From assembly GCA_003024785.1 (NCBI GenBank), contig PUQB01000873.1, positions 17,884-81,883 of the forward strand: a stretch of DNA of 64,000 bases, in the 5' to 3' direction. Under the pieces are notes generated by a model. The model was not told the DNA's origin. It did no database searches and saw only the letters and a list, made by a program, of their open reading frames with translations. A program made the position numbers and the translations under genes. Shown here one piece after another: positions 1 to 64,000 of the stretch; position 1 is the first letter of the stretch, and the number at the start of each line of letters is the position of its first letter. This DNA comes from Selaginella tamariscina (lineage: Eukaryota > Streptophyta > Lycopodiopsida > Selaginellales > Selaginellaceae).

Positions 1-1132
1 CAGTAAGAAATCAGGTTACAGTTTGTAAAAATGAAGTGTAAAAAATTTTGAAATATTGAAATGTATGTATTATATATGTAAACATCTTAACACTTAACAA
101 TATGAATAAGAATTAGATTTTAACAAAATAATATCAATTTTTTAGGATGTATTAGTTGTTAAAGAATATGTGGCTAATTTAAAAGGTTAATATTATCAAC
201 AAGCTTATTATTAAAATGTGGTCAATAAGGTATATGGAAGTAAGTACATGATGTTAAAGTAGTTAATTATGGCTCATAAGGTAAGTCATTATTTTTTGGG
301 TCATTGAAAAGACTCAATGGTTGTTAATGATTTGTTTTAATTAGAAAAAGTTGCATTTTTAATATTGTTTTTGCTTGGTTCTTATTATAAAGTTTAAATG
401 GCATAAAATTTATCTATATGAAAATGCAATATTATAAAGAAAGATTTAACTTCACACTAAAATTGTGAATGTAAAGAGTTTTTGGACTAGGAACAACAAG
501 TATAAAGCCTTTAGTAAGTAGTATTAAGTATATTTGTCATGTAATGAATAAAAGTATAAATGCAAGTATAAAGCCTTTAACTTTTTACAGTGTTATTGAA
601 ATTGAGTGTTATTGAAATGGAGTAGAACAAATAGGGAAAGACACTTCTCCTGTTTACATGGAATTATAGTTCATTTCTTAGTTTAAAGGGCCGGTCTTAT
701 ACAGATTAATGTAAAAATAGATGTTTTATGTTTTATTAAAACATATAAACATTTCAAACAACAATTCTAATATTATTTACTTGGAGTCATTTCAATGTAT
801 GCATAAGGAGTCACCAAGAGTGGGTGTTAGTAAAAGTTTAGGTTGAGTGAGTATGTAAAATTATAAAATGAGGATCCTTAAAAAGATTTATTTGTATAAT
901 TTATTTTTTTCATATAAGTTAATGTTTATGGCAATGTGTTATTATTGCATAAGTTGTATGACTCTCCTTAATATAATAAGTAACATCCATGTGTTTGTTT
1001 AGAAGATGATGTGAAATTATATATTTAACAAGGTGATGTTATGTTTGTAATGGACGTTGTAATAATATAGAAGGCACTTATAATAAATGCAAGTCCTTTA
1101 TGGTTATGGTGGGTTAGGAAGTTTGAGGATAT
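1..1132. other. AT-rich flank outside the A-element end, no gene seen
   Basis: Low-complexity AT-rich DNA without a convincing reading frame on either strand. It is repeated at 33,306-34,435 with small indels. It lies outside the terminal motif at 1,133 and is therefore either host DNA or part of an older element that received the A element. Confidence 0.6.
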
Positions 1133-1158
1133 ATGCATGTTGTAACTAAAATGGGCAT
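1133..1158 (+). repeat. Terminal inverted repeat end of the A/C element family
   Basis: This 26-bp stretch, containing TTGTAACTAAAATGGGCAT, matches the left terminus of the 14.9 kb insertion at 41,231 and the reverse complement of its right terminus at 56,120-56,145. It marks the outer end of the A1 element, whose phosphatase and ParB-methyltransferase genes lie to its right. The partner terminus of A1 was not found in copy 1. Confidence 0.72.
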
Positions 1159-1605
1159 AATACATGAAAATGGAAATATAAAATAAATTGCTAATTAATA
1201 CTTAAGTTTTAATTATTAATTAATTATTAATTAATATATAATTAAGCCTTATATATTAATTAATTAATAAATTAATCCTTAATTAGTAAGGAATATTCCT
1301 AAAATATTTTAAAATATTCATATTATTCTTCGTTGTAAAAATAGTTTACAATAATTAAAAAATAATATCAAACATAATTACAAATAAAATCATTGCATGT
1401 TAATTTATTTATAAATACTTTCTCCTTAACCATATAAGATATCTCCTTAATTTGTCTAAGTCATCACTCTTCAAATTAATAAAATCATTTTGGTCAATAT
1501 TTTTATGTTGTTGTCACCACGTAACACTCTCATGAATCCAGTTAGGAGTTGCCATCCTTGTTAATACATAAGCTGTGATAAGAACAGGATTGCATAAAGA
1601 CTTAT
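1159..1605. other. AT-rich subterminal region of A1
   Basis: Rich in TTAATTAA runs that can fold on themselves, plus GGAATATTCC-like palindromes around 1,290-1,330. The same sequence occurs at 34,462-34,900 and, reversed, at about 55,665-56,119. No reading frame is supported. It probably contains the 3' flank of the phosphatase gene and the subterminal DNA of the element. Confidence 0.5.
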
Positions 1606-2548
1606 CTAAACATGACGTTCCTTAAGAATAATATTAGAGCGTCCTGTTTGCTCTTCTTCATTTTATAAAATTCAAAATCACGAAGTCAAGAAAGGATTTG
1701 TGGATATTGCTCACAAAATTTTGAAATTTTCCTTTCTGAGGCATGTATCCAAGTGGTTCACTAGCTCATCCATGGTATTGATATCAGAATATGGGTCGAA
1801 AGTGATTGGATGGATACAAGTAATGTTTTGGTTGAGCATAGCCTTTTTAGGAGAGTCGTCTACCACTAAGATATGTGCATTCTTCATTATTGATCTCCTC
1901 ATGAAGCCCAATAAATCTTTCATTCTTGAAGAAGTATGGCTTGCTTTCCTTTTTATATCGTAAAATTCGAAAGGTTTATAACATATTCGCTGATCAAAAA
2001 TCCAATTTTACGAATCACCTTTTCTACAACACTACAATTTTCTTAAGCAAATTTAGCAGCGGTGTCAAGTTGTGAATATGTATGCATGACTAAATCCCCA
2101 CAAGTGCATCAATCTCCTTAAGCTTTTGAAAGAGACGGTCCAACCCGGGCAAAAAATGATATCATATCAAAATTTACCATGACAAGGAATGAAATCTCCT
2201 TGTTTGATTTCTTTTTTTCTATCCTCGGCCTTTGTCAATGAAGCAGAACACCATTGACATCCAACAACACAATATGATCATGGGTAACAAGGGTAGCATT
2301 GCCTCTCAAATGCTTTGCAACTCACTTGTTTGTTCCCTTTCACATTTATCTGTTGACACTATATTGTTGCCTATCCCTTTATCATTTACTTGTACATCAT
2401 TTTTACAAGATTTAGATATTGCAGGTGCTGAAGAAAGTGATTTAAGAACTGAAGGCAATAAAAATGGTGATGAAAAAACTGAAGTGGTCCCCATGGTAAG
2501 GATGTTTTGAGCTGCATTATTATCTATTTCCTGCATGAACTCTATCAT
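1606..2548 (-). pseudogene. FCP1/SCP-like HAD phosphatase, A1 copy
   Basis: Reads leftwards from an ATG at 2,548 to a TAG at 1,606. The C-terminal half encodes the second HAD signature, VVDDSPKKAMLNQN, followed by an IHPITFDPYSD stretch typical of the FCP1 homology domain (phosphatases acting on the RNA polymerase II C-terminal domain or other phosphoproteins). The N-terminal 85 residues are serine-rich and not conserved in known families. Frame is lost between the N-terminal part and the catalytic core, and again in an A run near 1,955-1,965, so this copy should not give a full protein. Identification rests on comparison with the better preserved copy at 54,694-55,664. It lies between the element end and the ParB-methyltransferase gene, in the same orientation as that gene. 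Confidence 0.72.
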
Positions 2549-2817
2549 TCTGACATGTGGCACAAGAAGTTTTCGCCAAACCCCTCTCTTACCTAATGCC
2601 AGTGCTAAAAATCCATGTTCTCAACCGTTTCATTACATTTGCAAAATGATAGTTAACTGGCCTTATAATTATCAAGGTATCTTATTTACCTTGTTAATGT
2701 GTGACCCATGTTTGAACTAAAAGCTTCTTTAATCCTTGAGAATTTATTTTTTGTACAAATATAAACAAAATATACAAAAATGCCTTATGTTACATTTATT
2801 TACAAGTATTCGTCACT

Positions 2818-5800
2818 CTAACAATTCATTAATAATTTCTTCTTTGCTATTACCTTTTGAGTGAGGCGAAGAAGGTTTTAGCCGCTTGGAAGATCGTTCA
2901 ACATCTTCTGTATCTTTGTTTATGTTTCCATGGTCAATGGAGTATGTGAATGTTCTGTGCTCCTTGAGATAACTTCCGGTCTAAGATGTGATTGAAGATG
3001 GTCCTCAAACTCCAACATTGAACCAAATTCCTCTTCAGAGCTATTGCACTTCTCGGGAGGGAACTTTTCTAAATACTTCTATATGGCTTTATTGGGGTAG
3101 TAGTTCAGAACCTCTTTATTCACTTGTTCAGGTCCTCAACCATGGTCTTATCCTTTTCAACGGCAAACACACATGTATCCGAAGGTAAGACTCCTTCAAG
3201 AGATCCCCTAGTGCAGCAGTCAAAAACCCATGCATCATTGTGAGGACCCCTGATCAAGTTGACAATGCTCCGTGCAGCCTGACTTGTAATGTTTGGATAA
3301 CGTACATTGCCGAATATGTCCCTTTCAGCTATCGGTGTATCAGATGGAGGTTCAGGCCCGTTGGAGTGCAAACAATGCCTAGCTAGTTATTTGAAAGTTT
3401 GAAATTGTTTGGCGCATTCCTAACAACCAAGTGAACAACTGTATCAATGCACTTGGGATCAGCATTGTTTTATAAAATCCTGTCCAACGATGTTTATTCT
3501 TCTTGGCGAAGATAAAGGCAAAAGCATCAGTGACATAAGCCAAAATCAAGAAAAAATACCTAAAAAAGTAGGTATCAGTTAAGAGTGCAAGCATGAATTC
3601 AATAATAAATACCTTCTTGTACATGCTTGCACAGCTAAGTTTCTCCACCAAATCCTCTAGTGCCCTATCTATCGTAGGATTTTTTGACACCTACTGATCC
3701 ATCACAAATAATTGAAACGGTTTTTCTGCAAGCAGTGATGTTAACCCCATAAAGTCTTCAAATCTAGTAAAGTTACCCCATAAATCCCTATAGATGTTTG
3801 TCATGATTCGTAGCATCTTCTTTTATAAGGTTTAACTCGGTTCTCCGTTGCTGAAGGATTGCCATAAGAGAAGATGTCATCGCAATGTTCTCCTTTTTAG
3901 CGTTGGCGTGCAATAGATTCTTGTCCAAATCTTCCGATTGGTTCACCCATTGGACAAGCATATCATCGTCTGTCACATGCAAATATTTGCTGACCTCTTC
4001 GTATGTTGAAGCTAAGGTCCAACCCAGTTTTAATAGTGTATTCCCAACCACTCCTTGAAGTGCATGACCGTCTTCAACTCCATTGCCTTGACATGAAAAG
4101 GAGAGGTGGGGCTGATGTTGTTATGTAGTTTGCCATCAATGACCAAATCAGCTAAGACATTCATCTCCTCCATCGTTGTTTTATTTAAAGGCTTCAACCA
4201 TGTGAGCTTAAAATCGTTGCCTACATCCTTTGTAGATTGAACAGATTTAGACTTCGGCGTCTTACTGGGTTTTTTTGTAGACTTCTTTGAGGGCTCCCCT
4301 TCACTTGTATGCTTCTTCTTCAGTGTTCCTTTTGTAAACGATTCCATAATCCTCATCTATTTGGGCAAAGATCTTATCCTCGGGACAAGAAATCAACATC
4401 ACCAGAAAGGATATTTCCTTCCCTCCACCTGGCAAAATCAACTGCTACAATTTTTTCAACTCTTTGCAAAAAAAAAAAGAGATAGATTAATATACTGGCG
4501 AGATAAATCTCGCCAAGACAATTTACTTACCTGGTATTTCGGACATTGTTCTCTCCTTGTAGTAGCTCTTTCTGGTCGCCCAAGATTTTCCCACATGGAT
4601 TGCGTGTGTTTGAACTTCTCCCATTTTTGTTGTTGTAATGGTTGGTGTCAGCAGTGTCCCATTCTGCTGATAACTTATGGTACTGCTCGATTGTGAGATT
4701 CGACTTAGCTAAAAATGCCGATCTTTTTGTTAGCTTCTCATGGGTATGCTCAAAAAGTTTTGTTGCCATTGTTCCTTTATTGTGTTCATCGAGAAGTCAT
4801 TGGGATGCCGTTATTGTGTGCTGGCCACTAATAATGTAGTACCTAATTGATTTTTTATTCTCTATCTGAATCTTTGTGATTTGTTTTGGTGTTGTGACCC
4901 ACACTATCTCAATGCCTTTCTTTCTTTCATAGTATGGGCACAAAATAACATTATGTGGAACAGTGTAAGAATTGTTGTTCTTCATCTTCTCCACGAGCTT
5001 AGTTACATGTTCCTGCTTGAGTGGCTTGTAATTAAAGTTTGGGTTGACGCTGCAATACTTAACCCTACACTCGTAAATCTTATCATCCAGCATTATTTCT
5101 TTGTGGCTTATTGTAGCATGGGATGCCACAGGTGCAGCTGACAAAACGACATATGATTTTCTTTTGCGATCCGAATCAACATGTGTGATCCCTGACTGCA
5201 GCTGTTCTAATGTTCTCAGCACACTCTTCCAGCTCCCGAAGATTCCTAAACAAATTGAACGTGATCTATAAAGAACCTAGGACCGAGCCACCCTCTCAAT
5301 CTCTGTAATTGTCGGTGTGTTCTTCTTCAATAAGAAGAGGGACAATTGCTCCACTTATGAATGTTCTTATTGTGAAGCAATATTGTTAGAATATACCTAC
5401 TTGATGAGTATGAAGATCTTCAAAGTAGACATCTAATTGGATCCCCTCCATAAATGGGCTTTTGTTTAGTTGAAGAAGAACTCCACGGTCGACATCATTA
5501 GTAAAATGTGAAATCATTATCCATAAGTCGACAAAACCATCCGAGATTCTTGTCGTAACTAGCGACCTCAGGATCCGAGAACGTGACATTGGATGGAACA
5601 AGGAATATGTGTCGAGCATTGTTCAATCTGGGTTCGTAGCCTGCTTTCGGGTGCTTGACTAGTAAATCTAGTTTCCATTGTTTTGCTTGTCCACGCGATA
5701 TAATAAAGGTTAATTTGACAGCAATCATGGTTGCTCCAATGCGCTTCCCATTTATTTTGAAATATGGCCAAGTTAATTCAGAATCCCCTGCCCGTCTTAT

Positions 5801-5950
5801 CTCCTTCTCTCATCTTCAATATCACCTCAATTCCACATCCGAGTATAACATATTTTATTTTAATTCTTATCCAGAATTTAACGACGACTCCATACTAATG
5901 ACTGAATCTCCTTGTTTGATCAAACCGTCTTTTTGCACAATACACTATGA
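2818..5950 (-). pseudogene. ParB-like / DNA methyltransferase-like fusion, A1 copy
   Basis: Reads leftwards. In protein order: an N-terminal region of about 180 residues with no recognised domain (5,950-5,280); a ParB-like domain (about 5,220-4,750) in which YYIISGQHTITA matches the ParB GERR-type box; a lysine/serine-rich linker (about 4,370-4,220); a conserved module with HFKEWLGIH; a degenerate methyltransferase-like region ending in DAWVFDCCTRGS and CVFAVEKD (about 3,240-3,130); and an acidic tail. The family assignment is from motif order and from copies A2 and A3. Several frame shifts and stops break the frame. Short introns recognised in A3 are present here too. It is transcribed in the same direction as the phosphatase downstream. 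Enzymatic activity is doubtful because the DPPY-type motif is not recognisable. Confidence 0.7.
4497..4514. repeat. Single palindrome inside an intron of the ParB-like gene (A1)
   Basis: GGCGAGATAAATCTCGCC, a close variant of the array palindrome, lies in the short intron after the ParB-like domain. The equivalent sites are 37,848-37,865 (A2) and 52,737-52,754 (A3). Confidence 0.8.
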
Positions 5951-6239
5951 ATACAATTCAAATAAAAACGCACACACACTTGTATAAACCTGAATATACA
6001 AAATTAATACACTGATAAATTCGCATATACCCTTCTTTATTTCAGAAAGAAGTGGACAGGATTAATTGTCCAAAGCTGACCTTTGTGATAGTGCAAAAGA
6101 CTAATAACATTTATTTTAAACCACCACAATGTGAACTTTGGACAGTTTTACATGGTTTACTGGCTTTTATTCAAAATATTATGATAAGATAATAGAATTA
6201 AATAAAATGAGATAAACAACTTATATATACTAATACACA

Positions 6240-7255
6240 TATACATTCACATGGAAGGGGTGGTAGGATTAATTTGCCACTTTTTATGCCTATTGAAATG
6301 GTGAGCGAGATTAATCTCGCCACCCTTCTCAATCCCCTGAATGGGTGTGCAGGATTAATCCACCACCCTATTCGGTCTTAGAGAGAACTGGGTGGGATTG
6401 ATTTGGCCCATCCATTTAAGGGACCTAGAAGGGTGGCGAGATTAATCCACCACCTTATTCGGTCTTCGGGATTGATTTGGCCCACCCATTTAAGGGACCC
6501 AGAAGGGTGGGGGATTAATCTCGCCCATCATAAAGGGATGGCGGAATTAATCCCGCCACCCTTCTTGGTCCTCTGAAAGGGTGTGCGGATTAATCCCGCC
6601 ACCCTTCTCAATTTTAAAGAGAACTGGGCGGGATTGATTTAGCCCACCCATTCAGAAGACCAAGAAGGGTAGCGGGATTAATCTCGCCACCATGGAAGGG
6701 ATGGTGGAATTAATCTCGCCACCCTTTTCAGTCCCTTGAACTGGTGTGCGGTAATCTTCTCCGTCTCAGACAGTGGTCGGGATTGATTTGACCCACCATA
6801 TCAGGAGACAGAGAAGGGTGGCGGGATTAATCCTGCCACCCCTTCCATGCCTGGTGGGCGGGACTAATCCCGCCCACAACACTCTCATATGGATAATGGC
6901 CGTTGGCGGGATTAATCCTGTCCCACACTCATTGAGACATAAATACTCTTGTATATATTAATCCAAGAAGGGTGAACGGAATTAATCCTCCACCACCTTC
7001 ATGCCTCCTTGGAGTCAGCGGAATTAATCCCGCCACCAGGCATGGAAGGGTCGGTGGGATTAATCTCGCACCCTTTATGTCTCAATGAGTTTGGGGTGGG
7101 ATTAATTCCGCCGACCAGGCATGGAAGGGTTGGTGGGATTAATCTCGCTGCCCTCCGCACATGCCATGGGCGGTGGGATGAATCCTGCCCTCCATGAGGC
7201 TAACCAAAGAGCGGCGAGATTAATCTCGCCGCCCTTTGGTTAATCTCGCGCACAC
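6240..7255. repeat. Palindrome array 1 (GGCGGGATTAATCCCGCC family, decayed)
   Basis: Roughly twenty copies of an 18-bp palindrome are separated by 20-50 bp spacers. Many units carry G-to-A or C-to-T changes (GGCGAGATTAATCTCGCC, GGTGGGATTAATC). Spacers are themselves arranged as inverted repeats: the stretch at about 6,555-6,585 is the reverse complement, with a few mismatches, of 6,647-6,677. The array sits just upstream of the ParB-methyltransferase gene start. It is much more GC-rich than its surroundings. Function is unknown; binding sites for an element protein, or fold-back DNA or RNA, are possibilities. Confidence 0.85.
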
Positions 7256-7710
7256 ACAAATATATATATGTATATATATATATATAAGAGTGTGCATGTG
7301 TGTCAGAGATAGAAACATCAATAAGATTATACAAATACACACATATATATATGTATATATGTATATGTATTGTATATACAGGAGTGTGCTGTGTGTGCGA
7401 AAGATAAATAAATAAAATTATACAGATACACACATAATATATGTATGTATATATGTATTTAGTTAGGTATATATAAATGTGTATATGTATATCGTGTGTA
7501 TGCATGTGTGAGCTAAACAAATAAAATTATACAGATAAATACACACACACACACATATATATATAATACAAAATTTATATGTGTATGTATATACATGAGT
7601 GTGCGTGTGTTGCGAGAGATAATAAATAAATTTTATTATTAAGATACATACACATATAAATGTATATGTAAATACAGATAAATAAATATACACAGGAGTG
7701 TGCATGTGAG
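7256..7710. repeat. CA/TA microsatellite block 1
   Basis: Mixed (TA)n, (CA)n and (TG)n tracts, partly arranged as repeated modules of about 150 bp carrying AGGAGTGTGC and ATAAATAAAATTATACAGAT. Reading frames through it are low-complexity Tyr/Ile/His strings and are not genes. Related blocks are at 40,595-40,860 and 48,190-49,330. Confidence 0.8.
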
Positions 7711-8480
7711 AGAGAGAGATATTTCACTTATGTGAATGCGCCTTCAAACCCTACTGCACCCACGCCTTATGAAAGAGAGATTTTTGATCTACGGCAAAGC
7801 CACTTTATTGATCTATGGCACAGCCGTTCTATTCCACCGCCGCCGCCGCGTCTTCTTGAAACCCTAAGAATATATCTGAACCCTAAAAGATATATATTAA
7901 CTCTAATCGAATATTCTTTTAAGAATATACCTAAACCCTAAAAAGAATAAAATATATATTGACCCTAAACGAATATTCTCTTATATATTATTATAATTTT
8001 AAATTTGTGTGAATGTGTGGGTGTGTGAGTGTATCACATGCACCCCAAAAATAAAAATCATGCCGGGGTTTAACATATGTGTGTCTATGAGAGTGTTAAA
8101 TTTTCACGTGTAGCAATACATATATACACATATAATATACACATAGACATACGTCATAATATTGTCACGTTAGTACATATTATGGATCATGCATGGTGTG
8201 TATGTATGAGAGAAGAGAGAGAGTGCTAAAAAATTAATTTCGTGCACATTGCATATATTAGTATACATATATACATACACACGTGTATACACACAGACAT
8301 ACATACATATTACATGTGTAAATTCAATGTGTTACATACACACATATTGAATACATAAATCATACATGCGTTGAACATGATGTTTTTGATAAAGAAGCAA
8401 CATATCTCTCCAATTTGGTTTAGGGTTTAAACCCAATGCAAGTATTTTATTATTAAATTTTAATATTTATATAAAAAGTT
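7711..8480. other. CCCTAAA-containing leader region, copy 1, with the empty insertion site
   Basis: Contains a (CCG)n tract at 7,838-7,850, several CCCTAA-like units at 7,860-7,970, and the motif ATCATGCATGGTGTG at 8,184-8,200, which is amplified in the 14.9 kb element at 47.3-47.8 kb in reverse orientation. Positions 8,071-8,090 match the two sides of the 14.9 kb insertion in copy 2, so this is its uninterrupted counterpart. A small frame at 7,732-7,941 is not supported as a gene. Confidence 0.55.
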
Positions 8481-8904
8481 TATTATTCGTATATAAATAC
8501 ACAAGAAAACACGCATAAAGAATTGTTGATAGTTAAGTAGATAAACATAAAATCACAAATCATTCTACTGATTTGTCAATTAATTTTAAAAACTTCATTT
8601 TAAAAATGCAAATTATAATTTGCTCATATTTTAAAATTGTAAATATATATTTTACCCAATTTTAATTTAAAATGACATAATGATATTAAAACACATTTGA
8701 AAGCAATCATAGCACATAATATATATTAGTATAAATCTTATACTAATATAAACTAAATCCATGCACTTTTTTTAATTATTTAATATAATTTACTCTAAAC
8801 ACTAAACATATGTAAGTCCCAGTGTAGAGTGTGTGTAACTATAAATGTTTGGTTTGGGTTTTAAACTCTAAATTGTAAATATAAAGCTAGATGCTTTATT
8901 TATA
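8481..8904. other. AT-rich spacer between A1 leader and B1, nothing recognised
   Basis: AT-rich DNA with no supported reading frame; repeated at 56,520-56,992. It ends abruptly where B-block homology begins, within the methyltransferase half of the B gene. Confidence 0.5.
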
Positions 8905-10623
8905 TCATGGAGTCATGGAAGGGCTGAAAGACTAGGCACTTGCTCCAAGTTCGCATCTTCAAACTAGCTATGAAGTCGACATCCGTTCCAACTTCTTCAC
9001 CATCCTCTTGCAGTCCCTTTAGGATCTGAATGGCTTCCTTGTGCACAGCCTTCCAATACAAGTCCAAGATGAACCACTTAATCCACTCTTTGTCCTGCAT
9101 GCCTGGAAGCCCAAGTGTTTGTTGTTCTGCCTTGGATTCAAGATGATTGAGCTTGTTCAAGTATCTGAGCCGCAGCATGTTTGAAATCTTTGCTTTTGAC
9201 ATCGCGTTACAACTTCTCAATGCCCATCCAGCAACACTGCTTATGAGAGATATTCGTCACTCTGGAACCACTCCTCCCAACTCTGGGTCTATGATAGAGG
9301 AACTTGTGCTACGCGTGTCATGCTTCTTGTACACTAGCTGCTTCAGGTTCAGTTCAAGCTGTGGATTGCCTTTAGCACTGGTGACTACTCTGTCGAGATC
9401 ATCATCGATCTCGTTCTGCACATAGATAAGTTAAAAACTTCTTTCCTATCAATCAAACCGAAGGTTACCTTGAAAAGAATCTTTGTGTAGATCAGGTTTG
9501 GAAGAGGATGCCAAGCCACCTTTCCTATCGCACTCTCCTTCCACTTCCGCACCTCAAGACGATCAACCTCCGTGAGTGACTCAAGATTTTCTGAGTTCCT
9601 TCAGTACTAGTGCAAACCACCTTTATAGCGAGGGAATATGTGGTAGTGTTGTTTCCACAGATGTTGCTGAAGATCTGTTCTTGAAACTATAGTCTAGACT
9701 CTTAACGAAAAAAAAGAAAATACTCACATGTTTATCGATTGAAACATCAAAACCAGTTGAAGATTGTTGAGGTTCTCTATGGAGATGAACTTGATTGAAC
9801 GCGAATAGCCATCGTTGCTTGTCCTCTACATCCTCTCGGTAGAGCTTCTGCAAAGCCTATAGCCTATGGTTCCCGTCCCATCAGCTGAACTTTTGGTTTG
9901 ATAGCCTTGAAGCCCACTATTTGTACTCCGGCTGAGTAAGAGCTTGCCGAAAGACCAGTGCTGCTCGCATTGAATCGGGTTTTTTGACAACTCCGATAGC
10001 TCCTTAGCAGTGAGTGGATCTCCGATGGACAGAATGAACAAGGCCGTGTTGTAGATAACCAGCCTTCTTCAACAATGACACCAGCCTGTCCAAGTCCCTT
10101 GGGTTCGCTCGTTGAACCACCTTAAAATGCATTCTACAAATTGGCACATCAGAGGATCACCAAGTCCCTTGATAGTAATTTTGTCAAGCAAGTTCGTTGA
10201 GCTCTCCAAATGCAGGCTGGCCGGTATGCTGTATAACTTCTTCGGCTCCTTATCGTTCTTCGCCTTCTTGCCTTTTGGATCAGCTTTCCCATGGCCTCTC
10301 TTTTTGCTGATTGCCTCCTCCAAGTCGTCCTCGTAAAAGAAAAAGAGCTTCAACTGCCTCTGTCATCTGCACTTGCTCTTTCAGGATTGCAACCTCAGCG
10401 GATGAAGGAGGCAACTGCGACGAGCTCTCTGGAAATCTGTGATGGTTGATGGAGGCTGCTCCTGCTCAACTGGTACTACTTGAGGCTGAGTCACTGGAGG
10501 ATTCTCCTTTGCTACATTAGATGGTTCTCCTCTCTTTCCTCGCTTGTGCTTTGATATCCTCTTCTCTTCCCGTGGCTCTTCATCAGGCACAGTCTCTTGT
10601 AGACGTTTTGAAGCTCTCACCAT
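8905..10623 (-). pseudogene. B1 ParB-like gene, truncated before its methyltransferase half
   Basis: Reads leftwards from ATG at 10,623 (MVRASKRLQ). Protein order: a basic, lysine/arginine-rich N-terminus; an acidic-basic linker; a ParB-like domain including IGDPLTAKELSELSK and, after a shift, the DGNHRLQAL-type box (about 9,850-9,890); then a helical region ending near 8,905. The copy at 24,891-28,214 shows that the gene should continue into a methyltransferase domain, which is missing here. Frame is broken several times, for example after TITDF near 10,435. Short introns appear to interrupt the gene (for example near 9,430-9,470). It diverges from the transposase across a hairpin-repeat region. 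Confidence 0.66.
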
Positions 10624-10769
10624 TTTGCAAACTCTGGAAAGCAAACACACAAGTCAATTGATTCGGAGACAAAAGGAAAAACAAAAACCAAAGATTACTA
10701 ACCTTGTGCCACTCGAGCTAGATGGTGCCGACCCTCTCAGTCGGCATAGAAAAGTAGATGAGTGAAACC

Positions 10770-11290
10770 TACTGACTAAGACTGGTTGGTGCCGACCCTC
10801 TTAGACGGCATAGATGAGATGATGTATGAAGTATGCCGACTGAGCCAGGATGGTGCCGTCCTCTCAGACGGCACAAATGGGAAGACCCTTTAACTCTGGC
10901 ATAAAAAAAAACACATTGTGATATGGATACTTAAGTTGCAAATCAAAAAATAAAGAAATTGAACAAACCTTGTGGCTACCGACTGAGCAGGATGGTGCCA
11001 TCTCTCTCAGATGGCACAAATGGGAAGACCCTTTAACTCTGCATAAAAAAAAAACACATTGTGATATAATACCTGAGCCGCAAATCAAAAAATAAAGAAA
11101 TTGAAACAAACCTTGTGGCTGCCGACTGAGTTTGGATGGTGCCGTCTCTCTCACACGGCACAAATGGGAAGACCCTTTAACTCTAGCATAAAAAAAAAAC
11201 ATATTGTGTTATGAATACTTGAGCCACAAATCAAAAAGTAAAGAAATTGAACAAAACTTGGGCTATCGACTGAGCAGGATGGTGCTGTTA
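10770..11290. repeat. Hairpin tandem array 1 in the B1 intergenic region
   Basis: Tandem units of about 130-140 bp, each with a short hairpin (GTGCCGTC ... GACGGCAC, loop of about 7 nt), then AATGGGAAGACCCTTTAACTC, a poly-A run, and AATCAAAAAATAAAGAAATT. The units lie between the divergent ParB-like gene and the transposase. Copies also occur at 28,215-28,930 and 58,800-59,560 with different unit numbers. Confidence 0.85.
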
Positions 11291-11766
11291 ATCTAAATCA
11301 GCACAGAAATCTCAACTGGTTTACTTGGGTGCTACACGAATCAACTTGAAATGGATGGCGCTGCTCCTCTTAGGCCCCTTGGAGGAGATTTCATATATAA
11401 GATCTAAAATAGAAAAACCCTAGCCGCAATGGAAACAATAAACCTTATCTACCAAAAAACCCTAGCCACAATGAAAACAGTAAACCCTACAGAATAAATG
11501 TGACATTAAAATTTAGGGTTAATATTAAAATATGTGAATAATTGTTAAAGGTGAAGATATTTCAAATTATAAAAGATAATAATTAAATTACATCGGTGAT
11601 ACTAGAGAGGACAACATTAAGAATACTATGAGCTGGGTAGCGTAGAATTAATTATATACAAAAGTGTGTTCACGTTTATTATCAACGATATTATTTTGAC
11701 GAACGAGAGTGTGTTTAATCTTTTGCTTTGCTTTCCTAAACCACCAAGCTTTCTCCTTGCGTTGTC
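11291..11766. other. Spacer between hairpin array and transposase start, B1
   Basis: Contains two CCCTAGCCGCAATG-type repeats (about 11,420-11,480) and AT-rich DNA leading to the ATG at 11,767. It is the expected place for the transposase promoter, but no core promoter could be assigned with confidence. Confidence 0.4.
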
Positions 11767-14429
11767 ATGGCCAGAGTTACCTATGAAGGCATTGATAAAG
11801 ATTTCCCAGTCGATGAAGATGGAAATGCTTTTGTATTTGAACATGATCTTCATATTGCTTTCAACATTCCTTATTGGTTCAATATACATGTGGTTCAATT
11901 GATGTCAGTTTTTGTGAGTTCTATGTGGAATTGTTACTAGAAGGCAATGCATCAAACCAGTTTATTTTTTATACATTGTGCCTGGCAAAGGGCCCGATTC
12001 AGGTTGCGGACAAAGGAGCGTGAGAAATCCATGCTGGTGTGTCTTCTAAGAGCAGACAAATGTAGGATAGGGAAGGATCTCATTAGTTCATCTGAAGTTA
12101 AACGAGTCTCTGAACTATCGGAGATATACAATGGAAATGTCATTTACAAACTTCCTCCAAAGAAAGAAAGCACAGAGAAATACTTGGGATGAATCGCAAG
12201 GATGGATGCTACCATTGGATACACCCGAGCACAACACACTTGCATGTTCCGGTGCAAGTCAGTCAAAGTTCATGTGTCGGACATCTCAAATGCATCAATC
12301 CTATCTGCCCCTACTTGGCTTTTGAGAAGAAAGCAAATGAATGTCACTTCAAGGATGCTGTGGAAAAGGCGAAGACAATTGAGTCAGGCAAAGTAAAAGG
12401 CATGAAATGTAAGCATTTGTGGGGAGGAGCCATTGCACTTGTCCGGCTTATGTGTACTACATTCTGTCATACGACATTTCTTTTACAAGGTTGTTCATTC
12501 ACAGAGGTGTTCATCATCATCCAATCAGCCCTTCAGTGTTAGCTTCAAACGTTCAGCGTGCCAAATCTAGTGTTAGCAACGTGGTAAAGAGCAATCCATG
12601 AACCAATCAACGAGTGATTGAGTTTCAAGCTACACATGAGCTCATCTTTGAAGAACTTTTCAAGGAAGAAGGAGAAGTCTCATACACTGGTTTACTCTCA
12701 AAACTTGAACCTTTTACAAACTATCGAAGGCATTTTTCTTTAGATCTCGGCACACTGACGTGACCTTTTCTTTAGGACTCGGGACAATCAAGACAGAAGG
12801 AGATACACTTTAGAGAGGGTTACAAGGGTCTTCTAGAACTGAAGACAAAGTTGCCAATACCTTTCATTCACGTCATACATGTTCCAGGGATGGAACTGCA
12901 TGGTGCTAAGGAGCAGCCTTTGATCTTCAAAATAACAGTTGAGGCACTGGATTTAGGAGTTGACTACATCAGAAGGTGTCAAAGTGGAGGAGACCTTCAT
13001 GATCAATGGGTTGTTCTGGACCACACACACCGTATACCAGACTGGGTGATAATTGGAATACACCTATATGACCCATTATAAGTTGTAGAACTCTTCATAA
13101 CACTTTCTAATCTTTGTTATATAATGCTCTCTTATAGTGTCAAATCCATGGTCACTATAGCTTACGCATATATGTGCCGCGAAGATAATGTTGCAGTGCT
13201 AAAGTTTTTGAACACAATGCTAGAGGTTTATAAGAAACAGGGTTTGAAGAATGTAAACTTTGCTGGTTTCATGTCGGATGAAGCTAGAGCGATATGGATA
13301 GCCTTGCGCCAAGTATTCAATAATAGAGAAAAGATGAAAGGAAGGGAAAGAAGTTATCTGTTTCATTTTATGCAATCCGTGTGTCATGTGACAAAGAAAT
13401 GAATCGCATAAGAGCACGCGAAGAACACATGAAGCTTGCTTGTGCCTGGCCTATAGCACTGAATGAATAATCTAAAAAAGAACAACTAGCAATTATTGAG
13501 TCTTTTTGGGAAGGACGAGCGTCAAACATTCACGCTTTGAAGACATGGCTGTCTTAGTGGATCAGGCATGAGGACCACATCTCCATGGTGGAACTGGGAG
13601 ACATGAGAAGAAGGACTCGCGAGCGTTCCAACTACAAACAATGTTGAAGTGATTCACGCGAGAGCAAGAAGAGCAAGATTGGCCAAAAGAGTACCACTAC
13701 TGGAGGCGACAATGTTAGACCTCACCGATGTAGTTCTGCAGAGTGAGAAGGTGAAAGCGGCAATAGAAGGGAGGTATACAGGGTCAGGTCCTTCGAAGGA
13801 AACTCTATTGAAACAAGTGCAACGCAAACTCTTTGAGGGGAAAAGTGTATCTCCATCAGCAATTATCAATCTGGTGGAAGACGAGGAACACTTGACCAGC
13901 CCGAAGTTCACGAGTACCACTAACATTCGAGTGCAAACTGTCAGGAGAACAGTCACAAGAACATAACAGTCTGATTCTCGACGTTCACACAGACATGATG
14001 TAGAATACACAGAGCGGGTGGTACAAAACAACAAGAGAAAGAGGTTAAGGTTTGAAGAGAAAGAGATTGCACAAACAGAGTGGGCCATCAGACGAATCAG
14101 AGCATCTAGTAAGGTTAAGTGTTTGGGGATGAATCAAGAAGGAACTGCTCTGTGTGGAAAATCAATTGGTTTTCCAAGTAGAGTGCCAGCACCAGGATTC
14201 TATAGAAAACGAATGTACAATGATGCCTTGGGGAATTAGGAGTATGTACAACAGATGATGTGGTTTTGCCCAAGAGATTTAGGGTGTTTCACACGGCCAA
14301 ATGGCAAAATTCTTCAGTCAAAAATTCCAACACCACCAATGGTTTGGCCTATGCTCAAGGAAACAAAGCTGACAAGTGAGGAGTTTAGAGAATTACAAGA
14401 TGCAGGCTTTGTTCTGGAAGATTTATAGG
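11767..14429 (+). pseudogene. Mutator-like (MULE) transposase, B1 copy
   Basis: Starts at ATG 11,767 (MARVTYEGIDKD). In order: an N-terminal region; a zinc-binding WRKY-GCM1-type segment (CINPICPYLAF and IHRGVHHHP); a DDE core with WVVLDHTH, FMSDEARA and a C-x2-H near 13,360; TTNNVE-like residues near 13,635; and a C-terminal zinc-ribbon-like part (CLGMNQEG ... WFCPRD). Compared with the copy at 29,408 it has a mutated intron donor (AT for GT at 13,078) and a TGG-to-TGA nonsense at 13,400-13,402, both shared with the copy at 59,992. It lacks the SWIM finger. Clearly inactive. Confidence 0.78.
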
Positions 14430-14548
14430 GGACAGCAAGAAGAGTAGATGAGAGTCAGAAGGACAAAACACCATCACCACCACGTGGAGCTGGATCTATA
14501 ACAATTCCACATTTTGAAAGACGCATGGTCCGAACTCTAACAAAAATG

Positions 14549-15060
14549 TCCTGAGTGTCCTGACCTCATTCCGTCAGAAATCTCATTACAGGTCTGGAGG
14601 AGTTTCCAAAGGTGCTGAAATTCGTAGAAGAAGCAAGTGTCGGCCATTCAGTTTACACGGGCTTGCCAAATCTTTCATTTTTTGGTGCCGTTGCAACGTA
14701 TTTGCACCGGAAGCTCAAGATGGAGGCGTCGTTTTAATATATATCCAGGGAGATCTTTCGCAGAAAACCGTATGCAAACTACCTTGAAGGCGCTGATGCC
14801 CTCAGGACATAAAATTCGAGCACATCGAGGAAGACCGAGATCGTTGTGGGGGCAACATGCCGTCTTCCAGCTCCACGGGCACTAGGATTAACCAATATCA
14901 CCAGGGCGTGTAGTACGGTTTCATTTGCAAGCTTTGTTATATAGACACTGGCACTGGATTGCTCTAAATCCGGCCTTGCTAAGTGGGAGTATTGTTTGAG
15001 AGAAGTTCCAAAGTGCTTGGGAGTACTTGAAGTCTGTGACGCCACATGCTCAAGTGGTGA
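14549..15060 (+). other. Unrecognised sequence replacing the transposase C-terminus, B1
   Basis: After AAAAATGTC the sequence leaves homology with the B2 element, which continues into a SWIM finger. It includes a possible frame reading CPECPDLIPSEI and another, shifted, reading LPNLSFFGAV. No family was recognised. It recurs at 62,769-63,172, so it was present before the duplication. It could be a captured host fragment or the original C-terminus of a divergent subfamily. Confidence 0.35.
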
Positions 15061-18000
15061 TTAGAAATGGGCAAAGTTCAAGACTCACAGAAAAGGTTGA
15101 TCTACTACAACAGTAGTAGATGTATAAAATAATCTAACATACATGGACTACTTAACACTATACATGTATTCTTATTTTGTTGGTACTCCACCAAGTTATA
15201 GGTATATATTTGTCAATTGTAGAACAAGCATGGCTGCAAAGCAGTGTGTGTGCGTGCGTTATAAGGTGATTTATATGTCGATACATGCACATGGGTAAAA
15301 CACATATATAACATCAGAACAATATAAATATATGCTAGACATACACATTAAATTTAAACCATTATATTATATATGCGTGTGTGTGGCAAGCTTGCAAGGA
15401 ACGGATTGTGTAAGTTTGATCTTGTTTACAGAACCAGTAACTAAATCCTACGGTCTAGGACCCCCCAATCCTCAGGAAATTGACATTAGGATCAAAATAA
15501 CAAAGAATCAGTGAATTTCATAAAGCATAGCCAGCGTAAGTTTATAAATTTTAATTTTAATATTTAAATTACATATTATTAATTTTAAAATTTAAATTTT
15601 AATATTTAAATTAATAATGTCATTCTACTTAAATATAATATATTAGGGGTTCTTACAATATGTATTTAATATAATATTTTTAAATTAAACTATGTAATAT
15701 ATTTTTAAAATACAAATATACCTTTCAGCATGATAATGTCCATATTCTTGCATCAGCATGAAAATCTCTAGATTCTCTGAGAATGCGCTAATATCTTTTT
15801 ATAAACCTCATTAAAATAATTATATAAACATTGGAAGCATAGGAATGATCACACACAGTGTGGAATCACTCCCATCCCATGGCCATTAGCTAAGCATTCC
15901 CATTAAACATAACCAAAAATAATTATATTTACTTAATAAACAACATTTTTTACAATGAGATGAATAATTAAAAATATTACTTAACAAGTTCCTTTATTGT
16001 TGGAAGTATAGAGAAATTATCAATTTATCACACATGACACGAGATCATCATTACACACTGTGGCTTAATACATGGTCGGAACATAGGCTTAATAACGATT
16101 GGTGAGAACGTGATAAAAGGTTGGGTTCAAGTCTATTAATCTCTTCTCTCTCTAAAGACAGTAAAAAATATGTTTGTATTTATTTAATAAATATTAATAA
16201 AAATAATAATAATTTCCTCAATATAAATGATGCTTACAAGTGCAACGATACTCTGGTTTGTTACCCTGGTACAATACTTCTTAAAGATCTGTATTTTAAG
16301 ATTTAATCTTTAATCTTAATTAAAAGAACTTTGATGGAACTTCAAATTCCAAGATCCACAAGCTACGATAGGATGCTGAACGTAAAAATACATTGTATAT
16401 CTGTATACGTATGATTAAGGTGTACACGGTAACGTTGGACGTGTACATATATATTCATGAGAGGCTAACTATTTTAATAAATATTAAGCTAATGGTGTAA
16501 TTTATCACTGTTTAAATATGCTATCAGTAGAATATTTTACTATTGATGAATGTATTCTCTCAACAATTCAAATATGCTAAAGAAAAAGAATACTAATATA
16601 TTTTGATTAAGTGGTTATTTTGATATATATAATTTTAAATTTAAAAAGTGTATCTTTTCATTTTTAAATCATATGTACATATTATATGTTACATTGTATG
16701 AATATATTATAAATTACACATTTTTAAATATATTAAATAAATTGTTAATTTTGCATTAAATTATAAATTATAAATTTTAATATTTCAGTTTTAATTTTAA
16801 AATCAGCAGTGAAATTTTCATCTTTAAAAGATAAATCCCACTACTGATTTAAACATTAATATTAAAATTTGTAAATGTACATCTTAAATTTGAAATTAAG
16901 AATAATATTGAATTTATTACTTTTATCTTAATCCTGTCTTAATCTCTTTTTAATATAAAATTATTTTTTGTTCGCTATCGTTGCTTACAGCAATATTGTA
17001 TTTATTAATTACAAAGCATGAATATAAATTTCTTTAAGAATATACAGTTTTTATTTATGAACCTTTATCGAAAATTATTCTAAATACATGGGAAAATTCA
17101 ACTCTTTCTAAACTGTTAAGTTACAATATATTTCATATTAAAAAAAAAAGAAGTAAAAATCTATTTATCTAGGTAAAAGCTATGATATGTTTCTAAATAT
17201 TCTAAAGATGTGTTTGAACTAAATTAAGCATGTTTTTTTGGCTTACTCATGAAAGAATGTGTAAATGCGGGTGTGTGTGTGTGGGAGTGGTATATTTATA
17301 CATATAAACACATATGTACCCTTGGCAATCATATATATAAGATGTTAACTAGTTTAATGATTTTAGCAACATGTAATTCTAATAAACATGTTTTTACTTT
17401 GTGCACATATATAGAACAAGGTTAACTCAAACGTTCAATGCATCTAAATTATACATTTGTAATGAATTTAATTAACATATTATAATTTAAATATTACAAC
17501 TAAATATGTGTGACCATCAAAATATACACTTTAATACATATTACAAATTTTCTATGTAATGGACCATTAGTTAAATATGTTCAATTATATTGTAGAAGAA
17601 GAAATTATGGTTAAAAGGGTAATTATAAAACATGTCAATAAAAAAAATCATGATAAAAAGAGATAAAATGACATGATCAACAGCTTCAAGAAAAAAAATT
17701 TGAAATTTTAAATGATATTCACTTTGTATTATTTCATCACATGCTGCTTCCTATATTATGTTGATTTAGATGTATTTGCAATAATTGAATTGTAAAAATA
17801 GTAACAAATGTAAAAACATTTGGAACATGTAATGGTGTGCACATCAAATGATAAATGTTTATGTATTCATGCTTGGGTTTTATGTCTCTTTAAATGACTT
17901 GATTTGTGTGTAAAATGCAAACTACAATGGTTTCATTTGCAGTCCCTTGAATAAATGGTTCACTCAACTATCCTTTTTACCCCATTTTCCTCACTAGTTG

Positions 18001-19477
18001 TCTTCCATAGAATTAAGGCATCACTATGTCAATCTTGTTATTTTAATTATTATTCAAGAGTGTCATATAATATAATTATAATGTTCATTATCACATCTAT
18101 TGTGGAAAGGAAATCATCAACGTGATTAAAATATGTGTTGTATGTTTACAACTTTAGTAATGTAAATTGGGTGGCTTATAATGTGATATTATTTGAAAAG
18201 AAAGTGGAAAAATCATTTTAAGTTGTTATAGTTTATGCAATTGCATAGCGCTCCGTAACAATCATTTACATTTGATAATTATGACTTTGGACGATACATG
18301 TTTATTTAAATGTATGAATGTGTTTAATCCTTGTTAAGATGTAAACGGTTTAACAATTTAAACAAGTTTTCATGATAGTTACTATGTGATTAAACATGAT
18401 GATCAAGCTTTTAACTTTTGAGGACACGGTTATGTTTAGCACAACTTTGTGCTACGTGAAAATAAATTTGTAATAATTGTTCTTTTAAGAAATTGAGCAA
18501 ATGAGGGATAATTTGCATTTATATTCCAAAAGAAAATATTAAGAAATGAGAAAAAAATTTTAAGGATAGAAGCGGTTGTGCTTAGGTTTAAAATATTTCA
18601 CATTTATATGTGAGAAAAACCAAGTAATTTAGAAGTGTAAATTGAGGATGTGTATATAATGTATTTAATGCAATTATTTTTCAGCTTTTAGCAAGGAGTG
18701 TAATAAAGATGGTAGTTTCTTTATCTTCTAACCTGTCTTCTTTACTTATAATGTAATATTTTGAGGTATGTAAAATTTTTCAGTTTTTATATTAATAATA
18801 AAAGCTAAAATAAATACTAATACTTTCTATACACAACTTTAAATAATCAACATCTATAATAGTTACTTTGTTTATAAACAATATAAACCACTATACTATA
18901 GAAGTGGTAAGTGTTAAAATAATAGGATAGTGTAAGTTTTGTTGAATTGGTCCATGATTATTACTTTTAATACTTTAATTTCTTTAACACACTATATCAT
19001 TATTTAATTCTTTAATTTTCAAACAAATTCAAATTCAAAAGATTGTATTCGTACCATATATACGGTAAAAAAAATTTAGATTTAGCCAAGGCAAAAAAGG
19101 ATTTTTTTGTTCCATGGTAGATAGGCAAATAGTTCTATTTAATGAATAAGGATATGTAATGTTTGTTTAAAATTCTGAATGAATAAGTTATAACAAAATA
19201 GAAAATTTATAAAGTATATTGCAAAGTAAAAAAAATGATTTTTTGTATAAGTCAAACATAATAGAGATTTATCCCAAATAAGAAAAGAAATAAAAGATTG
19301 AAGATTTACCCTTATGTGTTAAAGTATTTGTACAAAATGAATATGTTTCTGCCATAATGCAAAAGCTAAAGAGCAAGTGAATATTAATTATAAATTAATA
19401 TATGAGATGAGAATATACAAATAATAATTTGATTTCATATAGATATACATATATAATTAAATATTATACACACACAC

Positions 19478-19511
<34 letters not shown>

Positions 19512-21524
19512 ATAATTGAAATTACATGTAAAATATATATATAAAAATGCGTTAGATAATTTGTTTCCAAATTTCCCATTTAAGTTCCTAAAACAATATA
19601 TAAAATAAATGTGTTTATATCCTAGAGGTACATATATGTATTTGTAAACCTATATGTTATATTGATGACGTATAACATGCAAATACATATGTATATATCA
19701 ATATATATGTTGATGTATTCATATGAAACATACAAATGCATAAAGAGACACAATTATGACAATCCAATTAAATGTTTATTTAAAATGTACGTCATTAAAT
19801 ATGTACGTCATCTTCTTCTACATTTGAAGACATGCCTAATATATGAACCAACATATACATAGCTTGCACACGTGCACATACACATGCCTTCACGCACACA
19901 CATGCTTACTTCAAATTGTTTATTTTAAAAAACTTGAAGATATGAACTAATTCTCAACACTTCCATTGCAACCATTTGTTAATTTATAATGACCTTTAAA
20001 ACCAAATTAAATATTCTTTGAAGCCATAGAAATAGTGTAGCCTATATCTTATATATTTGTGTGTATGTGTACCCATATATGTTATATATATATATGGTTG
20101 AATGCATGCATGTATATAATGTGTTATACATTTGCGGATGCATGTATGAATTAGATGAATATATAAAATTTAAATTATACAGACATGTATACATTTTGTC
20201 TAGCGTGAATTTGTTTGAAAATACATTTAATTTAATTCTTACATGTATTAATCATGACAATGTATACACATGCACAAGCATATATACACTAAATACATAT
20301 TGTGACTTCTTGTCTTGACCATGAAGAATGTGTTATATGGAACTTCATCTGTTTTTGGTGATCTCTTATAGGGACTTAACCATATTAATTTAATTATATA
20401 TTATTACTTATATATAACATACTAATACCACCATTGGTAAACCTATGCCTAGGGAGTCCACTTAACTAATATATAAATACTATATATAAATGGTCATAAA
20501 GTATATGGTAAAATTTTATTAAATTAAATAAGTAAGTACACATACGTCACCATTGTGAAAGTCTCTTTGGTTACCATCGTGAAAGTCTTTATGTATGTAT
20601 GGTAAAACTATTTGGTGATTAAGGAAATTGAATTAATTATATGTTACATAAAATAATTAATGTTGAAACTAACAAACTCCTAAACCAAGAAGTATATATA
20701 CAAATTGTTCTCAATTAATCACATAAGTTAGGACCTTACAATATGACTTACACATGGTACTCTTATTTTTGGTATTACTTTATATAATTTCTTATGTGAG
20801 ATTGTGAATGCCTTTTGAAAATATATAAAATAATAAGTAAATAAGAATTAATTTGTTCTTCCTTGTTTTATTTGTAAGAATATGTTGTTATTAATTAATT
20901 TGATTATGATGAAATTAGTTTAATTTTAACATGTACTTTAGCCTCTTTTATTCATTGATTCTATATTAACACTATTTAATAACTTAAAAGTGCAAAGAAA
21001 GTATCATTAATATTTATAATTACATGATAACACTTTATCACTCAAATGAATAATCTTACACTTAGTTCATGTTTCAAATAACCCTCTTAATGTTTGGTTG
21101 GTAATATTAATAACACTATGGCCCACCTAAGTAAATGTGTTTATAACTTAGATGTTCATTATTTCAAATTTATTTATTTTTATATTAATCAATTAAAAAG
21201 TTATTTAATAGGAACACGAGGGCTTCAATTATTTCCTTGTTGTGAAAGGAATTATTAAGGCAAATGCTTTACATAAGTGAATATACTTCGTATATATTAT
21301 TAGCAAAGACATTTACGTGTGATGCAATATAGGGCATATGTGTCAAATGACATCAACTTTACAAGTGTGAGAAAATGAAATGTGTGTATATCCATGTGTG
21401 TATGTAAATCTATGGCATACAATTAAATATGTTAATTAAATTGTTTAAGTGCAAATTCACACATTTTTTATTATTTATTAATTTATTTGTGCTCAAGTAA
21501 GTTTATTTCGATATTAAAAATGAT
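15061..21524. other. AT-rich intergenic DNA, no gene found
   Basis: About 6.5 kb without a supported reading frame, RNA gene or transposase fragment. Small frames are low complexity. The segment 15,430-16,248 is shared with the end of the window. A perfect fold-back microsatellite is at 19,468-19,512. The stretch 21,300-21,450 resembles, in direct orientation, part of the inverted arm at 24,310-24,530. Confidence 0.55.
19468..19512. repeat. (CA)n(TA)n(TG)n fold-back microsatellite
   Basis: A run of CA, then TA, then TG dinucleotides that is almost its own reverse complement and could extrude as a hairpin. Confidence 0.85.
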
Positions 21525-24500
21525 TTTACACTTACAAGAATTAATTAATACATTGAATTTTCATATTGTAATACATAGATGTACACACTTGCATGTTACA
21601 TTTTCTCACATTTGTGAAGCTTAATTTATCTTAATTAATAAATTTATTTAATCTTTTTTTAAATTATAAATTAATAATTAAGTGATATGTCACATATCAA
21701 GAACAAACATGTTGTCCTAAAGGACTGCATCATGTCAAGATGCAAATGTATAAACAATATCATTTGTCACATGTAGTAAACGTATTTCATGTGTTGTGAT
21801 GCAATGAGGTAACGTTTTAGAAGTATAAATAAAATATCGGAAGTATATAAAGGATGTGACATTTTAATTAATGCATTTGTCCTGAAATACTAATTGTGAG
21901 TATCAATATCATCTGAGAGACTATTCGTAACGAGTTAAGTATTTCTATATATTATATTTCTATGTAATCACCAGAAAGGATTTGCTAATCTAACTAGCAC
22001 CAAAATAACCTTTGACATAGAAGAAGTTGAAATGCGGCAATATACTTAAATATTTACACATGATTTTTCTTGTTTTCTTAAACCACTTGAGGTTCTATTA
22101 TAACTTTATTAATAAGTGGAGGATACGGTAAACAAGCTCAACAAAGTGCAAGCGGAGGATAGGATAAATAAACAAGCTCAATAAAGTGAGTTAATCTTCT
22201 TTCTTACGTATTGTTTTTTAATACCACAGTAACGCAACTTAATCAACATATAGATCACATTTTATCAGTTTGAAACGATTCATCCGGGTTCACTCTCTTT
22301 CCTCTTTTCATATCTATTAAATTAGTATTATATTTTAATTAACTTACACAGTAATGAAATAATACTAAACAAATTCAACACGAAGCATATTTTGGTGAAC
22401 TATATAAAAGACTAAAACAATTACCTTAGTAGCAACTTAATAAGTTGGGATGGGCATCGATTCGAACCTTGGTGGATCTTCAAGGTACATAATTCCCTGC
22501 CGCTCGTTTTGCGTGGTGCAGCCCAGTTAAGACCATGGTAACGAGCGGTATGCCAACTCCACTCGAGAGTTCCTGACATCAATATCCAAGACCATCGATG
22601 AACGCCTTCACCTGTGGAGAGAAGTAGCTGGCCTTGGATATTGAAGCATGCAGCTCACAGAACCTTCGATCCACGGAGTGCACAAGCTCACTTGTGAGAT
22701 TGACTGCCGTCTGAAAATCAACACCTTCCGACAAGCAAAATGCCGAAGGAAGGTTGTTAAAATCTCGTCCTATGTACTCTTTGCGGAATGATAAGATATC
22801 GTTGGCTGTTACCATGTGGTCGACACAGGCAATCTCGATTTCTTTAATCTCCGGACGATTTAACACATGTTCATCTAGCTCAATGCCTGCTCCGTATTCC
22901 ATCAAGGGAACCAGTATCATGCCAGAGCTAACAACACGCTTGAGTTCAAGTAGCTGACTCGGGCTCAACACCGCATGCTTCTCGCGGAGCTTGGATTGAT
23001 GAGCTATAAGATTGAACAAAGTGGAGCATCTATCAGAGAGCCGAGCATATTGCGTTGCTGTCATGTTGGTCCGCAACTGTTCCCATAAGGAAACAAAGCA
23101 AGAAAGGAACATGTCATCTCCTTGCTGACCATGAGTTTGTGAATTGCCTCGGATGACTTGAGTGTATCTATGCATGAGAGCTCCAGTCTTGTTGCCGTCG
23201 GCCCCAATCGACTTGACGTCGTCAGCCTTTGTGTCCAGGAGAATGAACTAACATAAGAATTTTGTCAACAATGGGAGTCTCGATTCAAAGACAGTGGGCC
23301 AGAATGCACACGCTAGAAAGGGCCACTTCTCTGCCACAATGAACTCCAGTTCCTTGTCATTGGTGGATTCGGCAGAACATTTACAAAACTCATCGATTTC
23401 CTTGACTAGATTCTCGTACACTGGATGCAGCTTGGACAAAGGGAATGAGCAAGGCAAGGGCGGAAGGTAGATTTGAGTGAGGCCTTCCATTGCCAATGAG
23501 AGAATGAGAGATTATTACTAGAAGAAGAAGAAGAAGAAGAAGTATTGTACATTTGTAAAATACATCTAACGTAATTATATAGTCGTCGAGCCGCGATTAA
23601 GTAACAATGGTATTAGTATGTTCCTAAATAATTAAATTAATATATAATTAAATAAAATGTGTATTAAAATATTTAGCTTTATTGGTGAAGCATGTGGATA
23701 TAAGAATAAATGAAATTCAGAACATATTGAAGAATAAAAGAGAGAGAAAGAAAGAAATATAAAGCCTATCCTCCACTTGATTCACTTGCGTGTAATGACA
23801 CCGAAACTTTCCATATAGTTATTAATAAAGCTATAATAAAACCTCAAGTGGTTTAAGAAAAAGAAAAAAAAAATCATATGTAAATATTTAAGTATATTAC
23901 CACAAATATATAAATATTTAAGCATTTCAATTTCTTCTATGTCAAAGGTTATTTACTAGTGCTAGTTAGATTAGCAAATCCTTTCTAGTCGGTGATTACA
24001 GAAATATAATATATATATATACTTAAGTCATTATAAAGTATCTACGATAGTTGATATTGATACTCACATAATCAAATAACAGTATACGATGTTATTTACG
24101 GCACGTCCGCGGCAAATTAGTGTGGCAAATTAGGTCTTTTAAGTCAAATGTCTTAGTTAATATGTCACATCGTAAAATACACTTTGGTATATATTTTTAA
24201 TTAAACGTTTATCTCATTTTGACTTTTGCATTGCTACACATGTAATACTTTGAACGATGTGTCGAACTCACGTTTATTTTACCTCTTGCGTATGGACACC
24301 ATGCAATACGTCTAGGACATATGTGTCAAATGACATATTTATTATTGATACTTGACATGCCACCTAAGCATTAATTTAATTATTAATCTTATAATTTAAA
24401 AAGAGATTAATTAAATAATTATATTAATTATTATAATTAAGATAAATTAAGCTTCACAAGTGTGAGAAAATGTATATGTACATCTATGGCATACAATATG

Positions 24501-24550
24501 AAGATTCAATTTATTAATAATTCATGTAAGTGCAAAATTACACATTTCTA
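21525..24550. mobile_element. Fold-back element enclosing a terpene synthase pseudogene
   Basis: The left arm (about 21,525-22,200) and right arm (about 23,760-24,550) are imperfect reverse complements of each other. Anchors are TTTGCTAATCTAACTAGC near 21,980 against GCTAGTTAGATTAGCAAA near 23,960, TTCTCACA...GTGAAGCTTAATTTATCTT near 21,605 against AAGATAAATTAAGCTTCAC near 24,450, and AACCTCAAGTGGTTTAAGAA near 23,850 against its complement near 22,080. The terpene synthase lies between them. No transposase is encoded. Exact ends and a target-site duplication were not resolved, so limits are approximate. Confidence 0.7.
22421..23490 (-). pseudogene. Microbial-type terpene synthase-like gene, broken
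   Basis: Reads leftwards from ATG 23,490 (MEGLTQIYLPPLPCSF). Terpene synthases ionise prenyl diphosphates using Mg ions held by two motifs. The second, NSE-type motif is clear as NDILSFRKEY (about 22,775-22,805). The first, aspartate-rich, motif is degenerate, LLDTKADD (about 23,220-23,243). A C-terminal W-x4-RY, WSWHTARY (about 22,535-22,560), occurs in a shifted frame. Length of about 330 codons fits the single-domain microbial-type class of non-seed plants. Two lesions are seen: a TAG at 23,248-23,250, where family members have an aromatic residue just before the aspartate motif, and a one-base loss near 22,580 that places TGA at 22,579. No introns are needed. It lies alone inside inverted repeats. 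Confidence 0.85.
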
Positions 24551-24720
24551 AATTTTGATTTATAAGATAATTTCAGTATATGATTACAAGTGCAATTGAT
24601 TTCAATATTTAATTTATAAAATAATAACCAAATATATAACATATTTTTAAATTTTAAACTTAATATATTATTTAGATTAAATTCATTTCACTTAGATTAA
24701 ATTGTGAGTGTCGCCATTTT

Positions 24721-24778
24721 GGAGGCTTGGGGCCCAGGAGGCCTGGGCTCGAATATTCTAGAATATTTTAGAATATTC
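24721..24778 (+). repeat. B2 left terminal inverted repeat
   Basis: Two GGAGGC motifs followed by nested AATATTCTAGAATATT palindromes; a GTCGGCA heptamer follows at 24,785-24,791. Its inverted partner is at 32,690-32,778. Confidence 0.65.
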
Positions 24779-24890
24779 TTTTTGGTCGGCAGTATTGACC
24801 TCAATTGGCAAAATTTTTTTTTTAGTAAACTGTTGTATTTCTACCTTATTCTTTTTATATTAGCTTAATTTATTACTCAATACACATTAG

Positions 24891-27476
24891 CTAAAGTTTC
24901 TTCTTTATCTTAAGTAAAGCTGCAGTTCTCGAACCACCAGCTAGGCTTGGACGTGGAGGTGTCTGAATAGGTATTTCCTCTGGTCTAATGTTCTCTGCGA
25001 GCTTGTTTGTTACTAACCTAGAGAGTTCGAAACTCTTCTCGGTTCCTATAATATTCCTTCCGAGCTTGACGGCAGCTAACAACGATGATCCGGTTCTGGA
25101 ACCAATATCCCAGACTAGGTCGCCATGTCTACTGAGACGCTCAATCAAAAGCTGTATGAGTCGAACACTCTTCGGTTGAATCATCATCCTGCACAAACTT
25201 CCATTAGGATAAACAAAGTAAAGTACTTCCTTACCAAGCCTCTTGAAAACGGTCGACGGTATCGACGAGGATCGTGTTCATCAACGCCAGAGGGTTTGGC
25301 CTCTTCGACTTCTTCTCAGAGCTTTGCAGCACCAAGAGAACCAACAAGTTATCTTGCCACATAGACCAAGTTAAACTTGAACTTGAATAGCTAGCTTGCT
25401 AGGTTACCTTAATTTTGTCACGTATCCCCAGCCTCATGCACGGTAGACGCTGTAAGTCCCTGCAACCTCCAAGTTGATTACCGCAGCCGCCTGAATCACC
25501 ACTGAAACAGAAGGAGAACTCGCGAAGACGACCATGAAACCACTCGCTGCCAAGTGCATTCCACTGAACTGCAAGGCCTCCTCAAACTTCACCGAATCTA
25601 GCTGCACAATGTCTTGTTGATGCTAGCACCTCCATATACAAGTTCATTGGGCAAGTCAAGGATGATGAGGTTGAAGCTGTATTCACCTACCACTTCCTGG
25701 AACACTGTTTGTGACTCAGCTGTCTATATTTTGTCAACTGTTGTCGGAGCTTGGTGTACACCTCTATCTGGGAAGCACCCGGCTCGAAAAGGACATGCTC
25801 ATCTCCTCCATATCGCACACAGCCAGGTCGTAGGATCCACGGGATGCAGCCAGTGTCGGGATGAAGGTGATTAGGTCGTCCTTGATGTCCAAACCAGCTA
25901 CAAGTGGCTGCACCTCATTAATTGTAAAGTCGATTGCTGGCGGAGGTGCTGTAGAAGAGCTTGGTCCCGCTCCCACTCCCTTTGCAGGTGTAGTTGTCTT
26001 CTGCACCATCTTCTTCATCTTGCTCTTCTTGATAGCCTCTACTTCGTCTGGCTCCGCTAGAAGATCATTGCCATGCATGTCGAACAGTGAGCTCTCCCAA
26101 GCTGGTGGCTGTTGCAATGGACAGTCGAGCCAGAATGGAACATGCTCTTGTTCGAACGGTGTTAGAGCTCCTCTGCTCTTCGACCACATGTGAGGCTCGC
26201 TTGTATGATCTGTCCACAGCTTCATCATTTGAGACGGTGCCATTTTCTTTGCCAGTATGAACTTGTAACACAAAGTTAGTCAATAGCAATGTTGGAATGA
26301 AAGCTTACCTCCATATCATCCGACGCGCAGACTCCTCACGCTCCAGAAACTCATTCGGCTCCATCAAATAAATGAACCGTATGCAGTCATGGAAGGGCTG
26401 AAAGACCAGGCACTTGCTCCGAGTTTGCATCTTGTCAAACCAGCTCATGAAGTCAACATTCGTTCCACTTCTTCACCATCCTCTCGCAACCCCTTAAGGA
26501 TCTGAATGGCTTCCTCGTGCACAACCTTCCAATATAAGTCCAAGGTGAACCACTTGATCCACTCTTTGTCCTGCATGCTTGGTAGCCCAAGTGTCTGTTG
26601 TTCTGCCTTGGATTCGAGACGAGTGAGCTTGTTCAAGTATCGGAGTCGCAACATGTTTGAAATCTTTGTCTTTGACATCGCGTACAGCTTCTCAATGCCC
26701 ATCCAGCAACATTGCTTATGAGAGATGTTCGTCACCTTCTGGAACCACTCCTCCCCAACTCTGGGTCTATGATAGAGAGGAACTTGTGCATACGCTTGTC
26801 ATGCTTCTTGTACACTAGCTGCTTCAGGTTCAGTTCAAGCTGTGGATTGCCTTTAGCACTGGTGACTGCTCTGTCGAGATCATCGTCGATCTCGTTCTAC
26901 ACATAGAATAAGTTAAAAACTTCTTTCCTATAAATCAAATCAGGTTACCTTGAAAAGGATCTTTGCACAGATCAGGTTTGGAAGAGGATGCCAAGACGTC
27001 TTTCATGTTGCACTCTCCTTCCACTTCTGCACCTCAAGACGATCAACCTCCGTGAATGACTCAAGGATTTTCTGAGTTCCTTCAGTACTAGTGCAGACCG
27101 CCTTTACAGCGAGGAGAATATGTGGTAGTGTTGTTTCCACAGATGTTTCTGAAGATCTATTCAATGAAACTGTAAGTCTTTAACGAAAAGAAAAGAAAAT
27201 ACTCACATGTTTATTGATTGGAACATCGAAACTAGTTGAAGATTGTCGAGGTTCTTCATGGAGATGAAACTCGATCGAACGCAAATAGCCCATCGCTGGT
27301 TGTCCTCTGCATCCTCTCGGTAGAGCTTCTGCAAAGCCTGTAGCCTATGGTTCCCGTCCCAGCAGCTGAACTTTCGGTTTGAGAGCCTCAAAGCCCACTG
27401 TCTGTACTCCGGCTGAGTAAGAGCTTGCTCAAAAGACCGGTGCTGCTCGTACTAAACCGTGTCCTTCAACAGCTCT
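24891..27476 (-). pseudogene. B2 ParB / amino-methyltransferase gene, C-terminal three quarters
   Basis: Reads leftwards. In order: a ParB-like box CWDGNHRLQAL (about 27,325-27,360); a helical region with KAKISNMLRLRYLNKL-type sequence (about 26,640); a proline/serine-rich linker (about 25,980-25,930); then a beta-class amino-methyltransferase. In the methyltransferase NLIILDLPNE (about 25,655-25,690) stands at the DPPY position, FMVVFASS (about 25,525) at the following strand, and QPKSVRLIQLLIERLS, DLVWDIGSRTGS and GRNIIGTEKS (25,190-25,020) match the ligand-binding half. It ends at TAG 24,891. DPPY reads DLPN and the FxGSGT loop reads DIGSRTGS, so catalysis is doubtful. Several frame breaks are present. 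The N-terminal part lies inverted at 27,582-28,214. Confidence 0.75.
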
Positions 27477-27477
27477 G

Positions 27478-28214
27478 TCTAGCTTGAGTTGGTAGCCACA
27501 AGGTTAGTCATCTTTGATTTTTATTTTTTATTTTGTCTCCTAATCAATTGACTTGTGTGTTTGCTTTCCAGAGTTTAAAAAATGGTGAGAGCTTCAAAAC
27601 GTCTACTAGAGACTGCGCCTGATGAAGAGCCACGGGAAGAGAAGAGGATATCGAAGCACAAGCGAGGCAAGAGAGGAGAACCATCTAATGTAGCAAAGGA
27701 GGATCCTCCAGTGACTCAGTCTGAAGTAGTACCAGTTGAGCAGGAGCAACCTCCATCAACCATCACAGATTTCCCGGAGAGCTCGTCGTAGTTGCCTCCT
27801 TCATCCGCTGAGGTTACAGTCCTGAACGAGCAAGTGCAGATGACAGAGGTAGTTGAAGCTCTTTCTTCTTTTAGTGAGGACGACTTGGAGGAGGCAGTCA
27901 GCAAAAAGAGAGGCCGCAGGAAAGTTGATCCAAAAGGCAAGAAGGCGAAGAGCGATAAGAGCTAAAGGAGTTATACAGCATACCGGCTAGCCTGCATTTG
28001 GAGAGCTCAGCGAACCTGCTCGACAAAATTACTATCAAGGGACTTGGTGATCCTCCTGATGTGCCCATCTGTAAAATGCATTCGAACGAGGTGGTTCGAT
28101 GAGTGAACCTAGGGGACTTGGACAGGCTGGTGTCATCGTTGAAGAAGGTTGGTTATCTACACAACACGGCCTTATTCATTCTGTCCATCGGAGATCCACT
28201 CACTGCTGAGGAGC
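27478..28214 (+). pseudogene. Inverted N-terminal segment of the B2 ParB-methyltransferase gene
   Basis: ATG at 27,582 opens MVRASKRLLETAPDEEPREE on the plus strand, opposite to the rest of the gene and to copies B1 and B3, where the same sequence is on the minus strand. The segment includes the basic N-terminus, the linker and the start of the ParB-like domain (DKITIKGLGDPPDVPICKM, then LFILSIGDPLTA). The inverted block starts at 27,478 within CTCTGTCTAGC and ends at about 28,214 within GAGGAGCTATTGG. It separates the gene into two opposed halves and removes any chance of a normal product. Confidence 0.75.
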
Positions 28215-28930
28215 TATTGGTGCCGACCCTCTCAGTCGGCACAGAAAAGTAGAAGAGCATATCATGCCGACTGAGATAGGTTGGTGCTGACCCTCTCAGA
28301 CGGCACTGAAGAGATAATGGTGCCGACTGAGCTAGGATGGTGCCGTCCCTCTCAGACGGCACAAATGGGAAGACCCATTAACTCTGAAAAAAAAAAAATA
28401 CTTGAGCCGCAAAGCAAAAAATAAACAAATTGAAAATACCTTGTGGCTGCTGACTGAACCAGGATGGTGCCGTCACTCTCAGTCAGCACAAATGGGAAGA
28501 CCCTTTATCTTTGGGATTCTGACACAAATGGGAAGACCCATTAACTCTGAAAAAAAAAACATTGTGATATGTATACTTGAGCCGCAAAGCAAAAAATAAA
28601 CAAATTGAAAATACCTTGTGGTTGCCGACTGAGCAGGAAGGTGCCGTCACTCTCAGTCGGCACAAATGGGAAGACCCTTTATCTCTGGGATTCCGACACA
28701 AATGGGAAGACCCATTAACTCTGGAAAAATGGATAGACCCAAAGCAAAAAAAAACAAATTGAAAATACCTTGTGTGTCGACTAAACCAGGATGGTGCCGT
28801 CTCTCTCACACGGCACAAATGGGAAGACCCTTTAACTCTGAAAAATAAATTATTTGAGCCGCAAATCATAAAATAAAAAAATTGCACATACCTTGTGGCC
28901 GCCGACTGAGCAGGATGGTGCCACAATCTA
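28215..28930. repeat. Hairpin tandem array 2 (B2)
   Basis: Five or six units with GGTGCCG(T/A)C...GACGGCAC or AGTCGGCAC hairpins followed by AATGGGAAGACCC. Some units have an extra AATGGGAAGACCC line (for example around 28,510-28,550 and 28,690-28,740). TGCCGAC/GTCGGCA heptamers within it match those just inside the B2 termini. Confidence 0.82.
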
Positions 28931-29407
28931 AATCGGCATAGAAATCTCAATTGATTTACTTGGGCGTGCACAAATTGACTCGAAATGGATGGCGTCGCTC
29001 CTCTCAAGCCCCTTGGAGGAGATTTCAGATATCAGATCTGAGATAGAAAAAACCCTAGCCGCAATGGAAACAGTAAATCCTATTTACCAAAAACCCTAGC
29101 CGCAATGAAAACAGTGAACCCTATGGAATAAATGTGACATTAATATTTAGGGTTAATATTAAAATATGTGAATAATTAGTAAAGGTGAAGATATTTCAAA
29201 TCATAAAAGGTAATAATTAAATTAAATCGGTGATACTAGAGAGGACAACATTTTAAGAACACTGTGAGCTGGGCAGCGTAGAATTAATTATATACAAAAG
29301 TGTATTCACGTTTATTATCAATGATTATAATTTTTTTTGGCGAACAAGAGTGTGTTTAATCTTTTGCTTTGCTTTCCTAAACCACCGAGCTTTCTCCTTG
29401 CGTTGTC
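28931..29407. other. Spacer upstream of the B2 transposase
   Basis: Same layout as 11,291-11,766, with CCCTAGCCGCAATG repeats at about 29,050-29,105 and an AT-rich stretch up to the ATG. No gene; the probable transposase promoter region. Confidence 0.4.
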
Positions 29408-32400
29408 ATGGCCAGAGTTACCTATGAAGGCATTGACAAAGATTTCCCAGTCGATGAAGATGAAAATGCTTTTGTGTTTGAACATGATCTTCACTTTGCT
29501 TTCAACATTCCTTGTTGGTTCAGTATACATGTTGGTTCAATTGATGTATTTCTGCGAGTTCTGGAGAAGATGTGGAGTTGTTACCAGAAGGCAATGCATC
29601 AAACCAGTTTGTCTTTTACACATTGTGCCCGGCAAAGGGCCCGTTGTTCAGGTTGTGGACAAAGGAGCGTGAGGAATCCATGCTGGTGTGTCTTCTAAGA
29701 GCAGACAAATGTAGGATAGGGAAGGATCTCATTGGTTCGTCTGAAGTTAAACGAGTCTCTGAACTACCGCAGATATACAATGGAAATGTCATTTATGAAC
29801 TTCCTCCAAAGAAAGAAAGCACAGAGAAGTACTTGGGGATGAATCGCAAGGACGGATGCTACCATTGGACACACCGAGCACAACACACTGGCATGTTCCA
29901 GCACGAGTCAGTCGAAGTTCATGTGTCGGACATCTCAAATGCATCAATCCTACTTGCCCCTACTTGGCTTTTGAGAAGAAAGCAAATGAATGTCACTTCA
30001 AGGGTGCTGTGAGAAGGCAAAGACAACTGGACAGGCAAAGACAACTGAGACAGGCAAAGTAATAGGCATGAAATGTAAGCATTGTGGAGAGGAGCCATTG
30101 CTAGTGCACACTTGTCCGGCTTATGTGTACTACATTTGCCAGACGACATTTCTTTTACAAGGTTGTTCATTCACAGAGGTGTTCATCAGCATCCAGTCAG
30201 CCCCTCAGTGTCAGCTTCAAACGTTCACGTGCCAGATCTAGTGTCAGCAACGTGGTAAAGAGCAGTCGCGAACCAATCAATGAGTGATTGAGTTTCAAGC
30301 TGCGCGTGAGCTCATCTTTGAAGAACTTTTCAAGGAAGAAGGAGAAGTCTCGTACACTGGTTTACTCTCAAAACTTGAACCTCTAACAAACCATCGAAGG
30401 TATTTTTCTTTAGATCTCTACACACTGACGTGACCTTTCCTTTAGGACTCGGGACTGGATTACACAATCAAGACAGAAGGAGACACACTTTAGAGAGGGT
30501 TACGAGGGTCTTCTGGAGCTGAAGACAAAGTTGCCAATACCTTTCATTCACGTCATACATGTTCCAGGGATGGAACTGCATGGTGCTGAGGAGCAGCCTC
30601 TGATCTTCAAAATGACAGTTGAGGGACCGGGTTCAGGAGTTGATTACATCAGAAGGTGTCAAAGTGGAGGAGACCTTCATGATCAATGGGTTGTTCTGGA
30701 CCACACGCACCGTATACCAGACTGGGCGACAATTGGAATACACCTTTATGACCCATTGTAAGTTGTAGAACTCTTCATAACACTTTCTAATCTTTGTTAT
30801 CTAATGCTTCTTACAGTGTCAGATCCATGGTCACTATAGCTTACGCAGATATGTGCCGCGAAGATAATGTTGCAGTGCTGAAGTTCTTGAACACAATGCT
30901 AGAGGTTTGTAAGAAACAGGGTTTGGAGAATGTCAACTTTGCTGGTTTCATGTCGGATGAGGCTGGAGCGATATGGATAGCCTTGCGCCAAGTATTCAAC
31001 AACGGAGAAAAGATGAAAGGGAGGGAAAGAAGCTGTCTGTTTCACTTTATGCAATCCGTGCGTCAGGTGACAAAGAAATGGATCGCAGAAGAACACCGCG
31101 AAGAACACATGAAGCTTGCTCGTGCCTGGTGCAGCACTGAATGAACAATCTAAGAAAGAACAACTAGCAATTCTCGAGTTTTTTGGGAAGGACGAGCGTC
31201 AAATATTCGTGCTTTGAAGACATGGCTGTCTTGGTGGATAGGCATGAGGACCACATCTCCATGGAACTGGGAGACATGACAGAAGAAGGACTCGCGAGTA
31301 TTCCAACTACAAACAATGCTGAAGTGATTCACACAAGAGCAAGAAGAGCAAGATTGGCCAAAAGAGTACCACTGCTGGAGGCAACAATGTTAGACCTCAC
31401 CGATGCAGTTAAGGTGAAAGCGGCAATAGAAGGGAGGTATACAGGGTCAGGTCCTTCGAAGAAACTCTGTTGAAACGAGTGCAACGAAACTCTCTGAGGG
31501 GAAAAGTGTATCTCCATCAACAATTATCAATCTGGTGGAAGACGAGGAACACTTGACCAGCCCGGAGTTCACAAGTACCACTAACGTTCAAGTGCAAACT
31601 ATTAGGAGAACAGTCACAGGAACAGAACAGTCTGATGCTCGACGTTCACACAGACATGATGTAGAGTATACAGAGCGGGTGGTCCAAAACAACAGGAGAA
31701 AGAGGTTAAGGTTCGAAGAGGTTTTGGAGAGAGAGATTGCACAAACAGAGTGGGCCATCAGACGAATCGGAGCATCCAGTAAGGTTAAGTGTTTGGGGAT
31801 GAATCAGGAAGGAACTGCTCTGTGTGGAAAACCAATCGGTTATCCAAGCAGAGTGCCAGCACCAGGATTCTACGGAAAACGAATGTACAGTGATGCCTTG
31901 GGGAATGAGGAGTATGTACAACAGATGATGTGGTTCTGCCCAAAAGATTCAGGGTGTTTCACGTGGCCAAACGGCAAAATTCTTCAGTCACGAATTCCAA
32001 CACCACCAATGGTTTGGCCTGTGCTCAAGGAAACAAAGCTGACAAGTGAGAGGTCAGAGAACTACAGGATGCAAGCTTTGTTCTCGAAGGTTTACAGGGG
32101 ACAGCAGGAATAGTAGATGAGGGTCAGAAGGACAAAACACCATTGCCACCACGTGGAGCTGGATCTACAACAATTCCACCTTTCGAAGGACGTATGGTCC
32201 GGACTCCAACAAAAATGTCTAAGGAACAAAGAAGCATTTCCACAAGGCCAAGACGTTTTTAGGTCGTGTGAGAAATGTTGAAGTGATAGTTAGAGGACGG
32301 AAGGAGGCTTTCATTGTGTCGGCAGGAAATGACTCTGCAAAGGTGACTATTAGTACTTATCCTACATGCAGTTGTTTTACCTTTCAGAAGAGCAAAAGTT

Positions 32401-32483
32401 GGAGCCCATGTGTACACATGTACTTTGTCTACAGCCGTGTGCTTGGCTTGAACCCGGACGTCACATATTTTCTACAAAGGTGA
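29408..32483 (+). pseudogene. Mutator-like transposase with WRKY-GCM1 and SWIM fingers (B2)
   Basis: Mutator-like transposases cut DNA at terminal repeats with an RNase H-fold DDE core. From ATG 29,408: an N-terminal region; a WRKY-GCM1-type zinc segment (CINPTCPYLAF about 29,945; CKHCGEE about 30,073; FIHRGVHQHP about 30,165); first catalytic Asp in WVVLDHTH (30,699); second in FMSDEAG (30,956); C-x2-H in CLFHF (31,034); TTNNAE (about 31,310), possibly the catalytic Glu; a zinc-ribbon-like part (CLGMNQEG ... WFCPKD); and a SWIM finger with CSCF ... CVH (32,367-32,417). It ends at TGA 32,483. A 59-nt intron is intact. Frame shifts near 29,600, 30,005, 30,460, 31,140, 31,470 and 32,100-32,260 break it, yet it is the best preserved of the three copies. 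Confidence 0.83.
30758..30816 (+). other. 59-nt intron in the B2 transposase
   Basis: GTAAGT donor at 30,758 and TTACAG acceptor ending at 30,816. Removal joins TATGACCCATT to TGTCAGATCCATGG in frame, between the first and second catalytic Asp. The copies at 13,078 and 61,301 begin with AT instead of GT. Confidence 0.75.
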
Positions 32484-32689
32484 TTGCTCAGTGAGATGGA
32501 GGTCCACCGTTTACTGGTGAATTGCAGCAGAGTTCATGACCCACCGTTGCTACAAGGATAAATGGTTTACATAAAAATGCTTTGTTTGAATAGTAACTTA
32601 TTGAACTTTTTTATAAAGTATTCAAAAAATTTCTAAAAATTTATTGGTCGGCAAATATTAAGCCAGTCGGCATATTAAAAAAGCTTATA

Positions 32690-32778
32690 TATTCTAGAAT
32701 ATTCTAAAATATGCTAGAATACCTGGAATATTTGCGAATATACTAGAATAATACGAAGCCTCCTGAGCTGGAGCCTCC
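32690..32778 (-). repeat. B2 right terminal inverted repeat
   Basis: Reverse complement of the left end in layout: ATATTCTAGAATATT palindromes, then two GCCTCC motifs, ending at 32,778. Two GTCGGCA heptamers lie just inside, at 32,647-32,653 and 32,666-32,672. Confidence 0.65.
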
Positions 32779-33305
32779 TTTTCGCTGAGACCCATAAATT
32801 GTTATGCACTTCCCTATACGTTTCGTGCACAAAGGTAACGAGACCGTTACATAAACAAGGCATAAAATTCCATGGATGGGTAAAATTCAATCGTAAATAG
32901 AATATATAAGTATATGTTAATTTATTGTAATATAGTCTAAGATAATTTTAAAATATATATTATTTTTAAATAGGCATTTTAAAAAGTTATCAATTTTAAT
33001 TTAAAGGATCATTCATATTGATCAATTTCACCTTAACGAATATTGTTAATTCTTATGTTGGGCATATTCATATGTTTATAAATCATATTTCAAAACCTTT
33101 AACTTTATTAGTTAAGAAATTATCAAAACTCAAAACATATAATTGAAGAAATTGAAAAAACCAAAAAGGTGAATGTAATATTTTTCTTTTTGGTTTTTTA
33201 GGCTCAATTTAATGAATTGTTGTTAAAAAGGGTCAACAAGGAAACAAAATAAAAGGATTAATGAACAAGCTTCAAATATTGTACAGTTAAAAGATTAAGA
33301 ATGAT
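32779..33305. other. AT-rich DNA between B2 and copy 2, no gene seen
   Basis: No supported reading frame. It ends where direct homology to position 1 of the window starts. Confidence 0.5.
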
Positions 33306-34435
33306 TTTATTATAGTAAAAAATCAAGTTACAGTTTGTAAAGATGAAGTGTAAAAAAAAATTTGAAATATTTAAGAACCATTGTGAAGATGTAATTATAT
33401 ATGCAAACATCTTAACACTTAACAATATAAATAAGAATTAGATTTTAACAAAATAATATTAATTTTTTTTAGGATGTATTAATATGTGGCTACTTTAAAA
33501 GGTATCAACAAAGCTTATTATTAAAATGGTGGTCAATAAGGTATATGAAAGTAAGTACATGATGTTAAAACAGTTAATTATGCATCGTAAGGTAAGTCAT
33601 TTATTTATTTTCGGGTGATTGAAAAGACTATTGAAGGAATTCAATGGTTATTAATGATTTGTTTTAATTAGAAAAAGTTGCATTTTGAATATTGTTTTTG
33701 CTTGGTTAGTATTATAAAGTTTAAATGGCATAAAAAAATTTTACATGAAAATGCAATATATATAAAGAAAGATTTAATTTCACACTAAAATTGTGAATGT
33801 AAAGAGCTTTGGAATTAAGAACAACAAGTATAGAGCCTTTAACTAATAGGTAGTATTAAATATATTTGTTATGTGATGAATAAAAGTATAAATGTAGATA
33901 CAAAGCCTTTAACTTCTTACAATGTTATTGAAATGGAGTAGAACAAATAGGGAAAGACACTCCTTCTGTTTACATGGAATTATAGTTCATATTCTTAGTT
34001 TAAAAGGCCGAAAATAAATGTTTTATGTTTTATTAAAACATATAAACGTTTCAAACAACAAATTCTAATAACATTTAGTTGGAGTCATTTCAATGTATGC
34101 ATAAGGAGTCACCAAGAGTGGGTGTTAGTAAAAGTTTAGGTTGAGTGAGTATGTAAAATTATAAAATAAGGATCCTCAAAAAGATTTATTTGAATATAAT
34201 TTAATTTTTTTCCATATAAGTTAATGTTTATGGCAATGTGTTTTATATTGCATAAGTTGTATGACTCTCCTTAATATGAAGTAACATCCATGTGTTTGTT
34301 TGGAAGATGATGTGAAATTATATATTTAATAAGGTGATGTTATGCTTATAAGAAATTTAATGGACATTGTAATAATATAGAAGGCACTTATAATAAATGC
34401 AAGTGTTATGGTGGGTTAAGGAAGTTTGAGGATAT

Positions 34436-34461
34436 ATGCATGTTGTAACTAAAATGGGCAT
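34436..34461 (+). repeat. Terminal inverted repeat end of A2
   Basis: Identical to the A1 terminus at 1,133-1,158 and near-identical to the ends of the 14.9 kb insertion. Confidence 0.72.
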
Positions 34462-34899
34462 AATACATGAAAATGGAAATATAAAATAAATTGCTAATTA
34501 ATACTTAAGTTTTAATTATTAATTAATTATTTAATTAATATATAATTAAGCCTTATATATTAATTAATTAATAAATTAATCCTTACTTAGTAAGGAATAT
34601 TCCTAAAATATCTTAGAATATTCATATTATTCTTCGTTGTAAAAATAGTTTACAATAATTAAAAAATATTATCAAACATAATTACAAATGAAATCATTGT
34701 ATGTTAATTTATTTATAAATACTTTCTCCTTAACCATACAAAGATATCTCCTCAATTTGTCTAAGTCATCACTCTTCATATTAATAGAATCATTTTTATC
34801 AATATCTTTATGTTGTTGCCACCACCTAACACTCTCACGAATCTAGTTAGGAGTTGCCATCCTTGTTAATACATAAGCTGTGATAAGAACAGGATTGCA

Positions 34900-35888
34900 T
34901 AAAGGCTTATTTAAAACATGACGTTCCTTAAGAATAATATTGTAGAGCGCCCGTTTGCTCTCTTCATTTTATAAAATTCAAAATCACGAAAAAAAAAAGC
35001 GTCAGGAAATGTTTAATATTGTGGATATTACTCACAAAAGTTTTTGAGATTCTCCTTTCTAAGGCACGTATCCAAGTAGTTCACTAGCTCATCCATGGTA
35101 TTGATATCAGAATATGGGTCGAAAGTGATTGGATGGATAATAAGCAATGTTTTGGTTGAGCATAGCCTTTTGAGGAGAGTCGTCTACCACTAAGATATGT
35201 GCATTCTTCATTATCCTTAACTGATTGATCTCCCCATGAAGCCCAATAAATCTTTCATTCTTGAAGAAATATGGCTTGCTTTCCTTTTTTATATCGTAAA
35301 ATTCGAGAGGTTTATAACATATTCGCTGGTCAAAAATTCAATCTTTACGAATCACCTTTTCTACAACACTACAATGTTTCTTAAGCAAATTTAGCAGCGG
35401 TGTCAAGTTGTGAATATGCATGCATGACCAAATCCCCACAAGTGCACCCATCTTCTTAAGCTTTTGAAAGAGACGGTCCAACCTCGGGCAAAAAATGATA
35501 TCATATCGAAATTTACCATGACAAGGAATGAAATCTTCTTGTTTGATTTCTTTTTTTCTATCCTCGGGCCTTTGTCAATGAAGCAGAACACCATTGAATC
35601 CAACAACACAATATGATCATGGGTAACAAGGGGTAGCATTGCCTCTCAAATGCTTTACAACTCACTTGTTTGGTCCTTTTCACATTTATCTGTTGACATT
35701 ATATTGTTGCCTATCTCTTTGTCATTTACTTGTACATCATCTTTACAAGATTTAGATATTGTAGGTGCTGAAGAAAGTGATTTAGGAACTGAAGGCAATA
35801 AAAATGGTGATGAAAAAACTGAAGTGGTCCCCATGGTAAGGATGTTTTGAGCTGCATTATTATCCATTTCCTGCATGAACTCTGTCAT
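34900..35888 (-). pseudogene. FCP1/SCP-like HAD phosphatase, A2 copy
   Basis: Reads leftwards from ATG 35,888. HIVLLDSMVF near 35,600 corresponds to the first HAD signature, damaged here (LLDVNGVLL in A3). The region 35,230-35,310 keeps the frame through KPYFFKNER, where A1 and A3 are shifted. VVDDSPQKAMLNQN lies near 35,150-35,190. The usual TAG after the terminal RH(V/F) is lost here and the frame runs on. Otherwise as described for the A1 copy. Confidence 0.7.
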
Positions 35889-36159
35889 TCTGACATGTGG
35901 CACAAGAAGTTTTCGCCAAACCCCTCTCTTACCTAATGCCAATGCTAAAAATCCATATTCTCAATTGTTTCATTACATTTGCAAAATGATAGTTAACTGG
36001 CCTTATAATTATCAAGGTATATTATTTACCTTGTTAATGTGTGACCCATGTTTGAACTAAAAACTTCTTTAATCCTTGAGAATTTATTTTCTGTACAAAT
36101 ATAAACAAAAATATACAAAAATGCCTTATGTTACATTCATTTACAAGTATTCGTCACTC

Positions 36160-39100
36160 TAACAATTCATTAATAATTCTTCTTCGTTGTTACCTTTTGA
36201 GTGAGGCGAAGAAGGTTTTAGCTGCTTGGAAGATCGTTCAACATCTTCCGTATCTTCTGTTTATGTTTCATGGTCAATGGAGTATGTGAATGTTCTGTAC
36301 TCCTCGAGATAACTTCCGATCTAAGATGTGATTAAAGATGGTCCTCAAACTCTGACATTGAACCAAATTCCTCTTCAGAGCTATTACACTTTTCGGGAAG
36401 GAACTTTTTTAAATACTTCTATATGGCTTTATTGGGGTAGTCAGTTCAGAACCTCTTTATTCACTTGTTCAGGTCCTCAACCATGGTCTTATCCTTTTCA
36501 ATGGCAAACACACATGTATCCTGAAGGTAACACTCATTCAAGACGGATCCCCTAGTGCTGCAGTCAAAAACCCATGCATCATTGTGAGGACCCCTGATCA
36601 AGTTGACGATGCTCCGTGTAGCCTGACTTGTAATGTTTGGATAACGTACATTGCCGAATATGTCCTCTCAGCTATCGGTGTATCAGATGGAGGTTCAGGC
36701 CCGTTGGAGTGCAAACAAATGCCTAGCTAGTTATTTGAAAGTTTGAAATTGTTTGGCACATTCCTAACAACCAAGTGAACAACTGTATCATTGCTTTGGG
36801 ATCAGCATTGTTTATATAAAATCCTGCCCAACGATGTTTATTCTTCTTGGCAAAGACGAAGGCAAAAGTATCAGTGACATGAGCCAAAATCAAGAAATAA
36901 ATACTTGAAAAAGTAGGTATCAGTTAAGAGTGCAAGCATGAATTCAATAATAAATACCTTCTCTGTACATGCTTGCACGGCTAAGTTTCTCCACCAAATC
37001 CTCTAGTGCCCTATCTGTCGTAGGATTTTTTGACACCTGTCGATCCATCACAAATAATTGAAACGGTTTTCTACAAGCAGTGATGTTACCCCATAAAGTC
37101 TTCAAATCTGAGCAGTAAAGTTACCCCATAAAGCCCTATAGATGTTTGTCGTGATTTGTAGCATCTTCCTTTATAAGGTTCAACTCGGTTCTCCATTGCT
37201 GAAGGATTGCCATAAGATAAGGCGTCATCGCAATGTTCTCCTTTTTCGCTTTGGCGTGCAATAGATTCTTGTCCAAATCTTCTGATTGGTTCACCCATTG
37301 GACAAGCATATCATCATCTGTCACATGCAAATATTTGCTGACCTCTTCGTATGTTGAAGCTAAGGTCCAACCCAGTTTGTAACAGTGTATTCCCAACCAC
37401 TCCTTGAAGTGCCTGACTGTCTTCAACTCCATTATCTTGACATGAAAAGGAGAGGTGGGGGATGTTGTTGTTAATCTGTAGTTTGCCATCAATGACCAAA
37501 TCAGCTAAGACATTCATCTCCTCCATCGTTGTTTTATTTAAAGGCTTCAACCATGTGAGCTTGAAATCGTTGTTTACATCCTTTGTAAATTGAACAGACT
37601 TAGACTTCGGCGTCTTACTGGATTTCTTTGCAGACTTCTCTGAGGGCTCCCTTCACTTGTATGCTTTTCTTCAGTGTTCCTTTTGTAAACGATTTCATAA
37701 TCCCCATCTATTTGAGCAAAGATCTTATCCTCGGACAAGAAATCAACATCATTAGAAAGGATGTTTCCTTCCCGCCCACCTGAGCAAAATCAACTGCTAC
37801 AATTTCTTCAACTCTTTGCAAAAAAAAAAGAGACAGATTAATATACTGGCGAGATAAATCCCGCTAAGACAATTTACCTACCTGGTATTTCGGACATTGT
37901 TCTCTCCCTGCAGTAGCTCTTTCTGGTCGCCCAAGATTTTCCCACATGGATTGCGTGTGTTTGAACTTCTCCCATATTTTGTTGTTGTAGTGATTGGTGT
38001 CGGCAGCATCCCATTCCGCTGATAACTTATGGTACTGCTCAATTGTGAGATTCGGCTTGGTTAAAAACGCCGATCTTTTTGTCAGCTTCTCATGGGTATG
38101 CTTAGAAAGTTTTGTTGCCATTATTCTTTTATTGTGTTCATCGAGAAGTCAATGGGCTGCCATTATTGTGTGTTGGCCACTAATAATGTAGTACCTAATT
38201 GATTTTTTATTCTCATCTGAATCTTTGTGATTTATTTTGGTGTTGTGACCCACACTATCTCAGTGCCTTTCTTTCTTTCATAGTATGGGCACAAAATAGC
38301 ATTATGTAGAACGGTGTAAGAATTGTTGTTCTTCATCTTCTCCACGAGCTCAGCTACATGTTCCTGCTTGAGTGGCTTGTAATTAAAGTTTGGGTTGACA
38401 CTGCAATACTTAACCCTACACTCGTAAATCTTATCATCCAGCATCATTTCTTTGTGGCTTATTGTAGCATGGGATGCCAAAGGTGCAGCTGACAAAACGA
38501 CATATGATTTTCTTTTGCAATCCGAATCAACATGTGTGATCCCCGACTGCAGCTGTTCTAATGTTCTCGGCACACTCTTTCAGCTCCCGAAGATTCCTAA
38601 ACAAATTGAATGTGATCTATAAAGAACCTAGGACGAGCCACCCTCTCAATCTTTCTAATGATGTCGCTGTGTTCTTCTTTAATAAGAAGAGGGACAATTA
38701 CTCCACTTGTGGATGTTCTGTATTGTGAAGCAATATCTGTTGAGAATATACCTACTTGATGAGTATGAAGATCTTCGAAGTAGACATCTAATTGGATCCC
38801 CTCCATAAATGGGTTTTTGTTTAGTTGAAGAAGAACTCCACGGTCGACATCATTAGTGAAAACGTGAACGTCATTATCCATAAGTCGAAAACCACCCAAG
38901 ATTCTTATTGTAACTGGCGACCTCTGGATCCGAGAACGTGACATTGGATGGAACAAGGCATATGTGTTGAGCATTGTTCAATCTGGGTTCACAGCCTGTT
39001 TTCGGGTGCTTGACTAATAAATCTAGTTTCCATTGTTTTGCTTGTCCACGCGATATGATAAAGGTTAATTTGATAGCAACCATGGTTGCTCCAATGCGCT

Positions 39101-39250
39101 TCCTGTTTATTTTGAAATATGGCCAAGTTAATTTCAGAATCCCCCTGCCCATCTTATCTCCTTCTCTCATCTTCAATGTCACCTCAATTCCACATCCGAG
39201 TATAACATATTTTATTTTAATTCTTACTAAATCTCCTTGTTTGATCAAAT
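36160..39250 (-). pseudogene. ParB-like / DNA methyltransferase-like fusion, A2 copy
   Basis: Same architecture and direction as the A1 copy. The longest intact parts are the N-terminal region (39,248-38,874 and 38,974-38,597), the ParB-like domain start (38,573-38,232, with VNPNFNYKPLKQEHVAEL) and its GQHTI box just downstream (about 38,180). The basic linker and HFKEWLGIH module lie at about 37,660-37,380, and the methyltransferase-like DAWVFDCSTRGS region near 36,560. Intron 1 is retained as a readable run in frame with IKQGDLV. Several frame breaks are present. Confidence 0.68.
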
Positions 39251-39559
39251 CGTCTTATGCACAATATACACTATGAATACAATTCAAATAAAACGCACAC
39301 ACTTGTATAAATCCGAATATACAAAATTAATACACTGATAAATTCACATATACCCTTCTTTGTCTCAGAGAGAAGTGGACATGATTAATTATCCAAAGCT
39401 CACCTTTGTGATAGTGCAAAAGACTAATAACATTTAATTTTAGAACCACCACAAATGTGAACTTTGGACAATTTTACATGGTTTACTGGCTTTTACTCAA
39501 AATATTATGATAAGATGATAAAAGTAAATAAATAGATAAGCAACTTATATATACTAATA

Positions 39560-40594
39560 CACATATACATTCACATGGAAGGGGTGGTAGGATTAATTTC
39601 GCCACTCCTTTTATGCCTATTAAAATGGTGGGCGAGATTAATCTCGCCACCCTTCTCGGTCCCCTGAATGGGTGTGCGGGATTAATTTCACCACCCTATT
39701 CGGTCTTAGAGAGAACTGGGCGGGATTGATTTGGCCCACCCATTTAAGGGACTCAAAAGGGTGGCGGGATTAATCCACCATTCTATTCGGTCTTAGAGAG
39801 AACTGGGCGGGATTTATTTGGCCCACCCATTTAAGGGACCCAGAAGGGTGGGGGATTAATCTCGCCCATCATGGAAGGGATGGCGGAATTAATCCTGCCA
39901 CCCTTCTTGGTCCTCTGAAAGGGTGTGCGAGATTAATCTCGCCACCCTTCTCAGTTTCAGAGAGAACTGGGTGGGATTGATTTAGCCCACCCATTCAGAG
40001 GACCAAGAAGGGTGGCGGGATTAATCTCGCCCACTATGGAAGGGATGGAATTAATCTCGCCACCCTTTTCAATTCCCTAAACTGGTGTGCGGTAACCCTT
40101 CTCTGTCTCAAACAGAAGTGGTCGGGAATGATTTGACCCACCAGATCAGGAGACAGAGAAGGGTGGCGGGATTAATCTCGCCACCCCTTCCATGCCTAGT
40201 GGGCGGGATTAATCCCGCCCACAACACTCTCATATGGATAATGGCCATTGGCGGGATTAATCCTGCCCCACACTCATTGAGACATAAATACTCCTGTATA
40301 TATTAATCCAAGGGTGAACAGAATTAATCCCCACCACCTTCACGCCTCCTCGGACGGTTGGTGGAATTAATCCCGCCACTAGGCATGGAAGGGTTGGCGG
40401 GATTAATCTCGCCACCCTTTATGTCTTAATGAGTTTGGGGTGGGATTAATCCCTCCGACCAGGCATGGAATGGTCGGCGGGATTAATCTCGCCGCCCTCC
40501 GCACATGCCATGGGCGACGGGATGAATCCCGCCCCCATGAGGCTAACCAAAGAGCGGCGAGATTAATCTCGCCGCCCTTTGGTTAATCCCGCGC
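39560..40594. repeat. Palindrome array 2 (decayed)
   Basis: Duplicate of array 1. Contains both GGCGGGATTAATC and symmetric GGCGAGATTAATCTCGCC units. Nested inverted spacers occur, for example about 39,896-39,926 against 39,988-40,018. Confidence 0.85.
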
Positions 40595-40605
40595 ACACAA
40601 ATATA

Positions 40606-40653
<48 letters not shown>

Positions 40654-40860
40654 AGTGTGCATGTGTGTCAGAGATAGAAACATCAATAAGATTATAATAC
40701 ACACACATATATATGTATATATGTATATGTATACGTATATACAGGAGTGTGCGTGTGTGTGCAAGAGATAGATAAATAAATTTTATTATTAAGATACCAC
40801 ACTAAATGTATATGTAAATATAGATAATAAATATACACAGGAGTGTGTGTGGAGAGAGAG
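40595..40860. repeat. TA/CA microsatellite block 2
   Basis: Includes an uninterrupted (TA)n tract at about 40,610-40,650. Shorter than the equivalent at 7,256-7,710. Confidence 0.8.
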
Positions 40861-41230
40861 AGATTTCACCTGTGTGAATGCGCCTTCAAACCTTACTAAC
40901 CGCCACGCCTTCTGAAAAGAGATTTATTGATCTACGACAAAGCCGCTCTATTGATCTATGGCACAGCCATTCTATTCCACCACCGCCACCGCGTCTTCTT
41001 GAAACCCTAAGAATATATTTGAACCCTAAAAGGAATAAAATATATATTAACTCTAATCGAATATTCCTTTTAAGAATATACCTAAACCCTAAAAAGAATA
41101 AAATATATATTGACCTAAAGAATATTCTTTCATTATATTATCATAATTTTAAATTTGTGTGAATGTGTGGGTGTGTGAGTGTATCACATGCACCCCAAAA
41201 ATAAAAATCATGCCGGGGTTTAACATATGT
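40861..41230. other. CCCTAAA-containing leader, copy 2, up to the insertion
   Basis: Matches 7,711-8,080. It ends in TAACATATGT, directly abutting the left end of the 14.9 kb element. Confidence 0.6.
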
Positions 41231-41256
41231 ATGCAAGTTGTAACTAAAATGGGCAT
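41231..41256 (+). repeat. Element C left terminal inverted repeat
   Basis: ATGCAAGTTGTAACTAAAA followed by TGGGCAT. Partner at 56,120-56,145. Confidence 0.82.
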
Positions 41257-41726
41257 GGCTATAGTCCCATTTCCTAATAATTAGCAATTTTAGCTATTTA
41301 ATTAGCATTTTCTAATATTAAAGGAATATTCTTTAGAATATATGTTTGAAAAAGAATATTCTTTAGAATATTCTATTTTGTATTCTACCCTTTAATAAAT
41401 TATAGCATTCATTGAACAAAAATTAATAACATTATAAAAGTAGAAGTATTAAATTATATAATATATTGCCTAATATAACAATTAAGGAAGAGCATAAGAG
41501 GTACATTATATAAATATTGATGTTGTTATTAAAATATTAATATTTAAATATAACATTATTAATTAAAAATTTGTATAGTATATATAAAATCCTATAATAA
41601 TATAGTCAATCTTCCATATCATTTTTTAAATTTATATAGTTAAGTATACAATTTGGTACTATTATTAAAGAGTTTATAATAATTATGAATATTAAATATA
41701 TGATATTTTATAATTTTGTAATTGCT
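41257..41726. other. AT-rich subterminal region of element C, left
   Basis: No gene. Contains GGAATATTC and AGAATATTC motifs near 41,320-41,375, similar to those inside the right end near 55,950-55,985. Confidence 0.5.
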
Positions 41727-44700
41727 TTAAGCTTCAGAAAACATACATTCCCTTGCAGTTTTGTTAATCGTGACTTTATCAACGCTTCTTGACATCCACC
41801 CATATCGAATGGATTTAACATTTATAAAACATGCTGGGTCTTTTTGATTGGGAGACCATGTTTTCTCTAGGCATCCATTATATCTTTCGCTCTCCTTCTC
41901 GTGTCGCCTTTTTTGTGGTTTGAACCATGCAACCTTAACAATACTATTTTTTGTGATTACTTCAGGTGTGTCGATAATTTGACCCATCCAAATAGGCTGA
42001 TTATATGACGCATCTGGAGTAATGAGAACCATCATTAGTTTTTGAAGATCCTTGCAGCAATCAAAGTATGCTTTAGGTTTTTGGTTCCTTTGTCCAACAA
42101 AGTGTGGGGTTTGCACTTCCACATCACTACTGGCTTCTATGTCGTCTGTGCTCAGTGATGTCATTTCAATCTCCTCTCGCCACCTTGTTTTAGGCCAGAA
42201 AGGGTGTTGCAATTCTGTACTTGTGACAGTAGGCCCTTCCAACTCTCGAACAACAGTCTCCCAATAGTGACCACATGCTTATATAGTTCTGAGTAACCAG
42301 TTGCCTTATCAGAATTCTTTGGCATCGATTTTTGAACCCATGCCACATATTTTTTGATGCCATCAATAATAACCTCTTGTTCCTTGAGCTGGGCACTCAA
42401 TGGAATAGGGTCTGGTTGTCCTTCTGGGAGAAGTGGCTTTCCATCCTCTCCACTTTTGAAGAGCATTAAGCCCTCTTTCGGTAACCACTCCTGCTCTGAT
42501 GGCCGTAACTTGTACTGCATAATAGGTATACCATCTCGTATGGAGAAAAAGAATTGTAGCGGCACAAGGTGACCAACTAAAGAATCACTCCCTTCTTTTA
42601 TATACTCCTTGAGAAATTTTTTGAAGTCTGGCACCTCAGTCACAAGCAAAGCACAACTTTTTTTGGAGATGCAATTTTCAAAAAGATTCATCATATGCGG
42701 TAAGTAAGTGCACTTGTCCTTTTTGTAGAGTTGGAGACCTTGCTGAAGAACGCATCAATATCTTCATGAGTGTGACCAACCATAAGGAAACTGAGCGTGA
42801 TTGTTTCAAACACACCTTTGGCAACAAGCATTGACAAGTATGCTAGCACATATCTAGAAAATAAAAGTAAGTATGAGCTTGAGAAACCCTTAAGTAAAAT
42901 GATTTACCTATTTTTGTTCTCGCCTGCACAATTATCCATCTGTAAAAGCAAATGACGAGGAAGCTTATTTGATGTTGAGGACACATGTACACTATTTGAG
43001 CTAGATCCCTCCACTGAACCTGAACTCTCAACAGGGCCATTTTTTGTGCAGGTTGTTGACAATGCCTCTCATATTCCCAAGTAGCCTCAAGTGCAGACGT
43101 GTTCATGAGAGCATTATGTAAAGGTTGAAGGTGTTGTTTCTTCACTTTGAGATCACTGATAGGACTTGTCTGTGAGTGGGCTTCAAGGTTTCTGAAACAC
43201 ATGGCTAACGACCCAATAGTGAAATTGGAGTCGCTAGACCAATGTGGAAGTGAAAAGTGTCCATATGACTCACAACCGTGTCCATGTGTTAGCACACCTG
43301 TCAATGAAATCGGAAGTTTCATGACATTTCCAAGGCACTTTGGTGTTGCAAAGAGCTTTGGAATGCTGGTCTTTGAATGATCCATCCATCTTGTCATGGA
43401 TCAAGCACAGGTACTCTGATGGGCGTGACACAGAAAGCATGCGGTGTGCATAGTACTGAGACCGGCAAGTTTGTTGTGCAATCATGTGGGCCTCCATCTT
43501 CCTTTGAATGGTAGTGATCTCCACCAAGGTTTTTGCACAAGCCTCTGCAGCCTTCAATGATGTACAAGTGTCACACTTAGAAAAGCTAGAGTGTTTTGCA
43601 ATCTCCACATCCTTAAAATGAGTATTCCATATGTTGTTGAAGGTACCAGTGCAGATTGCTTGGAGCCCCATCAAACTGAGGCACTTGTTCACATGTTCAC
43701 ACAGTTTCAATTGAGTGTAGATTGAAGGTAAAACCTTGAGATTTTCCCTGACCCCTGCATTTGTGGTTCGGCATTTGTGAGGCATCCTGTCTGCATTTGC
43801 TTCCACAAAAGCCTTGAGTATCTCTATGGCTGCCATGATGTGAGAGCGGGTTTTGACCAAGCGAGTGTTCCCATGAACTGAGGTTCGCGCTCCATCTAGC
43901 CACTCATCCCTCCGACGGTAGAACGTGGTCTTTGGGATCCCGTATATACTGTACCAAGCTTTGAAGCAGATGGCCACCTTATTAAATACCATGGATGTAC
44001 TCTGATAACCTGTGTCCGAGGCCATTCCATCAATACACCCAGTTAGTGCAGCATATACAAACTCATGCCTTTGCTTTTGGGTGAGCATACGAAAGACATG
44101 TCTACATTGGGTAATTTCATTCCGGTCTGCCATCTGACAACACTTCTTCTTGCAACAGTCAATCGTGGAAATGCTCGTAACACTTTCGGAAGATGTAGGA
44201 TCCATCTTTACCCTCTTGCTGAAACTTGCAGGGGAAGATCTACAACCCATGAATCGCCTTTTTCTTACAATAGGACCAATGCAAGGAACCTCTTCAAATA
44301 TGAGTTGTTCTTCCGGGTTGTTATTATTGAAATCCAACCCAGAATATGTTGAACCATCTTGCCGTCTTAATTCAGATGTTCGCCACCTCACGAGGGATCC
44401 AGGATACAATGTGCCATTAGGTGAAACCTCTGTCACAACTACACCCACGAAGTCGGACCCTAGTTTCTCTTCTGACACTGCTTCCATTGGATTTATAGCT
44501 GTGATGATGCCTCTTCCGACTTCAATCTCACGAAGAAAGAGAATCACCTCATCCATCACAGCAGGCAAGCCATCATCTGGTAAACTCGTGCTACTATTTG
44601 TTTGTGACTCTGCATATTCTGTGTCAGCCTTGACTTCATCCAAATTCCACAATACAGGAGAACCCTCCTCAAATTCCATTCCCAGAACCTCAACATGCTT

Positions 44701-44844
44701 GTAAATGGTGTTCACCCATACGTACACACAAGATCCTTGGGCAATATTGTGACATGATGCATTATTATCTCGAACTTCCACAGTTCCAGTGCCAACTATC
44801 TCGTTGTTCCGAAGAAGACATACTTTATCTCCAGTATTAAACAT
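41727..44844 (-). pseudogene. Candidate transposase with DKMD / DNCAGENKNR / GHTHEDID motifs
   Basis: Reads leftwards from ATG 44,844 (MFNTGDKVCLLRNNE). The first 500 residues are in one frame: an N-terminal region with beta-rich repeats, a cysteine-rich patch (CCKKKCCQ), AWYSIYGIPKTTFYRRR (helix-turn-helix-like), and FSKCDTCTSL. Then come DKMD (about 43,400), LLLQMDNCAGENKNR (about 42,910-42,950) and FLMVGHTHEDIDAFFS (about 42,755-42,800). These three acidic motifs are the hallmark of a poorly characterised protein family (I believe that of Pfam DUF7869) found in many transposon-rich eukaryotes. The C-terminal part has WMGQIIDTPE and ends at 41,727. A 54-nt intron (42,854-42,907) fits. Breaks: a GATG duplication at DKMD, a shift near 43,045, and a shift near 42,200. 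A role as transposase is inferred from motifs and position. Confidence 0.72.
42854..42907 (-). other. 54-nt intron in the candidate transposase
   Basis: On the minus strand the donor is GTAAATC (ending at 42,907) and the acceptor TTTTCTAG (42,854). Splicing joins ...GENKN to RYVLAYLSMLV in frame, restoring the conserved motif. Confidence 0.68.
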
Positions 44845-44856
44845 ATTGTCCTGCAC

Positions 44857-44997
44857 ATAAATAATTGTATTATTTATGATATCTGTTTATGCAATATTTC
44901 TAAGAAATCTGAATTACGGTTACTTAATAATATGCATATGCAATAATACATAATTATGTTTAGAGATAATATCTCATGTTTGATTAATACAACTGAT
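44857..44997. promoter_or_regulatory. Likely promoter or upstream region of the candidate transposase
   Basis: AT-rich DNA between the ATG and palindrome array 3. No core motif could be fixed. The array is immediately upstream. Confidence 0.3.
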
Positions 44998-45690
44998 GGG
45001 CGGGATTAATCCCGCCCACGAATCCCTCCGACGAGGAACGGTCGGCGGGATTAATCCCGCCGCCGACTCAACCCCTTCGGAGAGAGTCGGCGGGATTAAT
45101 CCCGCCTTGGACTCCCTCCGACAAGGAAGAGCCGGCGGGATTAATCCCGCCGCCTCTTCCTCCTCGGGGGGAGTCGGCGGGATTAATTCCGCCGACTCTT
45201 CTCCGGCGAGGATTAAGTCGCGGGATTTATCCCGCCGGACTCCCCCGAGGAGGAAGAGGCGGCGGGATTAATCCCGCCGGCTCTTCCTTGTCGGAGGGAG
45301 TCCAAGGCGGGATTAATCCCGCCCACAATTCTTACGACGGGGAATGGGTGGCGGGATTAAACCCGCACATAACTCTCTCCAAAACTATGATTTCAAAGAG
45401 ATCTCGGGATAAATCCTGTCCCCAAATCCTTAAAACAGGGAGTGGTGGCGAGATTAATCCCGCCACCCCTTCCCTGCCTCCTAAAATGGTTGGCGGGATT
45501 AATCCCGCCGACAACTCTTTCTAATAAATTCTGGTAACTCTTCATCAGTTGAGAAGGTTATCGGGATTAATCCCGCCACTCTTTTTCAGTGGCGGAGAAG
45601 CATTGCCCGAGAGATGGTGGCGGGATTAATCCCGCCACCTCTTCGAAGAGGCGAAAAAGAAATGGCCGGATTAATCCCGCCGCCCCGGTT
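44998..45690. repeat. Palindrome array 3 (well preserved)
   Basis: About fourteen units, most of them perfect GGCGGGATTAATCCCGCC (first at 44,999-45,016), with spacers of about 25-35 bp. Contains the long inverted repeat 45,091-45,321. Lies directly upstream of the candidate transposase. Confidence 0.9.
45091..45321. repeat. Long inverted repeat within array 3
   Basis: The left arm, 45,091-45,174, is the reverse complement of 45,238-45,321 with essentially one single-base length difference in a G/C run. The arms of about 84 bp each contain palindromes and flank a 63-bp loop holding two more. Confidence 0.88.
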
Positions 45691-47040
45691 AACCTAGAAT
45701 ATTAAGTTAAAAGGATATTTAAACGGGATAAATCCCTAACGGAATATATTATAATCCTAATGCATTCCTAAACCCCTAAATTGTAATTTTAAGAGAGAAT
45801 GTAAGAGAGTGAATCTTTATAAGTATTTTTAAATTTGTTTATAATACTTACTTGTAAACAGCACTGAAGGCGCCGTGCTTTCCTATAAAGAATAGCACCC
45901 AATTTAATCTCGCTCCTGAGATGATCACTATGAAGAAAAAAGAAGATCTAAAGAGTGAAAAATACAGAAATGAAGAAACCCTTGCCGGAGAAAGAACCAG
46001 ATCTGAATTTGAGTGGGAAATTAAATGCATTTTCAAATTTACATGTCAGACCGACAATACATATGTCAGAAATTCAAATTTTTTAAAAAGAACAGAAAAT
46101 AAAAAGATGAGTTGACACAAATATCCGACACTCTGACATATATACTCTCCAGTTCCAATGAGTATTTTAAAATTGCATTTAATGTTATTCAAGTGATTCA
46201 AGCTGTTTAATATTACGAAATTTTAGACTATATTCTACATTCTTAGTATTCAAGTATATTTATATTATTATATATATAAATATATACTTATACAATAAAT
46301 AAATTGATATATTATTATGTATCATTTAAAATATATTCATAGTCTGTTTATTATTATTTTTCTTAATTACTCGAGTATTTAGTTTTCATTTCCTAGTATC
46401 AATGGGATATTCTTTATTATTTTATTAATATTTGAAGAATATTCTAATATTAAACCTGATTATCATAATTAAATTAGTCTTGTTCTTAATTATTGCAGTA
46501 ATTATTCTACATTTGTATATATTAATGGGATTTTCTCAATTAATTTGTTATTATTTCAAGAATATTCTGTGTTAAACCTTATTATCAATATTAAATTAAT
46601 ATAATTATTAAACTATTACTATTATTAATAAAATATTATTATGTTAATTTAAAATATGTTCATAGTGTGTATATTAATATCATTTCCTTAATTACTTGAG
46701 TAATTAATCTTCTTTATATTAATGGGATATTCTTTATTATTTTCTTATTATTCCAAGAATATTCCAATATTAAACATGATTATGATAATTAATTTAGTTA
46801 ATTATTTGAGTACTTAATTTACATTTGTATATATTAATGGGATTTTCTCAATTAATTTCTTATTATTTCAAGAATATTTCAATGTTAAACCTTTTTATCA
46901 ATATTAAATTAATATATATTATTAAAACTATATATGGCTATATATTAGATAAAATCATATATTATTATGTATAATTTAAAATATGTTCATAGTGTGTTTA
47001 TTAATATTATTTTCTTAATTATTCGATGTTTGTTTTGCAC
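45691..47040. other. AT-rich DNA inside element C, no gene
   Basis: Contains a diffuse tandem arrangement around 46,370-47,030 with TATTAATGGGATATTCT and TTAAACCTGATTATCA repeated about four times. No reading frame is supported. Confidence 0.55.
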
Positions 47041-48189
47041 ACATATATAAACACAATCATAAATTTACACACGCATTACAAGAACTTACAAAAACACATA
47101 TGCACACACATGCACAACCCTAAACCAAACTGAAGAAATATGTTGCTTCTTTATTGAAAACATCATGTTCAACGCATGTATGATATATGTACTCAATCTG
47201 TGTGTATGTAACACATTGAATTTACATGTGTAATATTTATATTAAGCTTGTTGGGAGCAAACCCTAAACCCTAAACCCTGTGTATACATGTGTGTACAAA
47301 AATAATTTTTCAACACTCTCTCTTCACACCATGCATGATCCATCCACCCTAAACCCTAAACCCTAATATGTAACACAATGAATTTACTCATGTAATATGT
47401 ATGTATGTCTGTGTGTATACACGTATGTGTATGTATATATATGTGTACTTTCTGTCTTCTCTCATACATACACACCATGCATGATCCATGTTAATATGTA
47501 CTGTCTCTCTTCTCTCAAACATACACACCATGCATGATCTATAATATGTACTCGGTCTCTAATATTATGTACTAATATGTATGTATGTCTGTGTGTATAA
47601 TACACACCATGCATGATCCATAATATGTACTGTCTCTCTTCTCTCATATACTATGTATGTATATCTGTGTATAATATGTGTAAGTATATATGTGTACTAA
47701 TATATGCAATGTGTACAAAAATAATTTTTCAACACTCTCTCTTCTCTCATACATACACACCATGCATGATCCATCCTAAATCCAAAACCCTAAACCCTAA
47801 ACCCTAAACCCATGTAATATGTATGTATGTCTGTGTGTATACACGTGTGTATGTATATATTATGTGTATTAATATATGCAATGTGTATGTATGTATTGAT
47901 ACACATGAAACTTTAACACTCTCATGGACACACACATGTTAAATCCCTGCATGATTTATATTTTTGGGGTGTATGTGATACACCCACGCACACGCACGCG
48001 CTAATAATAAATGAATATTCGTTTAGGGCGAATCTATATTTTATTTTTTTAGGGTTTAAGTATATTCTCAGAAGGAATATTCTATTAGGGTTAATATATA
48101 TATTTAATTCCTTTAGGGTTTAGGTATATTCTTAGGGTTTCAAGAGGCGGCGGCTGTGAAATCGGCGGCGGCGGCTGTGCACACAGGTG
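47041..48189. repeat. Telomere-like CCCTAAA clusters and CATGCATGATCCAT repeats
   Basis: Perfect CCCTAAA runs at 47,259-47,279, 47,347-47,366 and 47,785-47,811. Between them, about five copies of an ACACACCATGCATGATCCAT-containing unit alternate with AATATGTACTGTCTCTCTTC. Related single-copy sequence, reversed, is at about 8,040-8,480 and 56,150-56,520. The 48,000-48,180 part matches the leader of copies 1 and 2, reversed. Confidence 0.8.
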
Positions 48190-48831
48190 AGATCTGTGTG
48201 TGTGTGTGTGTGTATGTTATGTATATATGTATAGGAGTGTGCGTATAATTTATTTATTAGATTATCTCTCCACACACACGCACACTCCTGTGTATGTATG
48301 TGTGTGTGGGTGTGTGTTTGTTTATTGTATGATTTTATTTGTTTCGCTCACACACGCATACACACGATATACATATACACATATATATATACCTATATAT
48401 ATATACATACATATATTATGTGTACCAGTATCTATAAATTTTTTTTATTGATCTATCTCTCACACACACGCACACTGCTTTATATATATATATATATATC
48501 AATGCATATTAACAAATAGTATACAACACTATTTATATATATGCTTATATATTCATATGGGTTATATATCTATATACACACATATATATATGTGTGTGTT
48601 TATCTGTATAATTTTATTTATTTATTAGTTTTATCTCTCGCACACACACGCACACTCCTGTGTATATATATGTGTGTGTGTGTGTTTGTTTATCTGTATG
48701 ATTTATTTGTTTCGCTCACACACGCATACACACAATATACATATACACATATATATACCATATATATATACATACATATATTATGTGTACCAGTACTATA
48801 TAATTTTTTTTATTAATCTATCTCTCCCACA

Positions 48832-48874
<43 letters not shown>

Positions 48875-49330
48875 ATATATTATATATATTATAATCAATG
48901 CATATTAACAAATAGTATACAACATAGCTCTATATATTCACAGACTCTCTCTTTCTCTATGGGTTATATATCTATATACACACATATATGTGTGTGTTTA
49001 TCTGTATAATTTTATTTATTTATTAGTTTTATCTTTCGCAACACACCACACTCCTGTGTATATATATGTGTGTGTGTGTTTGTTTATCTGTATGATTTTA
49101 TTTGTTCGCTCACGCATACACACGATATACATATACACAATATATATACCTATGTACACACATATATTATGTGTACCAGTACTGTATAATTTTATTTATT
49201 TATCTATCTCTTGCACACACACGTACACTCCTATACATACATACATATATACATATATATATATTAACACACTATATATATGTTGTGTTTTTATCTGTAT
49301 AATTTTTTTATTAATTTTATCTCTCGCACA
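48190..49330. repeat. TG/CA/TA microsatellite block 3 with tandem modules
   Basis: At least three modules of about 250-400 bp repeat the order ...TTTATCTGTATAATTTTATTT, CACACACACGCACACTCCTGTGTAT, CACATATATTATGTGTACCAGTA. Contains (TA)n at 48,838-48,895. Tyr/Ile/His-rich frames are not genes. Confidence 0.8.
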
Positions 49331-50995
49331 CACGCTAAGCCCTCGAGCGGCGGGATTAATCCTGCCGCTATATGGTTGGGCCATGGCAGCGGATAATCCC
49401 ACCGCCAAGGCCCTTCACGCAGGCTATGGGAGGCGGGATTAATCCCGCCGCTCTAGACAAACCGAAGAGCGGCGGGATTAATCCCGTCGCCCATGGCCTG
49501 CGTGAGGCCTCATCGGCGGGATTAATCCCGCCGCCCACCATGCCCTGCGCGGAATGCGCGGGATTTATCTCGCCGGCAATGGCCTATGTGAAGGCCCTAA
49601 TGGGCGGGATTAATCCCGGCGGATTCCGCGCAGGGCATTTACAGGGGATGGGCGGCGATTATCCCGCCGCTCATGAGGTTAACCGAAGAGCCTGCATGAA
49701 AGATCCTGCACGGAAGGCTAACCAAAGAGCCTGCATGACATGTCCTGCGCGTAAGGCGGCGGATTAATCCCGCCCCAGGGAATTCACGCAGACATGAACG
49801 GCGGGATTAATCCCGCCCCACGCTCATCCCTTTCGGAGGGCGGCGGGATTAATCCCGCCGCTCAGGCACTTCCGCAGGATATAAGCGGCGGGATTAATCC
49901 CACCCCACCCATCCCTGTTCAAAATGCCACAGCCAATATATATGTGTGAGCGCATGATTTATGAGAGGGCGCGAGATTAATCTCTCCGAACCTTCATTGC
50001 CCGGTGGCGGATTAATCCCGCCACCCTTTTTTTTTCCTCCATTGGTATGTTGAATCAATCCCGACTAACTCTGTCTGAGACGGAGAAGGTTTACAAAATA
50101 CCAATGGAGGGAACTGAGAAGGTGGTGGGATTAATTTCACCATCCCTTACATGGTGGGCGGATTAATCCCCGCCTTTTCGGAGCCCCTAAAGGGGTGTAA
50201 GAAATAAATCCTGCCCAATTCTCTTTGAGAACGAGAAAGGTGGCATCCAGCGGGATTAATCCCGCCGCCTACGGCCGAAGTGAAGGCTGGGCGGCGGGAT
50301 TAATCCCGCCGCCATTGGCCTGCCTGAAGGGCCTAGGCGGCGGATTAATCCCGCAAGATTTCGCACAGGGCATTGGCGTTCGGCGGGATTAATCCCGCCG
50401 ACTAAGGCCCGAGTGAAGGGCCTGGGAGGCGGGATTAATCCCGCCGGACGCCATCCCTGCGAATCGGGCGGGATTTATCCCGCCGCCATTGGCCTGCCTG
50501 AAGTGCCTAGGCGGCGGATTAATCCCGCCCGATTCCGCGCAGGGAATTGGCGTCCGGCGGGATTAATCCCGCCGCATAGGGACCGAGTGAAGGCCCTGGG
50601 CGGCGGGATTAATCCCGCCGAGTCTTCAATGCCTGTTGGAGGAATGAATCCCGCCACCCTTCCTTTTTTCTCCATTGGTGAGTCGGACCAATCCAAACGT
50701 TTCTGTCTGAGACGTAGAAGGTTTACAACATACCAATGGAGAGAATTGGGAAGGGTGGGAAATTCATTTAACCATCCCTTACATGGTGGGCGAGATTAAT
50801 CCCGCCTCCTTTCTGGAGTCACTGAAGGGGTGTGAGAAATAAATCCTGCCCAGTTCTCTCTGAGACCGAGAAGGGTGGCAAGATTAATTCCGCACTCCCG
50901 TTCAAGGCCTCCAGAAAGGTGGCGAGATTAATCCCGCCCACTCTTTCAGGAGGCATTGAAGGGGTGGCGAGATTAATCCCGCCGCACCTTCCATG
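49331..50995. repeat. Palindrome array 4 (largest)
   Basis: About 25 GATTAATC-centred units, mostly GGCGGGATTAATCCCGCC, with GC-rich spacers that recur in direct and inverted copies (for example GGCCTGCCTGAAG near 50,315 and 50,490). Lies upstream of the rightward ParB-like gene of element C. Confidence 0.9.
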
Positions 50996-51287
50996 TGAAT
51001 ATATATGTGTATTAGTATATATAAGTTGCATATCTCATTTTATTTACTTTTATCATCTTATCATAATATTTCGAGTAAAAGCTAGGAATCTATGTAAAAC
51101 TGTCCAGAGCTCACATTTGTGGTGGTTCTAAAACGAAATGTTATCTTTCTTTTGCACTAACACAAATGTGAGCTTCGGACAGTTAATTACGTCTACTTCT
51201 CTCTGTGTATTATTTTTGTATATTCGGGTTTATACAAGTGTGTGTGCGTTTTTATATGATTTGTATTATAGTGTATTATTTTGCAGA
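50996..51287. promoter_or_regulatory. Region between array 4 and the ParB-like gene
   Basis: Contains an inverted repeat, CTGTCCAGAGCTCACATTTGT near 51,100-51,120 against ACAAATGTGAGCTTCGGACAG near 51,161-51,182, able to form a hairpin of about 20 bp. It is conserved at 6,061-6,150 and 39,395-39,475. Probable 5' region of the gene. Confidence 0.45.
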
Positions 51288-52720
51288 AGGACGATTTGAT
51301 CAAACAAGGAGATCGAGTCATTAGTATGGAGTCGTCGTCAAATTCTGGGTAAGAATTAAAATAAAATCTGTTATACTCGGATACTTGAACTAATCATTTT
51401 TGTATTCAGATGTGGAATTGAGGTGACATTAAAGACAAGAGCAGGAGAAGAGATGGGCAGGGGGATTCTGGAATCAACTTGGCCATATTTTAAGATAAAT
51501 GGGAAGCGCATTGGAGCAACCATGGCTGCTGTCAAATTAACCTCTGTCACATCTCATGGACAAGCAAAACAATGGAAAGTAGATTCGCTAGTCAAGCACC
51601 CGAAAGCAGGCTGCGAACCCAGATTGGACGATCTCGACAGATATGCCTTGTTCCATCCAATGTCACGTTCTCGGATCCAGAGGTCGTCAGTTACAACATT
51701 AATTTCGGGTGGTTTTGTCGACTTGTGGATAATGACGTTCACGTGTTCACTAATGATGTTGACCTTGGAGTTCTTCTTCAACTCAACGAAAGCCCATCTA
51801 TGGAGGGGATCCATCTGGATGTCTACTTCGAAATCTTCAGACTCATCGAGTAGGTGTATTGTCAGGAGATATTGCTTCACAATACAGAAAATCAGCAAGT
51901 GGAGCAATCTTCCCTCTTCACATTGAAGAAGAACACAGCGACATCATAAGGAGATTGAGAGGGTGGCTCGGTCTCAGGTTCTCTACAGATCACGTTCAAT
52001 TTGCTTAGGAGCTTTGGGAGCTGGAAGAGTGCCGAGAACACTAGAACAGCTGCAGTCGGGGATCACACATGTTGATTCGGATCGCAAAAGAAAATCATCA
52101 ATCGTTTTGTCAGCTGCACCTGTGGCATCTCATGCTGCAATAAGTCACAAGGAAATGATGTTGGATGAAAGATTTATCCTTGTAGGGTTAAATATTGCAG
52201 CGTCAACCCAAACTTCAATTACAGGCCACTCAACCAGGAACGTGTAGCTGAGCTCATGGAGAAGATGAAGGACGACAATTCTTATACCGTTCCACATAAT
52301 GCTGTTTTGTGTCCATACTATGAAAGAAGGAAGGGCGCTGACAAAGTCTGGATCACAACACCAGAACAACTCATGAAGATTCAGACGGAGAATAAAAAAT
52401 CTATCAAGTACTACATCATTAGTGGCCAGCACACAATAACGGCAGCCCAACGACTTCTCGATGAACACAACAAAGGAACGATGGCAACAAAACTTTCCGA
52501 GCATACCCGTGAGAAGCTGACAAAAAGATCGGCGTTTTTAGCTAAGCCGAATCTCACAATCGAGCAGTACCATAAGTTATCGGCGGAATGGGACGCTGCC
52601 GACACCAACCACTACAACAGCAAAATATGGGAGAAGTTTAAACACACGCGAGCCGTGTGGGAATCTCTTCAGCGACCACAAAGAGCTACCGCAGGGAATA
52701 CACAATCTGCGGAATACCGG

Positions 52721-52781
52721 GTAAGCAAATTGTTTGGGCGGGATTTATCTCGCCGGTATATTAATCTGTCTTTTTCCTCAG
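52721..52781 (+). other. 61-nt intron carrying one array palindrome
   Basis: GTAAGC donor and CCTCAG acceptor. The 18-bp palindrome GGCGGGATTTATCTCGCC (52,737-52,754) fills about a third of the intron. The same intron with the palindrome is found in A1 and A2. Confidence 0.78.
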
Positions 52782-53625
52782 AGAGTTGAAGAAATTGCAG
52801 CAGTTGATTTTGCCCAGGTGGGCGGGAAGGAAACATCCTTTCTGATGATGTTGATTTCTTGCCCCGAAGATAGGATCTTTGCCAAATGGTTGGGGATTAT
52901 GGAATCCTTTTCAAAAGGAACACTGAAGAAGAAGCAGACAAGTGAAGGGGAGCCCTCAGAAAAGTCTGCAAAGAAACCCAGTAAGACGCCGAAGGCTAAG
53001 TCTGTTCAATCTACAAAGGATGTAGACAACGATTTCAAGCTCACATGGTTGAAGCCTTTAAATGGAACAACGATGGAGGAGATGGAAGTCTTGGCTGATT
53101 TGGTGATCGATGGCAAACTACAAATTAATAACAGCAGCCCAACCTCTCCTTTTCATCTCAAGGCAATGGAGTTGAAGACGGTCAGGCATTTCAAGGAGTG
53201 GTTGGGAATACACTGCCACAAACTGGGTTGGACCTCGACTTCAACATATGAAGAGGTCAGCAAATATTTGCATGTGACGAACGATGATATGCTTGTCGAA
53301 TGGGTGAACCAATCGGAAGATCTAGGCAAGAATCTATTGCACGCCAACGCCAAAAAGGAGAACATTGGGATGACGCCTTCTCTTATGGCAGTCCTTCAGC
53401 AGCGGAGAACCGAATTGAACCTTATAAAGGAGGATGCTACGAATCACGACAAGCCCTACAGATGTTTGTTGTTAGATTCGGAGACTTTATGGGGTAACAT
53501 CACTGCTTGTAGGAAACCGTTTCAATTGTTCGTGATGGATCGGCGGGTGTCAAAAAATCTTTCGACAGATAGGGCACTAGAGGATCTGGTGGAGAAACTT
53601 AGCCGTGCAAGCATATACATAGAAG

Positions 53626-53678
53626 GTATTTATTATTGAATTCATGCTTGCGCTCTTCACTGATACCTACTTTTTCAG
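53626..53678 (+). other. 53-nt intron in the methyltransferase-like part
   Basis: GTATTT donor, TTTTTCAG acceptor. Splicing links ...SIYIEG to IYFLILAHVTDTF in frame. Confidence 0.65.
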
Positions 53679-54693
53679 GTATTTATTTCTTGATTCTTGC
53701 TCATGTCACCGATACTTTTGCCTTCGCCTTCGCCAAGAAGAATAGACATCGTTGGACAGGATTTTATATGAACGATGCTAATCCCAAGTGCATTGATACC
53801 GTTGTTCACTTGGTTGTTAGGAATGCGCCAAACAATTTCAAGCTTCCAAATGACTGGCCAGGCATCTGTTTGCACTCCAACGGCCCTGAACCTCCATCCG
53901 ATACACCGATAGGTATGAGTGACGTATTCGGCAATGTACGTTATCCAAACATTACAAGTCAAGCGGCACGGAGCATCGTCAACTTGATTAGGGGTCCTCA
54001 CAGTGATGCGTGGGTTTTTGACTACTGCACTAGGGGGTCCGTCTTGAAGGAGTGTTACCTTCGGCATACATGTGTGTTTGCCGTTGAAAAGGATAAGACC
54101 ATGGTTGAGGACCTGAACAAGTGGATAGATGGGTCTCAACTGAGTACCCCAACGAATCCATAAAGGCGTATTTGAGAAAGTTCCCTCCAGATAAGTGCGA
54201 TAGCTCTGAAGGTGAATCTGGTTCAATCTCGGAGTCTGAGAACGAACTTCAATCAGATATTAGACCGGAAGTTATCTCGAGGAGTACAGAACATTCGCAC
54301 ACTCCAGGACCCATGGAAACATCAATAGAAGATGCAGAAGATCTTGAACCATCTCACAAGCGGCTTAGACCTTCTTCGCCTCACTCAGAAGGTAATAGCG
54401 AAGAAGAATTGTTAATGAATTGTTAGAGTGAGAATAGTTGTAAATGAGTGTAACATAAGGCATTTTTGTATATTTCTTTATATTTGTACAGAAAATAAAT
54501 TCTCAAGGATTAATGAAGCTTTTAGTTCAAACATGGGTCACACATTAACAAGGTAAATAATATACCTTGATAATTTTAAGGTCAGCTAATTATCATTTTG
54601 CAGATGTAATGAAATAATTGAGAACATGGATTTTCAGCATTGGCATGAGGTAAGAGAGGGGTTTGGCGACAATTTCTTGTGCCACATGTCAGA

Positions 54694-55664
54694 ATGACAG
54701 AGTTCATGCAGGAAATGGATAATAATGCAGCTCAAAACATCGTTACCATGGGGGCCACTTCAGTTTTTTCATCATCATTTTTATTGGCTTCAGTTCCGAA
54801 ATCAATTTCTTCAGCGCATGCAATATCTGAATCTTGTAAGGATGATGTACAATTAAATGATGAAGGGATAGGCAACGAGATAGTGGCAACGGATAAATGT
54901 GAAAGGGAGCAAACAAGTGATTTGCAAAGTATTCAAGAGGCAACGCTATCTCATGTTACTCATGGCCATATTGTGTTGTTGGATGTCAATGGTGTTCTGC
55001 TTCATCGACAAAGGCCCGAGGATAGGAAAAAAAATCAAACAAGGAGATTTCATTCCTTGTCATGGTAAATTTCGATATGATATTATTTTTCGTCCAGGGT
55101 TGGATCGTCTCTTTCAAAAGCTTAAGGAGATGGGTGCGCTTGTGGGGATTTGGTCATGCATGCAGATTCATAACTTAACACCGCTGTTGAATTTACTTAA
55201 GAAACATTGTAGTGTTGCAGAAGAGGTGATTCGTAAAGATTGGATTTTTGACCAGCGAATGTGTTATAAACCTCTCGAATTTCACAATATAGAAAGGAAA
55301 GCAAGCCATACTTCTTCAAGAATGAAAGAATAATTGGGACTCATGGGGAGATCAGTCGCTTAAGGATAATGAAGAATGCACATATCTTAGTAGTAGACGA
55401 CTCTCCTCAGAAGGCTATGCTCAACCAAAACATTGCTTGTATTCATCCAATCACTTTCGATCCATATTCTATGATATCATGGATGAGCTAGTGAACTACT
55501 TGGATACGTGCCTCAGAAAGAAGAATCTCGAAAATTTTTGTGAGCAGTATCCACCGTATCATACATTTCCTGAAGCTTTTCTTTCTCGTGATATTGAATT
55601 TTATAAAATGAAGGATAGCAACCGGGCGCTTTATAATATTATTCTTAAGGAACGTCATTTTTAG
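54694..55664 (+). pseudogene. FCP1/SCP-like HAD phosphatase, element C copy
   Basis: From ATG 54,694 (MTEFMQEMDNNAAQNI). A low-complexity Ser-rich N-terminus of about 85 residues precedes the FCP1 homology domain: LLDVNGVLLHR (nucleophile Asp at 54,982; the second Asp of DxDx(T/V) is replaced by Asn), FRPGLDRLFQKLKEMGALVGIWS, DQRMCYKPLEF, and VVDDSPQKAMLNQN (about 55,390-55,430). FCP1/SCP proteins dephosphorylate the RNA polymerase II tail and other targets; some plant family members have DLNG-type first motifs, so this could still be an FCP1-like fold without typical activity. It ends at TAG 55,664. The frame shifts in an A run at 55,026-55,034, near 55,295, and near 55,470. It follows the ParB-like gene by about 270 bp in the same direction. 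Confidence 0.78.
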
Positions 55665-56119
55665 ATGAGCCTTTATGCAGACCTTCTCTTATCACATCTT
55701 ATGTATTAACAAGGATGGCAACTCCCAATTGCATTCGTGAGAGTGTTAAGTGGTGGCAACAACATCAAGATATTGACCAAAATGATTTGATTAATCCGGA
55801 GAGTGATGATTTAGACAAAATGAGAATTTCTTGTATGATAGAAGAAAGTATTTATAAAAAATTAACATGTTGATAAGAAAATGATTTCATTTGTAATTAT
55901 GTTTGATAGTATTTCTTCATTATTGTAAACTATTTTTAGAATAATATGAATATTCTAAGATATTTTAGGAATATTCCTTACTAAGTAAGGTTATTGAAGG
56001 ATTAATTAATTAATTAATTAATATTTAAGGCTTAATTACATATTAATTAAATGATTAATTAATAATTAAAACTTAAGTATTAATTAGTAATTTATTTTAT
56101 ATTCTCATTTTCACGTATC
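55665..56119. other. Right subterminal region of element C
   Basis: Includes ATGGCAACTCCCAATTGCATTCG (a short conserved extension after the phosphatase stop, also at 1,530-1,560), then TTAATTAA-rich DNA. No further gene. Confidence 0.45.
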
Positions 56120-56145
56120 ATGCCCACTTTAGTTACAACGTGCAT
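56120..56145 (-). repeat. Element C right terminal inverted repeat
   Basis: Reverse complement begins ATGCACGTTGTAACTAAAG followed by TGGGCAT. Partner at 41,231-41,256. Confidence 0.82.
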
Positions 56146-56992
56146 ATGTGTGTCTATGAGAGTGTTAAATTTTCACGTGTAGCAATACATATATACACAC
56201 ATATAATATACACATAGACATACGTCATAATATTGTCACGTTAGTACATATTATGGATCATGCATGGTGTGTATGTATGAGAGAAGAGAGAGAATGTTAA
56301 AAAATTAATTTCATACACATTGCATACATTAGTACACATATATACATACACACGTGTATACACACAGACATACTATATATTACATGTGTAAATTCAATGT
56401 GTTACATACACACATATTGAGTACATAAATCATACAAGCGTTGAACATGATATTTTCGATAAAGAAGCAATATATCTCTCCAGTTTGGTTTAGGGTTTAA
56501 ACCCAATGCAAGTATTTTATTATTAAATTTTAATATTTTTAAAAAGTTTATTATTCGTATATAAATACACAAGAAAACACGCATAAAGAATTGTTGATAG
56601 TCAAGTAGATAAACATAAAATCACAAATCATTCTACTGATTTGTCAATTAATTTTAAAAACTTCATTTTTAAAAATGCAAATTATAATTTGCTCATATTT
56701 TAAAATTGTACGTATATATTTGAATTTTACCCAATTTTAATTTAAAATGACATAATGATATTAAAACACATTTGAAAGCAATCATAGCACATAATATATA
56801 TATTAGTATAAAATCTTTATACTAATATAAACTAAATCCATGCACATTTTTTTAATTATTTAATATAAATTTACTCTAAACACTAAACATATGTAAGTCC
56901 TAGTGTAGAGTGTGTGTAACTATAAATGTTTGGTTTGGGTTTTAAACTCTAAATCGTAAATACAAAGCTAGATGCTTTATTTATATCATGGA
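56146..56992. other. Continuation of copy 2 after the insertion, no gene
   Basis: Matches 8,081-8,904 collinearly, including the GTGTCTATGAGAGTG start and the AT-rich spacer. Confidence 0.6.
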
Positions 56993-58704
56993 GTCATGGA
57001 AAGGCTGAAAGACTAGGCACTTGCTCTGAGTTTGCATCTTCTCAAACTAGCTCATGAAGTCGACATCCGTTCCAACTTCTTCACCATCCTTTTGCAATCC
57101 CTTTAGGATATGAATGGCTTCCTTGCGCACAACCTTCTAATACAAGATGAACCACTTGATCCACTCTTTGTTCTGCATGCCTGGAAGCCCAAGTGTTTGT
57201 TGTTCTGCCTTGGATTCAAGATGATTGAGCTTGTTCAAGTATCTGAGCCGCAGCATGTTTGAAATCTTTGCCTTTGACATCGCGTACAGCTTCTCGATGC
57301 CCATCCAACGAGAGATGTTCGTCACCTTTTGGAATCACTCCCCCCAACTCTGGGTCTATGATAGAGAGGAACTTGTGCATACACGTGTCATGCTTCTTGT
57401 ACACTAGCTGCTTCAGATTCAGTTCAAGCTGTGGATTGCCTTTAGCACTAGTGACTACTCTGTCGAGATCATCGTCGATCTCGTTCTGCACATAGAATAA
57501 GTTAAAAACTTCTTTCCTATCAATCAAACCAAAGGTTACCTTGAAAAGAATCTTTGTGCAGATCAGGTTTGGAAGAGGATGCCAAGCCGCCTTTCCTATC
57601 GCACTCTCCTTCCACTTCCGCACCTCAAGACATCAACCTCCGTGAGTGACTTAAGGATTTTCTGAGGTCCTTCAATACTAGTGCAGACCACCTTTATAGC
57701 GAGGAGAATATGTGGTAGTTGTTTCCATAGATGTTGCTGAAGATCTGTTCATTGAAACTGTAAGTCTAGACTCTTAACGAAAAGAAAAGAAAATACTCAC
57801 ATATTTATCGATTGAAACATCAAAACCAGTTGAAGATTGTTGAGGTTCTCTGTGGAGATGAAAATTGATTGAACGCGAATAGCCCATCGTTGGTTGTCCT
57901 CTGCATCCTCTCGGTAGAGCTTCTGCAAAGCCTATAGCCTATGGTTCCCGTCCCATCAGCTGAACTTCTGGTTTGATAGCCTCGAAGCCCACTGTTTGTA
58001 CTCCGGCTGAGTAAGAGCTTGCTCGAAAGACCGGTGCTACTCGCATTGAATCGGGTCCTTCGACAACTCCGATAGCTCCTTAGCAGTGAGTGGATCTCCG
58101 ATGGACAGAATGAACAAGGCCGTGTTGCGTAGATAACCAGCCTTCTTCAACGATGACACCAGCCTGTCCAAGTCCCTTGGGTTCACTCGTCGAACCACCT
58201 CATTAAAATGCATTCTACAAATTGGCACATCAAGAGGATCACCAAGTCCCTTGATAGTAATTTTGTCGAGCAAGTTTGCTGAGCTCTCCAAATGTAGGCT
58301 GGCCGGTATGCTGTATAACTCCTTCGGCTCCTTATCGTTCTTCGCCTTCTTGCCTTTTGGATCAGCTTTCCCATGGCCTCTCTTTTTGCTGACTGCCTTC
58401 TCCAAGTCGTCCTCGCTAAAAGAAGAAAGAGCTTCAACTGCCTCTGTCATCTGCACTTGCTCTTTCAGGACTGCAACCTCAGCGGATGAAGGAGGCAACT
58501 GTGATGAGCTCTCCAGAAAATCTGTGATGGTGATGGAGGCTGCTCCTGCTCAACTGTACTACTTGAGGCTGAGTCACTGGAGGATCCTCCTTTGCTACAT
58601 TAGATGGTTCTCCTCTCTTTCCTCGCTTGTGCTTCGATATCCTCCTCTTCCCATGGCTCTTCATCAGGCACAGTCTCTTGTAGACGTTTTGAAGCTCTCA
58701 CCAT
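56993..58704 (-). pseudogene. B3 ParB-like gene, truncated before its methyltransferase half
   Basis: Reads leftwards from ATG 58,704. The best preserved stretch of the B-type ParB-like gene, 58,498-58,037, reads without interruption: SEDDLEKAVSKKRGHGKADP, SIPASLHLESSANLLDKITI, VPICRMHFNEVVRRVNPRD, LDRLVSSLKKAGYLRNTALF, ILSIGDPLTAKELSELSKDP. The downstream DGNHRLQAL-type box is near 57,945. A further conserved helical part (57,623-57,216) contains YVQNEIDDDLDRVVTSAKGN. Truncated at the same point as B1, at about 56,993. Frame is lost at several places. Confidence 0.7.
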
Positions 58705-58799
58705 TTTGCAAACTCTGGAAAGTAAACACACAAGTCAATTGATTCAGAGACAAAAGGAAAAACAAAAACCAAAGATTACTAACCTTGTGGCTACCGACT

Positions 58800-59560
58800 C
58801 GGGCTAGATGGTGCCGACCCTCTCAGTCGGCACAAAAAAGTAGATGAGTGAAACCTGCTGACTAAGACTGGTTGGTGCCAACCCTCTTAGACGGCACAGA
58901 TGAGATGATGTATGAAGTATGCCGACTGAGCCAGGATGGTGCCGTCCCTCTCAGACGGCACAAATGGGAAGACCCTTTAACTCTGGCATAAAAAAAAACA
59001 TTGTGATATGGATACTTAAGCCGCAAATCAAAAAATAAAGAAATTGAACAAACCTTGTGGCTGCCGACTGAGCAGGATGGTGCCATCTCTCTCAGACGGC
59101 ACAAATGGGAAGACCCTTTAACTCTAGCATTAAAAAAAAAACACATTGTGATATGAATACTTGAGCCACAAATCAAAAAATAAAGAAATTGAACAAACCT
59201 TGTGGTTACTGACTGAGCCAGGATGATGCCGTCTTTCTCAGACGGCACAAATGGGAAGACCCTTTAACTCTGGCATAAAAAAAAATACATTGTGATATGG
59301 ATACCTGAGCCGCAAATCAAAAAATAAAGAAATTGAACAAATCTTGTGGCTACTGATTGAGCTTGGATGGTGCCGTCTCTCTCACACGGCAAAAATGGGA
59401 AGACCCTTTAACTCTGGCATAAAAAAAAAAAACATATTGTGTTATGGATACTTGAGCTGCAAATCAAAAAATAAAGAAATTGAACAAACCTTGTGGCTGT
59501 CGACTGAGCAGGATGGTGCCGTCAATCTAAATCGGCACAGAAATCTTGACTGGTTTACTT
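58800..59560. repeat. Hairpin tandem array 3 (B3)
   Basis: Five to six units of about 130-140 bp with GTGCCGTC...GACGGCAC hairpins, one or two more units than in B1. Confidence 0.85.
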
Positions 59561-59991
59561 GGGCGCTACACGAATCGACTTGAAATGGATGGCGCCACTC
59601 CTCTTAGGCCCTTTGGAGGAGATTTCAGATATAAGATGAAATAGAAAAAACCCTAGCTGCAATGGAAACAATAAACCCTATCTACCAAAAACCCTAGCGC
59701 GTAAACCCTACGGAATAAATGTGACATTAAAATTTAGGGTTAATATTAAAATATGTGAATAATTGTTAAAGGTGAAGATATTTCAAATCATAAAAATAAT
59801 AATTAAATTACATCGGTGATACTAGAGAGGACAACATTAAGAACACTATGAGCTAGGCAACATAGAATTAATTATATACAAAAGTGTGTTCACATTTATT
59901 ATCAACGATTATAATTTTTTTTGGCGAACAAGAGTGTGTTTAATCTTTTGCTTTGCTTTCCTAAACCACCAAACTTTCTCCTTGCGTTGTC
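59561..59991. other. Spacer upstream of the B3 transposase
   Basis: As in B1 and B2. Only one complete CCCTAGC unit remains after a small deletion near 59,695. No gene. Confidence 0.4.
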
Positions 59992-62650
59992 ATGGCCAGA
60001 GTTACCTATGAAGGCATTGATAAAGATTTCCTAGTCATGAAGATGGAAATGCTTTTGTATTTGAACATGATCTTCACATTGCTTTCAACATTCCTTATTG
60101 GTTCAGTATACATCTGGTTCAATTGATGTCAGTTTTTGTGAGTTCTATGTGCTAGAAGGCAATGCATCAAACCAATTTGTTTTTATACATTGTGCATGGC
60201 AAAGGGCCCATTGTTCAGGTTGCGGACAAAGGAGCGTAAGGAATCCATGCTGGTGTGTCTTCTAAGAGCAAACAAATGTAGGATAGGGAAGGATCTCATT
60301 AATTCATCTGAAGTTAAACGAGTCTCTGAACTACCGGAGATATACAATGGAAATGTCATTTATGAACTTCCTCCAAAGAAAGAAAGCACAGAGAAATACT
60401 TGGGGATGAATCGCAAGGATGATGCTACCATTGGATACACCCGAGCACAACACACTTGCATGTTCCGGTGCAAGTCAGTCAAAGTTCATGTGTCGAACAT
60501 CTCAAATGCATCAATCCTACCTGCCCCTACTTGGCTTTTGAGAAGAAAGCAAATGAATGTCACTTCAAGATGCTGTGGAAAAGGCGAAGACAATTGAGTC
60601 AGGCAAAGTAAAAGGCATGAAATATAAGCATTGTGGGGAGGAGCCATTGCACTTGTCCGGCTTATGTGTACTACATTCTGCCATACGACATTTCTTTTAC
60701 AAGGTTGTTCATTCACAGAGGTGTTCATCAGCATCCAATCAACCCCTCAGTGTCAGCTTCAAACGTTCAGCGTGCCAAATCTAGTGTCAACAACGTGGTA
60801 AAGAGCAGTCCATGAACCAATCAACGAGTGATTGAGTTTTAAGCTGCACGTGAGCTCATCTTTGAAGAACTTTTCAAGGAAGAAGGAGAAGTCTCATACA
60901 CTGGTTTACTCTCAAAACTTGAACCTCTTATAAACTATCGAAGGCATTTTTCTTTACATCTCGGTACACTGACGTGACCTTTTCTTTAGGACTCAGGACT
61001 GGATTACACAATCAAGACAGAAGGAGACACACTTTAGAGAGGGTTACGAGGGTCTTCTAGAGCTGAAGACAAAGTTGTTAATACCTTTCATTCACGTCAT
61101 ACATGTTCCAGGGATGGAACTGCATGGTGCTGAGGAGCAGCCTTTGATCTTCAAAATAACAGTTGAGGGACCGGGTTTAGGAGTTGACTACATCAGAAGG
61201 TGTCAAAGTGGAGGAGACCTTCATGATCAATGGGTTGTTCTGGACCACACACACGTATACCAGACTGGGCGACAATTGGAATACACCTGTATAACCCATT
61301 ATAAGTTGTAGAACTCTTCATAACACTTTTTAATCTTTGTTATCTAATGCTCTCTTACAGGGTCAGATCCATGGTCACTATAGCTTACGCATATATATGC
61401 TGCAAAGATAATGTTGCAGTGCTAAAGTTTTTGAACACAATGCTAGAGGTTTATAAGAAACAGGGTTTGAAGAATGTAAACTTTGCTGGTTTTATATCGG
61501 ATGAAGCTAGAGCGATATGGATAGCCTTGCGCCAAGTATTCAATAACAGAGAAAAGATGAAAGGAAGGGAAAGAAGTTATCTGTTTCACTTTATGCAATC
61601 CGTGTGTCATGTGACAAAGAAATGAATTGCATAAGAACACCGTGAAGAACACATGAAGCTTGCTCGTGCCTGACCTACAGCACTGAATGAACAATCTAAA
61701 AAAGAACAACTAGCAATTCTCAAGTCTTTTTGGGAAGGACGAGCGTCAAACATTCACGCTTTGAAGACATGGCTGTCTTGGTGGATCAGGCATGAGGACC
61801 ACATCTCCATGGTGGAACTGGGAGACATAACAGAAGAAGGACTCGCGAGCGTTCCAACTATAAACAATGCTGAAGTGATTCACGCGAGAGCAAGAAGAGC
61901 AAGATTAGCCAAAAGAGTACCACTACTGGAGGCGACAATGTTAGACCTCACCGATGCAGTTCTGCAGAGTGCGAAGGTGAAAGCAGCAATATACAGGGTT
62001 AGGTCCTTCGAAGGAAACTCTGTTGAAACAACTGCAATACAAACTCTCTAGGGGAAAAGTGTATCTCCATCAACAATTATCAATCTGGTGGAAGACGAGG
62101 AACACTTGACCAGCCCGGAGTTCACGAGTACCACTAACATTCGAGTGCAAACTGTCAAGAGAACAGTCACAGGAACATAACAGTCTGATTCTCGACGTTC
62201 ACACAGACATGATGTAGAGTACACAGAGCGGGTGGTACAAAACAACAGGAGAAAGAGGTTAAGGTTTGAAGAGGTTTTGGAGAGAGAGATTGCACAAACA
62301 GAGTGGGCCATCAGACAAATCAGAGCATCCAATAAGGTTAAGTGTTTGGAGATGAATCAAGAAGGAACTGCTCTGTGTGGAAAACCAATTGGTTATTCAA
62401 GCAGAGTGCCAGCACCAGGATTCTACAGAAACGAATGTACAGTGATGCCTTGGGGAATGAGGAGTATGTACAACAAATGATGTGGTTTTGCCCAAGAGAT
62501 TTAGGGTGTTTCACATGGCCAAACAGCAAAATTCTTTAGTCAAGAATTCCAACACCACCAATGGTTTGGCCTGTGTTCAGGAAACAAAGCTGACAAGTGA
62601 GGAGATTAGAGAATTACAAGATGCAGGCTTTGTTCTAGAAGATTTATAAG
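59992..62650 (+). pseudogene. Mutator-like transposase, B3 copy
   Basis: From ATG 59,992. Same domain order as B2 but lacking the SWIM finger. WVVLDHTH near 61,240, FISDEARA near 61,500 and the zinc-ribbon-like part near 62,340-62,520 are present. It shares with B1 the AT-for-GT intron donor (61,301) and the TGA (61,623-61,625), and adds its own lesions, for example one-base losses near 60,038 and 60,420 and a deletion near 61,995. Inactive. Confidence 0.78.
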
Positions 62651-62768
62651 GGACGGCAGGAAGAGTAGATGAGGGTCAGAAGGACAAAACACCATCACCA
62701 CCACGTGGAGCTGGATCTACAACAATTCCACCTTTCGAAAGACGCATGGTCCGGACTCAACAAAAATG

Positions 62769-63172
62769 TCCTGAGTGTCCTGAGTGTCCTGACCTCATTC
62801 CGTCAGAAATCTTGTTACGGGTCTGGAGGAGTTTCCAAAGGTGCTGAAATTCGTAGAAGAAGCAAGTGTCGGCCATTCAGTTTACACGGGCTTGCCAAAT
62901 CTTTCATTTTTTGGTGCCGTTGCGGCGTATTTGCACCGGAAGTTCAAGATGGAGGCGTCGTTTTAATATATATCCAGGGGAGATCTTTCGCAGAAAACCG
63001 TATGCAAACTACCTTGAAGGCGCTGATGCCCTCAGGACATAAAATTTGAGCACATCGAGGAAGATCGAGATCGTTGTGGGGGCAACATGCCGTCTTCCAG
63101 CTCCACGGGCACTAGGATTAACCAATATCACCAGGGCGTGTAGTACGGTTTCATTTGCAAGCTTTGTTATAT
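62769..63172 (+). other. Unrecognised sequence replacing the transposase C-terminus, B3
   Basis: Duplicate of 14,549-14,945, with an extra TGTCCTGAG repeat near 62,770-62,790. No family recognised. Confidence 0.35.
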
Positions 63173-64000
63173 ACCACTGCAGGCTTTTCGGTTGATCAGA
63201 ACCAGTAACTAAATCCTACGGTCTAGGACCCCCGAAATTGACATTAGCATCAAAATAACAAAGAATCAGTGAATTTCATAAAGCATAAGTTTATAAATTT
63301 TAATTTTAATATTTAGATTACATATTATTAATTTTAAAATTTAAATTTTAATATTTAAATTAATAATTTAATTTTAAAATTAATAATGTCATTCTAATTA
63401 AATATAATATATTAGGGGTTCTTACAATATGTATTTAATATAATATTTTTAAATTAAACTATGTAATATATTTTTTAAATAGAAATATACCTTTAAGTAT
63501 TCAGCATGAAAATCTCTAGATTCTCTGAGAATGCGCTAATATCTTTTTATAAACCTCATTAAAATAATTATATAAACATTGGAAGCATAGAAATGATCAC
63601 ACACAGTGTGGAATCACTCCCATGGCCATTAGCTAAGCATTCCCATTAAACCATTAAATAAATAACCAAAAATAATTATATTTACTTAATAAACAACATT
63701 TTTTACAATGAGATGAATAATTAAAAATATTACTCTAACAAGTTCCTTTATTGTCGGAAGTATAGAGAAATTATCAATTTATCACACATGAACGAGATCA
63801 TCATTACACACTGTGGCTTAATACATGGTCGGAACATAGGCTTAATAACGACTGGTGAGAACGTGATAAAAGGTTGGGTTCAAGTCTATTAATCTCTTTT
63901 CTCTCTAAAGACAGTAAAAAAATATGTTTGTATTTATTTAATAAATATTAATAAAATAATAATAATTTCCTCAATATAAATGATGCTTACAAGTGCAACG
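63173..64000. other. AT-rich flank of copy 2, no gene
   Basis: Matches about 15,430-16,248. Relative to copy 1, about 485 bp are missing at 63,173-63,198, replaced by about 25 bp of different sequence. Confidence 0.6.

Follow-up and report, generated by a model that had tools for sequence, protein, structure and literature searches.

Accessory genes that join a ParB-like region to an amino-methyltransferase occur in transposons of algae, and a 2011 paper cited for such cases is reportedly that of Iyer and colleagues. The available excerpt of PMC12477816 describes a 1104-aa ParB and N4/N6-methyltransferase accessory gene in the Ectocarpus transposon Sola1-1_Ec32 and cites green and red algal examples, with Petroll 2025 as the other source; the pairing as such is thus already published for algae. 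The role suggested there is that these genes bind and modify their own DNA, and the excerpt names no candidate target. A second related system is formed by the VANC proteins of Arabidopsis VANDAL elements, whose targets, in the parts of PMC5735166 and PMC10398659 available, are strongly family-specific short motifs in fast-changing tandem repeats. According to PMC5735166, they lie upstream of the transposase gene and in an intron of the accessory gene, and their numbers differ between close copies.

Here, we describe two mobile element families, A/C and B, in the window (the whole 64-kb stretch of Selaginella tamariscina DNA that was analysed), which, as the earlier note had proposed, differ in their transposase candidates and both contain a long accessory gene encoding a ParB-type box. 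What is new is an array of inverted-repeat sites next to the genes in both families, a different one in each. As far as Sola1-1_Ec32 is described in the excerpt, they share with it the large DNA transposon and the long accessory gene on the strand opposite to the transposase, with ParB-like and amino-methyltransferase-like regions (1104 aa in Ectocarpus; 1,041 codons with predicted exon borders in the four main open frames of L049, a B relative elsewhere in the genome). They differ from it in their plant host, whose genome has a LEAFY gene, in their transposase candidates, in having site arrays next to the accessory gene, and in catalytic motifs that are doubtful or absent.

Element C is a complete cut-and-paste DNA transposon of 14,915 bp (41231..56145), whose ends are the points where fetched genome copies cease matching. 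Its terminal inverted repeats are ATGCAAGTTGTAACTAAAATGGGCATG at 41231..41257 (+), an end identical in all fetched copies extending that far, and ATGCACGTTGTAACTAAAGTGGGCATG at 56119..56145 (-), flanked by the target-site duplication ATGT at 41227..41230 and 56146..56149. The window contains a segmental duplication, and the duplicate segment holds the empty site of C as a single ATGT (8077..8080). Target duplications were found for three of four C insertions (window, C324, C202, C536), reading GTTT at C324 and ATAA plus one extra A at C202, for which the window holds homologous uninterrupted sequence; none was seen at the element ends of C536. Two older A copies, copy 1 at 1133..8070 and its duplicate copy 2 at 34436..41230 (right ends approximate), carry the ParB-box gene and palindrome array, and no DUF7869 gene was seen beside them. 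Copy 1 is about 86-87% identical to C.

The transposase candidate of C is a DUF7869-type gene of several exons on the minus strand (41727..44886; open frames 43270-44886, 42843-43400, 42161-42754, and 41727-42278, all -), suggested by a near-threshold Pfam match and by motifs. PF25273 (DUF7869) matched the exon at 42846-43400 with E 9.1e-6 and 25.8 bits, just under the cut-off of 26, and another exon with 12.5 bits. The peptides named in the earlier note are all present, with DKMD at 43384-43395, DNCAGENKNR at 42907-42936, and GHTHEDID at 42754-42777 (all -). C resembles DUF7869 proteins in the one matching exon and the latter two stretches; it differs in that its copy sits in an element with defined ends and a 4-bp duplication and in that the best exon falls short of the cut-off. 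A search of viral contigs with the DUF7869 frame revealed no relatives, and an open-access literature search found no paper pairing 'DUF7869' with 'transposase'. In 9 of 11 C loci, the window included, the accessory gene lies on the strand opposite to the transposase candidate, as in the algal element, with the array between the two divergent genes; C324 and C462 are rearranged.

The C array is built from an 18-bp palindrome, GGCGGGATTAATCCCGCC, with 27,128 exact copies genome-wide and none of its reversed control. All 83 sites in the window (<=4 mismatches) fall within A1, A2, or C, whereas 50 Markov shuffles averaged 0.06 sites and never exceeded 2. In C, 14 of them form cluster 1 (44999..45681), which begins 113 bp upstream of the DUF7869 open frame, and 29 form cluster 2 (49349..50983) upstream of the ParB-box gene. 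A lone palindrome-like site with 2 mismatches (52737..52754) lies in an intron of that gene, which was placed by eye from GT/AG. Other C copies show the same order of parts, with cluster 1 at a similar distance from the DUF7869 frame, and the count between the genes varies from 18 to 47 among eight fetched copies. Sites upstream of the transposase candidate and in the accessory intron, together with a fast-changing count, resemble what is reported of VANC targets; in contrast to those, the sites of B and C are inverted repeats, and anti-silencing is only a proposal here.

The short distance between cluster 1 and the DUF7869 frame, in the window and in other copies, would also suit binding by the transposase itself or by a separate small product of its gene, with the ParB-box gene as a passenger or in another role. 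En/Spm elements use subterminal repeats as transposase-side binding sites, and the DUF7869 N-terminal frame gave a sub-threshold Transposase_23 (TNP1/EN/SPM) match (E 0.24). We consider this explanation unlikely, because the bigger cluster lies towards the accessory gene, an intron of that gene also holds a site, the older A copies retain sites by the accessory gene where no DUF7869 gene was seen, and the sites lie away from the element's ends.

Between C copies, divergence was 1.5% in palindromes, 3.6% in spacers, and 1.3% outside the arrays, the low palindrome value being partly built in, since sites were defined by motif similarity, and one that array homogenisation would lower too. Symmetric double changes occurred seven times at position 5 and twice at position 3 of the palindrome. 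As proof of dimer binding such compensatory changes were discarded, as about five are expected at position 5 by independent change (hand arithmetic), leaving the excess unclear; for B, the symmetric-site argument is based on few independent sites.

B has an array of its own, with the motif GTGCCGWC-N7-GWCGGCAC present in 1,761 exact copies genome-wide and its reversed control in none. Among three B copies in the window none has an intact gene, and copies 1 (8907-14550) and 3 (56988..62770) revealed no methyltransferase exon. Copy 2 (24.9-32.2 kb) carries a broken ParB/methyltransferase gene (24894..28220, -), with methyltransferase exons within 26279-24894 (-), the box peptide DGNHRLQAL at 27332-27358 (-), and an inverted ParB N-terminal part (27478-28220). 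Its array (28220..28922) is followed by divergent transposase-like frames (29381..32113, +). Copy 3 has a ParB N-terminal frame (58549-58040, -), an array (58811-59538), and transposase-like frames (+). In L049 the exon frames are open and in order, and six sites plus one off-register match lie just upstream of the gene. Three of the scored B methyltransferase exons fall on contigs with listed arrays (C14 has two, C111 one), and upstream of each there are listed sites, the closest of them 2.9 to 3.2 kb away; most listed arrays are without a scored methyltransferase exon nearby, with 150 of 1358 candidates scored. The B frames had been called Mutator-like, a label that found no backing: MULE families gave no match in six inputs (five frames and one two-frame join), weak evidence of absence as the frames are broken, and open frames without a supported Pfam family yielded one sub-threshold DUF951 match.

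Sequence comparisons confirmed that B carries a real beta-order amino-methyltransferase domain at the end of its accessory gene, as had been claimed. PF01555 matched copy 2 at 24894-25277 (E 3.6e-6, 27.5 bits) and the joined L049 exons (E 3.1e-9, 37.5 bits), both above the cut-off of 26.7. Against a profile of five phage methyltransferases, the domain aligned over positions 61-243 of 253 with 51.7 bits, a score equalled by 0 of 1000 shuffles, with the motif IV region of the profile left unaligned. Motif IV of these enzymes is (D/N/S)PP(Y/F/W). In copy 2 and L049 it reads DLPN, with the aromatic residue replaced, while the GxG motif I is intact in L049 (DIGSGTGSS). Phage ParB-methyltransferase fusions, such as Gp25 of Acidithiobacillus phage AcaML1, likewise place a ParB-like part before the methyltransferase; DPPY follows the ParB part in 4 of 10 phage ParB-type proteins compared, which differ in this from A (DRRV) and B.

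These scores and the intact motif I could point to a catalytically active enzyme that deposits 6mA or 4mC on the DNA of its own element, with the ParB-like part just aiming it, a role like the one that the Ectocarpus authors, in the excerpt of PMC12477816, proposed for their gene. DLP might be tolerable, given DIPY in two of the five phage methyltransferases. The lost aromatic residue in B, at a place where the profile did not align, argues against catalysis, as does DRRV in 10 of 11 C loci with a C domain unrecognisable as a methyltransferase, and we regard this possibility as improbable.

In C, the ParB-box gene is read from open frames as an N-terminal part of approximate start (51400..52718, +), a next exon ending in the motif-IV-like FQLFVMDRRV (52782..53625, +), and a following exon with VFDYCTRGSVL (53679..54160, +), the proposed methyltransferase end, without profile support. 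The ParB-like stretch at 52169-52450 (+) includes SGQHTITAA, with SGQHTI at 52421-52438 (+) in C and at 4812-4829 (-) and 38164-38181 (-) in the older A copies. The ParB-like exons appear maintained in that all 150 scored were stop-free (the best-scoring 150 of 4850 candidates).

The methyltransferase region of A/C, claimed alongside that of B, was not supported by any test. PF01555 gave no match to A/C at E up to 1, 253 of 1000 shuffles scored equally high, and a profile comparison of A with the phage methyltransferase set was negative. In 10 of the 11 C loci that gave a match, the motif-IV-like position is DRRV (L021, the remaining one, is frameshifted there), and the motif I position is DYCTRGS, once DYCSRGS, so that A/C has neither motif IV nor GxG motif I of a beta-order amino-methyltransferase. 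AlphaFold2 models of window fragments were unusable for both A exons (mean pLDDT 33.9 for the methyltransferase-like and 44.8 for the ParB-like exon), Foldseek with the low-confidence ParB-like model found nothing in PDB at E up to 0.001, and PDB comparison of A gave chance matches only.

A ParB identity of the A/C and B genes is suggested by their box peptides, the part of the ParB claim that stood; profile searches did not back it. PF02195 (ParB) had no match in A or in B exon 1 at E up to 1, nor across the genome, exon by exon, at E up to 0.001. Scored against a small ParB profile, A was equalled by 32 of 1000 shuffles and B by 11 to 47 of 1000 (four constructs). HHalign of A against the phage ParB set, a profile-profile comparison that the earlier note had proposed, gave 1.6 and 3%, whereas the best of 100 shuffles reached 14.4%. 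Phage sequences and viral contigs searched with the A ParB-like stretch revealed no match and no relatives, respectively. The box arginine present in all ten phage ParB-type sequences (GHGR, GHTR, GHQR, or GFHR) is absent from A (GQHT) and kept in B (DGNHR). An ancient shared ancestry of the two genes, also put forward before, was not borne out, with direct comparison of A and B at chance (in the methyltransferase region 269 and 398 of 1000 shuffles did equally well, in the ParB region 126 of 1000).

Results this close to chance for ParB, and at chance for the A/C methyltransferase, would be expected if the arrays were hitch-hiking minisatellites in two successful mobile elements, binding nothing of the element's own, and the protein motifs were chance (A/C) or a decayed capture (B); tandem arrays do expand readily. 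Such an origin is hard to credit, as inverted-repeat sites adjoin the accessory gene in both families, between which no similarity was detected, the C ParB-like exons are open in the best-scoring set, and spacers are more diverged than sites, the last subject to the bias from site definition.

Instead, both kinds of element look like holders of a private recognition system, formed by a partly bacterial-looking accessory gene and an array. By analogy, we favour, with a probability of roughly 45%, that the accessory DNA-binding proteins recognise the arrays in their own element and counteract silencing in a VANC-like manner. Each family would then combine, in one mobile element, a transposase candidate with an accessory protein that binds DNA and with a cognate inverted-repeat array. 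In C the two genes are divergent, one cluster lying close before the DUF7869 gene and the other upstream of the accessory gene, and in B the array separates the accessory gene from the transposase-like frames. We propose that the ParB-like part would bind its sites as a dimer and load densely on the array, which may protect the promoters of the element from being silenced by the host, so that the benefit would be restricted to its own family. The protein would act like VANC without being one: Pfam scans of the A exons, of the first two B exons, and of the joined end of exon 3 with exon 4 gave no match to the VANC domains DUF1985 and DUF287. The C-terminal domain may be a methyltransferase relic, with catalysis lost in A/C and doubtful in B.

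The arrays next to the genes lend indirect support to the silencing escape or transposase guidance suggested in the earlier note. A bolder version is doubtful: parS-like self-recognition in plant transposons, in which a relative of ParB, its methyltransferase end degenerate, would load on family-unique inverted-repeat arrays, spread over the element, and mark it as self against host silencing, the protein-site pair having evolved separately in two unrelated elements. As a sharply defined inverted-repeat array lies beside the gene in both families, the suggested function is testable with a known oligonucleotide. If the favoured reading is true, self-recognition arrays arose in parallel in VANDAL and in B/C elements, and the exact palindrome copies of C would give this plant genome a family-specific binding landscape of unusual strength. 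C also has a third gene, a NIF (CTD-type) phosphatase-like frame at 54884..55330 (+), which matched PF03031 with E 1.3e-5 and 25.4 bits (cut-off 21.8).

Element C, a DNA transposon that occupies 41231-56145, lies within a segmental duplicate: positions 2-16247 match 33314-64000, and the match is broken by this one insertion. The duplicated segment is about 16 kb long, each of the two duplicates holding one copy of element B, a second transposon family, and one copy of A, an older relative of C, with pieces that are about 86-94% identical. The outer limits of C fall at the same points where the match of the copies fetched from the genome stops, and its ends are inverted repeats starting ATGCAAGTTGTAACTAAAATGGGCATG and ATGCACGTTGTAACTAAAGTGGGCATG. 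ATGT flanks C on either side and is found once at the same place in the other duplicate (8077-8080); the insertion of C is later than the duplication. A 4-bp target duplication agrees in three of the four copies with both ends readable, namely ATGT in the window, GTTT on contig C324 and ATAA with one extra A on contig C202, and does not agree in the fourth, on contig C536. The C202 copy (loci L034/L017) is inserted within a second C-type element, in its phosphatase region, and the uninterrupted counterpart of the insertion site is found in the window's own C.

The DUF7869-type gene of C, a transposase candidate on the minus strand, contains the DKMD, DNCAGENKNR and GHTHEDID motifs, its match to PF25273 (E 9.1e-6) being slightly below the cut-off. 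The gene with the ParB-type box runs divergently from it and is followed on its 3' side by a phosphatase-like frame of the NIF type (25.4 bits for PF03031; cut-off 21.8), which is an unusual passenger for a transposon. The older A copies also align to this phosphatase-like region of the NIF/CTD type (54649-55664, plus strand). In the genome (300.7 Mb in 1391 contigs), 70 of the 80 best matches to the first DUF7869 frame, taken from 7351 first-look candidates and including the window's own, were 100% identical over the matched stretch. All 150 best matches to the ParB-like exon, from 4850 candidates, had at least 99% identity and no stop, a sample biased to intact copies because it consists of the best-scoring matches. 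Ten DUF7869 loci were fetched from the best-scoring 80, and together with the window 9/11 showed the divergent arrangement, in which the array lies between the DUF7869 gene and the ParB-box exon; gene order was rearranged in the other two (contigs C324 and C462). The copies on C536 and C586 have long flanks in common and do not count as independent loci. Frameshifts in the accessory gene distinguish close C copies (L013-L034), and these may be assembly errors instead of decay.

The array between the two genes of C is built of the 18-bp palindrome GGCGGGATTAATCCCGCC, which occurs exactly 18 times in the window. Allowing up to four mismatches, we found 83 places, 44 in C, 18 in A1 and 21 in A2 (the two older relatives) and none elsewhere in the window; 50 first-order Markov shuffles averaged 0.06 such places and never had more than 2. 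The C sites form one cluster of 14 upstream of the DUF7869 open frame, starting at 113 bp, and another of 29 upstream of the ParB-box gene, with one further site within an intron of the latter; 26 of the 43 distances between successive sites are 40-50 bp. ATTAAT is the core of the palindrome (44999-50983). The same placement was seen in the eight fetched C copies of standard order, where 18 to 47 sites stand between the two genes; the remainder of each fetched stretch holds 0 to 3, leaving aside the 800 bp next to the ParB exon, which include the intron site. Genome-wide, the exact palindrome occurs 27,128 times and its reversed control not once. Since a C copy has 12 to 31 exact sites (mean about 19), a very rough estimate from this total is 1,400 element-equivalents.

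Pairwise comparison of eight copies gave a divergence of 3.6% for spacers (801/22,479 positions), 1.3% outside the arrays (1,035/81,806) and 1.5% for sites (172/11,502 aligned positions), the last being biased downwards by the site definition itself; array homogenisation could be another cause of the low site divergence. The two commonest palindrome variants (four each) differ by a C-to-T or G-to-A change next to the CG, which would fit the decay of methylated cytosines.

Element B has an array of its own, consisting of repeats that contain the 23-bp inverted repeat GTGCCGWC-N7-GWCGGCAC and placed between its accessory gene and the transposase-like frames, for which no supported Pfam family was found. 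Because this order is conserved in two independent window loci, B is treated as one element; copies 1 and 3 are duplicates of one locus. The three window copies contain 18 sites and one off-register match at up to three mismatches, and the fetched B locus L049 contains six sites and one off-register match, every one upstream of the gene. Across the genome, 1,761 exact matches to this pattern were counted, and its reversed control is absent. Sites lie upstream of all three scored methyltransferase exons on contigs with listed arrays (two on C14, one on C111), the nearest being 2.9 to 3.2 kb away, in what is a small sample among the matches listed; most of the listed B arrays have no scored exon close by, 150 of the 1358 candidate exons having been scored.

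According to PMC5735166, Arabidopsis VANC proteins, the anti-silencing proteins of VANDAL transposons, bind short motifs in tandem repeats, which lie upstream of the transposase gene as well as in an intron of the accessory gene itself and change rapidly from copy to copy. The anatomy of genes and arrays in C and B closely resembles this arrangement. On the basis of this likeness, we think that the accessory genes and arrays represent putative protein-site pairs for self-recognition, whose most likely role, by analogy, would be anti-silencing. The part covered of an Ectocarpus paper describing a ParB plus methyltransferase gene in a Sola1 transposon (PMC12477816) names no target site for that gene, and the part of the literature searched yielded no further case of ParB in bryophyte or Chlamydomonas transposons.

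The earlier note had proposed that the accessory proteins of both families combine a ParB-type box with a beta-class amino-methyltransferase-like region, and for B the latter was borne out. The B gene is broken in all window copies: in copy 2, which keeps DGNHRLQAL together with the methyltransferase exons, the N-terminal ParB part is inverted, and copies 1 and 3 lack those exons. For the methyltransferase exon, there are 1358 first-look candidates in the genome; the 150 that were scored, the window itself aside, are 82-91% identical, some with stops. In L049, four main open frames of 309, 294, 309 and 129 codons follow one another in order and cover the N-terminal ParB part, the DGNHRLQAL box and the end with the methyltransferase. 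With exon borders set by eye and a short fifth frame taken into the last-exon join, the joined end matched PF01555 (E 3.1e-9) and phrog_67 (E 2.9e-11), resembled the adenine methyltransferase MboIIA (E 4.6e-4), and reached 51.7 bits with a profile built from five phage methyltransferases, where 0/1000 shuffles did so. Motif I reads DIGSGTGSS in L049 and DIGSRTGSS in the window, and motif IV reads DLPN in both; since DIPY occurs in two of these five phage methyltransferases, the main departure of B is the missing aromatic residue of motif IV.

The corresponding claim for the A/C protein failed. The region had no match in PF01555, NCBIfam or PDB, 253 of 1000 shuffles scored equally high, and HHalign gave a probability of 0.1-0.2% against the phage methyltransferase set. 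In 10/11 loci with a match, window C counted, the proposed motif IV reads DRRV; the proposed motif I is DYCTRGS in ten loci and DYCSRGS in the remaining one. Among the older copies in the window, motif IV appears as DRQV or DQ-stop-V, and motif I as DCSTRGS or DCCTRGS. As for the ParB-type box, its positions align as expected in both families (SGQHTITAAQRL and GNHRLQALQKL), while homology stays near the level of shuffles, with equally high profile scores in 32/1000 for A and, varying with the construct, 11 to 47/1000 for B. HHalign of A with phage ParB fell below the best of 100 shuffles, and PDB matches to its ParB-like stretch were at chance level. Given the box positions, we use ParB-like as a working label and not as a statement of membership. 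Direct comparison of the B and A/C proteins detected no relatedness, leaving their suggested ancient common ancestry unsupported.

Further observations concern a B-type locus and the source genome. In L048, the upstream part is mostly N and the opposite strand carries an A-type coding piece; because of the N content, its 492-codon open frame is not real, and the locus was left out. The genome has one LEAFY-domain match (PF01698, E 7.8e-38), compared with none in 14 control genomes, those named being prokaryotes, and the window has a terpene synthase frame of the microbial type. LEAFY is typical of land plants and some related algae, and terpene synthases of this class are present in non-seed plants, so that the DNA most likely comes from a non-seed land plant. 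The terpene synthase frame (PF19086, E 1e-24) lies at 22582-23247 on the minus strand, some 1.6 kb away from where the methyltransferase exon of B copy 2 ends.
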